Below the pieces are notes generated by a model. It was given only the letters and a program-made list of their open reading frames with translations. It was not told the DNA's origin and made no database searches. Both the position numbers and the translations under genes were made by a program. Positions 1 to 64,000 of a stretch of DNA of 64,000 bases are shown here, one piece after another (within the stretch, counting starts at the first letter, position 1; each line of letters starts with the position of its first letter). The stretch comes from a virus. The stretch is taken from positions 62,001 to 126,000 of the IMG/VR virus record IMGVR_UViG_3300030419_007010; one strand, written 5' to 3'.

Positions 1-1356
1 CGTTTGATTAAGGACATTCGCAATATTCTTCTTCTTGTTCGTATTAAAACTAATTCCGACACTCATGGGATGTTGTGATCTTACGGAATCGAACTCTTTA
101 AGCAAATCTTTTCTAGAATCTGTTAAGCAAATATTAGTATATTTACTAGCGATTTTATCATGAATCGGGCCCGGAGAGGAGGTTCCTGCCAAAAATTGTT
201 CTGTGCGCGCTGAATATAGTTTGTAATATAGTTCTTTATCAGAGCTACCAGCTAGCTGATGGTCTATTCCGTCGTCTCCTTTGATTGTATTGCCATTATA
301 AAGATTGTTAAGGGTGGCATAATTTGTATCCATGCCTGTTACTTCTTGATATTCTTGCGCAAAAACTTGGCCGGCGTTTAGTTTAATCGATTCTTTAAAA
401 ATATCACGAAAAACCAATTGATAAAATTCTGGTAATCCAGAAAACATTCCGGGTGGAGATTGTTCGTTGTCATTATAGCCGGCGATCTCCGGGAATGCAT
501 AATACATTGGTAGCGCTTTTTCTGATATGCTTTTATCCGAAATCGTTTGCCTGTACTCATCGAAATTAAAATCAGGAGAATAGTGTACGTCTATATTCGC
601 ATGCAGAGCCCCGGGTAAAGAATTTAAATTATTTAGTTCAGTGTTTGTAAAGGCTCGATCATATTTAAAAGAATAATCAAAAAACCATGTATCGAAGTTA
701 ACAATTGATTTTAATTCTGCTCCAGTAGCAACTTTACTCAAACTACTATTATAGTAGCTATATGTTCCATCAACGAACAGAGATTCAAATCGTGACTTCA
801 TCAAATTTGAATCAAAAGAATCATTTAAATGAACCAAACTAACATGAACTCTCATAGTTTCTTTTTCTTGCTTCGTGAAATCAAAAGTATATTCATCGTC
901 AACAACAGGATCCTGAACAACAGTCTTGTCCGGCTCTATATCAAGATAGGAGCCAAACTTCAAATGCATGAAGTCCGTATGTAGATTTCCCGCTAAATCG
1001 ACACTCTTAGCAGTGTCCGGCATGCCTAAAGGAAATATCTGTGCTTCTGAAAAAGAATTAAACCAATCAACCAAAAATCTATCTTTTGCATAATACGGGC
1101 CGCCGGGGTGTTGAAACACCAATTGTTGTGTATCATCTTCGTTGATAACACTCCAGGTTGCATCAAACAAAAATCTTAACCGGTCGCTAGAATCATATAC
1201 GGAAGAAAAAATTGGATATCCATTTATTAAATCCCCTGTCTGATTAAGTTCACCAAAAGAACTTTTCGATATAGCAATCGTTTTCTTACCAATGTTAGTA
1301 GCACCGGCGCCGGCGGGGACAATTGATGAATTCATATTTGAGGCTTCTGAAGGCAT
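1..1356 (-). CDS. Virion structural protein, C-terminus cut by window edge
   Basis: This reading frame is open from an ATG at 1356 to base 1, giving at least 452 codons with no stop reached. The start is supported by an AGGAG motif about 6-7 bases upstream, and the gene follows the 1185-residue gene after only 13 bases. The N-terminus reads MPSEASNMNSSI, followed by a Gly/Ala-rich stretch. I see no signal peptide, membrane segment or motif that I recognise. The product is acidic and rich in Asp, Ser, Phe and Tyr, like its neighbours in the tail module. Position and coupling suggest a late baseplate or tail-fibre component, but that is inference only. Confidence 0.75.
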   Translation of the reverse strand, partial: MPSEASNMNSSIVPAGAGATNIGKKTIAISKSSFGELNQTGDLINGYPIFSSVYDSSDRLRFLFDATWSVINEDDTQQLVFQHPGGPYYAKDRFLVDWFNSFSEAQIFPLGMPDTAKSVDLAGNLHTDFMHLKFGSYLDIEPDKTVVQDPVVDDEYTFDFTKQEKETMRVHVSLVHLNDSFDSNLMKSRFESLFVDGTYSYYNSSLSKVATGAELKSIVNFDTWFFDYSFKYDRAFTNTELNNLNSLPGALHANIDVHYSPDFNFDEYRQTISDKSISEKALPMYYAFPEIAGYNDNEQSPPGMFSGLPEFYQLVFRDIFKESIKLNAGQVFAQEYQEVTGMDTNYATLNNLYNGNTIKGDDGIDHQLAGSSDKELYYKLYSARTEQFLAGTSSPGPIHDKIASKYTNICLTDSRKDLLKEFDSVRSQHPMSVGISFNTNKKKNIANVLNQT

Positions 1357-1369
1357 AGATTACTCCTGG

Positions 1370-4300
1370 TTATCCTTCTGTATTTTCAATCGTAAAATAT
1401 TCGTCATATAGCGGCACATACATGGGATCCTGTTCCGATAAAGTCGTAACATTAAACAAGGGCTCATGATAATTAACTAGTCTACAATAAACAGTATTTG
1501 AATCATCACTGTTCTGTGCGCGCATTTGTTGTAATAAATCTGGCGTTAACAATTGCCAAATAGGAGACATAACATCGCCATTGTTTTCATATCCCGTTAA
1601 AGCCTGAACCGTGAATATAGTTTTATAGTTAAAATGATAATATGTATACAATCCAAGATTTGATAGGGCGCCCAGGGCGCCTTCGCCAGGGTCGGCGGCG
1701 ACTGTCATCCAAAATTTTGTAGACGGATTTTCAGATTCTGGATGGCCATGGCTGCTAGCATGAATTAGAGATATTATTTGATTTGGTAATGCAGAAAACT
1801 TGGTGTCGATGCTAGCAAAGGAATCCCCGGCCTGTTGATGCATCTCGTATACTATATTCCATAGAAGAGAATCCGAATCTGCGAGATTATACAATTGTAA
1901 ACTATCTCTAAAATTTGGACCCAGGCTATCCGCGAGTTCATGTATAGTTGGCAAAAGTTTTTTCATGATAATTAATTCTAGTGCTTTTCTGGACTGTATC
2001 AAGGGATCTTTATTCGACATTTTGAGTTTAAAATTACCATTTTCATCGTAATCCTCGCCGGTCGGGATTAATTTAATATCGCTTTCATCTCCACCGGCAG
2101 CTTCGATTTCTACTTCTTTATACCAATTTTTGTTCTTTGTCGCTTCAATCATCTGATTGTGCGGTATTCGTAAAATAGGAGAATCAAATTGTTCGCTTAC
2201 AGTACAATTTAATGAAGACATAATTTCTTTGGTTTTTAATATATTTCTAATTTCAGAGTGGCCTCCATGGCCTAGACTGTAGTTGAATCCGCCATCAGCA
2301 GTTAAAGATATATCTGCAGAGCCTATAGAAGACTTTGCAAGATTAGTTCTGATGATTTGTAATAAAGCTGCTTTATATTTTTGTAAAGCCGCCTTGTGGG
2401 CCAGATTGTACGTCTTTGCGGCGCCACCAATAGGTTGAATATTTTTTAGATCGCCTTCACTAAGCAATCCACAAACATAGGAGGGGGTTAAATAAGAATA
2501 AGCAGACGCCTCGGGATCTACTCCGGTTGTTATATATGTAGTTGTTCCTTCCGAAGACATAAGTAAATCATACGTATATGATTGAAATGTACCATCAGTT
2601 GGATCATATTCCAAGCTCTCCGGCTTAAAAAATTTGTAGTTTTCTTGTTTCGATCTTAAATCATAGTCCGCAAGGGAAAGAGTTTTAATACCAGCAACAG
2701 CGGGATTTGTGTTAGCCTCTTCATCTGCTAGTCTCAAACATTCATAGCCCATATGTTTGGCTATACTAGTTTTATATAAGTTATTAAAATCATGATGAAA
2801 ATTGATTACTTCTTGGGTAGTCGTTATTGAAGGTCCTATATTTTGGGATGCTCCGGTGGAACCTTGCTTGTTAGATGATATATTATCTCCCATAAACCCA
2901 GACATCGTGTCGACAAAAGTCGAAATCATACTCAAACAAGACTCAATACCTCTTGGTGAGCCATTTTGCGGGCTACATAAATTAGTTAATTGATTATAGA
3001 GCGCTTGTTTATCAAATTCTTTGGGTTGCAGCGATTTAGGAATAACCTTGTTCTGCTCAGTTTCTGGAAAATCTACGTCTAAATCTCTTGTGGCCCCAGA
3101 ATAAAAGATTTGCATCATGTTGGTAAACTCCAACAAAGCATTTTTCGCAAGTTCCCAGTGGCTTCCCTGTGCCGTAGGGTTAGGTTTTTGTTCCGACTTG
3201 TTTATAAACGTTTGTGTAAATTTTTGATATAAAATATTGTAATTTACAGTCGTCTTACCTGACGCGACAGATGAACCGACAGCCATATTATAATATTTCT
3301 CTAGATCGTTTATTTTTCCTCTAAAAGCTGCAATTCTGCTTTTAACATATTCTTTAGCGGCATTCCTAATATTTAAATCAATAGAATATTGATATTCTCC
3401 CCCAAAGATAGATGCGGCGGATGAGTCTGTTATATAAAAATGTCTTACTCCATTAAGGTTCTGACTAGATAAATACGAAATACCATCTAGTTCTTTAATA
3501 TCACCAATTTTAATAGTTTGTGTTGATGTTGTTGTAGGGCCGTCGGGGCCGGTGGGGTGACTTACTATTGTCGTCTCCTGGAAATTTGACTTTTCTTCTA
3601 AGGTGCTTCCAAGAGCGATACCATCTTTAGATGAAACTACTAATATTGGCAAGCTATCATCCTCGGTAGGATATTTATTAAAAGACTGATATTCTGATTG
3701 TACAGCACCGACCGCAGAACTTTGGTTATCAATTATCTTGTTTTTTATTCTTCTACGAGTTACTCTTATTGAAAGGATCCTGCCAGCGCTTAGAATATGC
3801 TCTTGTACGGCATGATCTGAATCTGCGTCTAAAAACATCGCAAACGGCGTATTATCTCGGAGTAACTTCCGAAAATTTATAGAAAACATTAGTTTATTGG
3901 CGCCGGATTTATCTGTCGTCATCGTTAGAGGAGAAATATAAGAAGATAAATTATGATGTAACTTTACGTTATCTTTTGGATAATTATATTTTAAGAAAGA
4001 ATAAACATCATTTTCTAAAGATTTGAAATCCAAAGAAGTTGGCTCAACGCGGTCAATCTTACGCATATCACTTACTATATTATTCGATATAACCTTTTTA
4101 TTAAGAGGGTATCCAGAGGGCGCTGTGGTGAAAACTCCATTTACAGATTGATAGGGTCCGTTCCAGATTTCATCTTGTTTGTCTGCTCTAAAAAATACTG
4201 TTTTAGTATTATTAGCTTTACCATCAACAACTACGCTATTGGTATCTAGAGGACCGTAAATTAAGAAATTATCCGGTAGCGAATTAATACCTAATAAATC

Positions 4301-4927
4301 TTTTGACGCCTCTTCATTAATATGCACAAAGGCAATTAAATGCAAATCTCCTTCAAAAAACATTTCAGCCTCATATGGAATATTCAAAACTTCCATATTT
4401 GTTTTTGGGTCATGTGTCTTATATTTTTTATATTTTTCGAATTCGCCCTCGCCGGCTCCCTGTTCATTAATAGAATCATTTAAGCTAATTGTTCTGCTTT
4501 CAATGCCGCTAGGGAGTGATTCATCATATGTGTCCGTCCATGCGTCATGAATACCCCATTTTATATATTTCTTAATAAACTCATCGCTGGAAACTTTATC
4601 CAGATGAGACAGATTACTAGCAGCGATCAGCGATAGGCTAAAATAATTTTTCGGATCCATTGTGACGTCATCGACCGTGGTGGCCATCGAAAAAGGCAGC
4701 TTACTATTATTAGAAAATGTGTTTTGCAAAACTATGTTAATAGAAGCTAAATCTTTTGTTCCGTCTGACGGCGCTGGCGCGTTATTTTCTTCTTGTACAT
4801 GTGGGTTATTACTACTAATTTTATTCAGATGGTTGCCATTATCATCGCGAGTCTCTAATACAACATTTGTCAAAATAGGAACAGGAATAATACTCTGCAA
4901 TATTGCTTCGTCATTTATTTTTGCCAT
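1370..4927 (-). CDS. Large hypothetical virion structural protein (1185 aa)
   Basis: Not recognised at family level. The 1185-residue product starts MAKINDEAIL and ends in an acidic tail; it has no signal peptide or obvious membrane segment. It is rich in Ser, Asn and Asp, with a basic patch near residues 390-400 (VTRRRIKNK). Its ATG shares one base with the TAA stop of the upstream gene (TAATG), and a GGAG motif lies about 10 bases upstream, so the two genes are probably translationally coupled. It lies downstream of the gp25/gp6 baseplate genes among other giant genes, which suggests a baseplate-periphery or tail-fibre role. A distant counterpart of T4 gp7-gp10 is possible but nothing in the sequence shows it. 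Confidence 0.7.
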   Translation of the reverse strand: MAKINDEAILQSIIPVPILTNVVLETRDDNGNHLNKISSNNPHVQEENNAPAPSDGTKDLASINIVLQNTFSNNSKLPFSMATTVDDVTMDPKNYFSLSLIAASNLSHLDKVSSDEFIKKYIKWGIHDAWTDTYDESLPSGIESRTISLNDSINEQGAGEGEFEKYKKYKTHDPKTNMEVLNIPYEAEMFFEGDLHLIAFVHINEEASKDLLGINSLPDNFLIYGPLDTNSVVVDGKANNTKTVFFRADKQDEIWNGPYQSVNGVFTTAPSGYPLNKKVISNNIVSDMRKIDRVEPTSLDFKSLENDVYSFLKYNYPKDNVKLHHNLSSYISPLTMTTDKSGANKLMFSINFRKLLRDNTPFAMFLDADSDHAVQEHILSAGRILSIRVTRRRIKNKIIDNQSSAVGAVQSEYQSFNKYPTEDDSLPILVVSSKDGIALGSTLEEKSNFQETTIVSHPTGPDGPTTTSTQTIKIGDIKELDGISYLSSQNLNGVRHFYITDSSAASIFGGEYQYSIDLNIRNAAKEYVKSRIAAFRGKINDLEKYYNMAVGSSVASGKTTVNYNILYQKFTQTFINKSEQKPNPTAQGSHWELAKNALLEFTNMMQIFYSGATRDLDVDFPETEQNKVIPKSLQPKEFDKQALYNQLTNLCSPQNGSPRGIESCLSMISTFVDTMSGFMGDNISSNKQGSTGASQNIGPSITTTQEVINFHHDFNNLYKTSIAKHMGYECLRLADEEANTNPAVAGIKTLSLADYDLRSKQENYKFFKPESLEYDPTDGTFQSYTYDLLMSSEGTTTYITTGVDPEASAYSYLTPSYVCGLLSEGDLKNIQPIGGAAKTYNLAHKAALQKYKAALLQIIRTNLAKSSIGSADISLTADGGFNYSLGHGGHSEIRNILKTKEIMSSLNCTVSEQFDSPILRIPHNQMIEATKNKNWYKEVEIEAAGGDESDIKLIPTGEDYDENGNFKLKMSNKDPLIQSRKALELIIMKKLLPTIHELADSLGPNFRDSLQLYNLADSDSLLWNIVYEMHQQAGDSFASIDTKFSALPNQIISLIHASSHGHPESENPSTKFWMTVAADPGEGALGALSNLGLYTYYHFNYKTIFTVQALTGYENNGDVMSPIWQLLTPDLLQQMRAQNSDDSNTVYCRLVNYHEPLFNVTTLSEQDPMYVPLYDEYFTIENTEG

Positions 4928-5979
4928 TAACAGATTTCTCCTGAATCGTCTTCAGAGTAAACATCAAACTTCTCAAGACCGCCGGCGTCGATGTCTTCGC
5001 ACTGGGTAAGTTTATCAGAGAACACTCCTTGACTCTTCTCACGAATATATTGGCATAGCACCGTAGGATCGATCTCCTCGTCTGTCTCTATATCAAAATA
5101 ATATTCCACATTATCTAAATCTGCTGTAGGGAATGCCAAGCTTATTTCGTCTTCATCGAGAACGCTTCCTTGAATTATGGGAGCTGTACCGGCAGCATAA
5201 GGAGGCATATCTTGCAAATTAACTTGGCCGGCCTGCAGGCCTTTTATATTTTTATGTGTTAAAAACTTAAGAGGTATTAATTCTTCATTGCCGGTAACGT
5301 TGCCGTCTACATCTTTTTCTTCTTCAATCACAAATAATTCTATATCAAAATTCTTAACAAAAAAATCAGTGTTTTTCTCTTCTATTTGTAATAATAAAAA
5401 GTCTTCTTCCACTTGTATCGCGGAAAACGGTGTCATTGAATTTGGATCGTTAAGATAATCTTGATCTAAAAATGTCTCATATGTTGCTTGTGATTCAATT
5501 TGGGGAATATTTATAATTTTTCCACTAGTATATTGACTTCCTGTTGTTTCAAAAACATTTTTATAATTCTTCATTGTCCCTTTCATAAAATCTACTGACC
5601 ATGCGGGAGCTTTATCATTATTATATTCGCTTGTTCCTAGAAACGAAATTAAAGCATTTCTATCGTTCGATGGCACTAGCCTAGTATTTTTTAATATAGC
5701 TTTGTCTTTTGCTGAAGGGCTAGAAATTAAATTATTAATTTTGCTAACTTGGCTTTCTATTCCAGAAAAAACATACTGTGTTTTTGTTCGAACAGCTTCT
5801 TTAATTCTATTTTCAGAATCATTTTGGACCTCTGAAATATTTGCATAGCTAGAATCATATATAATATCATCGTCAAAAAAGGCATAATATTCTGGTTGGA
5901 ATAATCCTTTAGAGAAAAGGTGCTTGCCATATTGAGTTAGCTCTATATCAATCACATCCTCTTTTTTATTAAAAAACAT
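4927..5979 (-). CDS. Conserved phage structural protein (350 aa)
   Basis: The 350-residue acidic protein has a distinctive N-terminus: IELTQYGKHLFSKGLFQPEY followed by YAFFDDDIIYDSSY. From memory, proteins with this ELTQxGKxLLSxGxFxPxYYxFFDDDIxYD pattern recur beside tail genes of T4-like marine phages, usually annotated as hypothetical or structural. No enzyme motif, signal peptide or membrane segment is visible. The C-terminal third is very acidic (EDDSGEIC end). The gene starts two bases after the stop of the 3571-residue gene, with an AGGAG motif about 13 bases upstream, and shares one base with the next gene. I infer a baseplate or tail-fibre assembly protein; the biochemical role is unknown. 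Confidence 0.72.
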   Translation of the reverse strand: MFFNKKEDVIDIELTQYGKHLFSKGLFQPEYYAFFDDDIIYDSSYANISEVQNDSENRIKEAVRTKTQYVFSGIESQVSKINNLISSPSAKDKAILKNTRLVPSNDRNALISFLGTSEYNNDKAPAWSVDFMKGTMKNYKNVFETTGSQYTSGKIINIPQIESQATYETFLDQDYLNDPNSMTPFSAIQVEEDFLLLQIEEKNTDFFVKNFDIELFVIEEEKDVDGNVTGNEELIPLKFLTHKNIKGLQAGQVNLQDMPPYAAGTAPIIQGSVLDEDEISLAFPTADLDNVEYYFDIETDEEIDPTVLCQYIREKSQGVFSDKLTQCEDIDAGGLEKFDVYSEDDSGEIC

Positions 5980-5981
5980 AC

Positions 5982-8900
5982 TTAATCTTCGCTCCTAGGA
6001 CCAAACATTATTTCTGCTGTTAGCTTGTTTAATTCTGACAGGGAATAAAAATCATGTGGCCAATTATACGAAATCTTTTCTTTGATTGAAACTGTATCAT
6101 TATCTTTAAAGGCATCCATATCCATCAACGATTCGTATCTGTTGTTCGCTCTCTTCTTTACTTTAAATACCAACCACTTAAGTTCTTGGTTAAATATTTT
6201 TTCTAAAGATGATTTATTCCCAGCAGGAGAATCGTCCGGGATATCTGGGCCATCATAATATTCTATTTTATTTCCCCCTGGCATATAACTTTTAATTTGA
6301 TCTAACATGCCAAAAAACTCCCAGCGATCAGTGCTTTTGTTAATGCCATGAGACTTAACGCTGAACTCTTGCTCGGCGGCGGTGGCTTGTTTTGGCATAA
6401 TATTTTGCCATATATCTCCAAGATCTTTTTTATCCAATTTGGAAGTTATTTCAAAAGTATACATAACAAAGGGTAATATACCTTGAGAAGTATTAACAGA
6501 GCCAAACGCATCAGATACTTTGGTTTCTGAATATTCACTAAGATTCGACTCGGAGAGACCTTGAGAATAAAAATCGATCATTGGAGGGAATATATACTTT
6601 CTCATATTTTTTATCAAGTCTGATATCGACGTCCGAGATCTCTTTACCGATCCTTCAATAGCCACATAATCTACCTCTGGATTGCGCAAATTCAAAAATT
6701 GATGATAATATGAATTTTGATTAATTGGAATTGCGTTAATTATATGCCCGTTCGAGACCTTTCTAAAAGGCTGGACCGTTAAGTTTTCGATCGGTTCCTC
6801 AACGTATGGTATTGCGACGATGCATTCTGCTACTTCAGCCGAATCTGCTAACTCTCCAACTCTTTTTTCAATTTCTGTGTCGCCCGTGGAATCAGCAATT
6901 GAATTCATATTAGTCATAGAATCAAATTTCAATAACTGAATCAAGCTGCCTGATTTATTAATATCATAATTTGGATCGTTCTGGTCAATGGCTTCTCTGA
7001 GATAGTACTTAATTCCTTTTTTAATCGGCTTGCCCCCTTCATATATCCATTGCGATGGATCTTCAGAATGCACGTTCGCATACGAATTCCAAATAGATCT
7101 TCCTGTTCGTTTACTAAAATATGGGCCGCTCTCTACGTCATGATTATAGCCACTGTCATAGCTGCTAGCGGAAACACATATAACGGGACATTCCCATTTT
7201 GGACGAATAGCCCAAGCAATTTTATCAAATCCGTCCGAGTCAGAATATCCTTTTACACCAAATTTTCCGTCGGGGCCGGCGAGGGCGCCGTATTGAACTT
7301 GTTTAACGGGGATCTTATCAAAAAGGTTCAAAGAAGCGGTGATGGCCATTGTATTTTTTGCAGCAATAGAATAAGGATGTAGAAGATCTTTCGCCCTAAT
7401 ATGAACGCCGGTGCGATTTCCATCTTGGTCTTTTACTATATCACTCTGGCGCTGTGGAGACAATAAATCAAAACTGGCATTAGAATTTGGAACAATGATA
7501 CTATCATATTCATTATAATAGCTCACACCTACTTTATCAGTCACGGAGCTGCCTTGAATTTGTGACATTATTTCATCAATACTAACAGCGTTCGCGCCTC
7601 CTTCTTCAGAATCTGGGGCTGTCCACCTTATTTGCGCTACCGATTTGCCATAATAATATGGAGGAGTATACATAGCATATGCTGGATCCATCTCGGAGTT
7701 ATTAAAGAACCTGTCCGCGGAACCAGACGTGGAACCGCTTGGTCTAGAAGCTATAGATTGCACGACGTGATCAAAATCAGATGATCCTGTTAACTGCCTC
7801 CAGCCGCGGGAAGCGTGGGGCCAATGCACAGTATCGACATCAGGCCTGTTCGGATAAACATCTTTACCGGCGTTGGCAGACGCGCTTCTTGCTGCTGGCG
7901 GGCCGAAGATATACCCTTTGCGAGGGCCGGCCTGTGGGTCGGCGAAGTTCCATTGATGATTAAGATAACCATGCTCTGCTGTATTGGGAGAAAACGCTCC
8001 CGTAAATCGACTTAATATTAGCTGATCTCGCGGGCCCTCAGCCATAACAAGATCATAAGTTACTGGATGTTCTATTTTCTCTAAAACAACCTCCATATAA
8101 TAAGTCTTTCCCACCTCTGGTGTATTCATCTGGCTACTGTCTGCAGAGAAAATTCCATTTCGGCCGCGGGATTTTAAAAAGAAATTAGGTACTTCTGCAA
8201 TAAAATTATTCATTGCTATTTCAAACTGTTTATTTCTTTTTTTGTCATCCCACACAAAAGAGTGAACCGAGCCATAATTCCAATCAAAAGACTGACCGTA
8301 GTCATCACTCGAACCGGCGGAGGGGCCCGAAGCAGAACCAAATGTTGGCTCAATCAGCGGTGATGATCTGGCAATCATCTTCGGTAGCCCGTTGAGGTCA
8401 AATCCGATGGCGTTCGGTACTAGCCTATCCAGATTAACAAGAGACTCAAAGGGTACCCTATAATCAGGATCTGTACTCAAACTTGATCCAGAAGCCCAAT
8501 TGTTTGTCATATTAAACCCAGTGGCGCCGCCCCAATTAGAATTTTCTCCTTCATTTGTTGCGGGAGCGTTTAAAATATAATTTGGCCAATCAACAGCTAT
8601 TCCAGATTTAATCGAATTAAATAAAATGCCAGGAGCAAATAAAGGTTGGAACGCTGCCTGCATCTTGCCGGCTTCATACAAAGCTTCGCCATGTGGTCCG
8701 ATAGTGCCTGTAGTGCGAATAAAGGGATTAATAGATTCTTGATATAATTGCGCTAATTGTTGAGTTCTTGTAGCAGGATAAAATCCGTTATAAGGTAATA
8801 ATTTTTTAATAGCATCTAATCTAAGTATTATATGTGTTGGAACAATATCTTGTTGTTGTGTTCCCTGTCCGGGGTCTAGAGAAGTCAAATCCTCGTGTAT

Positions 8901-11900
8901 TTTCTTTAAGCTAACCATGGAATCTGTGGTGCAATGATCATTTATAAATTGCATATCCCAATCAGGTTTCAAAGCGTTGGATCCCGGGCTATAGCTAGAA
9001 GTTGCTTTATATGCTCCGTCCAAAACAAAAGTTTTAGAACCAACTGTTAAAGCCTTGCTTTCATCGATCTGGCTAGCGGCTGCCGCTGGATTAAAGTCTA
9101 TCATATCAAAACTTTCCAAATAATAGTCAATCTTGTCTGACATCTTATACTCGGGTAACACCGCATAATCTTTTCCGAATCTTCTTATGTCTTCACTATA
9201 ATCTTCGTATGAGTCGTACCAAGGGTTTCTTCCGGCAATTTTATTTGCTCTATAATACGGAGCAGTCTTGATCCAGCCTTTTTGGCCAGAAGGAGCATTT
9301 TTGTAGAAATAACTTAGATTTGTAGTACCATATCCGGAATCAGTATAGCCCCACTCACTAGAAGCAGATGTGGATCCTAAAGGAAATTTATAAAAATACT
9401 TATCAGAATCTTGATCGGCGTCAACAGCAAACCAATTTGAATAAGGATCTCTATTAAAATACGCAGAAGCTGTTGGAATTCCCATTTTAAGCAAAGGAGT
9501 TGTATCTAAAGCTAGCTGGCCGGGAGAGCCTCTCAAACCTTGCAACGTATTTGAATCAATAGATTGGCCTTGCTCCAAATAGCCTGCAGGAGCATAGGGT
9601 CCTGTGGGATGGCTTCCAGAATAGAAGAGCCAACATTGTCCGCCCCCATATGCAGCCATCGTCGGACCAGAGGCACTAAGTGTGGCACCATATGTATTAT
9701 CATCCAAGGGCCACATAGATAACTGAACAGGGGTATGGGAAGTTCCAGAAAAAATTGGAACTCGATCGCCGGGGAAAGTATCAAACAAATAGGGAATCGA
9801 TCCAGTTGTTTGCCCCCCAAGCAAGCCACTATCAATTTTTTGACCAGAAATATTTCTGGCGGTACCGTCTGTACGCACTCTATCTGAATGTGAGTTTCTC
9901 CAAAAAGTTCTGTAGTTTACACTATCATAACCAGCTACAGCATCAGGGCCGTCCTGGGCCGCTCCTGGGAGTTCCGTGTAATTCGGCCTTCTGGATTTGC
10001 TGGCTATATATGTATTAATATCTTTCGGAAATATTGTCATGGAATACGCAAGAGATCTGAAATCTCCGATGGTTGTTTCCGAGCCATATTGGTCAGAGCC
10101 ATCTCTTATAATTGGAAGCAATAAATCATATGTTTGCTTTTCAGGAAATGGAATATTGGACGAAAATTTACCAGCGTCAGTTTTATTTATTAAATTCAAA
10201 TATTCATTTTTATAATATGCCCTATTATTATCATATGTGTGCTTTAAAGAAAACCCTTTGCCTTGTCCGAGTGGATCAAAATCTGTTCTAATTGGTTTAT
10301 TTCTAGAGGTTACTGCTGACTCTGTAAAAAATAATAATTTGTTTTTAAAAATAGATATTTGTGAAGCCTGCTCTACGACAGTGGCTTCTGAATTTCCGGG
10401 GGCATATCCTCCGGGCATCCCTTCTAGGGTGCCAAAGTCGTAGGTGCCTTCTGGCGCTCCGAGAGGGGGTTCAGGTTTTTGGCCGGGTATTTTATTTCCC
10501 ATGGGTGTATAGATATCAGTATTTTTTATTTCTTCTTCGACGACATTAACTGAATGCAAATTATTCTTTCTCAAATTCTTTGCAACTGGATGATCACCAG
10601 TTCTAATTTGTTTCCAAGAGGGATGTCCATAAGGGCCGTTGCGATGATGGAGAAGTTGGTTCAAAATACTTCCGAAACCTAAAATTTCTGGTTGGCCCGA
10701 GGTGTGCGACGCAGCGTATCCCATATGAATCAAAGCGCCCTGATAAGCAAAGCTAGTTATTGAATCACTATCATGCGCAGAAGCGGGATGGCCTAGGAAA
10801 TTTTGGTTAGATGTAATAGGATCAGTAATATTTGTATTCAATCCAACAAAGTCTACGGGTATAAATTTATTCATTGAAGCCGTGGCGCCGGTCCAACGAG
10901 CATAATTATTTAAAAAGCTCCCTACTTCGCTTTGAGCTAAGAATGTAATCTCCGAAGATTTTTTATCTGCACTATAAGCACCGGTGGCATAACCAAGGGG
11001 AGCAGATTCGCCTTGAGCATGTGTGTTAAGAGAAGCAGTAATCCATGCGTATTGTCTTTCTGATCTTGGAATTGTATGTTGGATATAGTAGTTGTCGTAT
11101 GAAGCGCTAACAACGCTAGCATATCCATCCTGTCCAGTTCCGGGCTCTAGTTGGCGACGGTAACCAGCATTCCTATGAATCTTGTGATAGCTAGCCGTTC
11201 CTGCAGACATGAAATCGATAGAAGCTGTATTGTCATTCATCTTAAAGCCGAACTTACGATTATGAGTTGTCAAGAATCCTCGTAGCGGCTGTCTAACTGA
11301 CAAGTTTCTCCAAGGCAATGCATTATATGGAGAGTAGGTTTCAGATGTTATATCCATTGCTCCGCGAGATAATACTTCGGGGCCACCTGGAGCAGAGAAC
11401 CTTTCGGCGAATACTGTTCTATTTCTAACATTGGTAGTACTAGACGTTAAATAAGAGCGGTCTGGTAATCTAAAGTCTAAGACGCCTGACACATAAGTAG
11501 ATATTGAAGGTTGCCACGCGGAGCCGGTTTCACCCTGAACTAACCACAGATTATTAACATCGCGGCCTTGAGTTTGAACAACTTGATAATTATCAGTATA
11601 ATTGCCCGCTCTAGTTGGGCTCGAACTGGTCATCTTAATATTACGAATGTTTACCGGTCGTTTAGCAAATTCATCGCGATAGTGCGTTGCTCTCGGCCGG
11701 TTAGCATCTTGATAAGTAACATCATAAACTCTAAATGAATCAATTACGTCACCAACAATATTAACATCGTCAATAGCGACGTCGCCTTCGTGAGTGATAC
11801 CTGAAGTATAAAGGAATCTTAAATATATTGGTGTCTCTGTTCCCTTGAAACTATTCAAATCAACCGTTGCCAATTTCCATGGCGCGACTGCGCTAGCTTG

Positions 11901-14900
11901 CTGTTGGCCGGCGATAGAAATTGCTGACGTGCCATCCCAATTGGTTACAAGATCTGTAGCTGTGCCAAAAGCAGAATCAGTAGAATATTGTATTTTTAAT
12001 TCTCCGCAATCCCAGCCAAACATGTGATAGCGGAATGATGCACTAAAATTATTAACGACATCTAAAGGATCAATAGAAGGAGTAACTAATCCGAAAGTCT
12101 TTCCATTAGTATTTGGTACGGATGTCTCCGCATACATATACCATCCAGAGGAATAGCTGCCTGACGGGCCTGTACCGAAAGTTGGGGTGCTACCCGACAT
12201 AGATATCCAACCAGAAGGATCAATAGCCGTAGAGCCAAGATTTTGCCAATCTGTGGGCAGATAACTTGAGGATGCTCTTAAGGATTCTGGAACAGAACTG
12301 CCGTATTCGAAACCTTCATCAATGAAGTTATTTAGGTATAAGCCTCCGATGGGAACCTTAAGATACCAGCCCTCTGCACGGGTTGACTCTGTATCAAGAG
12401 ATTTTTTGTCATCTTGGTAATTTAATTCTGTATGTCTATATTGTAAGCCACCAACATATTTTTCAGTAAATGGGCCCTGAAGTGGTGTTTCTTTAGTATT
12501 ACCGTAATAGTTGTCTTCGTGAAGATTAGTAATATCTAGCATTGTATTTTTGGCTAGATCTCCAACGTAACCTTGTGTAACTGAAGAAGAATGCAAACTA
12601 AACGGTACATATAGTTCGCCTTTACCAGTGGTATACTCACTATCTGTGGACATGTGAGTTGAAGCTTTAAATTTAATCTTACTTTCTGTTAGTGGATTAG
12701 TTATGTCATTGCAGTCAGTGTTCTCGACAAAATCATTTTTATGAATTCTAATAAAAGAATTGCTGTCATTCCATTTAAGTGTATTTTTGTAATAATCTTT
12801 CTTTTTGTTCTCGTAAGAATTTGGGCCGCCTTTTACATGTACACTCTTATCAACATCAAAACGATATGTCTTTGAAAGTTTTCTTAAGGCGTAAGTTGAT
12901 CCTTCGTATGCTTTCGAAGTAGAAGTATCGTATAATACAGGGCCAGAAGCAGATACTTCTGTTGTTATAGTCTTGAGAAGACTTTCTTTATCTAAATTAA
13001 CCCCGGGGACGCTCGAAGATATTTCAGCTTGCGATCTTTCGGCTCTTTCTTTCCACCAAAAACAATTTTTATTTTCAGGAAGAGGAGAATTTGGAAGAGG
13101 TGCATGTCCATATTTCCAATTATAAGATAGTTCATTAATTCCCATAACTTTAGCTACAGGATCTTTGCCTTTTGACTCTAGCGTTGGAAATTTAGTCCAA
13201 TATTTGTTTCTTTCAAGAATATGACTCTCAACCATATTATGGACTTGTCCCGACGTATTAGCAGAAGCGGGAATTAGATTCATAATCATTTTTGTGATCG
13301 ACGAATCAAACCATTTATAGAATTCTACATATTTGTCCAAGTCCGGAGTATTGTGAATTCTCTCAAAGAACAATTGTCTTAATTTTTCTAGACTTTTATA
13401 TTCTTGCCGATATCTATTAACCGGCTCGCCTATTAAATTACTGAAATCTTTTACAGATGAAAAGAAATTAAGAATCTCTTCAGAAATTGTCTGATACATG
13501 CTTTTTTCAATAGCAATATAATATTGTATTGGTCTTGTTTCTCTAGTGAACGTTGTATCATCTCTTTTTAGAATATTAACCATGTCAGAAGAGTTTAAAA
13601 CTTCCGGCAATTGCTGTCTTGCAGAGGGAGTATAAATTTTATCGACAACGTGATGACTACTGGTGACAAAGTATTGTCCCTTGCCAGAATGCAGATTATT
13701 TAATATTCCACTTAGCCTGCCATACCGGTCTGCATGCAGAGAAGAACCAGAGGAAAAATCATTTACATAAAAAATACCTGTTGAGTCCGAGCCCGTCACA
13801 TTCGAAAAATCCCAGTTAAGTGCTAGCGTTTCCATTTTTGGAATAAACGGATACGAGCCGTCTTTCCCGTCCGCATAAGTTGTTGATATTCCTGATTTAA
13901 ACAAATACGAATTTTTATATGGGTTATCGGAACCAAAGTTAAGAGCATCACGCGCGTGAGCTTGGATAACAGACGAAGTTAAATAATCTAACCAATACCT
14001 GACGGAAGAAATTTTAGCATTACTTTCTTTTAATATGGTACCTGTTGTGTTTGTTCTCAAGGCCCCGGCATAAACTTTCTTTGGAGCTGAAACTAAAATA
14101 TTACCAGTTAAATATGGCAATGATGATGTTAAGGAGAATTCATCAACTATTGTTCCATATTCTGTATTCGTGCCATAAAATTCTAGTATATAATCATCTA
14201 AAGCATTAGGAAGATGAATTGGTCCAGAAGATGAAAGTTTTGTACCCGTTACAATATCTGTAAACGGATGCTTCTTTGGCCTTACGCTTACGGCAAAGTT
14301 CCATTTAGAATTATCAAAAACATCATAATAAGTTGAACTAGAAAGGAAGAAATCATTATTTTCGTTAGTTAAAATAAATCTAGCGTCTAAAGAATCCTTG
14401 TCTGGCTTTACTGCATATACATTAAATTGAGCAACATTGCCGGTATGCCACGTCGTTTGATCAGTTGGTAGTCTTGAATCAACCTGATTCATACCAAAAA
14501 CAGAACATGTTAAATGAGGATATGAAATATAATATTTTTTGGTCTGCGATGGTTTAGGAAAAATAGCTTCTGCCTCTGCCGTAAACGAAAAACCGTCTAA
14601 ATATTTTTCACTGTCTACATCTGTTCCAGAAATAAACGAAACTGTATTGCTATCAATCGGATTGGCAGCCTGATATACTACCGCGCTATAAGCGGCGCGG
14701 TCCGTAGAGTAGTCCTCTGCTGAATATATATAATCATTAAAATCTGCGTACTTTTTAGCCTGCGAGATGGTTCTATAGTTTTCTTCTAGTTTATACGTAA
14801 CTTCATTGCCGTACAGATTAATCTTCAACAATTCGTCATCGATACCAAAGCATCGTATTAAATTTCTTAAAGCTCTCTCTGTTCCTTTTGATTTGTATAT

Positions 14901-16697
14901 TCTAGAAATGCCGTTATAAATGTTTTGATAAATAAGATTTTTTAAATCATGTAATTTCTCTTCGTATAAAGCGTGCTCGTTTCTATTATAATATTTTTCA
15001 AGAGCGGTGATGTCTTCAAACAATTCAGAAGTATCAAATCCGTAAGATTCCAGAAGATGATCAGAAAAAGGTCGAGGCTTATAGCTTAATTTATTTCCTA
15101 AACTACTAGATGGAAAACCGGCTTGTTTCAAATTAGGTAGATAATCGATCTGAAGCTGTAAGTTATCAAACACACTAGCCATTATATGTGTTAACTTCTT
15201 TAAATTATTACCATCTTTTTCTTCGTCCTCGTCAATAATCCAAGACGGAAAAGAGCGATAAATTGAAGAATTGTTACTGTAGTCCCATTCTTTAGCTTTT
15301 AAGGATGATGAACTAGCTAATTCTAAAACTTTTGGATGAAAAGAATAAACAATTGGATCTCGAAATTCTGTTGCCGAGGCGGAGGCTTCTACTATAGCAG
15401 AACTCACAACATTTCTGGAGCCAGAAGCGTATCCAACCCAAGAGCCGTTACTAATTCGACCGGAATAATCTAGTACCTTAGAATCAACAGAACCCGTTCC
15501 TGTGGCGCCTTCATTAAACTTATAATATACCCCCAGTTGTGTGTTAGCATCATCAGTATTTGTGCCTCCACCAACTTGAGTTCTCCAAAATCTGCCAATT
15601 TGTTTTGGAGTTCTTTCTGTTTTCCAATATCTAAATTCATCAATAGAGCCACTTAATTTGCCCCAGCCAGTAGAAGCATATGCTCCGGAAACACTAGTTG
15701 CTAAGGCCCCAATATAGCCTTTCATTGCTCCGGGGACAGAGCCTATGCTATTACCAAGAATTTTTTGCTCATGAAGTTGGCCGTCAACATATAGTCTCAA
15801 GCGCATGGCGCTGCCAGTATTGGCTACGGAGATAGCGTAATGTTTCCAAGTAGAACCAGTTATTGCTATATTACTACCGATAGACGTCGCTAAAGCGGCC
15901 GAAGAACCATCATAAATACCGCCGGCTGGACCACTAGTTGTTGTTCCGTGCGCGCCAGAAATAAGCGAAACCCAGAGTCTATCACCTGACCCTGTAGCTG
16001 ACGGGCGAGTTTCAACACGGAAGCGACCGTAGTCGTGATCACCAAAGTTTCCGCTATTCCATAAATCAAAGATAACTTGATTTGAAGATTCGTGTGGGCT
16101 TACAAATAAGCTTTTTTTCAACCAAAACTCAACAGTAGATCCCTTATCACCATCTAATAATAGATTGGATCCTCTATTAGAGGCAGTGTGAAATACATTT
16201 GCGGCTGGATGTTCATTGTAGGTTTTATTAAATCTACCGTCCTTCATATCTCCAGTCGGACTAGCATGAGGGCCGCCTTTAACTACAATAAATTCACCAA
16301 CACTGCTAGTAAAATAGCCTTGAGAACTATTTCCGAGCGTACCATAAGTTTTACCAATGTGGATATAACCTGTTCTTCTCGGGTACTCTCTCTCAAAAAT
16401 AAATTTATCTAAATATGAGGCAGAATTTTCCCATTCAAGCTTTTCTTTTAGCGAGCCGTCGTAAGGATACGTATTATATATTTTTTTAATAGAATTAGAA
16501 TAATACTGTTCAGCAGAGCCGTAGTGTGCAAAATTTTCAGGTTTAGAAAAATCAACCGGAGGAAGATACCTTTCTTTATCCTTGGCATGTGCAGTGAGAT
16601 AATCAACAGATTCTATACCATCAGTAAGAGTTTCTCTTGTTTTAGATGATAAAATTTTGCCTGTCTGATTCTTGTCAAAAAGATCCTTAATGCTCAT
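5982..16697 (-). CDS. Giant baseplate/tail-fibre protein with LamG-like and MAM-like domains (3571 aa)
   Basis: At 3571 residues this is the largest product in the window. Residues about 185-370 look like a LamG/concanavalin-A-like jelly roll (VEFWLKK, WKHYAIS, LRLYVDGQ, GSIDEFRYWKTERTPKQI). Residues about 490-630 contain an IYKSKGTERALRNLIRCFGI segment that resembles the conserved GT-x-x-x-L-x-x-L-x-x-x-FGI region of P2 gpI-type baseplate/tail proteins. Residues about 1540-1650 resemble a MAM-like beta-sandwich (SFRYHMFGWDCGELKIQY, GDVAIDDVNIVG). The rest is Ser/Gly/Tyr-rich without motifs I know. It overlaps the 515-residue gene by 11 bases. It occupies the place where T4 has gp7-gp12, so it may replace several separate wedge and fibre proteins and bind host glycans. 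The structural assignment is firm from context; the domain calls are by eye. Confidence 0.8.
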   Translation of the reverse strand: MSIKDLFDKNQTGKILSSKTRETLTDGIESVDYLTAHAKDKERYLPPVDFSKPENFAHYGSAEQYYSNSIKKIYNTYPYDGSLKEKLEWENSASYLDKFIFEREYPRRTGYIHIGKTYGTLGNSSQGYFTSSVGEFIVVKGGPHASPTGDMKDGRFNKTYNEHPAANVFHTASNRGSNLLLDGDKGSTVEFWLKKSLFVSPHESSNQVIFDLWNSGNFGDHDYGRFRVETRPSATGSGDRLWVSLISGAHGTTTSGPAGGIYDGSSAALATSIGSNIAITGSTWKHYAISVANTGSAMRLRLYVDGQLHEQKILGNSIGSVPGAMKGYIGALATSVSGAYASTGWGKLSGSIDEFRYWKTERTPKQIGRFWRTQVGGGTNTDDANTQLGVYYKFNEGATGTGSVDSKVLDYSGRISNGSWVGYASGSRNVVSSAIVEASASATEFRDPIVYSFHPKVLELASSSSLKAKEWDYSNNSSIYRSFPSWIIDEDEEKDGNNLKKLTHIMASVFDNLQLQIDYLPNLKQAGFPSSSLGNKLSYKPRPFSDHLLESYGFDTSELFEDITALEKYYNRNEHALYEEKLHDLKNLIYQNIYNGISRIYKSKGTERALRNLIRCFGIDDELLKINLYGNEVTYKLEENYRTISQAKKYADFNDYIYSAEDYSTDRAAYSAVVYQAANPIDSNTVSFISGTDVDSEKYLDGFSFTAEAEAIFPKPSQTKKYYISYPHLTCSVFGMNQVDSRLPTDQTTWHTGNVAQFNVYAVKPDKDSLDARFILTNENNDFFLSSSTYYDVFDNSKWNFAVSVRPKKHPFTDIVTGTKLSSSGPIHLPNALDDYILEFYGTNTEYGTIVDEFSLTSSLPYLTGNILVSAPKKVYAGALRTNTTGTILKESNAKISSVRYWLDYLTSSVIQAHARDALNFGSDNPYKNSYLFKSGISTTYADGKDGSYPFIPKMETLALNWDFSNVTGSDSTGIFYVNDFSSGSSLHADRYGRLSGILNNLHSGKGQYFVTSSHHVVDKIYTPSARQQLPEVLNSSDMVNILKRDDTTFTRETRPIQYYIAIEKSMYQTISEEILNFFSSVKDFSNLIGEPVNRYRQEYKSLEKLRQLFFERIHNTPDLDKYVEFYKWFDSSITKMIMNLIPASANTSGQVHNMVESHILERNKYWTKFPTLESKGKDPVAKVMGINELSYNWKYGHAPLPNSPLPENKNCFWWKERAERSQAEISSSVPGVNLDKESLLKTITTEVSASGPVLYDTSTSKAYEGSTYALRKLSKTYRFDVDKSVHVKGGPNSYENKKKDYYKNTLKWNDSNSFIRIHKNDFVENTDCNDITNPLTESKIKFKASTHMSTDSEYTTGKGELYVPFSLHSSSVTQGYVGDLAKNTMLDITNLHEDNYYGNTKETPLQGPFTEKYVGGLQYRHTELNYQDDKKSLDTESTRAEGWYLKVPIGGLYLNNFIDEGFEYGSSVPESLRASSSYLPTDWQNLGSTAIDPSGWISMSGSTPTFGTGPSGSYSSGWYMYAETSVPNTNGKTFGLVTPSIDPLDVVNNFSASFRYHMFGWDCGELKIQYSTDSAFGTATDLVTNWDGTSAISIAGQQQASAVAPWKLATVDLNSFKGTETPIYLRFLYTSGITHEGDVAIDDVNIVGDVIDSFRVYDVTYQDANRPRATHYRDEFAKRPVNIRNIKMTSSSPTRAGNYTDNYQVVQTQGRDVNNLWLVQGETGSAWQPSISTYVSGVLDFRLPDRSYLTSSTTNVRNRTVFAERFSAPGGPEVLSRGAMDITSETYSPYNALPWRNLSVRQPLRGFLTTHNRKFGFKMNDNTASIDFMSAGTASYHKIHRNAGYRRQLEPGTGQDGYASVVSASYDNYYIQHTIPRSERQYAWITASLNTHAQGESAPLGYATGAYSADKKSSEITFLAQSEVGSFLNNYARWTGATASMNKFIPVDFVGLNTNITDPITSNQNFLGHPASAHDSDSITSFAYQGALIHMGYAASHTSGQPEILGFGSILNQLLHHRNGPYGHPSWKQIRTGDHPVAKNLRKNNLHSVNVVEEEIKNTDIYTPMGNKIPGQKPEPPLGAPEGTYDFGTLEGMPGGYAPGNSEATVVEQASQISIFKNKLLFFTESAVTSRNKPIRTDFDPLGQGKGFSLKHTYDNNRAYYKNEYLNLINKTDAGKFSSNIPFPEKQTYDLLLPIIRDGSDQYGSETTIGDFRSLAYSMTIFPKDINTYIASKSRRPNYTELPGAAQDGPDAVAGYDSVNYRTFWRNSHSDRVRTDGTARNISGQKIDSGLLGGQTTGSIPYLFDTFPGDRVPIFSGTSHTPVQLSMWPLDDNTYGATLSASGPTMAAYGGGQCWLFYSGSHPTGPYAPAGYLEQGQSIDSNTLQGLRGSPGQLALDTTPLLKMGIPTASAYFNRDPYSNWFAVDADQDSDKYFYKFPLGSTSASSEWGYTDSGYGTTNLSYFYKNAPSGQKGWIKTAPYYRANKIAGRNPWYDSYEDYSEDIRRFGKDYAVLPEYKMSDKIDYYLESFDMIDFNPAAAASQIDESKALTVGSKTFVLDGAYKATSSYSPGSNALKPDWDMQFINDHCTTDSMVSLKKIHEDLTSLDPGQGTQQQDIVPTHIILRLDAIKKLLPYNGFYPATRTQQLAQLYQESINPFIRTTGTIGPHGEALYEAGKMQAAFQPLFAPGILFNSIKSGIAVDWPNYILNAPATNEGENSNWGGATGFNMTNNWASGSSLSTDPDYRVPFESLVNLDRLVPNAIGFDLNGLPKMIARSSPLIEPTFGSASGPSAGSSDDYGQSFDWNYGSVHSFVWDDKKRNKQFEIAMNNFIAEVPNFFLKSRGRNGIFSADSSQMNTPEVGKTYYMEVVLEKIEHPVTYDLVMAEGPRDQLILSRFTGAFSPNTAEHGYLNHQWNFADPQAGPRKGYIFGPPAARSASANAGKDVYPNRPDVDTVHWPHASRGWRQLTGSSDFDHVVQSIASRPSGSTSGSADRFFNNSEMDPAYAMYTPPYYYGKSVAQIRWTAPDSEEGGANAVSIDEIMSQIQGSSVTDKVGVSYYNEYDSIIVPNSNASFDLLSPQRQSDIVKDQDGNRTGVHIRAKDLLHPYSIAAKNTMAITASLNLFDKIPVKQVQYGALAGPDGKFGVKGYSDSDGFDKIAWAIRPKWECPVICVSASSYDSGYNHDVESGPYFSKRTGRSIWNSYANVHSEDPSQWIYEGGKPIKKGIKYYLREAIDQNDPNYDINKSGSLIQLLKFDSMTNMNSIADSTGDTEIEKRVGELADSAEVAECIVAIPYVEEPIENLTVQPFRKVSNGHIINAIPINQNSYYHQFLNLRNPEVDYVAIEGSVKRSRTSISDLIKNMRKYIFPPMIDFYSQGLSESNLSEYSETKVSDAFGSVNTSQGILPFVMYTFEITSKLDKKDLGDIWQNIMPKQATAAEQEFSVKSHGINKSTDRWEFFGMLDQIKSYMPGGNKIEYYDGPDIPDDSPAGNKSSLEKIFNQELKWLVFKVKKRANNRYESLMDMDAFKDNDTVSIKEKISYNWPHDFYSLSELNKLTAEIMFGPRSED

Positions 16698-18234
16698 TCT
16701 TTTCTACTCTAAACTTAAATGATTCTGGCTGTTCTTGATACGTGCCATTAATATAATACGAAAACTTTAATTCATACATGTACCCTGGTTCCAACAAAGA
16801 CATATCAAAATCTAAATAACTTCCTGATACATCGTATGACATTTTAGTATACTTTAAATGTCCGCTTCCTGTGCCATACGGAATTACTTCTAAGTTATCT
16901 TCTACTCTCACAATTTTGTAAAAAGCGTCTTCAATAATCTGTGTTGGAATTTCTTTAGTAACCTTTGTGTAAACCGAAGGACACCAGTCTTTATCTCTAA
17001 TAAATAATCTTAATTTTGGTTCTTCTTTATCATTATATGCTGATTTTAAGTCTAAGACAGACGTAACATATTTATTAGTTGGATTAATATTTGAACCTTC
17101 TAAAGTTTTTGGTACGATGGTTCCTGTATGATAATTTCTACTCCCTCCTGCATTTGGACTAGAGGTAGAGCCAGTGTACCATACATCAAATAATCGTGTT
17201 AATGGAGTCGATGCAGCAGTCAATGCAAAAGATGCAGAGTATATTCCGGTAGAAACATATGCGCCCGTAATAACAGTGGGAGTGTGTGAATTAACATGTA
17301 CTCCATCTGCGGTAGGTGTCAAAGCGAAAGTTGACGGACCATCGTTATGTAATGTTCCAGAGAAGATCTGTACATAAATTGCTTCTTTAGTTGTGCCGGC
17401 ATCTGGAATATTCTTTAGCTGCCCTCTAACAAAGTTGTACAAATAAATAGAATTTAAATTATCATCCCCAGTTGCTAATGAGCTGCTGTAGAAAAAGTTT
17501 CCTCTTTGATCTGATTTTGATGAATCCCATCTTGCTTCAATATTTGGTCTCTTGAAAAAATATTCAGAGCCGCGGCCAAAAAACTTTTTGGTGTAATATG
17601 ATTTTTCATCGTCACCAGATTGAGTTAACTCTTGAGAATCTATAAGTTTTACGGCGACGCCATAGTTGGTAAACCCGCTACCATCGCCGGTTCCTGTTCC
17701 AGATGAACCTATTAACCATTTCTCGACTAATGGAGAAATATCAACCTCTAAGTTTTCGGTTCCTCCAGAGAAGGATTGAGTAAATTTTGTGCCGGCATGA
17801 AAATCTCCGCCGGCGGTCGACCACGTAACATCATTAGATGAACTTACCCAGTTAGTGGCCCCTGTATCTTTATATTCTTCCATATCTAACCCAGTACCTT
17901 CGTCCCACGAAGCGGAAATTGGAAGAATTTCTAGAGTAAAATCTCTAGGTAATGTTTGTGTGTGCTTGGCGTTGTAGAGCCTTAAAAAGAAATCAACACT
18001 ACCACTAGCCGGGATTGCCCCGTCGTCGCGAGAAGCAGAAAGCGCACTAATGTCAAACTGCACTAAAGCACGCGAAGCCTCCAAAGAACCAGTGTCAGAT
18101 TGTGCAAATATAGAAAAAACTTCCATAACATCAGAAGCACCCATATTTGAAGCAGTTGCTCGGGTAATTAAGTTTTGTTTGAAAGCATTAGTTATTGTTG
18201 TATCTTTTGTAGCAAAAAATCTTTTTATAGCCAT
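16687..18234 (-). CDS. DNRLRE/CBM96-like beta-sandwich structural protein (515 aa)
   Basis: The N-terminal ~200 residues match the DNRLRE/CBM96-like pattern: KDTTITNAF, a NMGASDVMEVF segment, SRALVQFDIS, then alternating hydrophobic strands, a WDEG motif and a late W-x(n)-GGDFH segment. In secreted bacterial proteins such folds are carbohydrate-binding or adhesive beta-sandwiches; here no signal peptide is present, as expected for a virion protein. The C-terminal part is beta-rich with no motif I recognise. The gene starts one base after the gp6-like stop and overlaps the giant 3571-residue gene by 11 bases, so it belongs to the baseplate operon. I infer a wedge-periphery or fibre-attachment protein. 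Another beta-sandwich family is possible. Confidence 0.72.
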   Translation of the reverse strand: MAIKRFFATKDTTITNAFKQNLITRATASNMGASDVMEVFSIFAQSDTGSLEASRALVQFDISALSASRDDGAIPASGSVDFFLRLYNAKHTQTLPRDFTLEILPISASWDEGTGLDMEEYKDTGATNWVSSSNDVTWSTAGGDFHAGTKFTQSFSGGTENLEVDISPLVEKWLIGSSGTGTGDGSGFTNYGVAVKLIDSQELTQSGDDEKSYYTKKFFGRGSEYFFKRPNIEARWDSSKSDQRGNFFYSSSLATGDDNLNSIYLYNFVRGQLKNIPDAGTTKEAIYVQIFSGTLHNDGPSTFALTPTADGVHVNSHTPTVITGAYVSTGIYSASFALTAASTPLTRLFDVWYTGSTSSPNAGGSRNYHTGTIVPKTLEGSNINPTNKYVTSVLDLKSAYNDKEEPKLRLFIRDKDWCPSVYTKVTKEIPTQIIEDAFYKIVRVEDNLEVIPYGTGSGHLKYTKMSYDVSGSYLDFDMSLLEPGYMYELKFSYYINGTYQEQPESFKFRVEKNEH

Positions 18235-18235
18235 T

Positions 18236-20035
18236 TTATCTAATTGTGCCCTTAATATCTTTGTTCGGATATCTTAGTTCTATTACTGCATCTTCTGGTG
18301 TTATTAACATCCTACCGTCTGGGGAAAGATTTTGATCAATTCCATATACTGACTCGGAGTAGTTACCTCCAGATTTATTTTTTATTCTCACACTTACCAC
18401 GTCTACGATACCCGGTGTATCATTAATAACATTATATATATCAGTTATATACATCGGTTCTCCCAGATCATAAGGTCTAGAAAATTTATTAGTCAAATTT
18501 ATTATGCACCGATTTAAAAGATCATATTTGTTGACCCCAACATCCGATACTGCTGTAAAGTCTATTCCTATATTAATAACTTTTCCATCCAAAATATCAA
18601 TTGTATCATTAATCATTTTATGCTGATTTAACCAAACTTTTAAATTTTGTTTAATAGTCGCGTTTGCTTTGGTTAAAAATCTATCAGTTCCTTGCATTAA
18701 AACATATAAATTAATATTTCTCTTAAACGAATCATTGTCATGTGTCAAATTACATCTCTTAATAGAACCAAATCTTGCCGGCATTTGGTACACCAAACTA
18801 CTATAGTCTTGCTTTGTTACTGCTCGGTTTTGAGAAGCAAAGAAATCTAGGGCATTTCTTTTTAGTTCTTGAGAATTGGTTGTTAATATGCCGCCTAATA
18901 TTGGTTCTGGATTTGTAACTTCCAGAGAGTCTTTAACTGCGAATTTAGTAGCTGTCGAAATTGCTTCTTTGGAAAATCTAAATATACCTGTCGAAACAGA
19001 ATCCACGGCGCCGGCGGCAGAGTTAACATCGTCTCTATTGTTTGCTCGGTATGTTACAGTCAAGCTAGTATTAGAAGGAGCAATACCAAATTTATCAGAT
19101 TCTAAAATTTTCGAAGGATCGAAATATTTATTAACTTCATAATTTCTTCCGTGTTGTTGCATAACAACTTCACTTGGGTGTCTTACTGAATCTCTGACAT
19201 TTTCTCTATCTGACCCATATCCAAATTGCAAAAATATCTGTGCGCCTTCGCGTTCTACAACATATCTTCTAGGGACAGGAACAGCTTTCAAAATTGATGG
19301 GGCTGTTATTTTGTCTTTATTTCTATTCTTCAGAGCCTTAAACACTATATTTTGTGACAAATAATCCACTTCAAAATATTCATGACCTTCAGAATCCACA
19401 ACCGACATTATTTCTGTCACGTTTCTTACAGGCAATTCTACCTTTAAAAATCTTTCAAAATCGCCAACTGGCAATATTTGTGTTGCTAGCTGTCCGGACA
19501 TTACCTGTCCGCTTGATTTAATCGCAAACTCTGTGGGATATCCGGTCGTTTCATTAACAGTAGCTGGAACGATTTCGTTGTTAGGGTGCGAAAAATCAAT
19601 ATCTTCAACTAAAGTATATTGAACTCCTGAAGTCGACGAAAACGTCGTGCCTTTTCTCAATATTGGTATATAATCTGTGTCCGGGCCTGTGGATTCTGCG
19701 TTGGAGGGTACAATTACGAACACAGAAACTTCCCCATGGGAGGCGATGGCGCCCTCTCTCTTGTATCCCAAAGTTCTAGCATGCTTCAAAATATTTTGAA
19801 ATTCTGTTGCTGTAGACATAAATGTCTCATTAACATTGTAATCCAAATAAAATGATAATATATCACCAACATAAGCAACCGTATCAAACATTAGAGAGGC
19901 GAAACTGGCGTCGTTAAAATCCTTAACAGTGTCAGGATAATATATTTTTGCATATTCAAGCAGTTCTTTCTTAATAGTTTCAAAATCTCTGCTTGTATAA
20001 TCAATTGGTGCTAGCTCTTTAATTTTATTTGCCAT
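18236..20035 (-). CDS. T4 gp6-like baseplate wedge protein (baseplate J family)
   Basis: The 599-residue product has the hallmarks of the T4 gp6 / baseplate J-like family: an N-terminal IDYTSRDFETIKKELLEY segment, DFNDASFASLMFDTVAYVGD, LDYNVNETFMSTA, and a central part with VTKQDYSSLVYQMPARFGSI. In T4, gp6 dimers form the backbone of the baseplate wedge and rearrange during sheath contraction. T4 gp6 is about 660 residues, so this is slightly short but appears complete. The gp25-like gene lies directly upstream (29-base gap) and the DNRLRE-like gene directly downstream (1-base gap). A T4-type late promoter box lies 38 bases before the start. The ribosome binding site is weak (AGGG about 8 bases upstream). 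Confidence 0.92.
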   Translation of the reverse strand: MANKIKELAPIDYTSRDFETIKKELLEYAKIYYPDTVKDFNDASFASLMFDTVAYVGDILSFYLDYNVNETFMSTATEFQNILKHARTLGYKREGAIASHGEVSVFVIVPSNAESTGPDTDYIPILRKGTTFSSTSGVQYTLVEDIDFSHPNNEIVPATVNETTGYPTEFAIKSSGQVMSGQLATQILPVGDFERFLKVELPVRNVTEIMSVVDSEGHEYFEVDYLSQNIVFKALKNRNKDKITAPSILKAVPVPRRYVVEREGAQIFLQFGYGSDRENVRDSVRHPSEVVMQQHGRNYEVNKYFDPSKILESDKFGIAPSNTSLTVTYRANNRDDVNSAAGAVDSVSTGIFRFSKEAISTATKFAVKDSLEVTNPEPILGGILTTNSQELKRNALDFFASQNRAVTKQDYSSLVYQMPARFGSIKRCNLTHDNDSFKRNINLYVLMQGTDRFLTKANATIKQNLKVWLNQHKMINDTIDILDGKVINIGIDFTAVSDVGVNKYDLLNRCIINLTNKFSRPYDLGEPMYITDIYNVINDTPGIVDVVSVRIKNKSGGNYSESVYGIDQNLSPDGRMLITPEDAVIELRYPNKDIKGTIR

Positions 20036-20064
20036 ATCAAATACCCTGTAACTAAATAGTATTA

Positions 20065-20466
20065 TTAAACATTATTTATAAACAATGTGTCTGTAACAGA
20101 TAATGGCAAAATATGATATTTTATTTTAATAGATATCATGTGCGGGTCTTGCCAATCTTCCAATATTTTTTGATCGGATCCGGGAGAAAAATCTACATCC
20201 ATAATTTTTATAAATGGCATGTATTTTTCTACTTGAGTTTGTAACGTTGCCGGAAAGTCAAAATGAAAGGTTTCTTTGAATTCAAATAAGAATCTTTTTA
20301 TTCCTACTCCGAATTCAGGATCCATAATTCTTTCTCCTGGATTTGTTAAAACTAAAGTTTTAAAATCTTGTGCAATAGCTTCTTTATAAATCTTAATTAA
20401 CCTATACGGTCCATCTTTTGGATCATAAATTAAAGGTAATTTTGGACTTATCCCGTGAATAGACAT
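20065..20466 (-). CDS. T4 gp25-like baseplate wedge protein
   Basis: The 133-residue length and sequence match the gp25/W-like wedge family: SPKLPLIYDPKDGPYRL, a helical segment with AIAQDFKTLVLTNPGERIMDP, then FGVGIKRFLFE and a beta C-terminus. In contractile tails gp25 joins the gp6 wedge ring to the sheath and nucleates sheath polymerisation; the older lysozyme label for this family is not a real activity. NPGER and the Pro-Glu-Phe-Gly-Val-Gly segment are the conserved family core. An AGAGGG ribosome binding site precedes the ATG by 7-8 bases. It sits between the 2877-residue gene and the gp6-like gene, the usual gp25-gp6 order. Confidence 0.93.
   Translation of the reverse strand: MSIHGISPKLPLIYDPKDGPYRLIKIYKEAIAQDFKTLVLTNPGERIMDPEFGVGIKRFLFEFKETFHFDFPATLQTQVEKYMPFIKIMDVDFSPGSDQKILEDWQDPHMISIKIKYHILPLSVTDTLFINNV
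20073..20080 (-). promoter_or_regulatory. Candidate T4-type late promoter box (TATAAATA) upstream of gp6-like gene
   Basis: The minus strand reads TATAAATA here, the exact -10 element used by T4-type late sigma factors. It lies inside the last codons of the gp25-like gene and 38 bases before the gp6-like ATG, giving a plausible leader of about 30 bases. A gp55-like factor is encoded at 32978-33679. The same octamer also occurs by chance inside other genes of this AT-rich window, so the assignment rests on position. I found no other copy within about 60 bases of a gene start. Confidence 0.4.
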
Positions 20467-20497
20467 AAGGAACCCTCTTGATAATATCTAGTTTGTT

Positions 20498-23400
20498 CTA
20501 ACATTCTTCACCTTCTTCGGAAAGTTCTTTTTCTGTTTCTATAGTCTCTACTTCTTCATTTAGCCACTTGTCATAATCATCTCCGAATCCTAACGAAACC
20601 ATTATTAGGTGAATAAACCCTAGAGGCGTAATAGGGGGACCGACGCCCGGGCCCATGGGTGGCGGGGCCCAGCCAATAAATCCTGCACCATATGGAATAG
20701 TTGACGGGAACAGCAAGAAACAGATTATTGGAAGCAAATATGGATCTACTGCTTTCATCGTATTTCTAGTTTTTCTAACAGCCACTCTAAATTCTAAATC
20801 TAACTCAGCTAGTGGATGTATACCCGCTGTCGCATTCTCATATCCCGGCCATGCGCTTCGGCGGGGATCCCCCTCTTGATCAAGAGTTGGTTCTATCCTA
20901 GTTCCTTCCTGGCCGGATTGTCCAGGTAAATAATTGGGTGCTATATAAATTTTTGTTTCTGGCGGCTTAATCCAGTCTTTTTCATTATCATAAAATTGTG
21001 GATAATCTTCTTTAGGATAATTATCTTCGAGAGTTTTTCCGGTCCCGTCGGGAACATCGCCTTTATATTCTCCGTAAAGAAGAGTCAAAGCATCAACCAA
21101 GGCTTGTTTTTTATTTGCCAAATCTTCTTTTAAATCTTGTAATTCTTGTTTTTTAACTTCTTTTTCTACTTGTTGTTCTGCATTAAATGTTGGCATTGCT
21201 TCCACCTGCTGTTCCATAGGTGGAATAGTTTGCTCTATTTGCTTAATTATCATAAAAAGGCCGTCGACTAAGCCCTTGTTAAAATCTACTACAGTCGCAT
21301 GCGCATCGAATGCTGCTTTTTTAACTTCTTCGGCAACTTTAAGAGAAGTTTCAACAATTAATATTATAGCATCGTTAATAGCTTTACCTGTCATAACACA
21401 GGGATCCGTAATTTCGGCCAAGGCTTTCAAAATTAATTTTGGAGTTTCCTTTACAATAGCTTTGAGCTGGTCTTCTAGAGGATTTTCTGGGAATCGACCG
21501 GTTGTAGAAGTGAAGTTTTGCATCTGGCTAAAGCCGACTGGGCCGCCAAAACTATTAATGAAGGGTACTCCGTCCGACAACTTGTCTACATCTCCAAGCA
21601 TATTTCTCATAAATGATAGAATAATTGTCTTTGTTCCGGTAAACTTGCTTAAGTCTTTAATATCAGTATTTGCGTATGAAGCATAAAAAGCATTCAATAA
21701 CAACATTCTTTCGTATTTGAATACATGTTTGAATAAAAATTTAAAATCATCAGACGCATAAAGATTTTTTAAAAGTTTACTATACGCACCAATGGTGCCC
21801 TTATAATACATTGTAACTAACTTATTATCTCCTAGATCACTAATCTTCAAATCCGAAGATTTTGGAGCTAGATCCGCGGCGCGTTCGCACAACTCTTCTG
21901 AAAATTTCCAAACAGGAATTTTTACGTCTGCTAGAGGTATCTTTGTAAACGCGTATCGTTGATTTGCAAGCTCATCCGAACTTTCAGTTTCTGGTGTTCT
22001 ATCTACGGCTCCTAGAAAAGTTTTATGTACCCAAGAAACTCGGCCGATATCTCCTTCATCATAATGATAATCCATGTCGTCCTGTATTTCACCTAAAAGA
22101 TCACATACACCTTTCGCGGTTTGACGAACTAGTGGTGTTTCCGCGCCCACGTATCCATATTTATCATCAGAAAAATAAAGAGGAAATTGATATACTAATC
22201 TTAAACCAAAACAAAAATTATTAAAATAATCATCTACTTTTGAAGTTTCATCTTCAGAAGAGTTTATATACTCTGACATTATTTTGCCCCAAGTATTTAA
22301 ATCAGCGACGCCATATTCATGTATTTTTTCTTTTTTAGCACTAACATTTAAAGAATAGCCAACTACCTCGCCGTTAACTGTAACCTCATTTTCATTAAGA
22401 AGATCCATAAATTTTGGTTTCTTTTTGTTGTATACATCATAAACATTAGCGTCAAGCGTGCTTTCGCCTGCAGTTTCGCTTTCTTTGTGATCAATCCAAA
22501 TATAGGGCTCAAGAACAAACATTCCCGGGTGATCTTTAATCGGCAGATACGCCGAAGATGGGTGTACGCCTGCATCAGAAGTTAAATTGCCACCATTTTT
22601 TTGGTTTGATGGATCCCAAATAATATTTCCTTCATAATCTTCTTGAAGTAGTTTTCTAAAGTCAGCCGAAGGGTTCCAAAACTCATGTCTATCATAGCGT
22701 ACACCTTTATTAATAATATGACTAGGCATAGAGGTGTCAGCTTCTCCAGTCGCGAACTCATTACCGGAACCAAACTTTACTAAATTGGTTACTCCGGCCA
22801 TGGCCGGCCACGTTTTAGAGTTCGTTGCCGGTGATGTAGCAATTGGACCCGGCTCGGTCGACTTATAGCCTCGATCCATCTCACCGACCCATTTAAATAA
22901 ATCCAAATGATTTCTAACTCTTGGAATAAATTTATGTTTCTTTTTATTTGATTTGAACACATTCCAAACAACTTCCACGACTTCTGAATATTCTTGTTTT
23001 AATAAAGTTTTAAACGCGTCGTCGCCGTTGGGCAAAGTGTGTTTTTCGCCCAGGAGATGCATGTGTCCGTCTGCGAATTGAACTAAATAATTTTTAATAA
23101 GGTGAGCATGTCCTGGGTGATCACCTTCTACAATTTCTTTAGCATACCCATTACCTTCCTCGTCGATAACATAAGTATGCACATGGGATATTTCACCATC
23201 AGGAGCGGGGGTCTCAGGGTGCTCTCTTGTTTTTCCGGCGCCGGCGGAAATCGTTTCTTTAATAATCTCTTTTGACTGTTCTAAAATAAACTCAAATATA
23301 TCCGGAACATCTAGCAAAGAGTTTTGTTCTTCTAAAATTGCGTTTTTTATTCTCGCGAAAGTCTGTTCAATAAAGAAATCATCATACAAGAGATTTTTAA

Positions 23401-26400
23401 AATCATATATCGGAATGAGAGGCATAAAATAAAACAATTCTTGAATTATTCCAATTTTTATTCTAGCAGATATTAGGCCGGCTATAGCTGCTTTTTCTAT
23501 TGGCCTTAACTCTCGTCGACTATTTAAACGCGTTTTCTCTCTTTCTTTTAAGTCTCGCATTTGTTTTGACATTGCAGATGCCTGGGAAGCTTCATTTTTT
23601 GCAGCTTCTTTTCTAGGTTTCGTTTTTTTACTCCATTCTTTACAGAGAGCATTTTTTAGCCTTTGATTAATATCTTCTTTAAGAGCATTTATTGTTAAAA
23701 CGCCCTCGCTAAAATCTGGGTTTTCTGGCCAGCAAACTGCAGAATTAGGGAAAAGTTTTCCAAATATTCTTTCAAACGTTTTTAACTCAAATGCAGGAGA
23801 TTGAAGATTAATTTTAGCCATACTCCCTAATATTTTTTGAGTAATGAGCGGATGAGCAAAATTAGTAAAAAAGTCTTGTGACTTTCGTTTCATATTTTCA
23901 CTTAAAGAAACGTCCGGGTATACTTTTTTAATATGATCTTGAATTTTTTGTGTTACAAACTCCCCAAACGCTTTATCCGCAGTGTCGAAATTCAAATCCA
24001 AATTATCTAAAAGAGTTTTATATTCATCTGTGTAGGCAGATTTAAAGTTAATTTCTTTAATTACGTTTGATGAACCGGGAGTATAATCTACAACTCTTCG
24101 ATTGTCTATAACTTTAATATTAAAAGAATCGGCAGGCTCGTTTTCCTGTGTATCGTCGTTTAAAATTTCTAATTGTTTAATTTGATATTTTATAGAACGG
24201 CCAGGGCCGCCGGCTTTAATTAAATCAGGATCATTGTTATTATCTTCAATTTGTTCTAATGTATTAGAAATTATATCTATAGCTTCAGACAGGTTCTGAT
24301 CTCTGGTAGCTAGAAAATCAAATGACTGCGAGTACTTTCGCAATAGTTGGGCAGCTTCTTCATCTTTTCTTGGAATTTTAAGAATATGATAGTTCTCGCC
24401 TTCGACGTCCTTTTCCCAATAAAAATTTTCTTTGTTTTGAAGAGTTTTATAATAATGCGCGAATGTTATAAACTTTCCTAAATTCATAAGTTTGGCAATT
24501 GCGTCGTCTTCACCATCGGGAACTAGTTTTGGAAGCTCGACGATACCGCCATTATCTTCTAGAATACTTTGAGGAAGTGTATTAGGGATAACAAAATCGA
24601 CAGAACCGAGACCTACGAGGGAGAGGTCGGCCGAGCCCCAATTTATTAAATCGTTGTTGGATTTTACTTGACCTACCAAGAGGCTATCAAAAAAGCCACC
24701 TCCTTCAACAACAGAATCTTCTAGTTTTCTGGGAGGAAAAGAAGCTATAGGCAAGAATCCCGGGAGAGGAGAAGCATCAGTAAGAGGATTCCCTTTTGGT
24801 ATAGTCTTAAGAAACTTGGTTTTAACATCATTCTCATCCCAACTTGTATCAAAAGTTACCTCACCAGATAATGCTTCTGGGCGCATCATACCAACCCATT
24901 TTTCTGTTTCGAAACCACTAGCAGCGTTGGTGATATTCAAAAGATCTTCAGGCTTTAGATCTGATAGTAAACTACCAAGACCTCGAAGCTCGCGATAAAA
25001 ACTAATAAGAATATTATCAAATATCGCGTCCATAACAGAATCATTGGCCATTTGAAGGCCAGGAGGAACCCCAGGCATCAAAGCGCCGTCTCCACAATTT
25101 AATGGAGGCATTTTATCATCTAAATATTCGCTAGCGTCTGCTTGTAATAAACCGGCTAAACCTTTGAGCTTATTAAGATCGTTGGCTAGTTGTTCTTTAA
25201 CCTTCTTTGTACATTCATCTTCTGGTAAGCCTGCATCTTTCAGAGCTTGACACTTTTGTTCCGTGCTATATAGATCATTACAGAAATCTTCAGAAACTGT
25301 TACAAATGTTTCAAAATTATCGCAAATTTCTAAATCAAGTTGTGAGCCTAGATCCGAAAAGAAAAATCGTATATCAGACTTTCTAGATAAAGCCGGCATA
25401 TATTCAGGGAAATCTTCCTGAATCAGATCTAATATTGATCCTAAAACAATTTCAGAAGGTTTTCCTTGTAATAAACGACATAATTCTCTAGCCGTTAGCA
25501 TATCTGAAACCTTTCCTAAAAATTCTCGAATTCTATCTGGATGATTGGGAAGATTCCAATTTGCAAAAGCGTCTCTAGGGGGCGGGCCACCTTGCGGGCC
25601 GAAGCCTGGAATTAAGTTTGTAGCTCCGCCAAAGGACTGGCTTTCTTCGTCATCTTCAGCAAAACAATTCTTAAGATAATCATCCAAAACTGCTTTAATT
25701 GTTTTTGCAATTTGTTTTGCCAAGACCGTAACTGTAGCTTTATAGACATCTTTCCAAAATTGATGTGAAATGCCTGCAGGTTCCCAAAAACTTATCGGCT
25801 TGAATGTTGGCCACTCTGGCCACGAAGGCAGCGCTTCACCAAATTCTGGTAAAGAAAAATCTCCACTTAACCATCTTCCTGGTAAGTCCATTCCCATTTT
25901 AACCAAGTCTTCACACAACCTTCTTAAATCGACAAATTCTTTTAATCCTTCGACATATCTTTGAACTTGCTGTGCATTGTCACTCATTGCCCTAGCACCT
26001 GAAGAAATGTAAGATTCTTGGCTTCCTATAGTATCTCCCGCTTGGGCGATAGCTTCAGCTCCGGAAATAATACCATCGGCGACTGCTCCTGGTACTGCGG
26101 CGCCCTCTGCTAATTTACTAGCTGCAACAGGGTCTGGGGCGCCGGATGTAGCAGTCATTAATTCGGTGTTGGTCGCGACAGCCTGACCATAGACTTCTGC
26201 AGAAGAAGCTTCTGGATTATTGGCTGTTACTTCTGTTAGTAGCGCTTGGAATTGTTCATTCTGAACTATCTTTCTAGTTTTTGGATTGCCATACAGAATC
26301 GCAGAGAAGCCGGCGATTCCTATTTCAGTAACAACATAATTAATAATCATCTCGCATATTGCTTCAGGAGTGCTTGGCAAATCATTTTTTTCCAAGATGC

Positions 26401-29131
26401 ACTTAATAATTTCTTCTGCATAAATTTTGATATCAACTTCATTAGCAATTAATTTATAAATCTCGTGAAGTTCCGCTAGTGTTGCAGACAGCGCGGGGTG
26501 TTTTGACAACCAACTAACAGTTTCCTGATCCTTCATTGGATCGCCGACAGCTTCTTGTGAATTTCTTCTTTCTTGTAGAATTATCTCCTTACATTCAGTA
26601 TCTGCTAGAATTCTATTTTCAAACTGTAGTTCTTCTTCAGACATGACAGGAATTCTATCAAACAATTGCATTTTTCTAACACATTCTTCGTATTTTGGAT
26701 CTTTTTTGTTTTTTGAGGGCCTAATCGCTACAATTGGAAATACAAATTTTGATACAAAGTCAATCCACTCGTCAGTCGAAGCAGACTGGCCATCTATGAG
26801 CGCCGTCTCATCTATATCCGCAAATTCAACAGTGATTGTTGCCGGGTATTCATCGCTGACCATTGAGCCGGCAACTGGTGTGCCCGCTTCATTGTAAAAA
26901 CCTTTTGGCCCCGATCTAGTTTCCATATATTCTATTATTCTTTCAGCATAAAGTATAAAAGCCCAAGTTCTTGGAGATACTTTGGTTCTAAGATAATCTA
27001 GCCCAACAATAAAAGGAACTAAATCATTCGGGGGCTCTGGTCTTTCAAACGAAAAATATACAATATTTAATCCAGTGTCTAGTCCAATTTCTAGTTGTGT
27101 ATTATGATTTAAATCAGGTGGTATTGGCATCATCCAATCGGTAACATCCCCTGCTGGCTCTTTAAATTTAATAACCTTGCCGCCCTGGCCTCTGAATTTT
27201 AAAAATTTCTGTATATGTAGTATTGACTCTCTTAAGAGATTTGCTTCTTTTTTGCAGTCCAGCGTTAGTACTTCTCCGCCGGTACTTTTATAAGATTCAA
27301 CGCGGGGATGAAATCTCTCTAATATAGCTGCAACTTGATCAATTTGCTCTATCAAATCTGCAGCAGCACTACGATTGATAGTGTGGATATCCGAACTAGT
27401 TCTTGTTATTTCAGCAGTCAAAGCCCACCACGGCTCGTCTTTGTATTTTACTTCCACGGCTCCGATTGCTTCGTCTTGCCATTCTTTAAGATTTTTATTT
27501 GATAAAGCATCAAACACATTCTGGGGTGCTCCAATCAATACAGAAAGAGGCTTCTTAGAAGGTCGCGTTGAAAGCTCGTATTTAATATAACCGAATGGGC
27601 GCCCATCGGCGCCGGGTCCGTATAGATCATCTGAGACTGAAGTGTCATAATCTTCCACAAGGGAATCTATGTACGCTCTCGTTTGTGAGAACTTTTCTGG
27701 TTCTGGGTTAAGATCTTTACCATAAAATTTTAATAATCTGGCGGCGCCAATATAAACAGCACTCTTTAAATCTTTACTTAAAGCTTCTATTTTCTTATCT
27801 TCTGTTGTTTCTTTTTTGCTACTACTAGGAACATTTACTTTAATAATATAATAATATTCACCCTTCTGGCCTGTATATGGATTAAAATCAACAAAAAGAG
27901 GCTCTTCTTGTTCCAAGATATTGACCCAATTGTCTCCAGAAGTTGATTCAAAAGAAGCTTCGCCAGTAGGTACTACTGGTCCCGGGGGTGGCTCGTTGAC
28001 CTTTAATCTAGGTTTTTCTGTCCCAAATCTAGTTAAGAGGTTTGCATCAATCCACCAGCCAGCATCTTTTAATTTTGGTCCGCCAGGGCCGCCAGTAGTT
28101 GGATTAGATTGAAAACTCTTCCATATAGTCCACCATCTAAATGGGTGTGTAAAATCATGTATATTTTCATTTTTTAGTTCTTCGCCAGTATATGGATTAA
28201 TATAAGACGAATCGAAATATCCTTGTGACTCCAAGACTTTTTGAGGAGGAGCTATTTTACAAAAAGTAGTCCCTTTAATCTTCTTTGATTCAAGAATTTG
28301 TACTTGTGATTTCCAAGGTATAAGAAAATCAACTCCGGCCGGAGCGTCATAAGTCACCCAAATCGTTTCACCTAATTTAGGAAGCTTAGATGATGGATCC
28401 GGACGGCTGTCTGGGTCTAGCTCTGTTTTTAAAAGAGGTAACACTCCGCCAGTCCAGTCTGCTTCCTGTCGATCTGGATGTTCGTATATATGATTGGTTT
28501 TTCTTAAATCCCCTTGTTCATCTGCTGCTGCGATGGCGGCATCAAGATCATCTTCTAGGGCTTCAAAAGCAGCAAGAGAAGCTTCAACATCTTCAATTGT
28601 TTCATCATCGGCGCCGAGATTTGCAAATTCCGGATCTGTATCCGGATGTTTAAGATACATATATTTATGAAAAATATAGTGTGTAGCGCCTTCGAGCTTA
28701 TTAGGGGGCTCATGGTTAACAAGAGCGGGATCATGTGCGGGTCCGGAAGCTTGGTCGGGCGAGTCGGGCGTTTCTATATCGGCAACCGGCGAAGCGTATG
28801 GTAAATGAACTGTATCTCCGACTTTGCCGGCGGTGGCGCCATTAAAATCTTTCCATTCCCCTTGAATAACAATATTATGAAACGGCTTGTGGGGTATGTT
28901 AGTATTCGTGAGATTATAAATCTCCAGCATTGCTTGATATCCCTGGCCCGGGCCGGCTGGAGTATCATTCGGTCCGTTCCAGAAGTTGGGCTCGCTTGCT
29001 TTAATCTTTGAAAAAGGTGGCAATTGCCAAACTCTTTCTACTATTTGAGATAACCCCTCACCCGACTTAATTGTAGTTGTTGGGTCGTTGTTGATGTATT
29101 CTTTACCGTTTATTATTATTTTTGATGGCAT
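20498..29131 (-). CDS. Giant baseplate/tail protein with N-terminal LysM-like domain (2877 aa)
   Basis: A 2877-residue protein. Residues about 15-110 resemble a LysM module (SGEGLSQIVERVW, then ILEIYNLTN-like and VGDTVHLPY at the end). T4 gp53, which clamps baseplate wedges, is described as LysM-like, so this end may do that job. The long middle part is charged and mostly helical. Residues 1983-2025 form a histidine cluster with three H-x-H pairs (HVH, HAH, HMH) that could bind metal. Residues about 2639-2685 are a strong Gln/Glu/Lys coiled coil (QQVEKEVKKQELQDLKEDL), and about 2797-2843 is a hydrophobic stretch (LLPIICFLLFPSTI) that could be membrane-active. It sits between the spike genes and gp25, where T4 keeps hub and wedge genes, so it may be a fusion of several. 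A tape-measure role is less likely given the location. Confidence 0.72.
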   Translation of the reverse strand: MPSKIIINGKEYINNDPTTTIKSGEGLSQIVERVWQLPPFSKIKASEPNFWNGPNDTPAGPGQGYQAMLEIYNLTNTNIPHKPFHNIVIQGEWKDFNGATAGKVGDTVHLPYASPVADIETPDSPDQASGPAHDPALVNHEPPNKLEGATHYIFHKYMYLKHPDTDPEFANLGADDETIEDVEASLAAFEALEDDLDAAIAAADEQGDLRKTNHIYEHPDRQEADWTGGVLPLLKTELDPDSRPDPSSKLPKLGETIWVTYDAPAGVDFLIPWKSQVQILESKKIKGTTFCKIAPPQKVLESQGYFDSSYINPYTGEELKNENIHDFTHPFRWWTIWKSFQSNPTTGGPGGPKLKDAGWWIDANLLTRFGTEKPRLKVNEPPPGPVVPTGEASFESTSGDNWVNILEQEEPLFVDFNPYTGQKGEYYYIIKVNVPSSSKKETTEDKKIEALSKDLKSAVYIGAARLLKFYGKDLNPEPEKFSQTRAYIDSLVEDYDTSVSDDLYGPGADGRPFGYIKYELSTRPSKKPLSVLIGAPQNVFDALSNKNLKEWQDEAIGAVEVKYKDEPWWALTAEITRTSSDIHTINRSAAADLIEQIDQVAAILERFHPRVESYKSTGGEVLTLDCKKEANLLRESILHIQKFLKFRGQGGKVIKFKEPAGDVTDWMMPIPPDLNHNTQLEIGLDTGLNIVYFSFERPEPPNDLVPFIVGLDYLRTKVSPRTWAFILYAERIIEYMETRSGPKGFYNEAGTPVAGSMVSDEYPATITVEFADIDETALIDGQSASTDEWIDFVSKFVFPIVAIRPSKNKKDPKYEECVRKMQLFDRIPVMSEEELQFENRILADTECKEIILQERRNSQEAVGDPMKDQETVSWLSKHPALSATLAELHEIYKLIANEVDIKIYAEEIIKCILEKNDLPSTPEAICEMIINYVVTEIGIAGFSAILYGNPKTRKIVQNEQFQALLTEVTANNPEASSAEVYGQAVATNTELMTATSGAPDPVAASKLAEGAAVPGAVADGIISGAEAIAQAGDTIGSQESYISSGARAMSDNAQQVQRYVEGLKEFVDLRRLCEDLVKMGMDLPGRWLSGDFSLPEFGEALPSWPEWPTFKPISFWEPAGISHQFWKDVYKATVTVLAKQIAKTIKAVLDDYLKNCFAEDDEESQSFGGATNLIPGFGPQGGPPPRDAFANWNLPNHPDRIREFLGKVSDMLTARELCRLLQGKPSEIVLGSILDLIQEDFPEYMPALSRKSDIRFFFSDLGSQLDLEICDNFETFVTVSEDFCNDLYSTEQKCQALKDAGLPEDECTKKVKEQLANDLNKLKGLAGLLQADASEYLDDKMPPLNCGDGALMPGVPPGLQMANDSVMDAIFDNILISFYRELRGLGSLLSDLKPEDLLNITNAASGFETEKWVGMMRPEALSGEVTFDTSWDENDVKTKFLKTIPKGNPLTDASPLPGFLPIASFPPRKLEDSVVEGGGFFDSLLVGQVKSNNDLINWGSADLSLVGLGSVDFVIPNTLPQSILEDNGGIVELPKLVPDGEDDAIAKLMNLGKFITFAHYYKTLQNKENFYWEKDVEGENYHILKIPRKDEEAAQLLRKYSQSFDFLATRDQNLSEAIDIISNTLEQIEDNNNDPDLIKAGGPGRSIKYQIKQLEILNDDTQENEPADSFNIKVIDNRRVVDYTPGSSNVIKEINFKSAYTDEYKTLLDNLDLNFDTADKAFGEFVTQKIQDHIKKVYPDVSLSENMKRKSQDFFTNFAHPLITQKILGSMAKINLQSPAFELKTFERIFGKLFPNSAVCWPENPDFSEGVLTINALKEDINQRLKNALCKEWSKKTKPRKEAAKNEASQASAMSKQMRDLKEREKTRLNSRRELRPIEKAAIAGLISARIKIGIIQELFYFMPLIPIYDFKNLLYDDFFIEQTFARIKNAILEEQNSLLDVPDIFEFILEQSKEIIKETISAGAGKTREHPETPAPDGEISHVHTYVIDEEGNGYAKEIVEGDHPGHAHLIKNYLVQFADGHMHLLGEKHTLPNGDDAFKTLLKQEYSEVVEVVWNVFKSNKKKHKFIPRVRNHLDLFKWVGEMDRGYKSTEPGPIATSPATNSKTWPAMAGVTNLVKFGSGNEFATGEADTSMPSHIINKGVRYDRHEFWNPSADFRKLLQEDYEGNIIWDPSNQKNGGNLTSDAGVHPSSAYLPIKDHPGMFVLEPYIWIDHKESETAGESTLDANVYDVYNKKKPKFMDLLNENEVTVNGEVVGYSLNVSAKKEKIHEYGVADLNTWGKIMSEYINSSEDETSKVDDYFNNFCFGLRLVYQFPLYFSDDKYGYVGAETPLVRQTAKGVCDLLGEIQDDMDYHYDEGDIGRVSWVHKTFLGAVDRTPETESSDELANQRYAFTKIPLADVKIPVWKFSEELCERAADLAPKSSDLKISDLGDNKLVTMYYKGTIGAYSKLLKNLYASDDFKFLFKHVFKYERMLLLNAFYASYANTDIKDLSKFTGTKTIILSFMRNMLGDVDKLSDGVPFINSFGGPVGFSQMQNFTSTTGRFPENPLEDQLKAIVKETPKLILKALAEITDPCVMTGKAINDAIILIVETSLKVAEEVKKAAFDAHATVVDFNKGLVDGLFMIIKQIEQTIPPMEQQVEAMPTFNAEQQVEKEVKKQELQDLKEDLANKKQALVDALTLLYGEYKGDVPDGTGKTLEDNYPKEDYPQFYDNEKDWIKPPETKIYIAPNYLPGQSGQEGTRIEPTLDQEGDPRRSAWPGYENATAGIHPLAELDLEFRVAVRKTRNTMKAVDPYLLPIICFLLFPSTIPYGAGFIGWAPPPMGPGVGPPITPLGFIHLIMVSLGFGDDYDKWLNEEVETIETEKELSEEGEEC

Positions 29132-29141
29132 AATTTATTCT

Positions 29142-30074
29142 TTAATTTGTCTTATTCTTCTTACTCAAAAATGGTCTGTCTTGTGATAACCAGTATATCC
29201 TAAAATTATTAACTGTATTATAAAAATGTTCTATATCCATTTGTGTATCATCTGCTTGTTGAAACATTTTTTGTGGAACTTCAAGAATAGCATCTAGTGA
29301 CGCAAACGTTGGTTTTGCGAAAAAAGGAGAAGGATGATCGTGATGAGCTACAACTTTATTAATAGAAGTTTGATATCTAGTCCAAGTTTGAAAAATAGTA
29401 TTAGCACAATCGATTAAATATAAAATTTCTTCAAACATTAAAGCTAGCTGGTCGCCTTTAACCAGTGGTTCAAGGGCCGCATTTCCCCCGGTTCTGTTGC
29501 CAGCTATCAAGTGAATTCCGCCGATAGTTTCTAATTTACCATTTCTAGAATTAAAACCATCCATTCCTGTCACTAATTTTAAATTCTGCCTCGCCATAAT
29601 TCTAACTTCGTCCGCTTTAATGCCGATCCCGGATACTGCTTTTGGTTTTGGTCGCGGTTTTAAGCCAAAATAATCATCAATATCAGTTTTTTGGCTAATA
29701 TATATTCTTGCTGCATCTCTTTTGAAATCTGGATTTACAAACTGTGTTTCAAAATTAACTTCTCGGCACGGATGTCGGCCGACTACTATATCGATAGATC
29801 CGCATTGAGTATCTCCCTTACCACCATAGCCACTAGCTCTTCCAGATCGACGGTCTCGGCCGACTACTATATAAGCATTGTTTGCATTACTTGAACCTTC
29901 AACAACTTCTTCATAATCTGTTTTAATAAATATTGCGGACTGATCTACCGGTTTTTCTCCTGCAACTCCGCTTAATTTAAGCGTAACTAACTGTTCAGGA
30001 GTTAAATTTTTAAAAGTTACTTTATCTTCAGAAGATAAGCACTCTTGATCAATAGAGGGAATTTTTTTAGTCAT
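29142..30074 (-). CDS. Putative baseplate spike/hub-associated protein (310 aa)
   Basis: The 310-residue product contains ISQKTDIDDYFGL, followed by GIGIKADEVRIMARQNLKLV. That alternating I-K-A-D/R-I-x-A-R/L-K-L-V pattern is typical of the triple beta-helix end of gp5/VgrG-type spikes. Just after it come GGIHLIAGN and PLVKGDQL, a phrase I remember from the C-terminal parts of spike proteins in T4-like marine phages. The C-terminal third is helical with a His-rich AHHDHPSPFF segment. The gene lies four bases after the 871-residue spike-enzyme gene. I infer a needle or spike subunit, or a chaperone of it. There is no clear Shine-Dalgarno, so translation may be coupled to the upstream gene. Confidence 0.6.
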   Translation of the reverse strand: MTKKIPSIDQECLSSEDKVTFKNLTPEQLVTLKLSGVAGEKPVDQSAIFIKTDYEEVVEGSSNANNAYIVVGRDRRSGRASGYGGKGDTQCGSIDIVVGRHPCREVNFETQFVNPDFKRDAARIYISQKTDIDDYFGLKPRPKPKAVSGIGIKADEVRIMARQNLKLVTGMDGFNSRNGKLETIGGIHLIAGNRTGGNAALEPLVKGDQLALMFEEILYLIDCANTIFQTWTRYQTSINKVVAHHDHPSPFFAKPTFASLDAILEVPQKMFQQADDTQMDIEHFYNTVNNFRIYWLSQDRPFLSKKNKTN

Positions 30075-30078
30075 TTTA

Positions 30079-32694
30079 TTAAGTAGCTACAGGCTGTTTT
30101 GATGTATCCTTTCCTGCTTCTTCAGCATCCATCTCTTGCGCTAGAGAAAATTTGTAATAGTCTAAAAATACTGTTGCTTTTTTACTCGTATGCTGGCCTT
30201 CATAACCTGCTCCCGGTAAAGAAGCCCATATTTTTCTAATCTTTTTAACTGCCAAAAAAAACTGTTGTTCAAACATGTTAGTTGGTTTTGCTCCAACTTC
30301 TGGAATTGCTTGTATTGTTGGCGGGCGTGTATCTCGACCAGTGCCAAAATCGCGGCCTCCCTGGGCCCATTGTTCCGGAGAGACAAAATTTTCTCCGCCT
30401 TCTTCTAGGATTCTTTTAATACCCTGGCTAGCTAAAAAATTAGCAACACATCTATCTTGATTCAATGGGCTAAAATCATTTTCATCAGAAGTATATAATT
30501 TACCCCATCCCGGTTTACCATTTTTGCCAAACCATGTTCCTTCCATAAACTGATATCTTCCTGCTGCAGTTGAATTATTTTTCCATTCCAGTGATTTTCC
30601 ATTTTCGTCGACTCTTCCAGTAAATCGATCCGACCATTTAAATAAAAGCCTGGGATGTCCGCCTTCATATCCAACAAAAGAATTTCCAACTGGTGATTTT
30701 GGCCCTAAACGAGTCGCTTCATTAGCATTTGTGTATTTCGGTAGGCCATTCTGGGCGCGTTGGAGAACAAAATCTCCTCCTACACATAGTTGGTATGGAC
30801 TAATACCGGAATGAGATTTTCGGCCACCTTCTCCAATAACGATCATTCTCATAAAAGCTCGTATATATTTTGTAGCATTTTTGTTTCCATCTTTTTTAGC
30901 CTCTTCCCAATTAAGGGCCAAAGGCTCAGTTTCATGTCTGTTTTTTGTGTTTCTGGTCCCCGGGGTACAAGGATCACAAGGTACAGGCTTACTAGCTTTA
31001 TCGTCCTCTTCTAACAATTCTTCAATAGCCTCTGCTTCTGCCTGCAGGTTATCTAGTTGCTCAGATACTACAGTTGTGTCTTCTCCCTTTTCTTGCATCT
31101 GCATTAATTGTTCTGTTTTAATATTGATTTCTTCATTTATTTTAGATAATTTTTCAACATATTCTTCTCTTTGTTTAGTAGAAATAGCTTTCGGCATTTT
31201 TTCATATTTTTTTATGTCTCTATCAAGTTCTTTTAATCTTTCTTGATCTCGTTCTGCTTCGGGAAGCTGCAAGATCTCGTCCTTTTCTTTTTTAGCAGCA
31301 AACAAGGCCGCAACTGGGTCTATTGATACTTTTGGAGATTTGCTCGACTGGGGGCCGGGGGCGGCCGATTTAGTAGAAGTTAACGACATTCCTCGCTCTT
31401 CGCTGGCTACTTTTTTAACATACTCCAAAGCAGCCTCTGTTGTTAAGTGTACGCCGTCGCCGCCGGGTGATTGATAGTTTGGTAAATAATGATCTTTTCC
31501 GGCGTAATTATCGTTGGCAGACCCAATTGGATTAATAAAAAATAAAGTTTTATCATATTCTGAAAAAGTTTTTAGAGCTTCTTCAATTACTAAATTAACG
31601 TTTTCTCTATAATTCCAGTATCCAGGCTGATCCCAATCGTGGCGCGGTACTTTGAAACCGGAAGACTTATTTGCAACAGTCGGCGGACACCCGAACCACA
31701 TAACAGTTTTCGATGATCCCAAACATTGTTTTGCTAGATCTATAGTTTTTGTTATAAATTCCTTTTTCCACGCTTTATATCCAGAGCTTCCAGGAGGATT
31801 ACTGGAACCATAATTGCTATTGCCGCCCAGACTAATGATAACCAACTCCGGATTTGTCGCCAGTCCGTCGTCTAAGAAGCCTTTTAATTCAAACCCAGGA
31901 GGATTTGGTTTTAAATCTACAGTTTTCCCTGGTTTTCTCCAGTGCCTCACTGCAGAACCTGATCGGGCCTTTCTTTTTATTGCCCACCCATGATGTTTTA
32001 AATAAGTTTCGAAAACTTGTCCAAACTGGCCTACCATTTGACTGTCACCAAACAAAAAAGCTGAACTATTGCTGCTCTTTGGCTTTAAAGAACCCCTTGG
32101 AGCAGGAAACAAACTAACATCGATTTTTCCGTCGGAGCCGGCCTTTCTTTGCAAACACCCTTGTCCCGGGGCGTATTCAAGGCAATTTCTTGAGCTTCTT
32201 TTAGTTCTTCCAAGGTTTAATCTTCCAGCCTTATCTTCTAGATAATCTTTATAAATAGGAGCATCTAAATTTTCTGCTCCCAAGTGAGAAACCAAAACTC
32301 GATCCCCGACGCGAGGGACGGGTAATCTATTATGTGCTGCCGTATATGTAGGGTGCATATCTATAACATAGTGATCCTTTGGTGAGCGAGGTTCTGAAAT
32401 CTGGGCATGCAATTCTGGGACTCTTACTTTGATTCTAATATGAGTTCTTCTGCGCGGCTGTTCATCGGATGCATCGAGAAAATTATTAGGTTCTGTCGTG
32501 CGACCCTCAACTCTTAGTACTACCCCAATCCAATCAACTCTTTTTGACAAAGCATCAGAAGAATAATGAGATTCCTGAATTTCTCTGGACATATCCTCAT
32601 AAGTGCTTACTTGAGAATCATATCTTGCCCCAAAAGTCTTTTGTGATACCGGATTTAAGTCTCCGTAAGCCGACCAATTGAAACTAAAACTCAC
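30079..32694 (-). CDS. Baseplate spike enzyme: OB-fold, SGNH esterase and lambda-type lysozyme (871 aa)
   Basis: Residues about 45-165 resemble the gp5/VgrG OB-fold (IRIKVRVPELH, PRVGDRVLVSHLG, DAPIYKDYLED). Residues about 207-425 form an SGNH/GDSL hydrolase: FLFGDSQ near 214 (Ser nucleophile block), SLGGNSNYG, and DGVHLT near 411 (Asp-x-x-His block). About 455-565 is a charged coiled coil. About 607-850 matches lambda R-type lysozyme/transglycosylase (GH104): IGEGG with the probable catalytic Glu near 621, AGRYQFMEGTW, DFSPLNQDRC, and IWASLPGAGYEGQ, nearly identical to the lambda R ending. T4 gp5 has OB plus a T4-type lysozyme; here the lysozyme is of another family and an esterase is added. 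The start is GTG at 32694 with GGAGG seven bases upstream. Likely role: deacylating surface glycans and opening peptidoglycan during injection. Confidence 0.85.
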   Translation of the reverse strand: MSFSFNWSAYGDLNPVSQKTFGARYDSQVSTYEDMSREIQESHYSSDALSKRVDWIGVVLRVEGRTTEPNNFLDASDEQPRRRTHIRIKVRVPELHAQISEPRSPKDHYVIDMHPTYTAAHNRLPVPRVGDRVLVSHLGAENLDAPIYKDYLEDKAGRLNLGRTKRSSRNCLEYAPGQGCLQRKAGSDGKIDVSLFPAPRGSLKPKSSNSSAFLFGDSQMVGQFGQVFETYLKHHGWAIKRKARSGSAVRHWRKPGKTVDLKPNPPGFELKGFLDDGLATNPELVIISLGGNSNYGSSNPPGSSGYKAWKKEFITKTIDLAKQCLGSSKTVMWFGCPPTVANKSSGFKVPRHDWDQPGYWNYRENVNLVIEEALKTFSEYDKTLFFINPIGSANDNYAGKDHYLPNYQSPGGDGVHLTTEAALEYVKKVASEERGMSLTSTKSAAPGPQSSKSPKVSIDPVAALFAAKKEKDEILQLPEAERDQERLKELDRDIKKYEKMPKAISTKQREEYVEKLSKINEEINIKTEQLMQMQEKGEDTTVVSEQLDNLQAEAEAIEELLEEDDKASKPVPCDPCTPGTRNTKNRHETEPLALNWEEAKKDGNKNATKYIRAFMRMIVIGEGGRKSHSGISPYQLCVGGDFVLQRAQNGLPKYTNANEATRLGPKSPVGNSFVGYEGGHPRLLFKWSDRFTGRVDENGKSLEWKNNSTAAGRYQFMEGTWFGKNGKPGWGKLYTSDENDFSPLNQDRCVANFLASQGIKRILEEGGENFVSPEQWAQGGRDFGTGRDTRPPTIQAIPEVGAKPTNMFEQQFFLAVKKIRKIWASLPGAGYEGQHTSKKATVFLDYYKFSLAQEMDAEEAGKDTSKQPVAT

Positions 32695-32696
32695 TA

Positions 32697-32999
32697 TTAA
32701 TCCTCCGATTTATTGATCAAATCAAAAATATCTTCCTTGTCTTGAGAAGTTAAACCGTCTTTCGTAGCAGTTCTTTTGTGTACCAAGCCAGCTATCTTTA
32801 CTAGTTGTTCATTTGATCTTTGAAGAGTCTCTAAATACTTCGAAGCAACTTGGCCAAGCTCCTTATGATCATAATTATTGTTCATACTTTTCATAAGGTC
32901 TGTTAATAAAGTTAAAGCCAGCGCCCTATCATTTTCGATATTCTCGCTGGCTGAAGTTATATATCCATCGATATCTTTTATGTTTTTCCCTCGTCCCAT
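32697..32999 (-). CDS. Small hypothetical protein (100 aa)
   Basis: A 100-residue, mostly helical, charged protein without signal peptide, membrane segment or Cys motif. It starts inside the end of the gp55-like gene (22-base overlap) and stops two bases before the spike-enzyme start, so it is translated as part of that operon. The segment LEAL-like helix (ALALTLLTDLMKSM), followed by LGQVASKYLETLQRSNEQLVK, suggests a small helical bundle. From position it could be a transcription co-factor (T4 has the small gp33 coactivator) or a structural chaperone, but no sequence feature decides between these. Confidence 0.65.
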   Translation of the reverse strand: MGRGKNIKDIDGYITSASENIENDRALALTLLTDLMKSMNNNYDHKELGQVASKYLETLQRSNEQLVKIAGLVHKRTATKDGLTSQDKEDIFDLINKSED

Positions 33000-33679
33000 T
33001 TTCTTTTAAACGTCCTATACTTTGATCTTATTTTATTAAGATTATTAACAACTTGCTTTGTATTAAGACCAGTTATTTCCCTAATGTATAGATAAATAGC
33101 TTTTTTATTAAAAATTTCGATTTCATCAACAGTTTCGAAAAGTATCTTTACTGCTTCAAGCACTTTTTTTTCATTATCTTTTAATTTTAAGTTATCCCAA
33201 GAATTAATTTCTTTCCAAAGATGTTGCCAAAATTCAAAATGTTCTCGATCGCTTTCATATGGATGATCAATGGAAAAGTGTTTTTGATGTACATCTCCGG
33301 AGATCTCTTCATATTGAACTTCTCGCTGGAGATTTCTGCTGTTTCTTTTTACCTTATGAATAAACCAATTCTTTGTAATAACACTGAAATAGGAAAATGC
33401 TTTTGACTTCTTCGACGGATCATACTTGTCCAAGATAGTCATAAGCCATACTTTACATTCTTCTTTAAGACTGTCTATATTTGGTAGATTCGTGAACTTA
33501 TATGTATAGACAATCTTATCAACCATTTCGTTAAAAGCCGGCTCTATATACAATACATAAAGTTCTGTTCTTACTTTATTATCTTCAGTTGAAGCATATT
33601 GAATAATTGCTTCTTCATGAACTTTTACAAAATAGTTATTTTTTTTAGGCTTCTTCGTCTTCTTCTGGCTCGTTGTCAT
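32978..33679 (-). CDS. gp55-like sigma factor for late transcription
   Basis: The 233-residue product resembles T4-type late sigma factors. Residues 92-112 (KSKAFSYFSVITKNWFIHKV) correspond to the sigma region 2 core seen in gp55 as the [20 protein letters not shown] segment, and a basic stretch with NLQREVQYEE follows. Such factors bind host RNA polymerase core and recognise only a TATAAATA -10 box. T4 gp55 is 185 residues and ends in a hydrophobic/acidic sliding-clamp-binding motif; here the C-terminus is basic (KIRSKYRTFKRKWDEGKT) and that motif is not evident. A strong GAGG ribosome binding site lies 6 bases before the ATG. It overlaps the upstream membrane-protein gene by 35 bases and the downstream 100-residue gene by 22. 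Confidence 0.78.
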   Translation of the reverse strand: MTTSQKKTKKPKKNNYFVKVHEEAIIQYASTEDNKVRTELYVLYIEPAFNEMVDKIVYTYKFTNLPNIDSLKEECKVWLMTILDKYDPSKKSKAFSYFSVITKNWFIHKVKRNSRNLQREVQYEEISGDVHQKHFSIDHPYESDREHFEFWQHLWKEINSWDNLKLKDNEKKVLEAVKILFETVDEIEIFNKKAIYLYIREITGLNTKQVVNNLNKIRSKYRTFKRKWDEGKT

Positions 33680-34028
33680 CTATTTCCTCATCGTCTAAAT
33701 CTGACGAATATTTATCCTTGTAGAAATCTATATCTGAAACCACATCCTTCGTATGCTGTATCAGCCCTTCTAGAGTTTGATCCCCATAGAACATCTCCAG
33801 CTCGTGGACTGCCTCGATATGATTTTGTAAAGAAGACATAGTATCCAAAAGTTGATTTAGATCTTCGTTAACGTCAGAAAGTTCTACAACCAAATTTCTG
33901 ACAAACCAAGCTAGGCCTATGTTTAGTAGAACAGATAAATATAAGAAAAATGGGACCGGGCCCAGTACTGCCATTAACAGTATAGAGTTAAGAACTAATG
34001 AAACTATTAAAACTATTCTAACTGTCAT
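33645..34028 (-). CDS. Small membrane protein conserved in T4-like marine phages (127 aa)
   Basis: The N-terminus has two hydrophobic segments, about residues 4-22 (IVLIVSLVLNSILLMAVLG) and 25-45 (VPFFLYLSVLLNIGLAWFVR), followed by a soluble helix with VYELEMFYGD-like HELEMFYGDQTLEGLIQH and an extremely acidic tail (DDEEIDDNEPEEDEEA). From memory, proteins with this two-helix start and an ELEMFYGDxTLxxLLxHxK motif are common hypothetical proteins in marine T4-like phages. The function is unknown. The acidic end overlaps the start of the gp55-like gene by 35 bases in another frame, which ties its translation to that of the late sigma factor. An AAGAG motif precedes the start. Confidence 0.75.
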   Translation of the reverse strand: MTVRIVLIVSLVLNSILLMAVLGPVPFFLYLSVLLNIGLAWFVRNLVVELSDVNEDLNQLLDTMSSLQNHIEAVHELEMFYGDQTLEGLIQHTKDVVSDIDFYKDKYSSDLDDEEIDDNEPEEDEEA

Positions 34029-34302
34029 TTTTAAACTCTTGCTTCTTATATTTCTCTTTCTCTTGTTTTAAGTCTTCTTTAAATTCTTCTATTTTGCTTT
34101 TGACGATATCGCCAGCTTTGTTAGTAGAACTTAAATTTTCTTTAGAAATATTCGTTATAAAAGAAGAAGGCAACCTAGAAAGACTGCCACTCTCCTTACA
34201 CGTATTGTCACATTCTTCACAAGAAGAAAATTTCTCCTTAATAGAGTGAACAACATCAAAAATTTGATCGCATTTTTTACACTTGTAAGTATATCTCGGC
34301 AT
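34018..34302 (-). CDS. FmdB-type zinc-ribbon protein (94 aa)
   Basis: The N-terminus MPRYTYKCKKC has the classic FmdB-type zinc ribbon: Cys8 and Cys11 form one knuckle, and Cys28 and Cys31 (SSCEECDNTC) the other. The rest is a Lys/Glu-rich helix. Such ribbons bind zinc and often act as small regulators or accessory nucleic-acid-binding proteins. Small FmdB-like ribbons are common in phage genomes near late-transcription genes, but their role is not defined. The ATG shares one base with the upstream stop (TAATG), and the 3' end overlaps the membrane-protein gene by 11 bases. Confidence 0.8.
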   Translation of the reverse strand: MPRYTYKCKKCDQIFDVVHSIKEKFSSCEECDNTCKESGSLSRLPSSFITNISKENLSSTNKAGDIVKSKIEEFKEDLKQEKEKYKKQEFKNDS

Positions 34303-34490
34303 TACTGCTCATCAAATTCTGTTTCATCATCATTTTCAAACTTGACGATCGGGGGATTCATAACAAATAATTCTCCCGAGGCCTCTTGAAAGTCAAGATC
34401 TTTAATCATTGGAACAATATCACTTTGCTCCATCAAACACTTTTGCAAGCACATCATTAAAGAACCGACTGCTTCATCTGATAATTTCAT
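34302..34490 (-). CDS. Small acidic conserved phage protein (62 aa)
   Basis: I place the start at 34490 (MKLSDEAVGS) rather than at an in-frame ATG at 34508, because a perfect GGAGG lies six bases before it. The 62-residue product has a Met/Leu/Cys-rich helix (LMMCLQKCLMEQSDIVPMI) and an acidic tail (FENDDETEFDEQ). From memory, short proteins with an LMMxLQKxLMEQSDI pattern and an NPP motif are widespread in marine T4-like phages as hypotheticals. The gene overlaps the epimerase stop by four bases (ATGA) and the zinc-ribbon start by one. It could be a small partner of the late-transcription machinery; this is only a guess from position. Confidence 0.7.
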   Translation of the reverse strand: MKLSDEAVGSLMMCLQKCLMEQSDIVPMIKDLDFQEASGELFVMNPPIVKFENDDETEFDEQ

Positions 34491-35326
34491 TTCAAACCTC
34501 CAAAACATTTTCTAATGCCATCTTCAATTGGCATTTTTACTTTCCAACCTAATCCTGCTAGAGAACTAGTATTGGCTTTTGTATACATCACATCACCAGG
34601 ACGTGGTGCAACATAATCAAACTCGACTTCCGGACAATATTCCAGCACGATCTCTTTCATTTCGTTCAAGGAAATATTATCCCCTGTTCCTGCATCAAAT
34701 ACTCTGCCATCAAATCGATCGTTGTGTTCCATAGCAAAGATATTAGCAGATACTGCGTCATGAACATAAAGCATATCCCTACGCTGATCACCATTGCCAG
34801 TAATAAACGGATTTTTTCCTGTTCTAATATAGTGCATCCAATTACAAACTGCTGTCGCATAAGGGCCAGATGCTTCTTGATCTTCTGAATAAACATTAAA
34901 ATATCGCAGTGTTACTGTATCAATACCATATAGTTGCGAATATAGTTTTGTTTCTAATTCTGAAGTTAATTTTTGTAACGCATACGGGCTTGTTGGACCC
35001 TCTCCGTTACCAACTACAGAGGATGAGCCAGAGTAAATAACTCTTTTTGCTCCTACTTTCTTGGCGAAGTCCAACACTATGCTAGTTGATATAATGTTAT
35101 TAATCGCCGTGTGGACTGGTTGCTCGACGCTGTAAGCGACTCGCGGGATGCACGCTAGGTGGAATATGTATTCTGGTGCAAAGTCGACTAGGTGGTCTAA
35201 ACCATCTAATATATCTTCCTCTTCTAGAAGGTCAATACCTCTCACTTCGTGGCCCAACTCTTCTAATTTCTTATATAAGTGGGTTCCTATATAACCTTTG
35301 TGACCTGTTACTAAACATCTACTCAT
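34487..35326 (-). CDS. NAD-dependent sugar epimerase/dehydratase (extended SDR)
   Basis: A 279-residue extended short-chain dehydrogenase. The Rossmann motif is GHKGYIG (residues 8-14). The catalytic pair is Tyr115 and Lys119 (YALQK), with a Ser-rich YSGSSS segment before it. The C-terminal half has GDQRRDMLYVHDAV, typical of nucleotide-sugar 4-epimerases such as the GalE/WbpP type. At 279 residues it is a little shorter than usual (310-340). It overlaps the upstream UDP-sugar dehydrogenase by eight bases, so the pair is likely coupled and could convert a UDP-hexosaminuronic acid to its C4 epimer. A decarboxylase or reductase activity cannot be excluded. Confidence 0.85.
   Translation of the reverse strand: MSRCLVTGHKGYIGTHLYKKLEELGHEVRGIDLLEEEDILDGLDHLVDFAPEYIFHLACIPRVAYSVEQPVHTAINNIISTSIVLDFAKKVGAKRVIYSGSSSVVGNGEGPTSPYALQKLTSELETKLYSQLYGIDTVTLRYFNVYSEDQEASGPYATAVCNWMHYIRTGKNPFITGNGDQRRDMLYVHDAVSANIFAMEHNDRFDGRVFDAGTGDNISLNEMKEIVLEYCPEVEFDYVAPRPGDVMYTKANTSSLAGLGWKVKMPIEDGIRKCFGGLK
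34497..34501 (-). promoter_or_regulatory. Shine-Dalgarno GGAGG fixing the start at 34490
   Basis: The minus strand reads GGAGG, six bases before ATG at 34490. The alternative in-frame ATG at 34508 has no such site, so this motif decides the start of the 62-residue gene. Confidence 0.8.
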
Positions 35327-36164
35327 CTGATACAGCCCTTCCTTTTAACTGCTCCCAGTCCTTCTCTGGTCTTACTTCTAAATTGGTTTTCCATGCAGCT
35401 TCCGCTATGTTGCTTGATAATCCCAAGCTTCTAGCAAAGTCTGCAAAAGCATTGATATCTTTTGGAAAACAACTACCGCCAAATCCCCATCTGCCATCAG
35501 GGCCGGGGACATTAACATGCGAGTCACCAACTCGGCCGTCTGAAACAAATCCTTCTAGCGCTGTGTCCCAATCTGCTCCGACTTCATCAACTAGCCTTCT
35601 CATTTCATTACAGAAAGCTACTTTGACAGCGAAAAAGACGTTATTAAAATACTTAATAAATTCAGCAGTTTCGTAATCAGTTTCGATTATCTTTGGTCTT
35701 TGAAATCTCATATTATATAATTCAGCAACCCTCTTTGTAGCTTCGGGATAACCTCCTAAAACTATTCTAGCTTGATTCATAAAATCAAACTTTGCAGTTC
35801 TTTCTGTTAAGAATTCCGGATTAAATACAATATTTAAATTAGGAAAATTATTTCTCATTTCCCTTGTTGTCCCGGGAATTACAGTTGACTTAAGCACGAC
35901 GACTGTATCTTCTTTTGGCTTTAAGCTTGATACTTCTTCTAGTACTGAATAGACTATGTTAAGATTAATCGAACCGTCCTTATTCATTGGTGTTGGTACA
36001 GAAACAAAAATAACATCTGATTCTTTTACTACCTCTTCCATAGAGTTCATAGACTTTAATGGGTCTTTGTCATGTACTAAAACCGGGACTACGGGACTTA
36101 GGCCAAACGATATGGACGAGCCAACAAATCCATGCCCAATCACGCCTACTTTTTCTACTTTCAT
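35319..36164 (-). CDS. Short UDP-glucose/GDP-mannose dehydrogenase family protein
   Basis: The 281-residue protein has the NAD-binding GVIGHGFVG (7-15), the SVPTP turn (55-59), KSTVIPGTT (92-100), NPEFLTER (115-122), and the catalytic GFGGSCFPKD with Cys232. These residues mark the four-electron oxidation of a UDP-sugar to a uronic acid. Family members are usually about 430 residues; this one ends after the central dimerisation domain, so the C-terminal UDP-binding domain is absent. The stop is followed by a normal downstream gene and there is no sign of a frameshift, so the short form seems native. A second short paralogue lies at 53350-54141. An AAGGAA ribosome binding site precedes the start. 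Confidence 0.88.
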   Translation of the reverse strand: MKVEKVGVIGHGFVGSSISFGLSPVVPVLVHDKDPLKSMNSMEEVVKESDVIFVSVPTPMNKDGSINLNIVYSVLEEVSSLKPKEDTVVVLKSTVIPGTTREMRNNFPNLNIVFNPEFLTERTAKFDFMNQARIVLGGYPEATKRVAELYNMRFQRPKIIETDYETAEFIKYFNNVFFAVKVAFCNEMRRLVDEVGADWDTALEGFVSDGRVGDSHVNVPGPDGRWGFGGSCFPKDINAFADFARSLGLSSNIAEAAWKTNLEVRPEKDWEQLKGRAVSDE

Positions 36165-36177
36165 TTATTATTTCCTT

Positions 36178-37830
36178 TTATTTTTTATAAACAAGAATAT
36201 CATATTCAATAAAATACAGATAATCTATGTTCGTGTTAAGAAAACATTCTATTGCGTTTGTTGGGGTTTCTACAATAGGTTCTCTGTCATTAAAGCTAGT
36301 ATTTAAAACTATTGGTACACCAGTTTTCATATGAAACTTTTTAATCAAATCATAATACAGCTTATTTTGTTCGGCAGTTACTGTTTGAATTCTCGCTGTT
36401 TGATCTTTGTGTTCAACTGCGGGTGCCTTACCTAACTTGTCCGACTTAAACTTAAATACAAAGCCCATATATGGAGACGGAAAATAGTTTTCGAACCACT
36501 CGTTTCCACACTCCTCAAGAACAGAAGGGGCAAATGGACGATACCATTGTCTGTGTTTTACTTTTTCATTAATTAATGATTTCATCTGATGGCTAATAGG
36601 ATTAGCTAAGATACTTCTGTTTCCTAGCGCGCGTCGGCCAGATTCAGATCTGCCTTGAAAAACACTAATTATATTGTCCTCTATAAGTAACTCAACACAT
36701 TCATCTAAAGAACACTTTCTTACAGCTAGCTTATCAATATTATTTTCGATTGATTTTTCAACATCTTCTCTGCTGTAGACTTCTCCAAGATATGGAGAAA
36801 CAAAATCATCTAGGTTTCTTTCATTGTTTAAAACGGAAAACCAGTGATATTGACATGCACCAATAGATAATCCTCCGTCGTAAGGGACGGGAGGTACAAA
36901 TACATTCTTTATTATTCCATCAAATTTACTCTTAATTTTTCCAGTAAAAGAAGAATTTAAGCTAACGCCGCCGGCTAGGCAAAGATTATCAAATTCAATA
37001 TTATTGTTTTTTGCTAACCCAACCATTTGATTAATAATATCAAAAAGTATATCTTCTGTCACTTTTTGAAGTGCAGCTGCAAGATTCATTTTTTCTTTTT
37101 CATCTTTCTCAGCTATCTTTCTAAATTTGTCTAAATATGGATGAACTACATCTTCTTCTGGAGGAACATACACACCACGTTTATATCCCGGAGGACAGAA
37201 TTTTACATATGGAAAATCTTCAGTAGCCATCTTCATAAAATCTTTGTAATATTTTTGCGGATCTCCAAATGCGGCCATGGCCATAATTGAACCAGCCTGG
37301 TGACCTCTCGGATACCCTGATGATAGCTTAAATATGAACCTTGTGCATCTTCCCCATAAATTACCCAGGCTCATGATATCATTATTTATTTCGAAAAGAT
37401 TTGTTATCTTATTACCTTTTCCATAATATCCAGAAGTAGATATTGAATTGCCTTCTTCGTTTATTCCAGCACTATCAATAGTTAATATTAAGCTATTTTC
37501 ATAGGGAGAGGAATAAAAAGCATGTGCAGCATGACACAAATGATGTCCATAAAAATTAATTTTATCTTTTGATAATCTATCGTGAGTATTATATGTTTCG
37601 CCGCCGTTAGCTTCTAGGTTTGTATTTGGCAAAGGAGAGACCCAATGATCTATATCTTCCATATCCAAGTTATTTTTAGACAAATATTTTTCTTCTAAAT
37701 ATAGTAGAGAATCTCCACCAGATTCTTTTAAGCGAGTATATCTTTCTATTTCAATGTGCTCTACGACTTTTCCGTCATCTAAAACACAATAGCCGCCGTC
37801 GTGCCAATTATATAATCCAACAACTTTCAT
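36178..37830 (-). CDS. Carbamoyltransferase (NodU/CmcH/TobZ family)
   Basis: The 550-residue length and motifs fit the family. The N-terminal Kae1-like domain starts VVGLYNWHDGGYCVL and carries the metal-binding block HHLCHAAHAFY (96-106). Later come CLAGGVSLNSSF, then the C-terminal carbamoyltransferase lobe with QGRSESGRRALGNRSILANP and RQWYRPFAPSV. These enzymes move a carbamoyl group from carbamoyl phosphate, through a carbamoyl-AMP step, to a hydroxyl of a sugar or antibiotic. In this cluster an O-carbamoylated glycan is the likely product. GAGG lies about 8 bases upstream of the ATG, and the gene is three bases after the methyltransferase gene. Confidence 0.93.
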   Translation of the reverse strand: MKVVGLYNWHDGGYCVLDDGKVVEHIEIERYTRLKESGGDSLLYLEEKYLSKNNLDMEDIDHWVSPLPNTNLEANGGETYNTHDRLSKDKINFYGHHLCHAAHAFYSSPYENSLILTIDSAGINEEGNSISTSGYYGKGNKITNLFEINNDIMSLGNLWGRCTRFIFKLSSGYPRGHQAGSIMAMAAFGDPQKYYKDFMKMATEDFPYVKFCPPGYKRGVYVPPEEDVVHPYLDKFRKIAEKDEKEKMNLAAALQKVTEDILFDIINQMVGLAKNNNIEFDNLCLAGGVSLNSSFTGKIKSKFDGIIKNVFVPPVPYDGGLSIGACQYHWFSVLNNERNLDDFVSPYLGEVYSREDVEKSIENNIDKLAVRKCSLDECVELLIEDNIISVFQGRSESGRRALGNRSILANPISHQMKSLINEKVKHRQWYRPFAPSVLEECGNEWFENYFPSPYMGFVFKFKSDKLGKAPAVEHKDQTARIQTVTAEQNKLYYDLIKKFHMKTGVPIVLNTSFNDREPIVETPTNAIECFLNTNIDYLYFIEYDILVYKK

Positions 37831-37833
37831 ATA

Positions 37834-38562
37834 TCATTCCTCAAATTCTTTTTTAATTAAAACTTGTCCATAATCAATTTCGTCATCTGGTACCCTTCTA
37901 TCATCAAAAAAGATTCGCCTGTCCATAATAATAAGCTCTTTTTCATGATCGTCAATCTCGTCAATAGCTTTTGCACACTCAATATTATCTACTTTTTTAG
38001 TAGGAAGATGATAATCATCAAAAAGAAGAAATTTTGTAAATTTATTTTTTGTTAAAATCCAATCAGATTTAGTAGCTTGGTATGTATGGTCTCCATCAAT
38101 ATAAACAAAATCAAATTCTTCATTTAATGATAATAGAATATTTTGTGAAAAGCCTGGGATGAGTTGTATATTATTTTCAGTGAACCAGTGGTTCGGAAAA
38201 GTGTTTCTTAGCCTGTCTACATGATTTTTTGTTTCTTGATTATGGAAAAGTGGGTCTATAGAAACAATCTTGCCTCCGCCGTTTTCTGCTAGTGCTTTGG
38301 CTGCGCATATAGTTCCGTATCCTCTACCAAAACCAATTTCTAGAAATGATTTAAGGTTGTACTTCTTGATTAGATGATATATTAAAATGCCTCTTTCATA
38401 ATTTGGTCTAAAGAAACATCCTACTTTTTTATAGAGTTCGCTGTCAGGTGAACGCGTTTTCTTTGCGGTATGTTCTCCAATTTGATCAAAATCGCCTAGA
38501 TTAATATCGTCTAGTGGATACCCAAGCTCTTCTAACTTTTCTATTATATGAATTTGTTCCAT
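37834..38562 (-). CDS. Class I SAM-dependent methyltransferase (242 aa)
   Basis: Motif I is FLEIGFGRGYG (73-83), followed by an acidic KIVSIDPLF strand and DFVYIDGDHTYQAT, the arrangement of the Methyltransf_24-like class. The substrate is unknown; the neighbours (carbamoyltransferase and glycosyltransferase, one base away) point to a sugar. GGGAGA precedes the ATG by about 6 bases. The protein is soluble with no signal peptide. Residues about 190-215 are rich in Asp/Glu, and the end is charged (QVLIKKEFEE). Another methyltransferase-like protein with the same IDGDH-type motif is at 44407-45060, so the two may be distant duplicates. Confidence 0.82.
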   Translation of the reverse strand: MEQIHIIEKLEELGYPLDDINLGDFDQIGEHTAKKTRSPDSELYKKVGCFFRPNYERGILIYHLIKKYNLKSFLEIGFGRGYGTICAAKALAENGGGKIVSIDPLFHNQETKNHVDRLRNTFPNHWFTENNIQLIPGFSQNILLSLNEEFDFVYIDGDHTYQATKSDWILTKNKFTKFLLFDDYHLPTKKVDNIECAKAIDEIDDHEKELIIMDRRIFFDDRRVPDDEIDYGQVLIKKEFEE

Positions 38563-39183
38563 TTATATCTCCCAATCTTTGTATTCTGGTTCTTTAGTTT
38601 TATTGTTATTATGCATTCTGTAACGATAAAATGGATATCTAAGATGATGAATCTTATAAAAATCACCTAATCTTTTTCGTAAGTTCTCTTCTTCTTTGTG
38701 TCGCATATTAGGATCATATGCACCCATTTCAACAAGTAAATCTTTTCTGTACATTATACCACAAGAAATATTGTCTTTTTCAGCATATTTTCTCTCTAAA
38801 ACATTTTCATAATTGTCTATCAAAATATAGTCACAAGATACACAGAACGCGTCGTGATTTGCTTCTAAATATTCCTTCATAAAATAGCACATATCATCAG
38901 AAACATAATCGTCAGCATCAACACGAATAACAAATTGCCCTTTAGCTGCTTTTATTCCTTTGTTGGCGGAAGCTGCAACTCCTAAATTCTTCTTGTTTTT
39001 TATTAATTTAATGTCATCCAAGAAGGGAACCATAACTTCCCAAGATTTATCTGTGCTCTTATCATCTACAACAATTACTTCAACATTAACATTCTTCTGA
39101 TTTAAACAGCTTCTAATGCATCTAGCAATATATCTTGAATAATTATAGTTAGTTATAATAATTGAAACATCAGGATTAGACAT
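38563..39183 (-). CDS. Family 2 glycosyltransferase (206 aa)
   Basis: I choose ATG at 39183 (MSNPDVSIIITNYNYS) because GAGG lies six bases before it; the in-frame ATG at 39195 has no such spacing. The GT2 core is complete: SIIITNYNYSRYI, VDDKSTDKSWEV, NKGIKAAKG and the DxD-type VDADDY (D89-D92). At 206 residues it is a small, soluble GT-A enzyme that would add one sugar from a nucleotide-sugar donor. No membrane helix is present. It overlaps the asparagine-synthase-type gene by eight bases. Confidence 0.88.
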   Translation of the reverse strand: MSNPDVSIIITNYNYSRYIARCIRSCLNQKNVNVEVIVVDDKSTDKSWEVMVPFLDDIKLIKNKKNLGVAASANKGIKAAKGQFVIRVDADDYVSDDMCYFMKEYLEANHDAFCVSCDYILIDNYENVLERKYAEKDNISCGIMYRKDLLVEMGAYDPNMRHKEEENLRKRLGDFYKIHHLRYPFYRYRMHNNNKTKEPEYKDWEI

Positions 39184-40810
39184 AATTTTCCTCATACCAG
39201 AGACACAAAATCAAAAATGCAAACTTCAAATATCCATTTTTAATGTCTTTGACGTTAAATCCTTCTTTAAAAATATTAGACTTTATAATCTCACAATTAT
39301 TGATTACTTCATCAAACTTGTCATTCCATCCATCAAAACCCAACATAAAGCCAATTTTGTTTCTATGCACAAACTCTTTATCGTAATATTGTTCTAAAAG
39401 TTTTTTGATTGGATACTTACGTATTTTACCAAACATATTCTCATATGTTAAGCGATTTGAATATTCCACTACGCGGTGATCCAAAAAAGGAACTCTAACT
39501 TCTAAAGAGCTAGCCATGCTCATTCTATCTACTTTCTGGAGTATGTCTCCTTCCAGAAAAAATCTAATATCCAGAAGTCTCATTATTTCATTTTTATCTT
39601 TTGTTTCATAAGGCAATTTAGTTAACATATAATCATATGTGTCATTCTTATATTCATTCTGCAAAAAATCTAAATTTGTGTTGCGAAAAAACCTTTCTGA
39701 TATTGGTATTTCCGTATTGTTGTACTTGTTGTAACCACAAAACACTTCATCAGAACCATCTCCGCCTAAAGCGACAGTAACATTGCTAGATATTTTATTG
39801 GATATCAGATAAGTTGGTATAATTGAAGAATCTGCGAAAGGCTGACCAAAGTGTCGAACCAGTTTTCTTAAAAAGTTGAGCTTAATTTCATCGTAATTTA
39901 CAAAGATATCAGTGTGATTTGTCCGACATTTGTTTGCAACCAACAGAGCATACTCTTTTTCATTTAGTTCTTTATCGTTAATAACAGCGGTAAAGGTTTT
40001 GCAATCTTGTTCTATCGATGATAAATGCTGCACAACCAGCGAAGAGTCGACTCCTCCGGAAAGATACGCACCATAAGGTACATCACTTCGCGTTCGTAGG
40101 GAAACCGCGTCACGAAGAAGATTTTCGAGGTACCCTAAATCGCTTTCTTTTCTTTCTTGAGGAGTTAAAGACCAATATTTCTTAATTGAACTAGCTCTGG
40201 TTTTAACATCAAATTCTAAATAATGGCCCTGCTCTAAGCTTCTGATTTCATTCCATATAGTATTTGGAGAAGCAATATAATATGTGTTAAAAAACATAGA
40301 TATAGCGACAGGATCTATTGATAAATTATCTATTCCTACTAAATCTTTTACGGAGTTAATCTCTGAGCAGAACGTTAATCCATTTTGCAGTGAGTAGAAC
40401 AACGGCTTAATGCCCATCCTATCTCTCACCAAAAAAAGCTTTCCTCTTGTTTTGTCATAAAGAGAAAAAGCAAACATTCCATTTAATTCTTTTAATGTTT
40501 TTTCTAAACCAAACTTCTCGTAGTATTTTAATAACACTTCTGTGTCAGAAGAGGTAGAAAATTCGCAATCTAAATCTTCTTTTAATTCTCGATAGTTATA
40601 AATTTCTCCATTAAAAACAAGAACTTTTTGACCATCATCAGAGATCATTGGTTGTTGTCCAGAAGATAAATCAATTATAGAAAGTCTAGTATGACCTAAA
40701 GAAACGTCTTGATCACGATAGAGACCTCTAGAATCTGGTCCGCGGTGACCAATATTATTAAGGAATGTCCTGTCAATAGGATATTTTGTAGAACCAATTA
40801 TTCCGCACAT
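39176..40810 (-). CDS. Glutamine-dependent asparagine synthase family amidotransferase
   Basis: A 544-residue class II amidotransferase. Cys2 (MCGIIGS) is the glutaminase nucleophile; HRGPDSRG and FNGEIYNYREL follow. The synthetase half has the ATP-pyrophosphatase loop SGGVDSS (251-257) and the ADGSDE-like LGGDGSDEVFCGYNKY. Housekeeping AsnB makes asparagine, but family members in O-antigen loci (Pseudomonas WbpS, Francisella WbtH) amidate hexosaminuronic acids. With two UDP-sugar dehydrogenase/epimerase pairs in the cluster, sugar amidation is the more likely role; this is inference. The start overlaps the upstream GT2 gene by 13 bases, and no clear ribosome binding site is seen. Confidence 0.92.
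   Translation of the reverse strand: MCGIIGSTKYPIDRTFLNNIGHRGPDSRGLYRDQDVSLGHTRLSIIDLSSGQQPMISDDGQKVLVFNGEIYNYRELKEDLDCEFSTSSDTEVLLKYYEKFGLEKTLKELNGMFAFSLYDKTRGKLFLVRDRMGIKPLFYSLQNGLTFCSEINSVKDLVGIDNLSIDPVAISMFFNTYYIASPNTIWNEIRSLEQGHYLEFDVKTRASSIKKYWSLTPQERKESDLGYLENLLRDAVSLRTRSDVPYGAYLSGGVDSSLVVQHLSSIEQDCKTFTAVINDKELNEKEYALLVANKCRTNHTDIFVNYDEIKLNFLRKLVRHFGQPFADSSIIPTYLISNKISSNVTVALGGDGSDEVFCGYNKYNNTEIPISERFFRNTNLDFLQNEYKNDTYDYMLTKLPYETKDKNEIMRLLDIRFFLEGDILQKVDRMSMASSLEVRVPFLDHRVVEYSNRLTYENMFGKIRKYPIKKLLEQYYDKEFVHRNKIGFMLGFDGWNDKFDEVINNCEIIKSNIFKEGFNVKDIKNGYLKFAFLILCLWYEENYV
39190..39193 (-). promoter_or_regulatory. Shine-Dalgarno GAGG deciding the GT2 start at 39183
   Basis: The minus strand reads GAGG six bases before ATG at 39183. 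It overlaps the codons of the alternative ATG at 39195, which therefore lacks a usable site. Confidence 0.65.
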
Positions 40811-41643
40811 CTTATAATTTTATACTCAAACTCTGGATAATGGAAATCTCTCACAGTCGGCGTTCCAGATAAGCTAGCTTCTATCACTGGTTTGCGCGCT
40901 AGATTATAGTTTCTTCTCTCTTCAGAATTAATACCGACATTGCTAGAGGCGGTTAAGGACTTGGAATGGAATCTTCTATTATATAAGACTTCCGGCATAT
41001 TATAAATTCTATTCAATCCTAGGATTCTTATGAAAATATCTGTGTCTGCTGCAATCCTAGTCCGGCCGTCCCAGCCTCCTAGGGCTACTAAAATATCTCT
41101 TCTAAATAATACTGTACCGTTCATGCAAAACTTAAACTTAAGATATTCTTCGTAATTTCCGTCTGGCTCTAGAGAAGTTAAAAGATCATTTAAGGTAAAA
41201 GTTTCTATCACTTTTGGATATACATTTTTTCTGCTTCTGCTGCTGTTTTCATTCTCGGATATTGTATGTGGTTCATGATCTTCCCAAAACTCATTTACTG
41301 CTGTGCCTACACATGCAGCACTAGATAATATCATAAAATTTAATTGTTTTTGTAGTCTTTCCGGCTCACTAAAATCATCCGAATCGTGAAGCCCAACATA
41401 TTGTGAGTTGCAATAGTTTTTTAAGACGAAGTTTTTGCCAGCATATGTACCAACATTCTTTTTCGAACAAATAATTGTTATTCTATCATCTTGAAAAGAT
41501 TTGATTTTTTCTACTGTATCGTCGGTACTACAATCATCAAAAATAAATAAATTAAAATTCCTGTACGTCTGATTAAGAATAGAATCTACACATTGTTCTA
41601 TAGTATCAGAAGAGTTATAGGTACATAAAATAATATCAATCAC
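40798..41643 (-). CDS. Family 2 glycosyltransferase (281 aa), GTG start
   Basis: GT2 core: DIILCTYNSSDTIEQC, IFDDCSTDDTVEKI, KKNVGTYAGKNF and the metal site HDSDD (86-90). It continues through an acceptor part with GWDGRTRIAADTDIFIRI. The start codon is GTG at 41643 with GGAG seven bases upstream; it overlaps the formyltransferase gene by eight bases. It is soluble, with no membrane helix. The donor and acceptor are unknown. Confidence 0.88.
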   Translation of the reverse strand: MIDIILCTYNSSDTIEQCVDSILNQTYRNFNLFIFDDCSTDDTVEKIKSFQDDRITIICSKKNVGTYAGKNFVLKNYCNSQYVGLHDSDDFSEPERLQKQLNFMILSSAACVGTAVNEFWEDHEPHTISENENSSRSRKNVYPKVIETFTLNDLLTSLEPDGNYEEYLKFKFCMNGTVLFRRDILVALGGWDGRTRIAADTDIFIRILGLNRIYNMPEVLYNRRFHSKSLTASSNVGINSEERRNYNLARKPVIEASLSGTPTVRDFHYPEFEYKIIRCAE

Positions 41644-42331
41644 TCAAATACTCCTCGATTACTCTATCAATTTTACTAGCTACCTCTTGTTCTGCTTCTG
41701 GTGTTCTATCTTTAATTTGATAAAGCTTTCCTTTGTTCTTTAGTACAAAACTACTAACTGTTTGTTTTTTAATATCTGCTAGGCTATCTTTTAATACTTC
41801 GAATCCAGCAATACAAGATTTTAAAAATAGATCTTCTATATCATCACCAGCGGCAATATCTGCTTTTTTTTGAGCGATTATTTCTCCTGCATCGATTGAC
41901 TTATCAATATAGTGCAATGTTGCACCAACACCATCTAGGTTTTCGTCATGGACTGCCCAAAAAGCGCTATCAACTCCTCGAAATAATTGAACAATTCCAG
42001 TATGTATATTTATACATCCATATTTTGGTATAGAAAATACTTCTTCTTTTAAAAGACTGCAGCCGAAAGTAAAGATAACTTCAGGATCGTGTTTCTTAAT
42101 TAATTCAACAGTTTCTTTTGTGTTTATTTGTTCCTTATCAAGAAAAGTATATGGACTTATAGGGGTCCAATCGACTTGCTCCTTAAATAATTCTTTCTCT
42201 TTTTCGTATAAAGAAGCAGAAGAAATAGGCTTATCTTCAAAAAAAATTCTGGATGCAAATGTTCTATTATATAACATTTCAGCAAAATATCTATGTCTAG
42301 GATGAGTTGAGGTTATAATTACAGTTCTCAA
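41636..42331 (-). CDS. Sugar N-formyltransferase (formyl transferase family), TTG start
   Basis: The 231-residue protein has the formyltransferase catalytic triad at standard spacing: Asn108 and His110 in GCINIHTG and Asp147 in SIDAGEI (E. coli methionyl-tRNA formyltransferase uses N106, H108 and D144). It lacks the C-terminal tRNA-binding domain, as do formyltransferases that act on amino sugars with 10-formyl-tetrahydrofolate. The start is TTG at 42331, preceded by GGAGG at four bases and overlapping the PIG-L stop by four (TTGA). Directly upstream is a PIG-L deacetylase, so deacetylation followed by formylation of one amino sugar is an attractive reading. Alternative: formylation of a 4-amino sugar made by the DegT enzyme. 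Confidence 0.85.
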   Translation of the reverse strand: MRTVIITSTHPRHRYFAEMLYNRTFASRIFFEDKPISSASLYEKEKELFKEQVDWTPISPYTFLDKEQINTKETVELIKKHDPEVIFTFGCSLLKEEVFSIPKYGCINIHTGIVQLFRGVDSAFWAVHDENLDGVGATLHYIDKSIDAGEIIAQKKADIAAGDDIEDLFLKSCIAGFEVLKDSLADIKKQTVSSFVLKNKGKLYQIKDRTPEAEQEVASKIDRVIEEYLSD

Positions 42332-43017
42332 AATACCTCCAAAGGAAAAACAGATATTCTCTTGAAGGCTTCGCCTCTAGATTTTCCTATTTCATATCCG
42401 CGAACTTTAGAGAGGCCATCTAGGTAATCATTAATACCCGAAATAACTTGTTCTTGTGAGTCATAGAAACTCATAGCTTTCATTTTAACATCAAAACTTT
42501 CTGTAACATCGACTACAAAATCAACTTCTGGTAAAGGATCCGTTATCTCAAACGCCCATAAGTCTTTGACCTTATGTGTTTTGCCAAGCTCGGGCAATAC
42601 TGCTTCTGATGCCTTCCAACACGCCTCTTTTATTATTAGAGATGTATTCCTATGGTCTCTGTGTTTATCGTTTTCCGAATGTGTGATAACTAAATCAGGC
42701 TTCTTTTCTCTTATCAGTTTAATAACTTTATGAAAAAACTCTCTTGAATATTCTACTTTTTGACATTCTACGTAAAGATTGTGTATATCTTTAACACCTA
42801 AAACCTGACCAGCTAGATGAGCTTCATATTGGCGAGTTGTGATGATATTATCACTAGTATATTTATTTCCATGATCAACGCCAGTAGCGCCGTCGGTTAT
42901 AAACACTACCTCTACATTAGAGCCGGCATCAGTCCATTTTCGTATAGAGGCTCCACAGCCAATTGTTTCATCATCTTGATGAGCGGCAAAGACTAATATA
43001 TTCTTATGTTGAAACAT
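42328..43017 (-). CDS. PIG-L/LmbE-type N-acetylglucosaminyl deacetylase
   Basis: Zinc-site motif AHQDDE (His13, Asp15, Asp16, Glu17) opens the 229-residue protein, and a second block THSENDKHRDHRNTS holds the other histidines (His113, His122). Members remove the N-acetyl group from GlcNAc-type sugars or similar amides. The gene overlaps the sialic-acid-synthase-like gene by 14 bases and the formyltransferase gene by four, so the three are coupled. Its product would be a free amino sugar, the natural substrate for the adjacent formyltransferase. The ribosome binding site is not obvious. No signal peptide: cytoplasmic. Confidence 0.9.
   Translation of the reverse strand: MFQHKNILVFAAHQDDETIGCGASIRKWTDAGSNVEVVFITDGATGVDHGNKYTSDNIITTRQYEAHLAGQVLGVKDIHNLYVECQKVEYSREFFHKVIKLIREKKPDLVITHSENDKHRDHRNTSLIIKEACWKASEAVLPELGKTHKVKDLWAFEITDPLPEVDFVVDVTESFDVKMKAMSFYDSQEQVISGINDYLDGLSKVRGYEIGKSRGEAFKRISVFPLEVF
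42336..42340 (-). promoter_or_regulatory. Shine-Dalgarno GGAGG for the TTG start at 42331
   Basis: The minus strand reads GGAGG four bases before TTG at 42331, within the last codons of the PIG-L gene. It supports initiation at the rare TTG codon. Confidence 0.7.
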
Positions 43018-43711
43018 TTACACTGTCACAAAAAGATCTTAAAAAGGCTAGCTGTCCAAAATTCATGGAGCAAACGTGAGCGCTTTCTGTTTTACATTGT
43101 AAATTATAATCTATTGTGAAATGTTTTTCAAGAACTTTCGCACCTCGGCGAACAGCTTCTTCACAAGCTTCATTGCCAACTGTGTGATCGCTATATCCGA
43201 TCAAGCGATCGTCGAACTTCTCTGGCATTACTTTCATAGCTTCTTCGAAAGTATGAGGGTATTTTGCTACGCAGTGGAAATATTTTACGTTTTCGTTTTC
43301 GAAAGGATATTCATCTTTATCCCATTTTCCAAGCGAACAATAAGTAAACATACCAGTATCTACCATATCTTTGCAAAAATCAAAATCCCATTCCAGCATA
43401 GAACTAGCAATTTTATTAATTTGTGCATTAGACTCTTGAGTCCACTCGAACCTGTCTCTATGAAACGGAGATGCAAAAAAATCTATATTTAATCTCTCTG
43501 CATAATCTTTTAGTCTCAAATATTGTTCTTTTGTCATCGTAAGATATTCCCAAAGCTCCCGATTATCTCCTGGCATTCTATAGGTATCCCACAATTGGAC
43601 CTTCACAGCGTCGGCTCCACCCATTTTACATTGCAAAATCATCTGCTCTGCTCTTCTTACAGAGCCGCCCCATTGGCCGCATAACTCTGCTATAATATAA
43701 ACATCACTCAT
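43004..43711 (-). CDS. NeuB-like sialic/nonulosonic acid synthase, lacking SAF domain
   Basis: I place the start at 43711 (MSDVYIIAEL), one base after the FkbM stop; an ATG at 43735 lies inside that gene. The 235-residue product follows the NeuB barrel: IIAELCGQWGGS, GGADAVKVQLWDT with the Lys that binds phosphoenolpyruvate, DFFASPFH, IASSMLEW, IGYSDHTVGNEA and AKVLEKHFTID. NeuB/PseI/LegI enzymes condense PEP with a six-carbon sugar to give a nine-carbon acid. Typical members are about 340 residues and end in an antifreeze-like SAF domain; it is absent here, while the barrel appears complete. With the cytidylyltransferase at 45065-45757 this suggests a CMP-activated nonulosonate or a related 3-deoxy acid. 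Confidence 0.85.
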   Translation of the reverse strand: MSDVYIIAELCGQWGGSVRRAEQMILQCKMGGADAVKVQLWDTYRMPGDNRELWEYLTMTKEQYLRLKDYAERLNIDFFASPFHRDRFEWTQESNAQINKIASSMLEWDFDFCKDMVDTGMFTYCSLGKWDKDEYPFENENVKYFHCVAKYPHTFEEAMKVMPEKFDDRLIGYSDHTVGNEACEEAVRRGAKVLEKHFTIDYNLQCKTESAHVCSMNFGQLAFLRSFCDSVNVST

Positions 43712-43712
43712 T

Positions 43713-44405
43713 CTAAAAATATCCCCAATCAACATATTTTGTAACTGTTGATTTAAATTTATCTATTACTTCTTGATTAAAATCTTCGGGAGCTTTATAC
43801 TTTGGTGTAAATTCCACAAGCCATTCATCAATATACTCGTGAGCTTCCGTATTTAACAGGTGTTCAATGACTTTATACTCTGCGCCTTCAATATCAATTT
43901 TTAAAATATTGTGCTCGTCTTTACTTAAATTTTTAATAATCCAATCGGAAAGGTCAATACACTGTACAGGAAAACTTAAGCTAGGAATATTTAGAGCACA
44001 GTCGGTCTTCGCTCGATACCCATTTTTTTCTCCAGTAACAAAATGATTGTTATTAGAAAAATCTAGGCGGATTCCACGATAATACTCTGGGATATATTGG
44101 CCTGATTTAATAGCTTGCTCTTTACTTCTTAACAAAGAAGAACCGGTTCTTGTTCCCCAAGCTTGAATATAAAAGTTTTTTATTACATCTTCCACCCAGA
44201 CGGCCTGAGTGTGTATTGTTATAGGTACTGGATTATCTTCAACTTGCGCCAACGTCGCAAATTTCTCTAGCAGGGTTGTATAATTGAAGTACTCTGGTTC
44301 GAACGCGTCAATTTTAATTAAATTTTCTTTATACTTATTTTTGGCCCATGAGACTGCTTTACCGACGTTTGCGCCGCAGTCAATAAACCTAATTTTTTTA
44401 GACAT
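43713..44405 (-). CDS. FkbM-family methyltransferase
   Basis: The 230-residue protein starts with motif I RFIDCGANVGK (6-17) and carries the FkbM signature ILKIDIEGAEYKVIEHLL plus a FEPEYFNY acidic loop. FkbM enzymes O-methylate sugars and natural products with S-adenosylmethionine. A perfect GGAGG lies four bases before the ATG. It lies one base after the next methyltransferase gene, and its TAG stop is one base from the NeuB-like start. Methylation of a glycan hydroxyl is likely; the acceptor is unknown. Confidence 0.88.
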   Translation of the reverse strand: MSKKIRFIDCGANVGKAVSWAKNKYKENLIKIDAFEPEYFNYTTLLEKFATLAQVEDNPVPITIHTQAVWVEDVIKNFYIQAWGTRTGSSLLRSKEQAIKSGQYIPEYYRGIRLDFSNNNHFVTGEKNGYRAKTDCALNIPSLSFPVQCIDLSDWIIKNLSKDEHNILKIDIEGAEYKVIEHLLNTEAHEYIDEWLVEFTPKYKAPEDFNQEVIDKFKSTVTKYVDWGYF

Positions 44406-44406
44406 T

Positions 44407-45060
44407 CTACCTCCTTAAGTGTGCTATATAAAATCCGTTATGCCAATCTATATGCTTTTCTATAAAGAATTCTGTTACTTTTTTGAAATTGGATTTTTTA
44501 ATTGCTTCTTCAGTTGCATTTTGAATATTTTCACCTACATCTCCAGGACAGTAATAGTCGTCGACAATTAGTATTATTTCATCATCCAGTATGGAGTCAT
44601 AGTGGGCTAATATTTTACTATGAGAATCATATGAGTGATCACCATCATAAAAAAATATATTTATTTTATCTTCAAATTTTTTTAGATCTAATTCCCAACA
44701 ATTCTCTACAAAAAAAACAAATTTTCTATCAGAAGAAGAGTATTTCTCTATATTTTTATTAATATTTTCTTCATTATCTTCTTGAAAATATCGACTCCAA
44801 TTATCAATTCCGTAAAAGACCCCAGCATTATTATAAGCTGCAGCAAAATAGCTGGCACCTCTTAACACTCCTATTTCTAGATATTTAGTTTTCTTTTTAT
44901 TAGGTAATTTACATATAAGATTTAAAAGAAACTGTGAGTCTCTAGTAGACATTGCATGAGGAACAGTTTGATGACTAAGCTTCATGATATCGCCATTCAA
45001 TGTTTTTACATTTTTAGTTGCCTTATCAATGCAATCTCTAATATGTTCTGTAAAATTCAT
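44407..45060 (-). CDS. Class I SAM-dependent methyltransferase (217 aa)
   Basis: Motif I is KYLEIGVLRGASYF (59-72), followed by GVFYGIDNWSRYF, and INIFFYDGDHSYDSH with the acidic DDYYCPGD segment: the Methyltransf_24 pattern also seen in the protein at 37834-38562. The substrate is unknown, but all neighbours are sugar genes. The start has only a weak ribosome binding site; it is four bases after the cytidylyltransferase gene. No membrane segment or signal peptide. Confidence 0.8.
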   Translation of the reverse strand: MNFTEHIRDCIDKATKNVKTLNGDIMKLSHQTVPHAMSTRDSQFLLNLICKLPNKKKTKYLEIGVLRGASYFAAAYNNAGVFYGIDNWSRYFQEDNEENINKNIEKYSSSDRKFVFFVENCWELDLKKFEDKINIFFYDGDHSYDSHSKILAHYDSILDDEIILIVDDYYCPGDVGENIQNATEEAIKKSNFKKVTEFFIEKHIDWHNGFYIAHLRR

Positions 45061-45064
45061 GAAT

Positions 45065-45757
45065 TTATTTTTTAATTTTTTCTAGTTTTGCATTTGGGTG
45101 TTTCTTTCTAAACTCTTCCTTAAGCTGTTCTATTTTATCGACAGGCTTCTCTAATAACCAAATGTCTTCTTCTGTATGTATATCATGTAATTCACAGACG
45201 ACAACACCGCAGTTTGTACTTAAATCTTTTTGCATCACATAATCGGCCTTAAAAATACGAAAAGCTGCATTTTGCATTAGGTTAGAATCAACACTAAAAA
45301 CTTCATCTCTCTCGTGTTTCTTAAAAACCTCTATAGCATTATCCAAGTGTTCTGCTTTAATTTGCGGAGAATTTGCTTGCAGTGATATAAAAATCTCTGG
45401 TTTCTTTTGATTTTTGTTTATGTGCTTTGCTGCAGCACGAATAGCAACTTGTTTATAGACATGATCTTTTGCTAATCGTTTACTTCTCATGTGAACTTTG
45501 GCACCAAAACTTTTAGCAACTTCTGCTATCTCTTTTGACTCTGTGCTCACCCAGGGCTCAATATCATGCTTTGATTCTTTACATGCCTTTATCGCCCAAT
45601 AAAGCATCGGCTTGCCCCAAACTGGATGTATATTTTTGTTTTTAAGCCGTTTGCTGCCGCCTCTAGCTGGTATTATAGCTACAATTTTCGGACCTTCTAT
45701 CAGATTCTTCTCTCCTATGAAGTTGAGATATTTTCCTATTAAAAAGCTTTCAGTCAT
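45065..45757 (-). CDS. NeuA-like acylneuraminate cytidylyltransferase
   Basis: The 230-residue protein has the nucleotide-binding signature IPARGGSKRLKNKNI (29-43), followed by GKPMLYWAI, WVSTESKEIAEVAKSFGA and the SLQANSPQI segment, as in CMP-sialic acid and CMP-legionaminic acid synthetases. Such enzymes activate a nonulosonic acid with CTP. It is preceded by about 20 extra residues before the core. The gene overlaps the GT-B gene by eight bases. Together with the NeuB-like gene it forms the minimal synthesis-activation pair for a sialic-acid-like sugar. Confidence 0.88.
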   Translation of the reverse strand: MTESFLIGKYLNFIGEKNLIEGPKIVAIIPARGGSKRLKNKNIHPVWGKPMLYWAIKACKESKHDIEPWVSTESKEIAEVAKSFGAKVHMRSKRLAKDHVYKQVAIRAAAKHINKNQKKPEIFISLQANSPQIKAEHLDNAIEVFKKHERDEVFSVDSNLMQNAAFRIFKADYVMQKDLSTNCGVVVCELHDIHTEEDIWLLEKPVDKIEQLKEEFRKKHPNAKLEKIKK

Positions 45758-46742
45758 TTTTTAACACATAATCCAGTATTCTTTGTGAAGAATTAAAATT
45801 AAACAAGTACTTTTCAATCGCTTCATCAAATTGAAAAGCCTCCACTTGTACTATATCATCTATATAATTGGCAATTTTATTATATTCTACTTCTCCCTTA
45901 ATGTCAATACAATAATCTTCTTTATAAAGAAAATCTAATATTTGGTTAAAGGGTTTAATATTAAAATTAATAATTGGTGTCCTCATCATCACAGCTTCTT
46001 TTATACTAGTCGAATCGAAATTGACAACGAAATCTGCTATATGCATCAGCTCCATCGAATCATGAGGGAACCATGAGAAATCTACAAAATGATAGTCCCC
46101 GCATATCTCTTTTTGTGAAAACGGATCCTTTCCGCGAGTTTTTGTTATGATATCGTAGCCAGATTCTCGTAAAGTGTCATACAATGCACCAAAATCTATT
46201 TTGCCTATATCGCGGGTTCTAGGTAACACAACAAAAGCTTTTTTACCAGAAGGATTAATATTATATTTTTTATATATTTCGTTACTATCATAAGCGATAT
46301 CATATTTGGGCGATCCTAAATAGAGATTTTTTTGTGATTTTTTATCATAATGGTCTGCTATAAATTTACTTGGAAAAATTACATAATCTACCGAGTCAAT
46401 ATATTTCTCGTAAATCCCAGCAACAGAAAAGTCAGTCATATAAGTTAAAGAAATTTTCTTATGATTATGATCAAGGAGTTCTATAAGATCTCCTTCAATT
46501 AGAAAAAATACACCAGGATATTTTTTGGCTTCATTAGCTTGAAAAATATCAAAATTATGTAGATTTGACAACTCTTGGAGATGTTTATAATTTTTTTCTA
46601 TTAGTGGAGAATTATATTTACCGCTTGAAGAAACAAAATATCTAGATTTTATATTCCTTTTATTTGCTTCAATAGTTAATGGAATAAAATATCGCAAGGA
46701 TGTCATTCCATTTGTAATAAAATTTATAAATTTTTCAGCCAT
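45750..46742 (-). CDS. GT-B-fold polysaccharide glycosyltransferase (330 aa)
   Basis: The 330-residue protein looks like a two-lobed GT-B/CDP-glycerol-transferase-type enzyme: an N-lobe with NGMTSLRYFIPLTIEANKR and a C-lobe with KKAFVVLPRTRDIGK, MELMHIADFVVNFDSTSIKE, and MMRTPIINFNIKPFNQ. The last two resemble the donor-binding part of capsule and teichoic-acid glycosyl- or glycerophosphotransferases (HxADxVVxDxSS, EAxxxxxPxI). It directly precedes the cytidylyltransferase gene with an eight-base overlap, so a transferase for the CMP-activated sugar is plausible. The exact donor cannot be read from the sequence. Confidence 0.65.
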   Translation of the reverse strand: MAEKFINFITNGMTSLRYFIPLTIEANKRNIKSRYFVSSSGKYNSPLIEKNYKHLQELSNLHNFDIFQANEAKKYPGVFFLIEGDLIELLDHNHKKISLTYMTDFSVAGIYEKYIDSVDYVIFPSKFIADHYDKKSQKNLYLGSPKYDIAYDSNEIYKKYNINPSGKKAFVVLPRTRDIGKIDFGALYDTLRESGYDIITKTRGKDPFSQKEICGDYHFVDFSWFPHDSMELMHIADFVVNFDSTSIKEAVMMRTPIINFNIKPFNQILDFLYKEDYCIDIKGEVEYNKIANYIDDIVQVEAFQFDEAIEKYLFNFNSSQRILDYVLKND

Positions 46743-47530
46743 TCATTAACTCGCTTCTTCCACAAGATAGTTTCAGGATTTGATGTAAAATCTCTAAGAA
46801 GCCCTCTTCCTAAATGAGAGAAGACTGGTACGCCGTCGAGATGATGTTCTTCTCCTCTCATATCTTCAGTCATAAACTTAATCTTTGATTTATCTATTCT
46901 GGGACTTATCAATGGTAGGCCAATCCCAGAATATTCAGACTCATGTAAGCTAGTTGGTATTTTACAAGAGGTATCTAAAAATATCTCGTCCCCAGGGGAT
47001 CGGCCATAAATCTTACAATTATCTTCTGTAATTGAGATATGACAGTTTTCTGGTTTCCAACACAGTCCTGTTTCCTTAAGCTTGTCCACTAGAAAAAGGG
47101 CCATAATACAGTTTGGATTATTCATAAATTTATTTTGATCCACACCATACTCAGTGCCAACTATTATTGTCTTCTCATCTAACAAAGATATTAATTTTTC
47201 ATCCCACCCTTTACACAAAAACGCAGTGTCACAATCTAACATCATGCCGTATTTTGAATTCATTTCATCAAATATAGAATTTAAACATGTACCATGGCCA
47301 GTTCCAGTTCCTGCGCCAAATGTTAAATTATCAAGAATAACAAACTTTTTTTTATGCTTCGTATCGATATTATCCAAAAAAGTAATATCTACTCCGGCTT
47401 GATTTATCCCAAAAATAAATTCAATATCATAATTTCCACTAGCCGTTCTCTCTATAGAAGAAATTAAAAACTCAACAAATAACTCTGAGTTTCGGCCACA
47501 CGGGATCCCAATTTGTAAAAGTTCTTTCAT
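46724..47530 (-). CDS. GT-A-type glycosyltransferase-like protein (268 aa)
   Basis: Residues 1-105 fit a GT-A Rossmann-like nucleotide-binding half: LLQIGIPCGRNSELFVEFLI, IEFIFGINQAG, GHGTCLNSIF and the DxD site LDCDTAF (D99-D101). The C-terminal half has TEDMRGEEHHLDGVPVFSHL and is otherwise unfamiliar. GAGG lies about 7 bases upstream of the ATG, and the gene overlaps the next by 19 bases. I infer a soluble glycosyltransferase. A nucleotidyl- or galactosyltransferase-like variant would look similar. Confidence 0.68.
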   Translation of the reverse strand: MKELLQIGIPCGRNSELFVEFLISSIERTASGNYDIEFIFGINQAGVDITFLDNIDTKHKKKFVILDNLTFGAGTGTGHGTCLNSIFDEMNSKYGMMLDCDTAFLCKGWDEKLISLLDEKTIIVGTEYGVDQNKFMNNPNCIMALFLVDKLKETGLCWKPENCHISITEDNCKIYGRSPGDEIFLDTSCKIPTSLHESEYSGIGLPLISPRIDKSKIKFMTEDMRGEEHHLDGVPVFSHLGRGLLRDFTSNPETILWKKRVNEWLKNL

Positions 47531-47543
47531 TAATTTTCCTCAA

Positions 47544-48632
47544 TTAATATGCATTAACCACATTAACAATCTTTTCTCTATCCTCGCTAGAAAGCCACCA
47601 TCCAACAGGTATATTCATAAGCTTACTTTCAAATTCTTCAAGTCCTTTTAAGCTGTTATCTTTATACTTTTTGAAAACGCTATAGAAATCATTTCTCTTG
47701 TGGACAACATCCGTTGCAATACCATTATCAAACATATATTTTTTAAATCTTTCGCGATCTTCTACAAGAACAGAATATATCCAGTACGAACTCTCGCTTT
47801 TAGATGATTGAGTAAGCTTTTTAACTTTCTTATTTGAAATATTTTGGTCAAAGAATTTACCATTAGAAATATGGCTATTGATAATAAAATCTACATATTT
47901 TAATTGTTCCAAACCTATTACTGCATTAATATTATTCATGTGCATTTTATATCCACATTCTGTAATATCTTGTTCCCATCTAGATCCGCCGGTAAACTTT
48001 CTATCTAGCCCAAACCATCTCAACTTCCTAACTCTTTCGTTGTCCGATTCTTTTAAACACGCAATTGCGCCGCCGTCGACGGTTGTCATATGTTTGATGG
48101 CTTGAAAAGAAAAGCAGACAAAATCACTATGTGAACCTATTTTTTTATTATTATAGCTAGCACCTAAAGCATGCGCTGCGTCTTCAACTACTTTTATATT
48201 ATTTTCTTTGGCTATAGAAGATATAGAATCTATATCAAACGGTTGGCCGGCCCAGTGGACACCAACTATTAATTTTGTTTTTGAAGTAATTTTCTTTTTA
48301 ACGCTTTCCGGATCTATATTTCCGGTAGCAGGGTCTATATCCGCAAAAACTAATTTAGCACCAGTTTGAAACAGAGGCTCGTTTGTAGCCATACAAGTCA
48401 TAGCTGTTGTAATCACTTCATCTTCAGGTTTTAGATCGCAGGTATGATATGCCAAAGTTAAAGCAGAAGTACAGCTATTAACTAGAGATGTATTATTATT
48501 CTCAATATAAGAAGAAAACTCTGTTTCGAACTTATCAGAATATTCTCCCTCGGTTATAAATCCTGTTTTAAAAACCTCTTCTATTTTATACCCTATGTTG
48601 TCTGGGCAATGAACTTTAAAAAGTGGTATCAT
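47544..48632 (-). CDS. DegT/DnrJ/EryC1-family sugar aminotransferase
   Basis: I place the start at 48632 (MIPLFKVHCP) because GAGG lies four bases upstream and the ATG overlaps the dehydratase stop (ATGA). The resulting 362-residue protein has the PLP motifs: FITEGEYSDKFE, NSCTSALTLAY, EDAAHALGASY with Asp151, and Lys180 in FSFQAIKHMTTVDGG for the Schiff base. These enzymes aminate 4-keto- or 3-keto-6-deoxy nucleotide sugars using glutamate. The gene follows directly after an RmlB-like dehydratase, so a dTDP- or UDP-amino-6-deoxy sugar is the likely product; a formyltransferase in the cluster could act on it. Confidence 0.92.
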   Translation of the reverse strand: MIPLFKVHCPDNIGYKIEEVFKTGFITEGEYSDKFETEFSSYIENNNTSLVNSCTSALTLAYHTCDLKPEDEVITTAMTCMATNEPLFQTGAKLVFADIDPATGNIDPESVKKKITSKTKLIVGVHWAGQPFDIDSISSIAKENNIKVVEDAAHALGASYNNKKIGSHSDFVCFSFQAIKHMTTVDGGAIACLKESDNERVRKLRWFGLDRKFTGGSRWEQDITECGYKMHMNNINAVIGLEQLKYVDFIINSHISNGKFFDQNISNKKVKKLTQSSKSESSYWIYSVLVEDRERFKKYMFDNGIATDVVHKRNDFYSVFKKYKDNSLKGLEEFESKLMNIPVGWWLSSEDREKIVNVVNAY

Positions 48633-49642
48633 TCTTCCTCTAACCATTCTGGATTTTGGACAGTCCACTCAACCGTGGTTTTCAACGAGTCTTCAAAATT
48701 AATAGGTAATTCCCAGCCTAACGAACTCATCTTTTCCCCGCATAAAGAATATCTAAGATCGTGCCCAGGCCGGGAACTATGAAAATCTACCATTTCATAG
48801 TTTAAAGGTTTGCCTATTACATCTGCAATATAGCTAGCTAATTGTAGATTATCTACTTCTTTTTCTCCAACAATATTGTATTTCTCTCCAATTTCTCCCT
48901 TCTCTAGAAGAAAAAGAATAGCTGCAGCTATATTTCTAGCATGAATATAAAATCTACTTCCAGCTCGTTTCTTGTCCGGATAGGAATGAATATAAACTTT
49001 ATTGCCATTCAATACATTTTTAATTGTTTTAGGAATAAATTTTTCTACATGTTGCCTTCCACCAAAAGCATTCATTACATTTATACTCATTAGTGGTATC
49101 TTATACGTGTTTTCATAAGCAATACAAATATTTTCAGCGGCCGATTTACTAGCTGAATACGGATTAGTTGGCTTATGTCTATCCCATTCTTTATAAGCAA
49201 GATTATCCGGAGCGGAGCCGTAAACTTCGTCAGTACTAAAATAAAAGAACATTTCCAAATCTTTTAGTTCTCTAGCATATTCTAGCATCTCAACGGTACC
49301 GTCAATGTTGTTATGAAAGAACTTACGAGGTTCTGAAATACTATTGTCCACATGAGATTCTGCAGCCATATGAATAATAAGATTAACATCCTCTCCGATT
49401 TCTTTTTTGAGGCCTACAGTAATTGGTAAGGTAATATCAACAGGAAATACCTTCACTCGTGGATGAGGATAAGACCCGTTAGACTTTAGTCTCTCTAAAC
49501 CGTAGCTCGCATAGCTAAGTTTATCTAAAATAATAATATCCCAGTTGGTTTTTCGCAAGAAATGTTCTACAACATGATGTCCTATAAATCCTGCACCGCC
49601 GGTAATTACTACTTTTTTCTTATCATAATTATATGTTTTCAT
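48629..49642 (-). CDS. rmlB: dTDP-glucose 4,6-dehydratase-like SDR
   Basis: The 337-residue protein has the cofactor motif TGGAGFIG (14-21), HMAAESHVDNS (91-101), the signature STDEVYG (136-142) and catalytic Tyr162/Lys166 in PYSASK. DEVYG is characteristic of RmlB-type 4,6-dehydratases. The product, a 4-keto-6-deoxy sugar, feeds the adjacent aminotransferase. GAGGAAAGA precedes the ATG. It overlaps the downstream aminotransferase by four bases and the upstream gene by four. A UDP-sugar substrate is possible, so the gene symbol is tentative. Confidence 0.9.
   Translation of the reverse strand: MKTYNYDKKKVVITGGAGFIGHHVVEHFLRKTNWDIIILDKLSYASYGLERLKSNGSYPHPRVKVFPVDITLPITVGLKKEIGEDVNLIIHMAAESHVDNSISEPRKFFHNNIDGTVEMLEYARELKDLEMFFYFSTDEVYGSAPDNLAYKEWDRHKPTNPYSASKSAAENICIAYENTYKIPLMSINVMNAFGGRQHVEKFIPKTIKNVLNGNKVYIHSYPDKKRAGSRFYIHARNIAAAILFLLEKGEIGEKYNIVGEKEVDNLQLASYIADVIGKPLNYEMVDFHSSRPGHDLRYSLCGEKMSSLGWELPINFEDSLKTTVEWTVQNPEWLEEE
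48637..48640 (-). promoter_or_regulatory. Shine-Dalgarno GAGG deciding the aminotransferase start at 48632
   Basis: The minus strand reads GAGG four bases before ATG at 48632, within the final Glu codons of the dehydratase gene. The in-frame ATG at 48668 has no such motif and would give a 36-base longer overlap. Confidence 0.7.
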
Positions 49643-50247
49643 TCTTTCCTCTTTTTAGCCACAATCAAAATGTACAATTGCGGTAAGTCTTCCCATAAGG
49701 TTCTTATACTATAAAGTATATCAAAGTTTTTGTTAATTGATTTTAGTTCCAATACGTTAGGAACTTCCTGCATAATAGCTTTGTATACGTCGTGGTAGCC
49801 AAACTTTTTTACTCTATCACAAAAGATCTTGTATTGTTCGTTTTCTAGGAAAGAATCATCCCAAACAGCTGACCAGAGAAAATTATCGTCTTTATACGCG
49901 TATTCTTGCTCTCCGTCTTTAACCCAGCCTATCTTATAGTTTTTAAATCTCCAGTGATCGCCGAGTCCCCAATCAGCATATAATATTCCATCATCATTTA
50001 AATGCTCATGACATTTTCTTATAAACTGTTCAGGATCTCTAGCAAAATAAGGGCACCTCAAAGATATGATTGTGTCATAAGTACCGTCTAAAGACCAATC
50101 ATCATTTATATCCCAATTGCCGATTTGTAAATCGTACAAATCTCCTGGAAAAACATTATTGTTTTGGAACCCTAATAGAGCTACTCTTCCCTTTGGCACA
50201 ATCGTTTGTCTGTACCAAGGATTTAATATCCCGTCTGATTTACCCAT
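49639..50247 (-). CDS. Methyltransferase-like protein without a standard SAM motif (202 aa)
   Basis: The 202-residue protein resembles a class I methyltransferase from its middle onward: TYDTIISLRCPYFARDPEQFI, followed by CHEHLNDDGILYADWGLG, the usual post-motif I strands. Motif I itself is unusual (RVALLGFQNNNVFPG), with no GxGxG. It may be a degenerate methyltransferase, bind SAM in a divergent way, or have another role. It is inside the sugar cluster, its GAGG is three bases from the ATG, and it overlaps the dehydratase gene by four bases. No membrane segment. Confidence 0.6.
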   Translation of the reverse strand: MGKSDGILNPWYRQTIVPKGRVALLGFQNNNVFPGDLYDLQIGNWDINDDWSLDGTYDTIISLRCPYFARDPEQFIRKCHEHLNDDGILYADWGLGDHWRFKNYKIGWVKDGEQEYAYKDDNFLWSAVWDDSFLENEQYKIFCDRVKKFGYHDVYKAIMQEVPNVLELKSINKNFDILYSIRTLWEDLPQLYILIVAKKRKE

Positions 50248-50292
50248 TACCTCTTCTCAAACTCAACTATTAAATGCAATTGCTTAATTATA

Positions 50293-50781
50293 TTATTCTT
50301 TTTTCATTTTAATAGAAAACACTTTTTTGCCATTTCTTTCTATCATATTTTTTTCAATTTCATAAAAACCTAGGTTTTTGTAGAGGTTTATTGCCCGGTG
50401 ATTAAATTCTAAAACTTCCAAAAGAATATTTTCATAATTTAGTTTTTCTAATTCTTTTAAAACACTCTTGTAAGCTTTCATCGCGTAACCCTTACCTCTG
50501 TAATTTTTGTTAATGTCGGCGCCGATGTAAAGTGAGTCTTTAGTTACGTTGCTAAATCTAAAATACCCGATTTTTTCTTTATTTTTTTCAATTATAAAAT
50601 GAAAAGTAGATTGATTTAAATCAAACCATCTTCTACACTCTTCAATTGTATGTGTAGATATATCGTGTAACCATTTAGAAACTTCATTTCTTGTTTTATT
50701 AAAAAAATCCAGGTCTTCGTATTTCATTTTGTAAAAATTAAAATCTTTGCATTTAAAGTCTTTTAGTCTTATCTCGTTCAT
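50293..50781 (-). CDS. GNAT-family N-acetyltransferase
   Basis: The 162-residue protein has the GNAT fold pattern: IGYFRFSNV strand, LYIGADINKNYRGKGYAMKAY with the acetyl-CoA pyrophosphate loop YRGKGYA (94-100), then LLEVLEFNHRAINLYKNLGF. This is the RimJ/PseH-type arrangement in which an amino group, often of an amino sugar, is acetylated. In nonulosonate and N-acyl sugar pathways such an enzyme follows a DegT aminotransferase, and here the aminotransferase lies two genes downstream. The gene sits between two short gaps of 31 and 45 bases; the start has no clear Shine-Dalgarno motif. Confidence 0.85.
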   Translation of the reverse strand: MNEIRLKDFKCKDFNFYKMKYEDLDFFNKTRNEVSKWLHDISTHTIEECRRWFDLNQSTFHFIIEKNKEKIGYFRFSNVTKDSLYIGADINKNYRGKGYAMKAYKSVLKELEKLNYENILLEVLEFNHRAINLYKNLGFYEIEKNMIERNGKKVFSIKMKKE

Positions 50782-50812
50782 ATATTATATACATAGAATC
50801 CGGAATCGCCCA

Positions 50813-51511
50813 TTAGATTAAATCCTCCATAAAACAGAATTCTATGTTATCAATATTATCCTCTAAGAAAGATTCAAGCTTTTCTTTGTGTTTAATATTC
50901 AAATAATTACGATCCCACTCGCATGCGTGATAAACAATTTCTGTTTTTTCAAATAAATTTAATGGTTTGAGAGGAGGATTAACATTATAATAAACTACGT
51001 TATCAATCTGCTTATCATATCCCTGATATATATCATCTTCAGTTAGGGCTAACACCTCTATTCCAGAAGCTTTTGCAGCGCGCAAAGCATCCGGAGACAT
51101 CTTCCAGGCAGGAGGTCTAAACACGGGCTTAAATAGCTCTGAGAGGTTAGCAGCGTCAGCAACTTTATACATCTCTTCAAATAGTTTCATTGCCTGTTCA
51201 TAATTTAAATTCTTGAATTCATCATTATTTGAGACACCTGGAATTCCATGAAGATACCCGTGATATCCAATTTCAAAATTTTCCTTCGGAAGTGCTTTTA
51301 AGAGTTCGCAAAATTCAGGAAAAATATCCAACCTTAATGGACCCTTTGTTGATGTTGGTCCCACTGTCCTCCAATAAGAAATAGGAACAAATAACGTGAA
51401 CTTTATATCTGGAAAAATAATCATTAATTCAAAACATCTTTCCAAAACATTTGCTGATGAATGGGGATGTGGTGAAACGTCGTCGATGCTTATATTTACT
51501 TTATATTGCAT
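50813..51511 (-). CDS. Polysaccharide deacetylase-like protein (NodB fold)
   Basis: The 232-residue protein has the metal-site start VNISIDDVSPH (Asp10, Asp11), the HxxxH pair in GYHGYLHG (His84, His88) and FRPPAWKMS, the TxRPP-like catalytic block; ALTEDDIYQG lies near the end. These match the NodB-like carbohydrate esterase 4 group, which removes N- or O-acetyl groups from polysaccharides. It overlaps the downstream glycosyltransferase by 16 bases. No signal peptide is seen, so it would act in the cytoplasm on a precursor, which is unusual for the family. Confidence 0.8.
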   Translation of the reverse strand: MQYKVNISIDDVSPHPHSSANVLERCFELMIIFPDIKFTLFVPISYWRTVGPTSTKGPLRLDIFPEFCELLKALPKENFEIGYHGYLHGIPGVSNNDEFKNLNYEQAMKLFEEMYKVADAANLSELFKPVFRPPAWKMSPDALRAAKASGIEVLALTEDDIYQGYDKQIDNVVYYNVNPPLKPLNLFEKTEIVYHACEWDRNYLNIKHKEKLESFLEDNIDNIEFCFMEDLI

Positions 51512-52407
51512 ATTATCTCTACGTATTTATCAACAACTTTGTCGATAGCATCATCATATTGTAAAGCTTTGTTTTTATAAAAATCATAATTTTCACACAC
51601 GGCTTCGATAGAAGCTATCATATCAGCTGGATTGTCAAAACTTAAACCATACTTATTACAATAATTGTCAACGCTTCCGCCGTTTTTATGATATACAACG
51701 GGTAATCCAGCAGCCAGCCCCTCTAACACATGATTAGCTCCAGCTTCCTCCTCTGAAGCTGTAAAATATACACTATTTTCTGATAATATTTTTGCTATTT
51801 TGTCGTTATCGCCAGTTGCTTCAATATACCTAGTATTAGTAAAGCCTATGTTATTTGGTAATCTTCCAATATATGTAAATGAGTACTTATTGTTTGCGCC
51901 AACATACTGATCTAAAAGCTTATAAAAATGAAATCCTTTTTTAGGATTTGTAGACCAATGATGTGTAATAATATTATAAGATTGACTATCGTTGTTTCTA
52001 TATTTATAGAATTCTTTTAAAGGAGCATTGTGAATGATCTCACAGTTATCCTTAGAAAATTCTATTTTTTGTTTTGACCACTCACTAGGAAATATTAAAA
52101 AATCAGATATATTACTAGTTTTCTTTACTAAATCAAATAACTCTGGTTTTCCATGTGTGCCAACATCTCCAATTCTTTGAATAATTTTAGACTTAAACAA
52201 GATTCTATGATTTAAAAAATGTTGATACCATTCGCCATGTTGGTTGGGTCGCGGGTCCTGACAATATATTACATCAATATCTTCGTCAAATAACCTATAA
52301 ACAACCTCATGCCCTAAATCTTTTAATCTATCGGACAAGTTACAAATTATCTTATTACCACCGCCCCACGGACCAGTAACCGGCTCTCTATTAATATAGA
52401 TTTTCAT
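51496..52407 (-). CDS. GT-B glycosyltransferase (family 4-like, 303 aa)
   Basis: A GT-B enzyme with an N-terminal NREPVTGPWGGGNKI loop, a middle YIGRLPNNIG strand, and the donor-site motif ASEEEAGANHVLEGLAAGLP followed by VVYHKNGG. The E-x7-E arrangement (EEAGANHVLE) is family-4 like. The 303-residue length is shorter than usual (about 370), with a compact N-lobe. It overlaps both neighbours, 16 bases with the deacetylase and 17 with the epimerase. The donor is unknown. Confidence 0.82.
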   Translation of the reverse strand: MKIYINREPVTGPWGGGNKIICNLSDRLKDLGHEVVYRLFDEDIDVIYCQDPRPNQHGEWYQHFLNHRILFKSKIIQRIGDVGTHGKPELFDLVKKTSNISDFLIFPSEWSKQKIEFSKDNCEIIHNAPLKEFYKYRNNDSQSYNIITHHWSTNPKKGFHFYKLLDQYVGANNKYSFTYIGRLPNNIGFTNTRYIEATGDNDKIAKILSENSVYFTASEEEAGANHVLEGLAAGLPVVYHKNGGSVDNYCNKYGLSFDNPADMIASIEAVCENYDFYKNKALQYDDAIDKVVDKYVEIICNIK

Positions 52408-53350
52408 CTTTGTACCATTTTATACATTTTAGTATTCCATCAGATAACGATACATATTTGTGTTCTGGTATGTATGTCTTCAGCAAAGATAAATCTGGCT
52501 GTCGTCTTAGTGTGTCAAAATCACGAGAAGGAAGGTGAACTGGCGTAAACTCTTTTTCTTGGTTACTCAAATCGTGTATAGTTTTTGCTAAATCAATCAT
52601 ACTAATGAGGTTGTCATTACCTAGATTTACCACCTCGTTGGTGGCTAGATCTGCCAGCTTAACCGTTAAATCAACATGATCATCTATATAACAGAAACAC
52701 CGAGTTTGTAAGCCATCTCCTATTATAGTAAAGTCTTCAGAATTATTAACTTTTCTTATAAATTCAGGTATTACTTGACCATACTCGGTATTATCCATCC
52801 TAGTACCGTAAGTATTAAAAATTCTTAATATTAAGAAATCTAGATTATTCTGCTTCGCGAACATCTTAACATAAAAATCTCCAATTACTTTAGAAGACGA
52901 ATAGCTGTCTCGATCTGTAAAGATATTTAATAGTATATGTTCTCTTTCTGAAGTAGGTAAAGGAGGGTTATTACCATAAGCTTCTGAAGTCGACGCATAA
53001 ACAATTTTCTTAATACTTGAGCCTTTTATGGCCTGCAGCATATTTTGTGTTATTAAGATGTTGTTGTTAAAAACATCGTGCGGGATATCATAAAAATACT
53101 TCGTGCCATTAATAGCCGCATAATGATACAGGATATCCGGATTATGTCGAGCAACTATTTGTTTTATCTGCTCGACATTCTCTGTTAAGTCTAATTCATA
53201 AAAAGAAAAATTATCATGATTTGGTAAATTCTCTTTCTTTCCGCGAAAAAAGTTATCAATTCCAATAACTTTATAGCCAATAGATAACAACTTATCAGTT
53301 AAGTGGCTTCCTATAAAACCAGCAGCACCTGTTACTAAAGCAGTTTTCAT
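52391..53350 (-). CDS. NAD-dependent sugar epimerase/dehydratase (extended SDR, second copy)
   Basis: The 319-residue protein has TGAAGFIG (7-14), YASTSEAYG (118-126) and the catalytic Tyr150/Lys154 in YSSSK. It includes NTYGTRM and RCFCYIDDHVDL, which are features of UDP-glucuronate 4-epimerases and UDP-glucuronate decarboxylases. It starts at the last base of the dehydrogenase gene (TAATG), mirroring the pair at 34487-36164. It could convert a UDP-uronic acid to its epimer or to a pentose. ATG-overlap coupling implies one pathway with the dehydrogenase. Confidence 0.87.
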   Translation of the reverse strand: MKTALVTGAAGFIGSHLTDKLLSIGYKVIGIDNFFRGKKENLPNHDNFSFYELDLTENVEQIKQIVARHNPDILYHYAAINGTKYFYDIPHDVFNNNILITQNMLQAIKGSSIKKIVYASTSEAYGNNPPLPTSEREHILLNIFTDRDSYSSSKVIGDFYVKMFAKQNNLDFLILRIFNTYGTRMDNTEYGQVIPEFIRKVNNSEDFTIIGDGLQTRCFCYIDDHVDLTVKLADLATNEVVNLGNDNLISMIDLAKTIHDLSNQEKEFTPVHLPSRDFDTLRRQPDLSLLKTYIPEHKYVSLSDGILKCIKWYKDENLY

Positions 53351-54141
53351 TATTCATCTCTCATACCATCAAAAACAGTAATCTTATATTTTGAATTTTC
53401 TTTTAATAAACAATCAAAAAACTCAACGTTAGTATTCTTTGCTAAAAATGCCATGGCTCTAGTATCTTTAGGAAGACACATACCACCGAAACCACGTAGA
53501 TCAGAATTACAATCTAAATATTTTCCGTTTATTTGATTTCTAAGAGTCATAGTATTTTTAATTTTTGTATAATCAGCGTCTTGTTTTTCACACAACTCAT
53601 AGAAACTATTAGCAAAAGTAACCAAAGTTGCGTTATAAACATTATTATAATATTTACAAAATTCTGCTTCTGTTACCGAAAGCTTTACAAAATTTTCAGG
53701 CAAAGAACCGTGAGCTTTTTTAATCAATTCATAATTTGAATCTGTATTTGCTCCTATTACACAAAGATCATGGTTATTAACAAAATCCTCATACGCACAT
53801 CGTTCTCTTAAAAATTCTGGAACAAAACAAATATTCTTATTTTTAAATCTTTCTTGGAGCTTTTTAGTAGTTCCAGGAGCTACTGTAGACTTAATACAAA
53901 TTAAACCTGAGTAGTTAAGCTCTAGTAGATGAGAAATTACCTCTTCTACAATGCTAGTGTCGCACTCTCCTGTCTCTTTTGACGGTGTAGGTACACATAA
54001 AAAACATATTTCAGTATGTAATACATCCTCGATCTTTGTGTCCATCCTAATATCATGTGCTATTACTTCATGTTTCAGATCTAACAAGCCCTTATATACA
54101 GCTTCACCTACTACTCCTACTCCGATGACTCCTATCTTCAT
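53350..54141 (-). CDS. Short UDP-glucose/GDP-mannose dehydrogenase family protein (second copy)
   Basis: The 263-residue protein has IGVIGVGVVG (3-12), CVPTP (49-53), KSTVAPGTT (84-92), VPEFLRERC, and the catalytic RGFGGMCLPKD with Cys222. Like the protein at 35319-36164 it lacks the C-terminal UDP-binding domain of full-length (about 430-residue) enzymes. The two copies are clearly diverged. It shares one base with both its upstream and downstream genes, so it is translated in series with them. The likely reaction is oxidation of a nucleotide sugar to the uronic acid. Confidence 0.87.
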   Translation of the reverse strand: MKIGVIGVGVVGEAVYKGLLDLKHEVIAHDIRMDTKIEDVLHTEICFLCVPTPSKETGECDTSIVEEVISHLLELNYSGLICIKSTVAPGTTKKLQERFKNKNICFVPEFLRERCAYEDFVNNHDLCVIGANTDSNYELIKKAHGSLPENFVKLSVTEAEFCKYYNNVYNATLVTFANSFYELCEKQDADYTKIKNTMTLRNQINGKYLDCNSDLRGFGGMCLPKDTRAMAFLAKNTNVEFFDCLLKENSKYKITVFDGMRDE

Positions 54142-55043
54142 TATAACCTCTTAAAAAAATCTAAATATTTTTCAATATGTGTATCTAATTTAAACTGTTG
54201 GATATTATTAAAATTCTCTTCAACGTCTTCTTCAGTGGGAAAATAAATTTCTTTTTCTACATCAATAATACAATTGTCATTTAACGTTTGGCTAGCCATC
54301 CCCATATCAGTTGAAATAATTGGAACCTTCATTGCTGGCGCTTCTAGAAGAGATTGTGGGCCGCCTTCGTAACGAGAAGAAACCAAATATAAATCGCACG
54401 CTGCGTACATCTTTTGTACATCTTCCAGAGGAACCATTTCTTTATATGTATATTTTATTCCAGCTTGTTCTAACCGAGATATAACGTATTGTCTGCGCCA
54501 GCCGCCTAATAAAATATGCAAATTATCTTTTTCTAATTTCTCTACATAATCACAAAATAAATCAGGCCCCTTTTCAAGTTTAGGTGTCTTAAGATCAAAA
54601 CCCTCTGTATCTCTCTGGAAAGAGCCGATTATATAATCGTCTTTCGGCAAGCCAAGATATTGACGACAGCCTTGTTTATTAAGCTCATACCAGCATTTTT
54701 CATTATACCAATATCCTATTACTGTAATAGGTTTATTAGTGTGTTCCTTAATGAAATTTTTTGTTTGTTCACAGGGAACATGATAATGATCAACAAACTG
54801 ATCTCTTATTAAAAAATCTTGTTTGTTAAATTTATTTGGAGTAACATGATGAACAGTAAGAACTACTTTTTTTGACATTAGTAAATTAGTATTAATCTTT
54901 TGCCACGAATATCCATCTATTAACCATATAATATCGCTTTCTAATATATTAGTTGTAGAATATTCTTGTTTTTTAAGATACCATTCCTGTGATATTCTAT
55001 CTAAAATCCAGTTTTCTCCTGGGGCTGTTGCAAATACTTTCAT
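54141..55043 (-). CDS. GT-B glycosyltransferase (family 4-like, 300 aa)
   Basis: The C-terminal lobe shows SRYEGGPQSLLEAPAMKVP and IISTDMG, the conserved donor-site region of family 4 (E-G-x-P-x-x-L-x-E). The N-lobe starts KVFATAPGENWILDRI and contains ILLGGWRRQYVISRLEQAGI. AGAGGTTATA precedes the ATG; it overlaps the next gene's start by one base (TAATG) and the upstream gene by four. The protein is soluble. The sugar donor is not predictable from these motifs. Confidence 0.85.
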   Translation of the reverse strand: MKVFATAPGENWILDRISQEWYLKKQEYSTTNILESDIIWLIDGYSWQKINTNLLMSKKVVLTVHHVTPNKFNKQDFLIRDQFVDHYHVPCEQTKNFIKEHTNKPITVIGYWYNEKCWYELNKQGCRQYLGLPKDDYIIGSFQRDTEGFDLKTPKLEKGPDLFCDYVEKLEKDNLHILLGGWRRQYVISRLEQAGIKYTYKEMVPLEDVQKMYAACDLYLVSSRYEGGPQSLLEAPAMKVPIISTDMGMASQTLNDNCIIDVEKEIYFPTEEDVEENFNNIQQFKLDTHIEKYLDFFKRL

Positions 55044-55996
55044 ATAATTTCTTCTACAATCCTCACAAAATCATCAGCATATCTTTCTTGTGTGTAATAT
55101 TGAGCATATTGTAAGCCTTTTTCTACTAGCTTAAGTCTCTCTTCTTCATTATCAATATAAAATGATAACTTTGAAATTATTTCATCGTCAGACATATCCA
55201 TATTAATATCAATAACAAAATCTTTAAACAATAGCTGCTCTTCTCCAGGAATATCTGCTGCTATAGCGCTAGCACACATAGGTATCTCAATATATTTACC
55301 AAATCGAGATTTTGGTTGCCCACTACATGTAACACATATTTTGGCAGAATTTAATGTTTGGGCATATTCAAAACTATTTCTATCTGACGCTGCGTCATGT
55401 AAAAGGCCACCAGGGTGTTGTAAAATCCCGCACCTATACTTTTGTGACATCTTGGGCAAAATGCTAGTCGCCAATCTTATTCTCAACGGATAATGGTCAC
55501 CTAAAATCGATTTAGTGTGGACGGCTCCGGCTAATAAGATATCATATTTCTTTGGAAGCTGGTAATCTTTATAAATCATCTTTTCTGCACAATGTGGAAT
55601 ATTGACAAATTTTATATCTGTACCTTTATATAATTCTTCATACTGTTCCATATCATTAAGATGATGACAAATAACTAATTGTGCGCCGGACTCATCAATT
55701 TCTTTTTTTGTCCACGGTACATCAAACATCTCGTTATAGCGAACACATTTAAGCGGCTTTGCTTTCGAAAACTCTTTTAATTCTAAAGGCTTAAAAGCTA
55801 CAACTATATCCGGTTGTTCATCACCATATATATTATCTATATTCTCCTGCACAGTCTTCGAATCATCATAGTTGGACCAACCCAGGCCGGACCAAGTTAG
55901 TTCTGCCAGTTTACCAATTGCTCGCATACCATGAAATCTAACACGAGACATCTTTGTGTCGTGAGATTTTTTATTACAAAGATAAAGAACTTTCAC
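55040..55996 (-). CDS. Glycosyltransferase-like protein (318 aa), GTG start
   Basis: A 318-residue GT-B-like protein beginning KVLYLCNKKSHDTKMSRVRF. It contains YDILLAGAVHTKSILGDHYPLRI and a C-terminal lobe with SAKICVTCSGQPKSRFGKYI and EIPMCASAIAADIPGEEQL, which resembles the CgeB/glycosyltransferase 92-like or family 1 donor-binding half. Start is GTG at 55996, four bases overlapping the upstream stop (GTGA). No membrane segment. The family assignment is weaker than for its neighbours. Confidence 0.7.
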   Translation of the reverse strand: MKVLYLCNKKSHDTKMSRVRFHGMRAIGKLAELTWSGLGWSNYDDSKTVQENIDNIYGDEQPDIVVAFKPLELKEFSKAKPLKCVRYNEMFDVPWTKKEIDESGAQLVICHHLNDMEQYEELYKGTDIKFVNIPHCAEKMIYKDYQLPKKYDILLAGAVHTKSILGDHYPLRIRLATSILPKMSQKYRCGILQHPGGLLHDAASDRNSFEYAQTLNSAKICVTCSGQPKSRFGKYIEIPMCASAIAADIPGEEQLLFKDFVIDINMDMSDDEIISKLSFYIDNEEERLKLVEKGLQYAQYYTQERYADDFVRIVEEII

Positions 55997-56715
55997 AGAA
56001 ACTTTCTCTTAAGCTGCTCATATAAACATTCTGGATCATATGAAGCATTCTTATCTTGTTCTGCTCGTCTCCACATCTCGTTCCAAAGATGAATACCATA
56101 TACCCCATCGTCAAAATTAAAATTGACTTCAGGATTTAAAAAGATATTCCATAGCGCGCCAGGAATTGGACAAAAAGCAGTGAAGTGTTTTACGAAAGGT
56201 TGTAGCTGGAACGTCTCAACAGATGATTTTACAAGCCTAGGCCCAATCTCTCCCCATACTAGCTTTTCTTTTTCTTTCGACATACAAATATCAAAAGCTC
56301 TTTTTGTTACTGGATTTCCTTTAGGTGCTTTTATAACGCCGGCGTTAATATGCTGGTTCTCTTCTCCAAATGGCATAACTTCTTCAGAGGAAAAAACATA
56401 CGCATCCGGAAAATCAAAGTGCTTCAAACACACCTGATCTGTATCAACCCAATAACCACCCTTCTCATAAAGAAGCTTATATCTAAAATAGTTAGAAAAT
56501 CCAGAATAGCTTTTGTGCTCGCGATAAACAAATATCATATCTCTAGAAAGGATGTCATTACCATCTTTTACTTGTACGCCTTGTGGAACGTTTTTCACAT
56601 CTCCATAAGTATACAAGTGAACTTCGTGCCCGTTCTTCACAAAAGAAGACAAACACAGTTGTTCCATTACAGATAGCTCTTTGCCTATCCAAAGAGATTG
56701 TATAATATTTGACAT
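55993..56715 (-). CDS. Family 32-type glycosyltransferase (DXD sugar-binding)
   Basis: The 240-residue protein carries the classic GT32/capsular-synthesis motif EKGGYWVDTDQVCL (residues 85-98), in which the D-x-D at 91-93 binds metal and nucleotide sugar. It starts IIQSLWIGKELSVMEQ (the W-x-G family start) and has FRYKLLYEKGG. In bacteria such genes usually lie in capsule or O-antigen loci. It overlaps the upstream gene by one base (TAATG) and the downstream one by four (GTGA). Cytoplasmic and soluble. Confidence 0.9.
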   Translation of the reverse strand: MSNIIQSLWIGKELSVMEQLCLSSFVKNGHEVHLYTYGDVKNVPQGVQVKDGNDILSRDMIFVYREHKSYSGFSNYFRYKLLYEKGGYWVDTDQVCLKHFDFPDAYVFSSEEVMPFGEENQHINAGVIKAPKGNPVTKRAFDICMSKEKEKLVWGEIGPRLVKSSVETFQLQPFVKHFTAFCPIPGALWNIFLNPEVNFNFDDGVYGIHLWNEMWRRAEQDKNASYDPECLYEQLKRKFL

Positions 56716-58805
56716 TACCTTACTACTTCACTCCAGAAGCGAGCTGGTACTGCTTTAAGATATTCCTCTGTTACAGACAAATCATCGGTAGCAAACCACT
56801 CTTCATCTTTGTGCTGCACATTATCATTTAAATGAAGCTCACAACCCAGCAGTTTTGCCTCTATAACCATCCTAGGGCAAGTATCTGCTCCAGGGGGCAG
56901 AGAACATAAGCCCTTGGCTCCTGCTAGCATTTGAAGGGTCTCTGCGGGGTTTTTACCATGAATTTTAGTATAATCTAGATTGTTTTCCTTACACCACTCT
57001 TCGGCTTCTGGTGCTCCTTTCACCCAGTTTGGCGATCCGGGAATTAACCAAATATCGTTTTTCTTATCCTTATACTGTTCTCGAAGTTGTTTAATGAAAA
57101 TGAAAAACTCTGGTTCGAAAATAGAAGTCAATCTAATGCAATTATCTTTATTCAAATCTGACATGTTTTCTAGTGTAATTTCCATTTGCTTATCAGACAT
57201 GAAGAAAACCTTATTAGCGTTCTTTAAGAACGTATTTACAGATTTACCATGTTCGGAATCTTTACAATCGCAAGGTGTTCCCTCTAGAGTTTCGTGCAAT
57301 TCCATATTTCTGTATTTACAAAACTTATAATCAAACTCTACTACAAAGTAGTTAATATTTTGCTTTTCAAAAACACTTACTAGCTCTGGATTCATTTGGG
57401 TATTATTACCAAAAATCCAAGTCGCGTCTTTATGGGCTGTTACTAAAGACTCATTTAAATCTTTGCAATTTATCCCGGTATTTAATGCTGGGCATCCTCT
57501 CATTAAAGATCCCAAACTCAATTCTGCTCCTCCCAAAACTTGATTATGGAAGAAGTCGCTAGCAAATATATATTCTAGTTTCTCTGTTACATCTCCTCCG
57601 TAAATTGAGGAGGCCATTTTCTCGTATTGGTTCTCTTCACTAAATGTTTCCAAAATCCAATTTTGCAGCTTCTTTGCCTGTTTTTTAAATCTTCCATGAT
57701 CCTTAAAAACGTCGCGCATCGCAGCTTTACAAGATTTTTCGTCAGGGTAACACCACATAGAGTCTGCTTGAATTACTCCTTCCCAGACAGCTTGCTTTTG
57801 CACCGGCTGTAGTGTGTAATTTATTTTAGAAAAAAGTGGTTTAATTTTTTCTTTTCCTTTTTTACCTTTTACAGGTGCAAACAAGAAATCGCATTGACCG
57901 CTCCACTCCGGAGCAATAACCGGCATACCACTATAAGCTGCTTCAAAAAGAGGAAGACCATAGCCTTCTCCATGGCTAGTAGAAACTATAGCTTTAAGTT
58001 TCGGATTCTTATATAAAGCATGCATTTCTTCGTCAGTCATATTTCCATGAAGAAGATATACCTTACACTTTCTATCAGGATAACTGCTTAAAATATTTTC
58101 TAATTCTTGTTTGCAACTATATCTATCCATTATGTTATTTTTAGATTTATTTGCTTTTATAACAAGACCTACTTCCTCGTCTTTAAATTCTTCAACAAAC
58201 CACTTAATGGTACTATTAAGATTTTTACGTGGGCCCCATTGAGCTACTGTAAGAAAATTAAACTTATAATCTAGTTTTATATCTAATTTTGGCTTTTTCT
58301 CATAAGTTTTAACAGGATACCCAACTGCTTCAATCGGTACGGTACATCTAAAGTCTTTTACTTCTTCTCCTGTTTCATTATTTTTTGCATGATAGCTAGT
58401 CTTTTCAAATACATCTTTTGAGTGGTTAGAAGTAATAACAATTCTATCCATCAGCATGGACTTCTCAACCCATTGTGGAGATATTTTTGTAGTTTCAATA
58501 CCAGCGGTCACACCAACGTTAACGGGAGCTAATTTTTCCCATTCATTTGGTATCGTCACTTGAACGGACATATCATATTGGCCGCCCTGTTGTTGGTGGA
58601 TAATTGTCTTTTTAAGAATTTGATCCATCCAGTCTCTTTCTTCATCTGCTTCGGGAAGCCACCCTGTGTGGCCCCAATTAACAGCAATCAGATAAATATC
58701 AAACTTATCTTCATAAGCTCGGAGGGAGCGCAAAACAAATCTTGTGTGTTCGCCGTAGCCGCTTCTAGTTAGTGCGGGCCCGCGGACTAATACCTTTTTC
58801 CTCAT
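56715..58805 (-). CDS. Tandem glycosyltransferase with two GT-B-like halves (696 aa)
   Basis: Residues 1-410 form a family 4-like GT-B enzyme (start GPALTRSGYGEHTRFVL; donor site near residues 275-300, SHGEGYGLPLFEAAYSGMPV). Residues about 425-696 begin with ASDFFHNQVLGGAELSLGSL and end with KGLCSLPPGADTCPRMVIEA, which reads like a second, divergent GT-B lobe. A fusion could add two sugars in sequence or act as a processive polymerase. The middle Cys-rich segment (GTPCDCKDSEHG) is unusual. AGAGG lies about 5 bases before the ATG; the ends overlap both neighbours by one or four bases. Confidence 0.8.
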   Translation of the reverse strand: MRKKVLVRGPALTRSGYGEHTRFVLRSLRAYEDKFDIYLIAVNWGHTGWLPEADEERDWMDQILKKTIIHQQQGGQYDMSVQVTIPNEWEKLAPVNVGVTAGIETTKISPQWVEKSMLMDRIVITSNHSKDVFEKTSYHAKNNETGEEVKDFRCTVPIEAVGYPVKTYEKKPKLDIKLDYKFNFLTVAQWGPRKNLNSTIKWFVEEFKDEEVGLVIKANKSKNNIMDRYSCKQELENILSSYPDRKCKVYLLHGNMTDEEMHALYKNPKLKAIVSTSHGEGYGLPLFEAAYSGMPVIAPEWSGQCDFLFAPVKGKKGKEKIKPLFSKINYTLQPVQKQAVWEGVIQADSMWCYPDEKSCKAAMRDVFKDHGRFKKQAKKLQNWILETFSEENQYEKMASSIYGGDVTEKLEYIFASDFFHNQVLGGAELSLGSLMRGCPALNTGINCKDLNESLVTAHKDATWIFGNNTQMNPELVSVFEKQNINYFVVEFDYKFCKYRNMELHETLEGTPCDCKDSEHGKSVNTFLKNANKVFFMSDKQMEITLENMSDLNKDNCIRLTSIFEPEFFIFIKQLREQYKDKKNDIWLIPGSPNWVKGAPEAEEWCKENNLDYTKIHGKNPAETLQMLAGAKGLCSLPPGADTCPRMVIEAKLLGCELHLNDNVQHKDEEWFATDDLSVTEEYLKAVPARFWSEVVR

Positions 58806-60064
58806 GATACCTCTATAAGTTCGTATTTTTTATAACCTTTTCTATTTTCCCATGAACCGTACTCTTCATGAATACGGAGCATTAAAGATTCCCAGTTATT
58901 TTTATAATTTTCAAAATTGTAATTGTTTACAACATGTTGTCTGCCAGCAGCGCCAGTTTCTGCGCGCTCTTCAGGAGTCATATTATAAATCTTAAGCATG
59001 GCATCAACTAAATCTTTTCCACTAATTCTATCTTCATAAATCCATGGAATAGGCTGTGAGCCGATAATAGCTTTTGAAGACGGCTCAATCCCAACACCAA
59101 ACCAATTCTCTCCGTCAGTTACCTGCTCTTGCAACCCACCGGTCATATTAACAATAATAGGAGTTTCAGTCGACAAAGCTTCCAAAGTAGCAAGACCAAA
59201 ACCTTCTGCATCAGAAATATTTATAACACAATCGGACGAGTTATAGATAAGAGAAAGAACTTCAGGAGGAACTTTATTCTGCGAGAACATAACTTCTCCA
59301 TTTGTTAAGCCTAGATGTTCAATAATTGCTTGAAGGTCTTGACCGTGCTCATCTTTAACATCTGTATGCATAACAAGACACGCTTTATCATGACCAACTT
59401 CATCCAGGAAGTCTTTAAACCAGAATATTAAACTTCCAGACTGCTTTCTTCGTGCATTTCTATTGTTCCAAAAAAATACGAATCTGTCATCATTAATTTC
59501 AGGCATATTCTCATTCTTAAATTTTTCAATTTCCTCTTCGGATTTCTTTGAAAAAACATCAGTATCTACTGAATGAGGAAGATATAAAGAATCAACGTCC
59601 GGGGCCACGTTCTTTACAATGTCTGCTGTAACTTTTGATATCGCCGCGATTACGTCTGTAGACTCATAGAATGGTCTGTTAAATGTAGGATATGGTTTGT
59701 TATCCCAAACATGATAATAAACCATGGGCATATGGGGTCGAATCTCATCTTCTATATCCCATAACCATCCATAAAATCTAGGATCTGTCATAAACCACAA
59801 AATATCTGGCTTTTCATTACGCATAATGGAGCGGATCATATCTTGTGTTCCATATCCATCAACTGGATAAATAATCCAATCATCCCCCCACTCTTCGGTT
59901 TTTGTTGGGTTATAGTCGTGGTGTTTAACAGCACCGCCGAGACAAGTAAACTTAAACTTGCCTGTCGGTAACAGTGATTCAATCATATATTTTGTTTGTG
60001 TTCCAACACCTGATGGTGATAGAGGGTGGTCACTTAAGACAAGAACCTTGATTTTTTTATCCAT
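58802..60064 (-). CDS. Family 4 glycosyltransferase (420 aa)
   Basis: I place the start at 60064 (MDKKIKVLVLSDHPLSPSGV) because GAGG lies five bases before it; the in-frame ATG at 60085 overlaps the nuclease gene. The family 4 donor motif is ISDAEGFGLATLEALSTETP near residue 285, with an NNRNARRKQSGSLI loop. An acceptor part with GVGTQTKYMIES comes first. It is the first gene of the sugar cluster in the direction of transcription, following the nuclease gene. The C-terminus overlaps the next gene by four bases (ATGA). Confidence 0.9.
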   Translation of the reverse strand: MDKKIKVLVLSDHPLSPSGVGTQTKYMIESLLPTGKFKFTCLGGAVKHHDYNPTKTEEWGDDWIIYPVDGYGTQDMIRSIMRNEKPDILWFMTDPRFYGWLWDIEDEIRPHMPMVYYHVWDNKPYPTFNRPFYESTDVIAAISKVTADIVKNVAPDVDSLYLPHSVDTDVFSKKSEEEIEKFKNENMPEINDDRFVFFWNNRNARRKQSGSLIFWFKDFLDEVGHDKACLVMHTDVKDEHGQDLQAIIEHLGLTNGEVMFSQNKVPPEVLSLIYNSSDCVINISDAEGFGLATLEALSTETPIIVNMTGGLQEQVTDGENWFGVGIEPSSKAIIGSQPIPWIYEDRISGKDLVDAMLKIYNMTPEERAETGAAGRQHVVNNYNFENYKNNWESLMLRIHEEYGSWENRKGYKKYELIEVS

Positions 60065-60069
60065 TTTTT

Positions 60070-60073
60070 CCTC
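60070..60073 (-). promoter_or_regulatory. Shine-Dalgarno GAGG deciding the GT start at 60064
   Basis: The minus strand reads GAGG five bases before ATG at 60064. The upstream in-frame ATG codons (60085, 60079) lie in the nuclease gene and have no comparable site. Confidence 0.65.
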
Positions 60074-60075
60074 AT

Positions 60076-60852
60076 TCATGCGCAATGTTCCGTATTATAG
60101 AACTCGCACATGCCAAATGGAGTTTGGCATGCACTTCGATTCTTAGGGTGAAAATCCTTTTTTATATTATGAAGTGCTTTGTTCAATAAGTTAAGAGCAT
60201 TTTTGGTTTTTTTTGGACCACTGGTCACTCTAAAAATTTCAACATTATCTTTTTTAGCTGTTCTTTTCAACAAAGCAAAATAGGTTTCAATATTTTTTGG
60301 ATCAATATTATGCTTTTGCGCAAAGTAGTTCTTATAGAAAGTTAACTGATACGTTGTCATGGCATCTGACTTTCGTTTTGGTTTCCAACCCCAACTACAA
60401 GTCTTCCAATCTAATATATGGTATTTGCCGTCAGGAGTTTTTACAACTAAATCAATAAATCCTTTAAAATCAAAGTCATTATCAATAGTTTCAAAAAGTT
60501 GCTCTTCTACTGAAACTACTTCGAAATCTCCAAAGAACTCCTTAAGAAACGGGATCGCTAGCGGAGCAAGAATATCTCCTTGTGTTCTCATATCGTTTAC
60601 TAAAGATTTGTTTAGATTCGCGCGAACTTCTTCAGGTAGAGATTTTAGCTCTTCAAGAAATTGTTCTTGAAAATGAGCTTTCTCATCTAGATTTTCGTTA
60701 ATAAGTGCGTTTTCGCACACAGAGTGGATAGCACTTCCGAAAGCAGTATACTCGTTACCTTCGAAGCCTTTGATGCGATCAATATATGATAGTTTATGTT
60801 TGTGGGGGCATTCGTTCCAAATTTTGAATGCAGAATAGGATATGTGAGACAA
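60076..60852 (-). CDS. PD-(D/E)XK nuclease, Cas4/RecB type, with Fe-S cysteines (TTG start)
   Basis: The 258-residue protein has the RecB-family motifs: SAIHSVCENAL (His43), KGFIDLVV with Asp134, LDWKT with Asp148 and Lys150, and the QxxxY motif in TTYQLTFYKN. It also has Cys15 near the N-terminus and Cys242, Cys249 and Cys257 at the end (ACQTPFGMCEFYNTEHC), the spacing of a 4Fe-4S cluster as in Cas4 and AddB. Such enzymes are single-strand or end-processing exonucleases for recombination or DNA repair. Start is TTG at 60852, with AGAGGG four bases upstream; it directly follows the TAA of the 97-residue gene. Confidence 0.87.
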   Translation of the reverse strand: MSHISYSAFKIWNECPHKHKLSYIDRIKGFEGNEYTAFGSAIHSVCENALINENLDEKAHFQEQFLEELKSLPEEVRANLNKSLVNDMRTQGDILAPLAIPFLKEFFGDFEVVSVEEQLFETIDNDFDFKGFIDLVVKTPDGKYHILDWKTCSWGWKPKRKSDAMTTYQLTFYKNYFAQKHNIDPKNIETYFALLKRTAKKDNVEIFRVTSGPKKTKNALNLLNKALHNIKKDFHPKNRSACQTPFGMCEFYNTEHCA

Positions 60853-61146
60853 TTAGCCCTCTTGTTTTTTTGCTGTTTTTGTTTTTCGAGGCTTTTTAGT
60901 AATTTTACTAACCGGTTTTGATTGTTTTACTAATTCAAAAGCCCATGTTCCTATTCTAGCATGATCGGAACCATTATGCAAGACAATTTCTTTAATACAT
61001 TTTCCAAATTTCACACCCTTGTTTTTAAGATATTCTTCAACATGTGTGGTGTGGACTCTCAATTTCCCAGCAGATCCTAATGATTCTATTTTCACATCAA
61101 CTTCTAGTTGATTATTTTTTTCTTTTATATTTACTTTCTCAAACAT
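60853..61146 (-). CDS. Small hypothetical protein with basic C-terminus (97 aa)
   Basis: Not recognised. A 97-residue protein whose first ~75 residues look like a small alpha/beta fold (VDVKIESLGSAGKLRVHTTH, a KNKGVKFGKCIKEIVLHNGSD segment) and whose tail is Lys/Arg-rich (KPVSKITKKPRKTKTAKK). The basic tail suggests nucleic-acid binding; the upstream metallopeptidase and downstream nuclease give no further clue. AGGAGAACAAT precedes the ATG. It overlaps the metallopeptidase gene by eight bases. Possible role: a cofactor of the nuclease that follows directly. Confidence 0.7.
   Translation of the reverse strand: MFEKVNIKEKNNQLEVDVKIESLGSAGKLRVHTTHVEEYLKNKGVKFGKCIKEIVLHNGSDHARIGTWAFELVKQSKPVSKITKKPRKTKTAKKQEG
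60857..60862 (-). promoter_or_regulatory. Shine-Dalgarno AGAGGG for the TTG start at 60852
   Basis: The minus strand reads AGAGGG four bases before TTG at 60852 and inside the last codons of the upstream gene. It supports the rare TTG start of the nuclease gene. Confidence 0.65.
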
Positions 61147-61813
61147 ATTGTTCTCCTAGAGCATTTAACTCATTAATTTTATTATATAATTTAGGACAAG
61201 TTTTGGATAAATACCTTCTGTCACCTAAATAGAACTCTTCAAAACCATTAGCAAAATATTCACGCAAGGAAGTTACTCCATAAGCAGATGAGAATATGCC
61301 TTGTGAAAGAGTATTTAGTTTGGGGTAACCTACATCTTGATACAAATAATTGTCAAATTCTATTGAATAGTCTGTTTCTAAAAAATTATAACCAGAAGTA
61401 TCGATACCATGATTTCTTAAAATTGATTCTAGCTTCTTTCTTTTCATTAAGAACTCTGATTCGACACTATTATCAGCATATATTTCAGCGCCATGTATTT
61501 CTTCTAAAGAATGAGAAATCTCATGAACAATATCATCTATCATATCTGAATTGTCACTTTGTTCATTTGTGAGATACAGAGCGCCATCTTTATACATTGC
61601 ATTTACAGATCTTGCTTGCATTTCTTCAAAATATCCAATATACATTACGTCAATTGCATGGAACATATACCTGGGTAAAAGACTCTCTATTTTTTGAATT
61701 ACCTGTGTCAAATCAACATTTTCAGGCAGAGGATCTTTCTCTACAATATCAACAGAATTGAAAATACTATATTGCTTTGTTGGACTAATGAATTTTGAAA
61801 TTTTATTCGTCAT
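61139..61813 (-). CDS. Anthrax-lethal-factor-like zinc metallopeptidase
   Basis: The 224-residue protein has a zinc-protease motif HEISH (97-101, in DDIVHEISHSLEE). Downstream, the segment TSLREYFANGFEEFY (181-195) matches the ATLF-type pattern, in which Tyr186 and Glu193 keep the seven-residue spacing of the anthrax lethal factor catalytic Tyr728 and zinc ligand Glu735. No signal peptide, so it acts in the cytoplasm, perhaps on a host or phage protein. Its start overlaps the preceding 85-residue gene by 11 bases and has no clear ribosome binding site. Function in phages of such proteases is unknown; a prohead-maturation role is less likely because that family has different motifs. Confidence 0.8.
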   Translation of the reverse strand: MTNKISKFISPTKQYSIFNSVDIVEKDPLPENVDLTQVIQKIESLLPRYMFHAIDVMYIGYFEEMQARSVNAMYKDGALYLTNEQSDNSDMIDDIVHEISHSLEEIHGAEIYADNSVESEFLMKRKKLESILRNHGIDTSGYNFLETDYSIEFDNYLYQDVGYPKLNTLSQGIFSSAYGVTSLREYFANGFEEFYLGDRRYLSKTCPKLYNKINELNALGEQYV

Positions 61814-62060
61814 CTTGTTGATTAGCAGTATTTAAGTGTGTCTGATCACTCAAACCTTGCTCATATCCTCTTACCCAATTCTCTTCCGCAACTGCGATCA
61901 AAAATTCAGGAAATTCGTGAGCCATTACGCTAACAACATTTTCAACAGTAATTTCTCCATTCTCCGGGTCTAGTTTATTACCAATATAATCAACAATTAC
62001 TTCCTTAAGAGAAGTGTCTGTCTCTATTGTTTTATTTAATTCTTCGTTGTGAATATCCAC
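61803..62060 (-). CDS. Small conserved phage protein (85 aa), GTG start
   Basis: The 85-residue acidic protein has EITVENVVSVMAHEFPEFLI and AVAEENWVRGYEQGLSD, a pattern I recall from hypothetical proteins of marine T4-like phages. It has no enzyme motif. The start is GTG at 62060 with a perfect GGAGG six bases upstream (62067-62071), giving a strong signal despite the non-ATG codon. It lies after the 54-base gap that follows the PhoH gene and overlaps the metallopeptidase by 11 bases. Unknown function. Confidence 0.75.
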   Translation of the reverse strand: MDIHNEELNKTIETDTSLKEVIVDYIGNKLDPENGEITVENVVSVMAHEFPEFLIAVAEENWVRGYEQGLSDQTHLNTANQQDDE

Positions 62061-62114
62061 TTTAAACCTCCATATATAGTGTACACAAAAATGCCAATAA
62101 TTTTAATTTAATTA
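62061..62114 (-). promoter_or_regulatory. 54-base gap after PhoH gene: strong RBS and possible promoter
   Basis: In transcription direction the gap holds the AT-only inverted repeat at 62096-62116, the sequence TTGGCA, a GTGTACAC palindrome, TATATATGGAGG and the GTG start. TTGGCA resembles a -35 box, and TATATG lies 15 bases after it, so a weak sigma-70 promoter is possible but not convincing. The GGAGG at 62067-62071 is the clear element. Confidence 0.25.
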
Positions 62115-62116
62115 TT
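62096..62116. repeat. AT-only inverted repeat over the PhoH stop codon
   Basis: A perfect 7-base inverted repeat (AATAATT / AATTATT) with a 7-base spacer overlaps the end of the PhoH gene. As a hairpin it would be weak and has no GC stem or clear poly-U tail, so it is at most a poor terminator. Confidence 0.25.
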
Positions 62117-63428
62117 ATAATATTTTAGCTGCCAGAGTAGCAACTTTTGAGCGCTCGCCTTTTTTCAAAGATACGTGTCCAGCGATCTCATGTTCTTTAA
62201 ACTTTTCTATTGCATAAGATAAGCCATTTGATATCGAATCTAAATATACGTTGTCTATCTGCTCAATATCTCCTGTTAAGATAATCTTTGTACCCTCACC
62301 TACTCTAGTAATAATAGTCTTTAACTCGTGTACAGAGAGATTTTGAGCTTCGTCAATGATAATAAACGCATTAGAAATAGAGCGGCCTCTGATATATGTA
62401 AGTGCTTCTACTTCAATAGTCCCGTTTTCATATAACAGTTCGATTGTTTCCTTGTTATCTCCTAGAAGAAACTCCAGATTATCCTGAATCGGCATAAGCC
62501 AAGGGCTCATCTTCTCTTCTAAAGTTCCTGGCAGGAAGCCAATATCCTTTCCTACAGGCTGAACTGGTCTGGAAACTACAAGTTTTTTATACCGCTTGTT
62601 TTTATCTTCCATAATTTGTTCTAGACCTGCTGCAATTGCTAACAAAGTCTTACCACAGCCGGCCTTGCCGGTCATGGTAACAATTGGTATATCTGGATTC
62701 ATAAGAAGATTTAATCCGAACAGCTGCTCTTTGTTACGAGCTTTGAGTCCCCAAATAGGATTTTTATATTCTACTATTGGTTTTAATGGTAAATTGTAAT
62801 TTACAAATTTTGATAATGCTGTTTTCTTTTCATTTTGATTCGACACCAACATAACAAATTGATGAGGATTTATTTTAATGTCCTCTTCAAACAAATATAT
62901 TTCTTCGTCAGAATAGAATCTATCAATTAGTTGGTCATCTACTAAATGTTGTACAAATCCAGTATATAACTCGTCAGTATTACTAACAACTTGTTCAGTA
63001 ATAAAATCTTCTGTTGGTATTTGAAGAGCATCACACTTTACACGCATGTTAATATCACGCGTAACAACAGTCAGCTTCTTCTTTTGAAGACGCTTCTTTT
63101 CTGTCATCGCAGTGCCAATAATTTGGTTATCTGCGTTAGACAAATCAAAGTCATCTGGTAAATCAAATACGTCGTATCCTCGTATCGAAAGGATACCTTT
63201 TCCACTACCTAATTTTACTCCTTCATACAGATTTCCATTCTCGCGGAGATCATCTAGAATACGTATGGTTATTCGAGCGTTTGCTCCAACTCCATCTTGT
63301 CTTTTTTTGTGCTTATCTATTTCTTCGATGACTTTTAGTGGAATTATTATGTCATTATTTTTATACGAAAAAATGGAATCTGCGCTTGTGAGGAGCACAT
63401 TGGTATCAAGCAGATAAGTTTTTTTCAT
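62115..63428 (-). CDS. phoH: PIN-PhoH fusion protein (PhoH2-type ATPase)
   Basis: The 437-residue protein joins an N-terminal PIN nuclease domain (about 1-150: YLLDTNVLL with Asp8, IPLKVIEEIDKHK, TVVTRDINMRVK) to a PhoH ATPase (about 225-437: Walker A GKAGCGKT at 254-261, VSRPVQPVGKDIGFLPG, Walker B FIIIDEAQN, LTGDIEQID). PIN-PhoH proteins in bacteria are RNA helicase/ribonucleases; phage copies may act in RNA turnover or host metabolism and are very common in marine phages. AAGGATGATAG precedes the ATG. It is the first minus-strand gene and is divergent from the protease gene at the edge. Confidence 0.93.
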   Translation of the reverse strand: MKKTYLLDTNVLLTSADSIFSYKNNDIIIPLKVIEEIDKHKKRQDGVGANARITIRILDDLRENGNLYEGVKLGSGKGILSIRGYDVFDLPDDFDLSNADNQIIGTAMTEKKRLQKKKLTVVTRDINMRVKCDALQIPTEDFITEQVVSNTDELYTGFVQHLVDDQLIDRFYSDEEIYLFEEDIKINPHQFVMLVSNQNEKKTALSKFVNYNLPLKPIVEYKNPIWGLKARNKEQLFGLNLLMNPDIPIVTMTGKAGCGKTLLAIAAGLEQIMEDKNKRYKKLVVSRPVQPVGKDIGFLPGTLEEKMSPWLMPIQDNLEFLLGDNKETIELLYENGTIEVEALTYIRGRSISNAFIIIDEAQNLSVHELKTIITRVGEGTKIILTGDIEQIDNVYLDSISNGLSYAIEKFKEHEIAGHVSLKKGERSKVATLAAKIL

Positions 63429-63482
63429 CTATCATCCTTGTATTAGTAATTAGCTTTCTAGTTATTTTTAGAGGTATTTTAT
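63429..63482. promoter_or_regulatory. Divergent intergenic region, candidate promoters for PhoH and protease genes
   Basis: Only 54 bases separate the two divergent start codons, so both genes must be transcribed from here or from within each other's start. On the plus strand TTGTAT is followed after about 15 bases by TAGTTAT, which is a poor sigma-70 match. On the minus strand AAGGAT is the PhoH ribosome binding site. No TATAAATA late box is present. The location is firm, the promoter detail weak. Confidence 0.35.
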
Positions 63483-64000
63483 ATGAGAAGTTATTTTAAA
63501 GCTATTTTACTTACATTATCTTTATTACTTTTATCATCATGTTCCTCTACTATACAACAAACAAAACAAAATTTTAAATGGCCTCGTGACAGTTTTGTAA
63601 AATATGAGACATATGTCTATCGCCAGACCTGTGTGCCGGTAGATCCAGACAACATGAAATCAAAGTGTTATGAGAGGCAACAAGGGTATACAGGCTCCGG
63701 AGCTATCATCGCAAACGGCTTTGATGGTTCTTATGTTTTAACTGCTGCTCATATGTGTAATCGTCAAGCAGATCTAGATATGTTACAATCTTTAGAGCCA
63801 AAAGATTCAGAAGAATCAGAAAATGTCAGCTTCTTTGCAAAACATTATGTTAGAGATTTAGATGATTTTACATATAATGCAGAAATTGTTTCTTATAACT
63901 CAAATTTAGATGCATGCGTTGTGTTTGTTTGGGGGCTTTTTAAGGATCCTCTAAAAATTGCAAAAAAGAGGCCAAAAATTGGTTCTAGAACATATAACAT
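63483..64000 (+). CDS. Trypsin-like serine protease lipoprotein, cut at right edge
   Basis: The only plus-strand gene. The 172 visible codons begin with a lipoprotein signal peptide (MRSYFKAILLTLSLLLLSSC): a basic start, hydrophobic core and lipobox LSSC with Cys20. Then comes a chymotrypsin-fold core: GYTGSGAII (69-76), VLTAAHMC with catalytic His90, and NLDACVVFV with Asp143 in the position of the catalytic Asp. The Ser block would lie beyond the window. GAGG lies seven bases before the ATG. It would be anchored in a membrane facing the periplasm. Transcribed away from the rest and host-like in kind, it may be a cargo gene acquired from a bacterium. Confidence 0.85.
   Translation, partial: MRSYFKAILLTLSLLLLSSCSSTIQQTKQNFKWPRDSFVKYETYVYRQTCVPVDPDNMKSKCYERQQGYTGSGAIIANGFDGSYVLTAAHMCNRQADLDMLQSLEPKDSEESENVSFFAKHYVRDLDDFTYNAEIVSYNSNLDACVVFVWGLFKDPLKIAKKRPKIGSRTYN

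What the first reader, a model, noticed from the sequence alone, without database searches (positions are those of the whole stretch)
34487..60064. A 25.6 kb phage glycan factory without any membrane component
Twenty-eight consecutive genes encode about ten glycosyltransferases and enzymes for uronic acids, amidation, carbamoylation, formylation, deacetylation, acetylation, methylation and nonulosonate synthesis. That is about 40 % of the window. No flippase, polymerase, ligase or membrane glycosyltransferase was seen, unlike bacterial O-antigen and capsule loci. The target may be a soluble one (virion proteins or, less likely, DNA) or a host lipid-linked glycan. The layout is seen directly; the target is inference.
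Basis: partly seen in the sequence, partly recalled or inferred. Interest (0 to 1): 0.8.

Follow-up and report, generated by a model that had tools for sequence, protein, structure and literature searches.

The report
Phage island for decorating its particles
A marine phage carries 28 consecutive genes for building an elaborate sugar chain without any membrane machinery; relatives keep the same two sugar-adding enzymes at the start but swap nearly everything after them, which suggests (without proof) that these phages coat their own particles with strain-specific sugars.

Summary
Confirmed: 28 back-to-back genes (34487-60085, minus strand) encode 8 Pfam-supported glycosyltransferases, 2 inferred ones and about 16 sugar-making or sugar-modifying enzymes with catalytic motifs intact. 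No flippase, polymerase/ligase or initiating phosphosugar transferase was found in the 161.7-kb phage record or in 14 relatives. The phage is a distant relative of Flavobacterium Immutovirus.

The region is two things. A rigid core (PhoH, PD-(D/E)XK nuclease, GT427, N-half of GT696) recurs in marine phages: at least 594 contigs encode a GT427 relative. Behind it lies a hypervariable cassette: over 97 loci, 785 proteins fall into 357 families, mean pairwise sharing is 3%, and none has 3 or more membrane helices. GT427's nearest solved structure, by sequence and by fold, is a glycosyltransferase of a chlorovirus, a virus group that glycosylates its own capsid in the cytoplasm. The capsid protein of this lineage has a hypervariable, Ser/Thr-rich insert.

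Best reading (0.55): cytosolic glycosylation of virion proteins with a constant core and variable outer sugars. Host-surface modification remains possible; DNA glycosylation is unlikely. 'LPS' clusters of unknown function are already known in marine T4-like phages, so this is a new variant of a known kind that makes their function testable.

The parts
62115..63428 (-). PIN-PhoH protein, upstream anchor of the conserved core
   Evidence: Pfam PhoH 5.5e-52, PIN_4 6.9e-26; conserved at the same place in relatives
60076..60852 (-). PD-(D/E)XK nuclease, conserved neighbour of the core GTs
   Evidence: PF12705 1.7e-19; within 3 genes upstream of GT427 in 107 of 112 loci
58802..60085 (-). GT427: core GT4-type glycosyltransferase (likely start 60064); EX7E motif
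   Evidence: PF00534 6.7e-12; AF2 pLDDT 87; nearest solved structure chlorovirus B736L by phmmer, hmmsearch and Foldseek
56715..58805 (-). GT696: core GT4-type glycosyltransferase (residues 1-406 conserved) with an exchangeable C-terminal half
   Evidence: PF00534 5.9e-07; found downstream of GT427 in 109 of 110 loci; C-terminal half varies or is a separate ORF in relatives
55993..56715 (-). DXD sugar-binding glycosyltransferase (GT32-like)
   Evidence: PF04488 1.3e-06
55040..55996 (-). GT-B glycosyltransferase, weak
   Evidence: PF13524 3.2e-05, just below cut-off
54141..55043 (-). GT4-like glycosyltransferase
   Evidence: PF00534 3.9e-14
53350..54141 (-). Short UDP-sugar 6-dehydrogenase, catalytic GGMCLPKD present, C-terminal domain absent
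   Evidence: PF03721/PF00984; motif
52391..53350 (-). NAD sugar epimerase/dehydratase
   Evidence: PF01370 2.9e-55; nearest NCBIfam models LegB/TviC, below cut-off
51496..52407 (-). GT1/GT4-like glycosyltransferase
   Evidence: PF13692 6e-06, at cut-off
50813..51511 (-). DUF2334 polysaccharide-deacetylase-like protein
   Evidence: PF10096 2.9e-12
50293..50781 (-). GNAT acetyltransferase
   Evidence: PF13302 3e-14
49639..50247 (-). Methyltransferase, weak
   Evidence: PF08242 0.0017, below cut-off
48629..49642 (-). Nucleotide-sugar 4,6-dehydratase
   Evidence: PF16363 2.6e-46; TIGR01181 3.9e-79, below equivalog cut-off
47544..48668 (-). DegT aminotransferase, PseC/LegC-like
   Evidence: PF01041 1.9e-87; PseC 5.3e-71, below equivalog cut-off
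46724..47530 (-). Inferred GT-A glycosyltransferase (LDCD DxD motif), no Pfam hit
   Evidence: PDB sequence search uninformative
45750..46742 (-). GT-B-fold protein nearest NeuC/UDP-GlcNAc 2-epimerase; either a nonulosonate-pathway enzyme or a GT
   Evidence: AF2 pLDDT 70; Foldseek top 5zlr NeuC 3.4e-10
45065..45757 (-). CMP-sugar (nonulosonate-type) cytidylyltransferase
   Evidence: PF02348 2.8e-26; PseF 1.3e-29, below equivalog cut-off
44407..45060 (-). Methyltransferase
   Evidence: PF13578 4.4e-09
43713..44405 (-). FkbM methyltransferase
   Evidence: PF05050 6.9e-08
43004..43735 (-). NeuB/PseI-type nonulosonate synthase, without the C-terminal SAF domain
   Evidence: PF03102 1.3e-29; only 2 of 50,697 phage records have a match
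42328..43017 (-). PIG-L de-N-acetylase (AHQDDE motif)
   Evidence: PF02585 6.5e-29; motif
41636..42331 (-). Sugar N-formyltransferase
   Evidence: PF00551 3.8e-14
40798..41643 (-). GT2 glycosyltransferase
   Evidence: PF00535 1.3e-28
39176..40810 (-). AsnB-like amidotransferase (MCGI, SGGVDS), candidate uronamide synthase
   Evidence: PF00733 4.3e-68; motifs
38563..39195 (-). GT2 glycosyltransferase
   Evidence: PF00535 8.4e-33
37834..38562 (-). Methyltransferase
   Evidence: PF13578 2e-15
36178..37830 (-). Carbamoyltransferase
   Evidence: PF16861 4.6e-63, PF02543 4.6e-28
35319..36164 (-). Short UDP-sugar 6-dehydrogenase (GGSCFPKD)
   Evidence: TIGR03026 1.4e-58, above cut-off; motif
34487..35326 (-). 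NAD sugar epimerase
   Evidence: PF01370 4.1e-42
32978..34508 (-). Conserved downstream boundary: small protein, FmdB-like regulator, small membrane protein, late sigma (gp55-like)
   Evidence: phrog_385/phrog_234; marks the cassette end in relatives

Best explanation
A virion-glycosylation island. Shown: one uninterrupted run of soluble sugar-nucleotide enzymes and transferases, with two invariant GT4 enzymes at its upstream end and an exchangeable cassette behind them, in a T4-like marine phage lineage. Inferred: during infection GT427 and GT696 start a glycan in the cytosol on an abundant virion protein. The best candidate is the Ser/Thr-rich insert of the major capsid protein; tail proteins are an alternative. 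The cassette enzymes then make and add virus-specific outer sugars: uronic acids amidated by the AsnB-like enzyme, formamido and carbamoyl sugars, O-methyl groups and a nonulosonic acid. The result would be a phage 'serotype' that shields or retargets the particle. No lipid carrier, flippase or ligase is needed because the acceptor never leaves the cytosol before lysis.
For: No Wzx, Wzy/ligase or initiating phosphosugar transferase in 15 phage records, while bacterial controls ring. None of 785 cassette proteins in 97 loci has 3 or more helices, while the same rule gives 7-12 helices for 8 of 8 bacterial flippases. The GT427-GT696 pair is conserved across the lineage, GT427 is in 7 of 9 large relatives chosen by terminase alone, and the pair is in cultured Immutovirus, Mel-JY01 and RM378. 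GT427's nearest solved structure is chlorovirus B736L: full-length profile match 2.2e-19, Foldseek 4.2e-22. Chloroviruses glycosylate their capsid in the cytoplasm with mostly soluble GTs (PMC5408694), with a conserved glycan core and virus-specific outer sugars (PMC9614988). The capsid insert (about residues 176-350) averages 13-47% per-block identity against 55-99% for most of the rest and is Ser/Thr-enriched in 81 of 81 homologues.
Against: No glycan or acceptor has been demonstrated. B736L's own acceptor is unknown, and the NY-2A capsid glycan lacks mannose (PMC9614988). Soluble GTs are also normal in LPS pathways, so lack of helices in GTs alone is weak; only the missing flippase, ligase and initiator count, and the host could supply these. 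Surface inserts of capsid proteins evolve fast and can be Ser/Thr-rich without being glycosylated. Authors of a pelagimyophage study favoured host O-chain modification for similar genes (PMC7029224).
Confidence: 0.55

Rival explanations
1. Host-surface conversion during infection: the phage enzymes make sugars and extend or modify a host lipid-linked O-antigen or S-layer-type glycan, using the host's own flippase and ligase, to block superinfection or re-adsorption to debris.
For: Gene types match O-antigen and capsule chemistry. Similar GT islands in pelagimyophages were read this way (PMC7029224). Hypervariability resembles O-antigen loci.
Against: No initiating transferase, flippase or polymerase in any of 15 records, nor a flippase in P-SSM2, S-SSM7 and four other phages. 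Making roughly 26 enzymes in a lytic infection is costly if only the dying cell benefits. The two core GTs are lineage-wide phage genes: the bacterial-genome scan found only 10 loci, in MAGs of mixed phyla, mostly on short contigs that look viral.
Confidence: 0.27
2. DNA hypermodification: the transferases decorate modified bases in the phage genome to resist nucleases.
For: Phage GTs are classically known for DNA glucosylation; a PD-(D/E)XK nuclease sits beside the core GTs.
Against: No thymidylate-synthase/hydroxymethylase family member in 15 records. TET/JBP search also negative, but without a positive control. Uronamide, nonulosonate and some ten different GTs have no precedent on DNA that I know of.
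Confidence: 0.05
3. A soluble or secreted glycoconjugate, or tail-fibre-specific decoration that acts as receptor mimicry rather than capsid coating.
For: The cassette lies a few genes from the endolysin/tail block, and very large fibre-like proteins (3571 and 2877 aa) are encoded near it.
Against: Nothing specifically links the GTs to those proteins.
Confidence: 0.1
4. Stuffer or passenger DNA with no selected function.
For: Raised as a possibility for cyanophage LPS clusters (PMC3037559).
Against: All genes open, gapless and with intact catalytic motifs; core pair well conserved, GT427 at about 60% identity.
Confidence: 0.03

Closest known systems
Chlorovirus (PBCV-1/NY-2A) autonomous capsid glycosylation
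   Same: Mostly soluble cytosolic GTs; conserved glycan core with virus-specific outer sugars; GT427 is nearest in sequence and fold to NY-2A B736L
   Different: Eukaryotic virus with GT genes scattered through its genome; here one contiguous island in a tailed phage; acceptor not shown here, and B736L's acceptor is also unknown
'LPS' gene clusters of T4-like cyanophages P-SSM2 and S-SSM7
   Same: Large sugar-gene clusters in marine T4-like phages, in P-SSM2 near phoH; no flippase family member
   Different: No GT427 homologue found there; the fixed two-GT core with an exchangeable cassette has not, to my knowledge, been described for them
Hypervariable host-recognition cluster of pelagimyophages
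   Same: Hypervariable island with glycosyltransferases and uronate enzymes (PMC7029224)
   Different: GTs there are mixed with tail fibres and dominated by GT8; here a pure sugar cassette anchored by two GT4 enzymes
Immutovirus (Flavobacterium) GT island
   Same: PDDEXK - GT427 homologue - GT696 homologue, then 11 more mostly sugar-related genes, no TM proteins
   Different: About half the size, different cargo; 31-33% identity in the core GTs
Mycobacteriophage virion glycosylation (Freeman et al. 2023, as cited in PMC12619734)
   Same: Phage-encoded GTs decorating capsid and tail-tube proteins
   Different: Few GTs; no sugar-synthesis island of this size known to me; the primary paper was not readable here

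Membership tests
Bacterial Wzx/Wzy-type polysaccharide locus | Flippase (PF01943) | tested here: not met
   0 of 15 records; controls ring in 13 of 14 genomes
Bacterial Wzx/Wzy-type polysaccharide locus | Polymerase/ligase (PF04932) and initiating transferase (PF02397) | tested here: not met
   0 of 15 each, controls ring
Autonomous virion glycosylation (chlorovirus-like) | Soluble virus-encoded GTs and nucleotide-sugar enzymes | tested here: met
Autonomous virion glycosylation (chlorovirus-like) | Conserved core GTs with virus-specific outer-sugar genes | tested here: met
   (genes only; the glycan structure is unknown)
Autonomous virion glycosylation (chlorovirus-like) | Glycan attached to a structural protein | not testable with these tools
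   Needs glycoproteomics; the capsid insert is only a candidate
Autonomous virion glycosylation (chlorovirus-like) | Homology of a core GT to a chlorovirus GT | tested here: met
   3oy2 full-length, best of all PDB; B736L's own role is unproven
Phage DNA glycosylation (T4 type) | Base hydroxymethylase of the thymidylate-synthase family | tested here: not met
   0 of 15, controls ring in 9 of 14 genomes
Phage DNA glycosylation (TET type) | TET/JBP dioxygenase | tested here: inconclusive
   0 of 15, but no control rang
Nonulosonate (Pse/Leg) pathway | Complete set: dehydratase, aminotransferase, acetyltransferase, UDP-sugar hydrolase, synthase, CMP transferase | tested here: inconclusive
   Five steps have family-level matches; the four run against NCBIfam are all below their equivalog cut-offs, the acetyltransferase has Pfam only; the hydrolase could be 45750-46742, with NeuC-like fold at modest confidence

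The most novel reading that the evidence does not exclude
A 'phage serotype' system: a large, mostly uncultured marine T4-like phage lineage builds a complex glycan on its own capsid entirely in the cytosol, with two invariant GTs laying a common root and a freely exchanged cassette giving each phage a different outer sugar. This would be the tailed-phage counterpart of chlorovirus capsid glycosylation and of bacterial O-antigen diversity.
Probability: 0.42. Interest if true: 0.87.

Novelty: new variant of a known kind. Interest (0 to 1): 0.64.

Why it matters
Large sugar-gene clusters in marine T4-like phages have lacked a tested function since they were described; the 2010 comparison could not tell whether they are functional or stuffer DNA (PMC3037559). 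The constant-core, variable-cassette layout, the lineage-wide absence of membrane steps and a cultured relative with a smaller version (Immutovirus on Flavobacterium sp. LMO8) turn that into a concrete experiment. If virions are the target, particle glycosylation and antigen-like diversity would be a widespread trait of marine phages and a source of soluble enzymes for rare sugars.

Tried and rejected
Megablast of the cluster against phages: no match. Sigma-70 and terminator scan: no more than chance. T4 late-promoter TATAAATA: not associated with gene starts. Codon usage of the cassette: not exceptional (9th of 145 same-size blocks), so no clear sign of recent acquisition as a whole; its GC is lower, 33.7% against 38.3%. 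Host assignment by DegT: best Bacteroidota match 48%, uninformative without the other phyla. Terminase points to Immutovirus (Flavobacterium) and Mel-JY01 (Microcystis) equally, so the host is undetermined. GTDB hits of GT427 lie in MAGs of mixed phyla, mostly on short contigs that look like binned viral fragments. Maf-like PF01973 was checked as a direct protein-glycosyltransferase clue: present in 4-5 of 28 relatives, absent in this genome. The O-glycosylation sequon D-S/T-hydrophobic is denser in the capsid insert than elsewhere, but by rough estimate not much more than its composition gives, so I do not use it.

Full report
What is there. Between 34487 and 60085 the minus strand carries 28 ORFs with no real intergenic space. 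Eight glycosyltransferases are supported by Pfam, two of them marginally. A ninth is inferred from a DxD motif. A tenth has a GT-B fold nearest NeuC and UDP-GlcNAc 2-epimerases and may instead be a nonulosonate-pathway enzyme. Catalytic motifs are intact wherever they could be read. A nonulosonate synthase is rare in phages: 2 of 50,697 records, one of them filed under a bacterium (Moritella viscosa).

What carries it. The window is bases 62001-126000 of a 161,727-base IMG/VR virus record. I read the rest and compared it with phage records. It is a T4-like myovirus distantly related to Flavobacterium Immutovirus: terminase 43%, portal 40%, capsid parts 46-47%. Terminase matches Microcystis phage Mel-JY01 equally well, so the host cannot be named.

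No membrane step. Flippase, polymerase/ligase and initiating-transferase families are absent from this genome and 14 relatives, with bacterial controls positive. A flippase is also absent from P-SSM2, S-SSM7, a marine single-cell virus, RM378, Immutovirus and Mel-JY01. The records may be incomplete.

Core and cassette. In relatives found with the 696-residue transferase, and again with the 427-residue one, the same start recurs: PhoH, small proteins, PD-(D/E)XK nuclease, GT427, GT696 N-half. The nuclease lies within three genes upstream in 107 of 112 loci and GT696 downstream in 109 of 110. What follows is different almost every time. In 97 loci whose GT427 is at least 50% identical, 785 cassette proteins form 357 families, 214 of them singletons, and two loci share on average 3% of families. 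Loci end 10 kb past the match, so most cassettes were not read in full, and a few loci are overlapping contigs. Of the 785 proteins, 763 have no predicted helix, 20 have one, 2 have two and none has three or more. The same rule finds 7-12 in each of eight bacterial flippases. Representative cassette proteins are transferases, epimerases, methyltransferases, sulfotransferases, radical-SAM/B12 proteins and others. At the far end a conserved block with a late sigma factor closes the cassette. In a deeper branch the core pair sits almost directly against that block, with the sugar genes on the other side.

The core transferases. In bacterial genomes only 10 loci turned up, in MAGs of mixed phyla, mostly on short contigs. 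Among nine large contigs selected by terminase alone, seven carry it. Rhodothermus phage RM378 carries both core transferases side by side. The model of GT427 is good (pLDDT 87). Its best solved relative is the chlorovirus NY-2A protein B736L by single sequence (1.5e-7), by profile over the full length (2.2e-19, next best 6e-13) and by fold (4.2e-22).

How it most likely works. Chloroviruses glycosylate their major capsid protein in the cytoplasm with mostly soluble enzymes (PMC5408694), using a conserved core and virus-specific outer sugars (PMC9614988). The phage island has the same logic at gene level. A plausible acceptor exists: the major capsid protein has an insert (about residues 176-350) where block identity among 81 homologues falls to 13-47%, against 55-99% for most of the rest, and this region is richer in Ser/Thr in all 81. 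These points are indirect. B736L's acceptor is itself unknown, soluble transferases are normal in LPS pathways, and the authors of the pelagimyophage study read similar genes as host O-chain modifiers (PMC7029224). I therefore give virion glycosylation 0.55 and host-surface modification 0.27. DNA glycosylation is unlikely: no hydroxymethylase family in 15 records, though the TET/JBP test had no control.

Novelty. Large 'LPS' clusters in marine T4-like phages are known and unexplained (PMC3037559), and large aquatic 'moraphages' have four core glycosyltransferases (PMC12619734). New here, to my knowledge, are the fixed two-transferase core with an exchangeable cassette over about a hundred loci, the quantified lack of membrane proteins, the chlorovirus link and the capsid insert. 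That makes it a new variant of a known kind, and testable in a cultured relative.

Noticed in passing
L032:665-1016 minus (G000 144665-145016), outside the window: Phage-encoded full-length tmRNA, tag ANDNVANYALAA (Rfam RF00023, 134.9 bits); only one tRNA gene (Thr) elsewhere in the genome.
   Followed up: partly
5982-16697 and 20498-29131: Two giant structural-region proteins of 3571 and 2877 aa; the first has a MAM domain, the second no Pfam match.
   Followed up: partly
L028:13626-15461 (G000 28626-30461): Major capsid protein with a hypervariable, Ser/Thr-rich insert in 81 homologues.
   Followed up: partly
35319-36164, 53350-54141, 43004-43735: Miniaturised enzymes: sugar dehydrogenases without the UDP-binding C-terminal domain and NeuB without its SAF domain, active sites kept.
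   Followed up: no
56715-58805, residues about 410-696: C-terminal half of GT696 is modular: fused, exchanged or encoded as a separate ORF in relatives.
   Followed up: partly
Cassettes of relatives, e.g. L086, L097, L064: Maf/MptE-like PF01973 proteins (a family that includes flagellin nonulosonate transferases), sulfotransferases and radical-SAM/B12 enzymes occur in other cassettes.
   Followed up: partly
62115-63428: PhoH fused to an N-terminal PIN domain, conserved next to the core.
   Followed up: no
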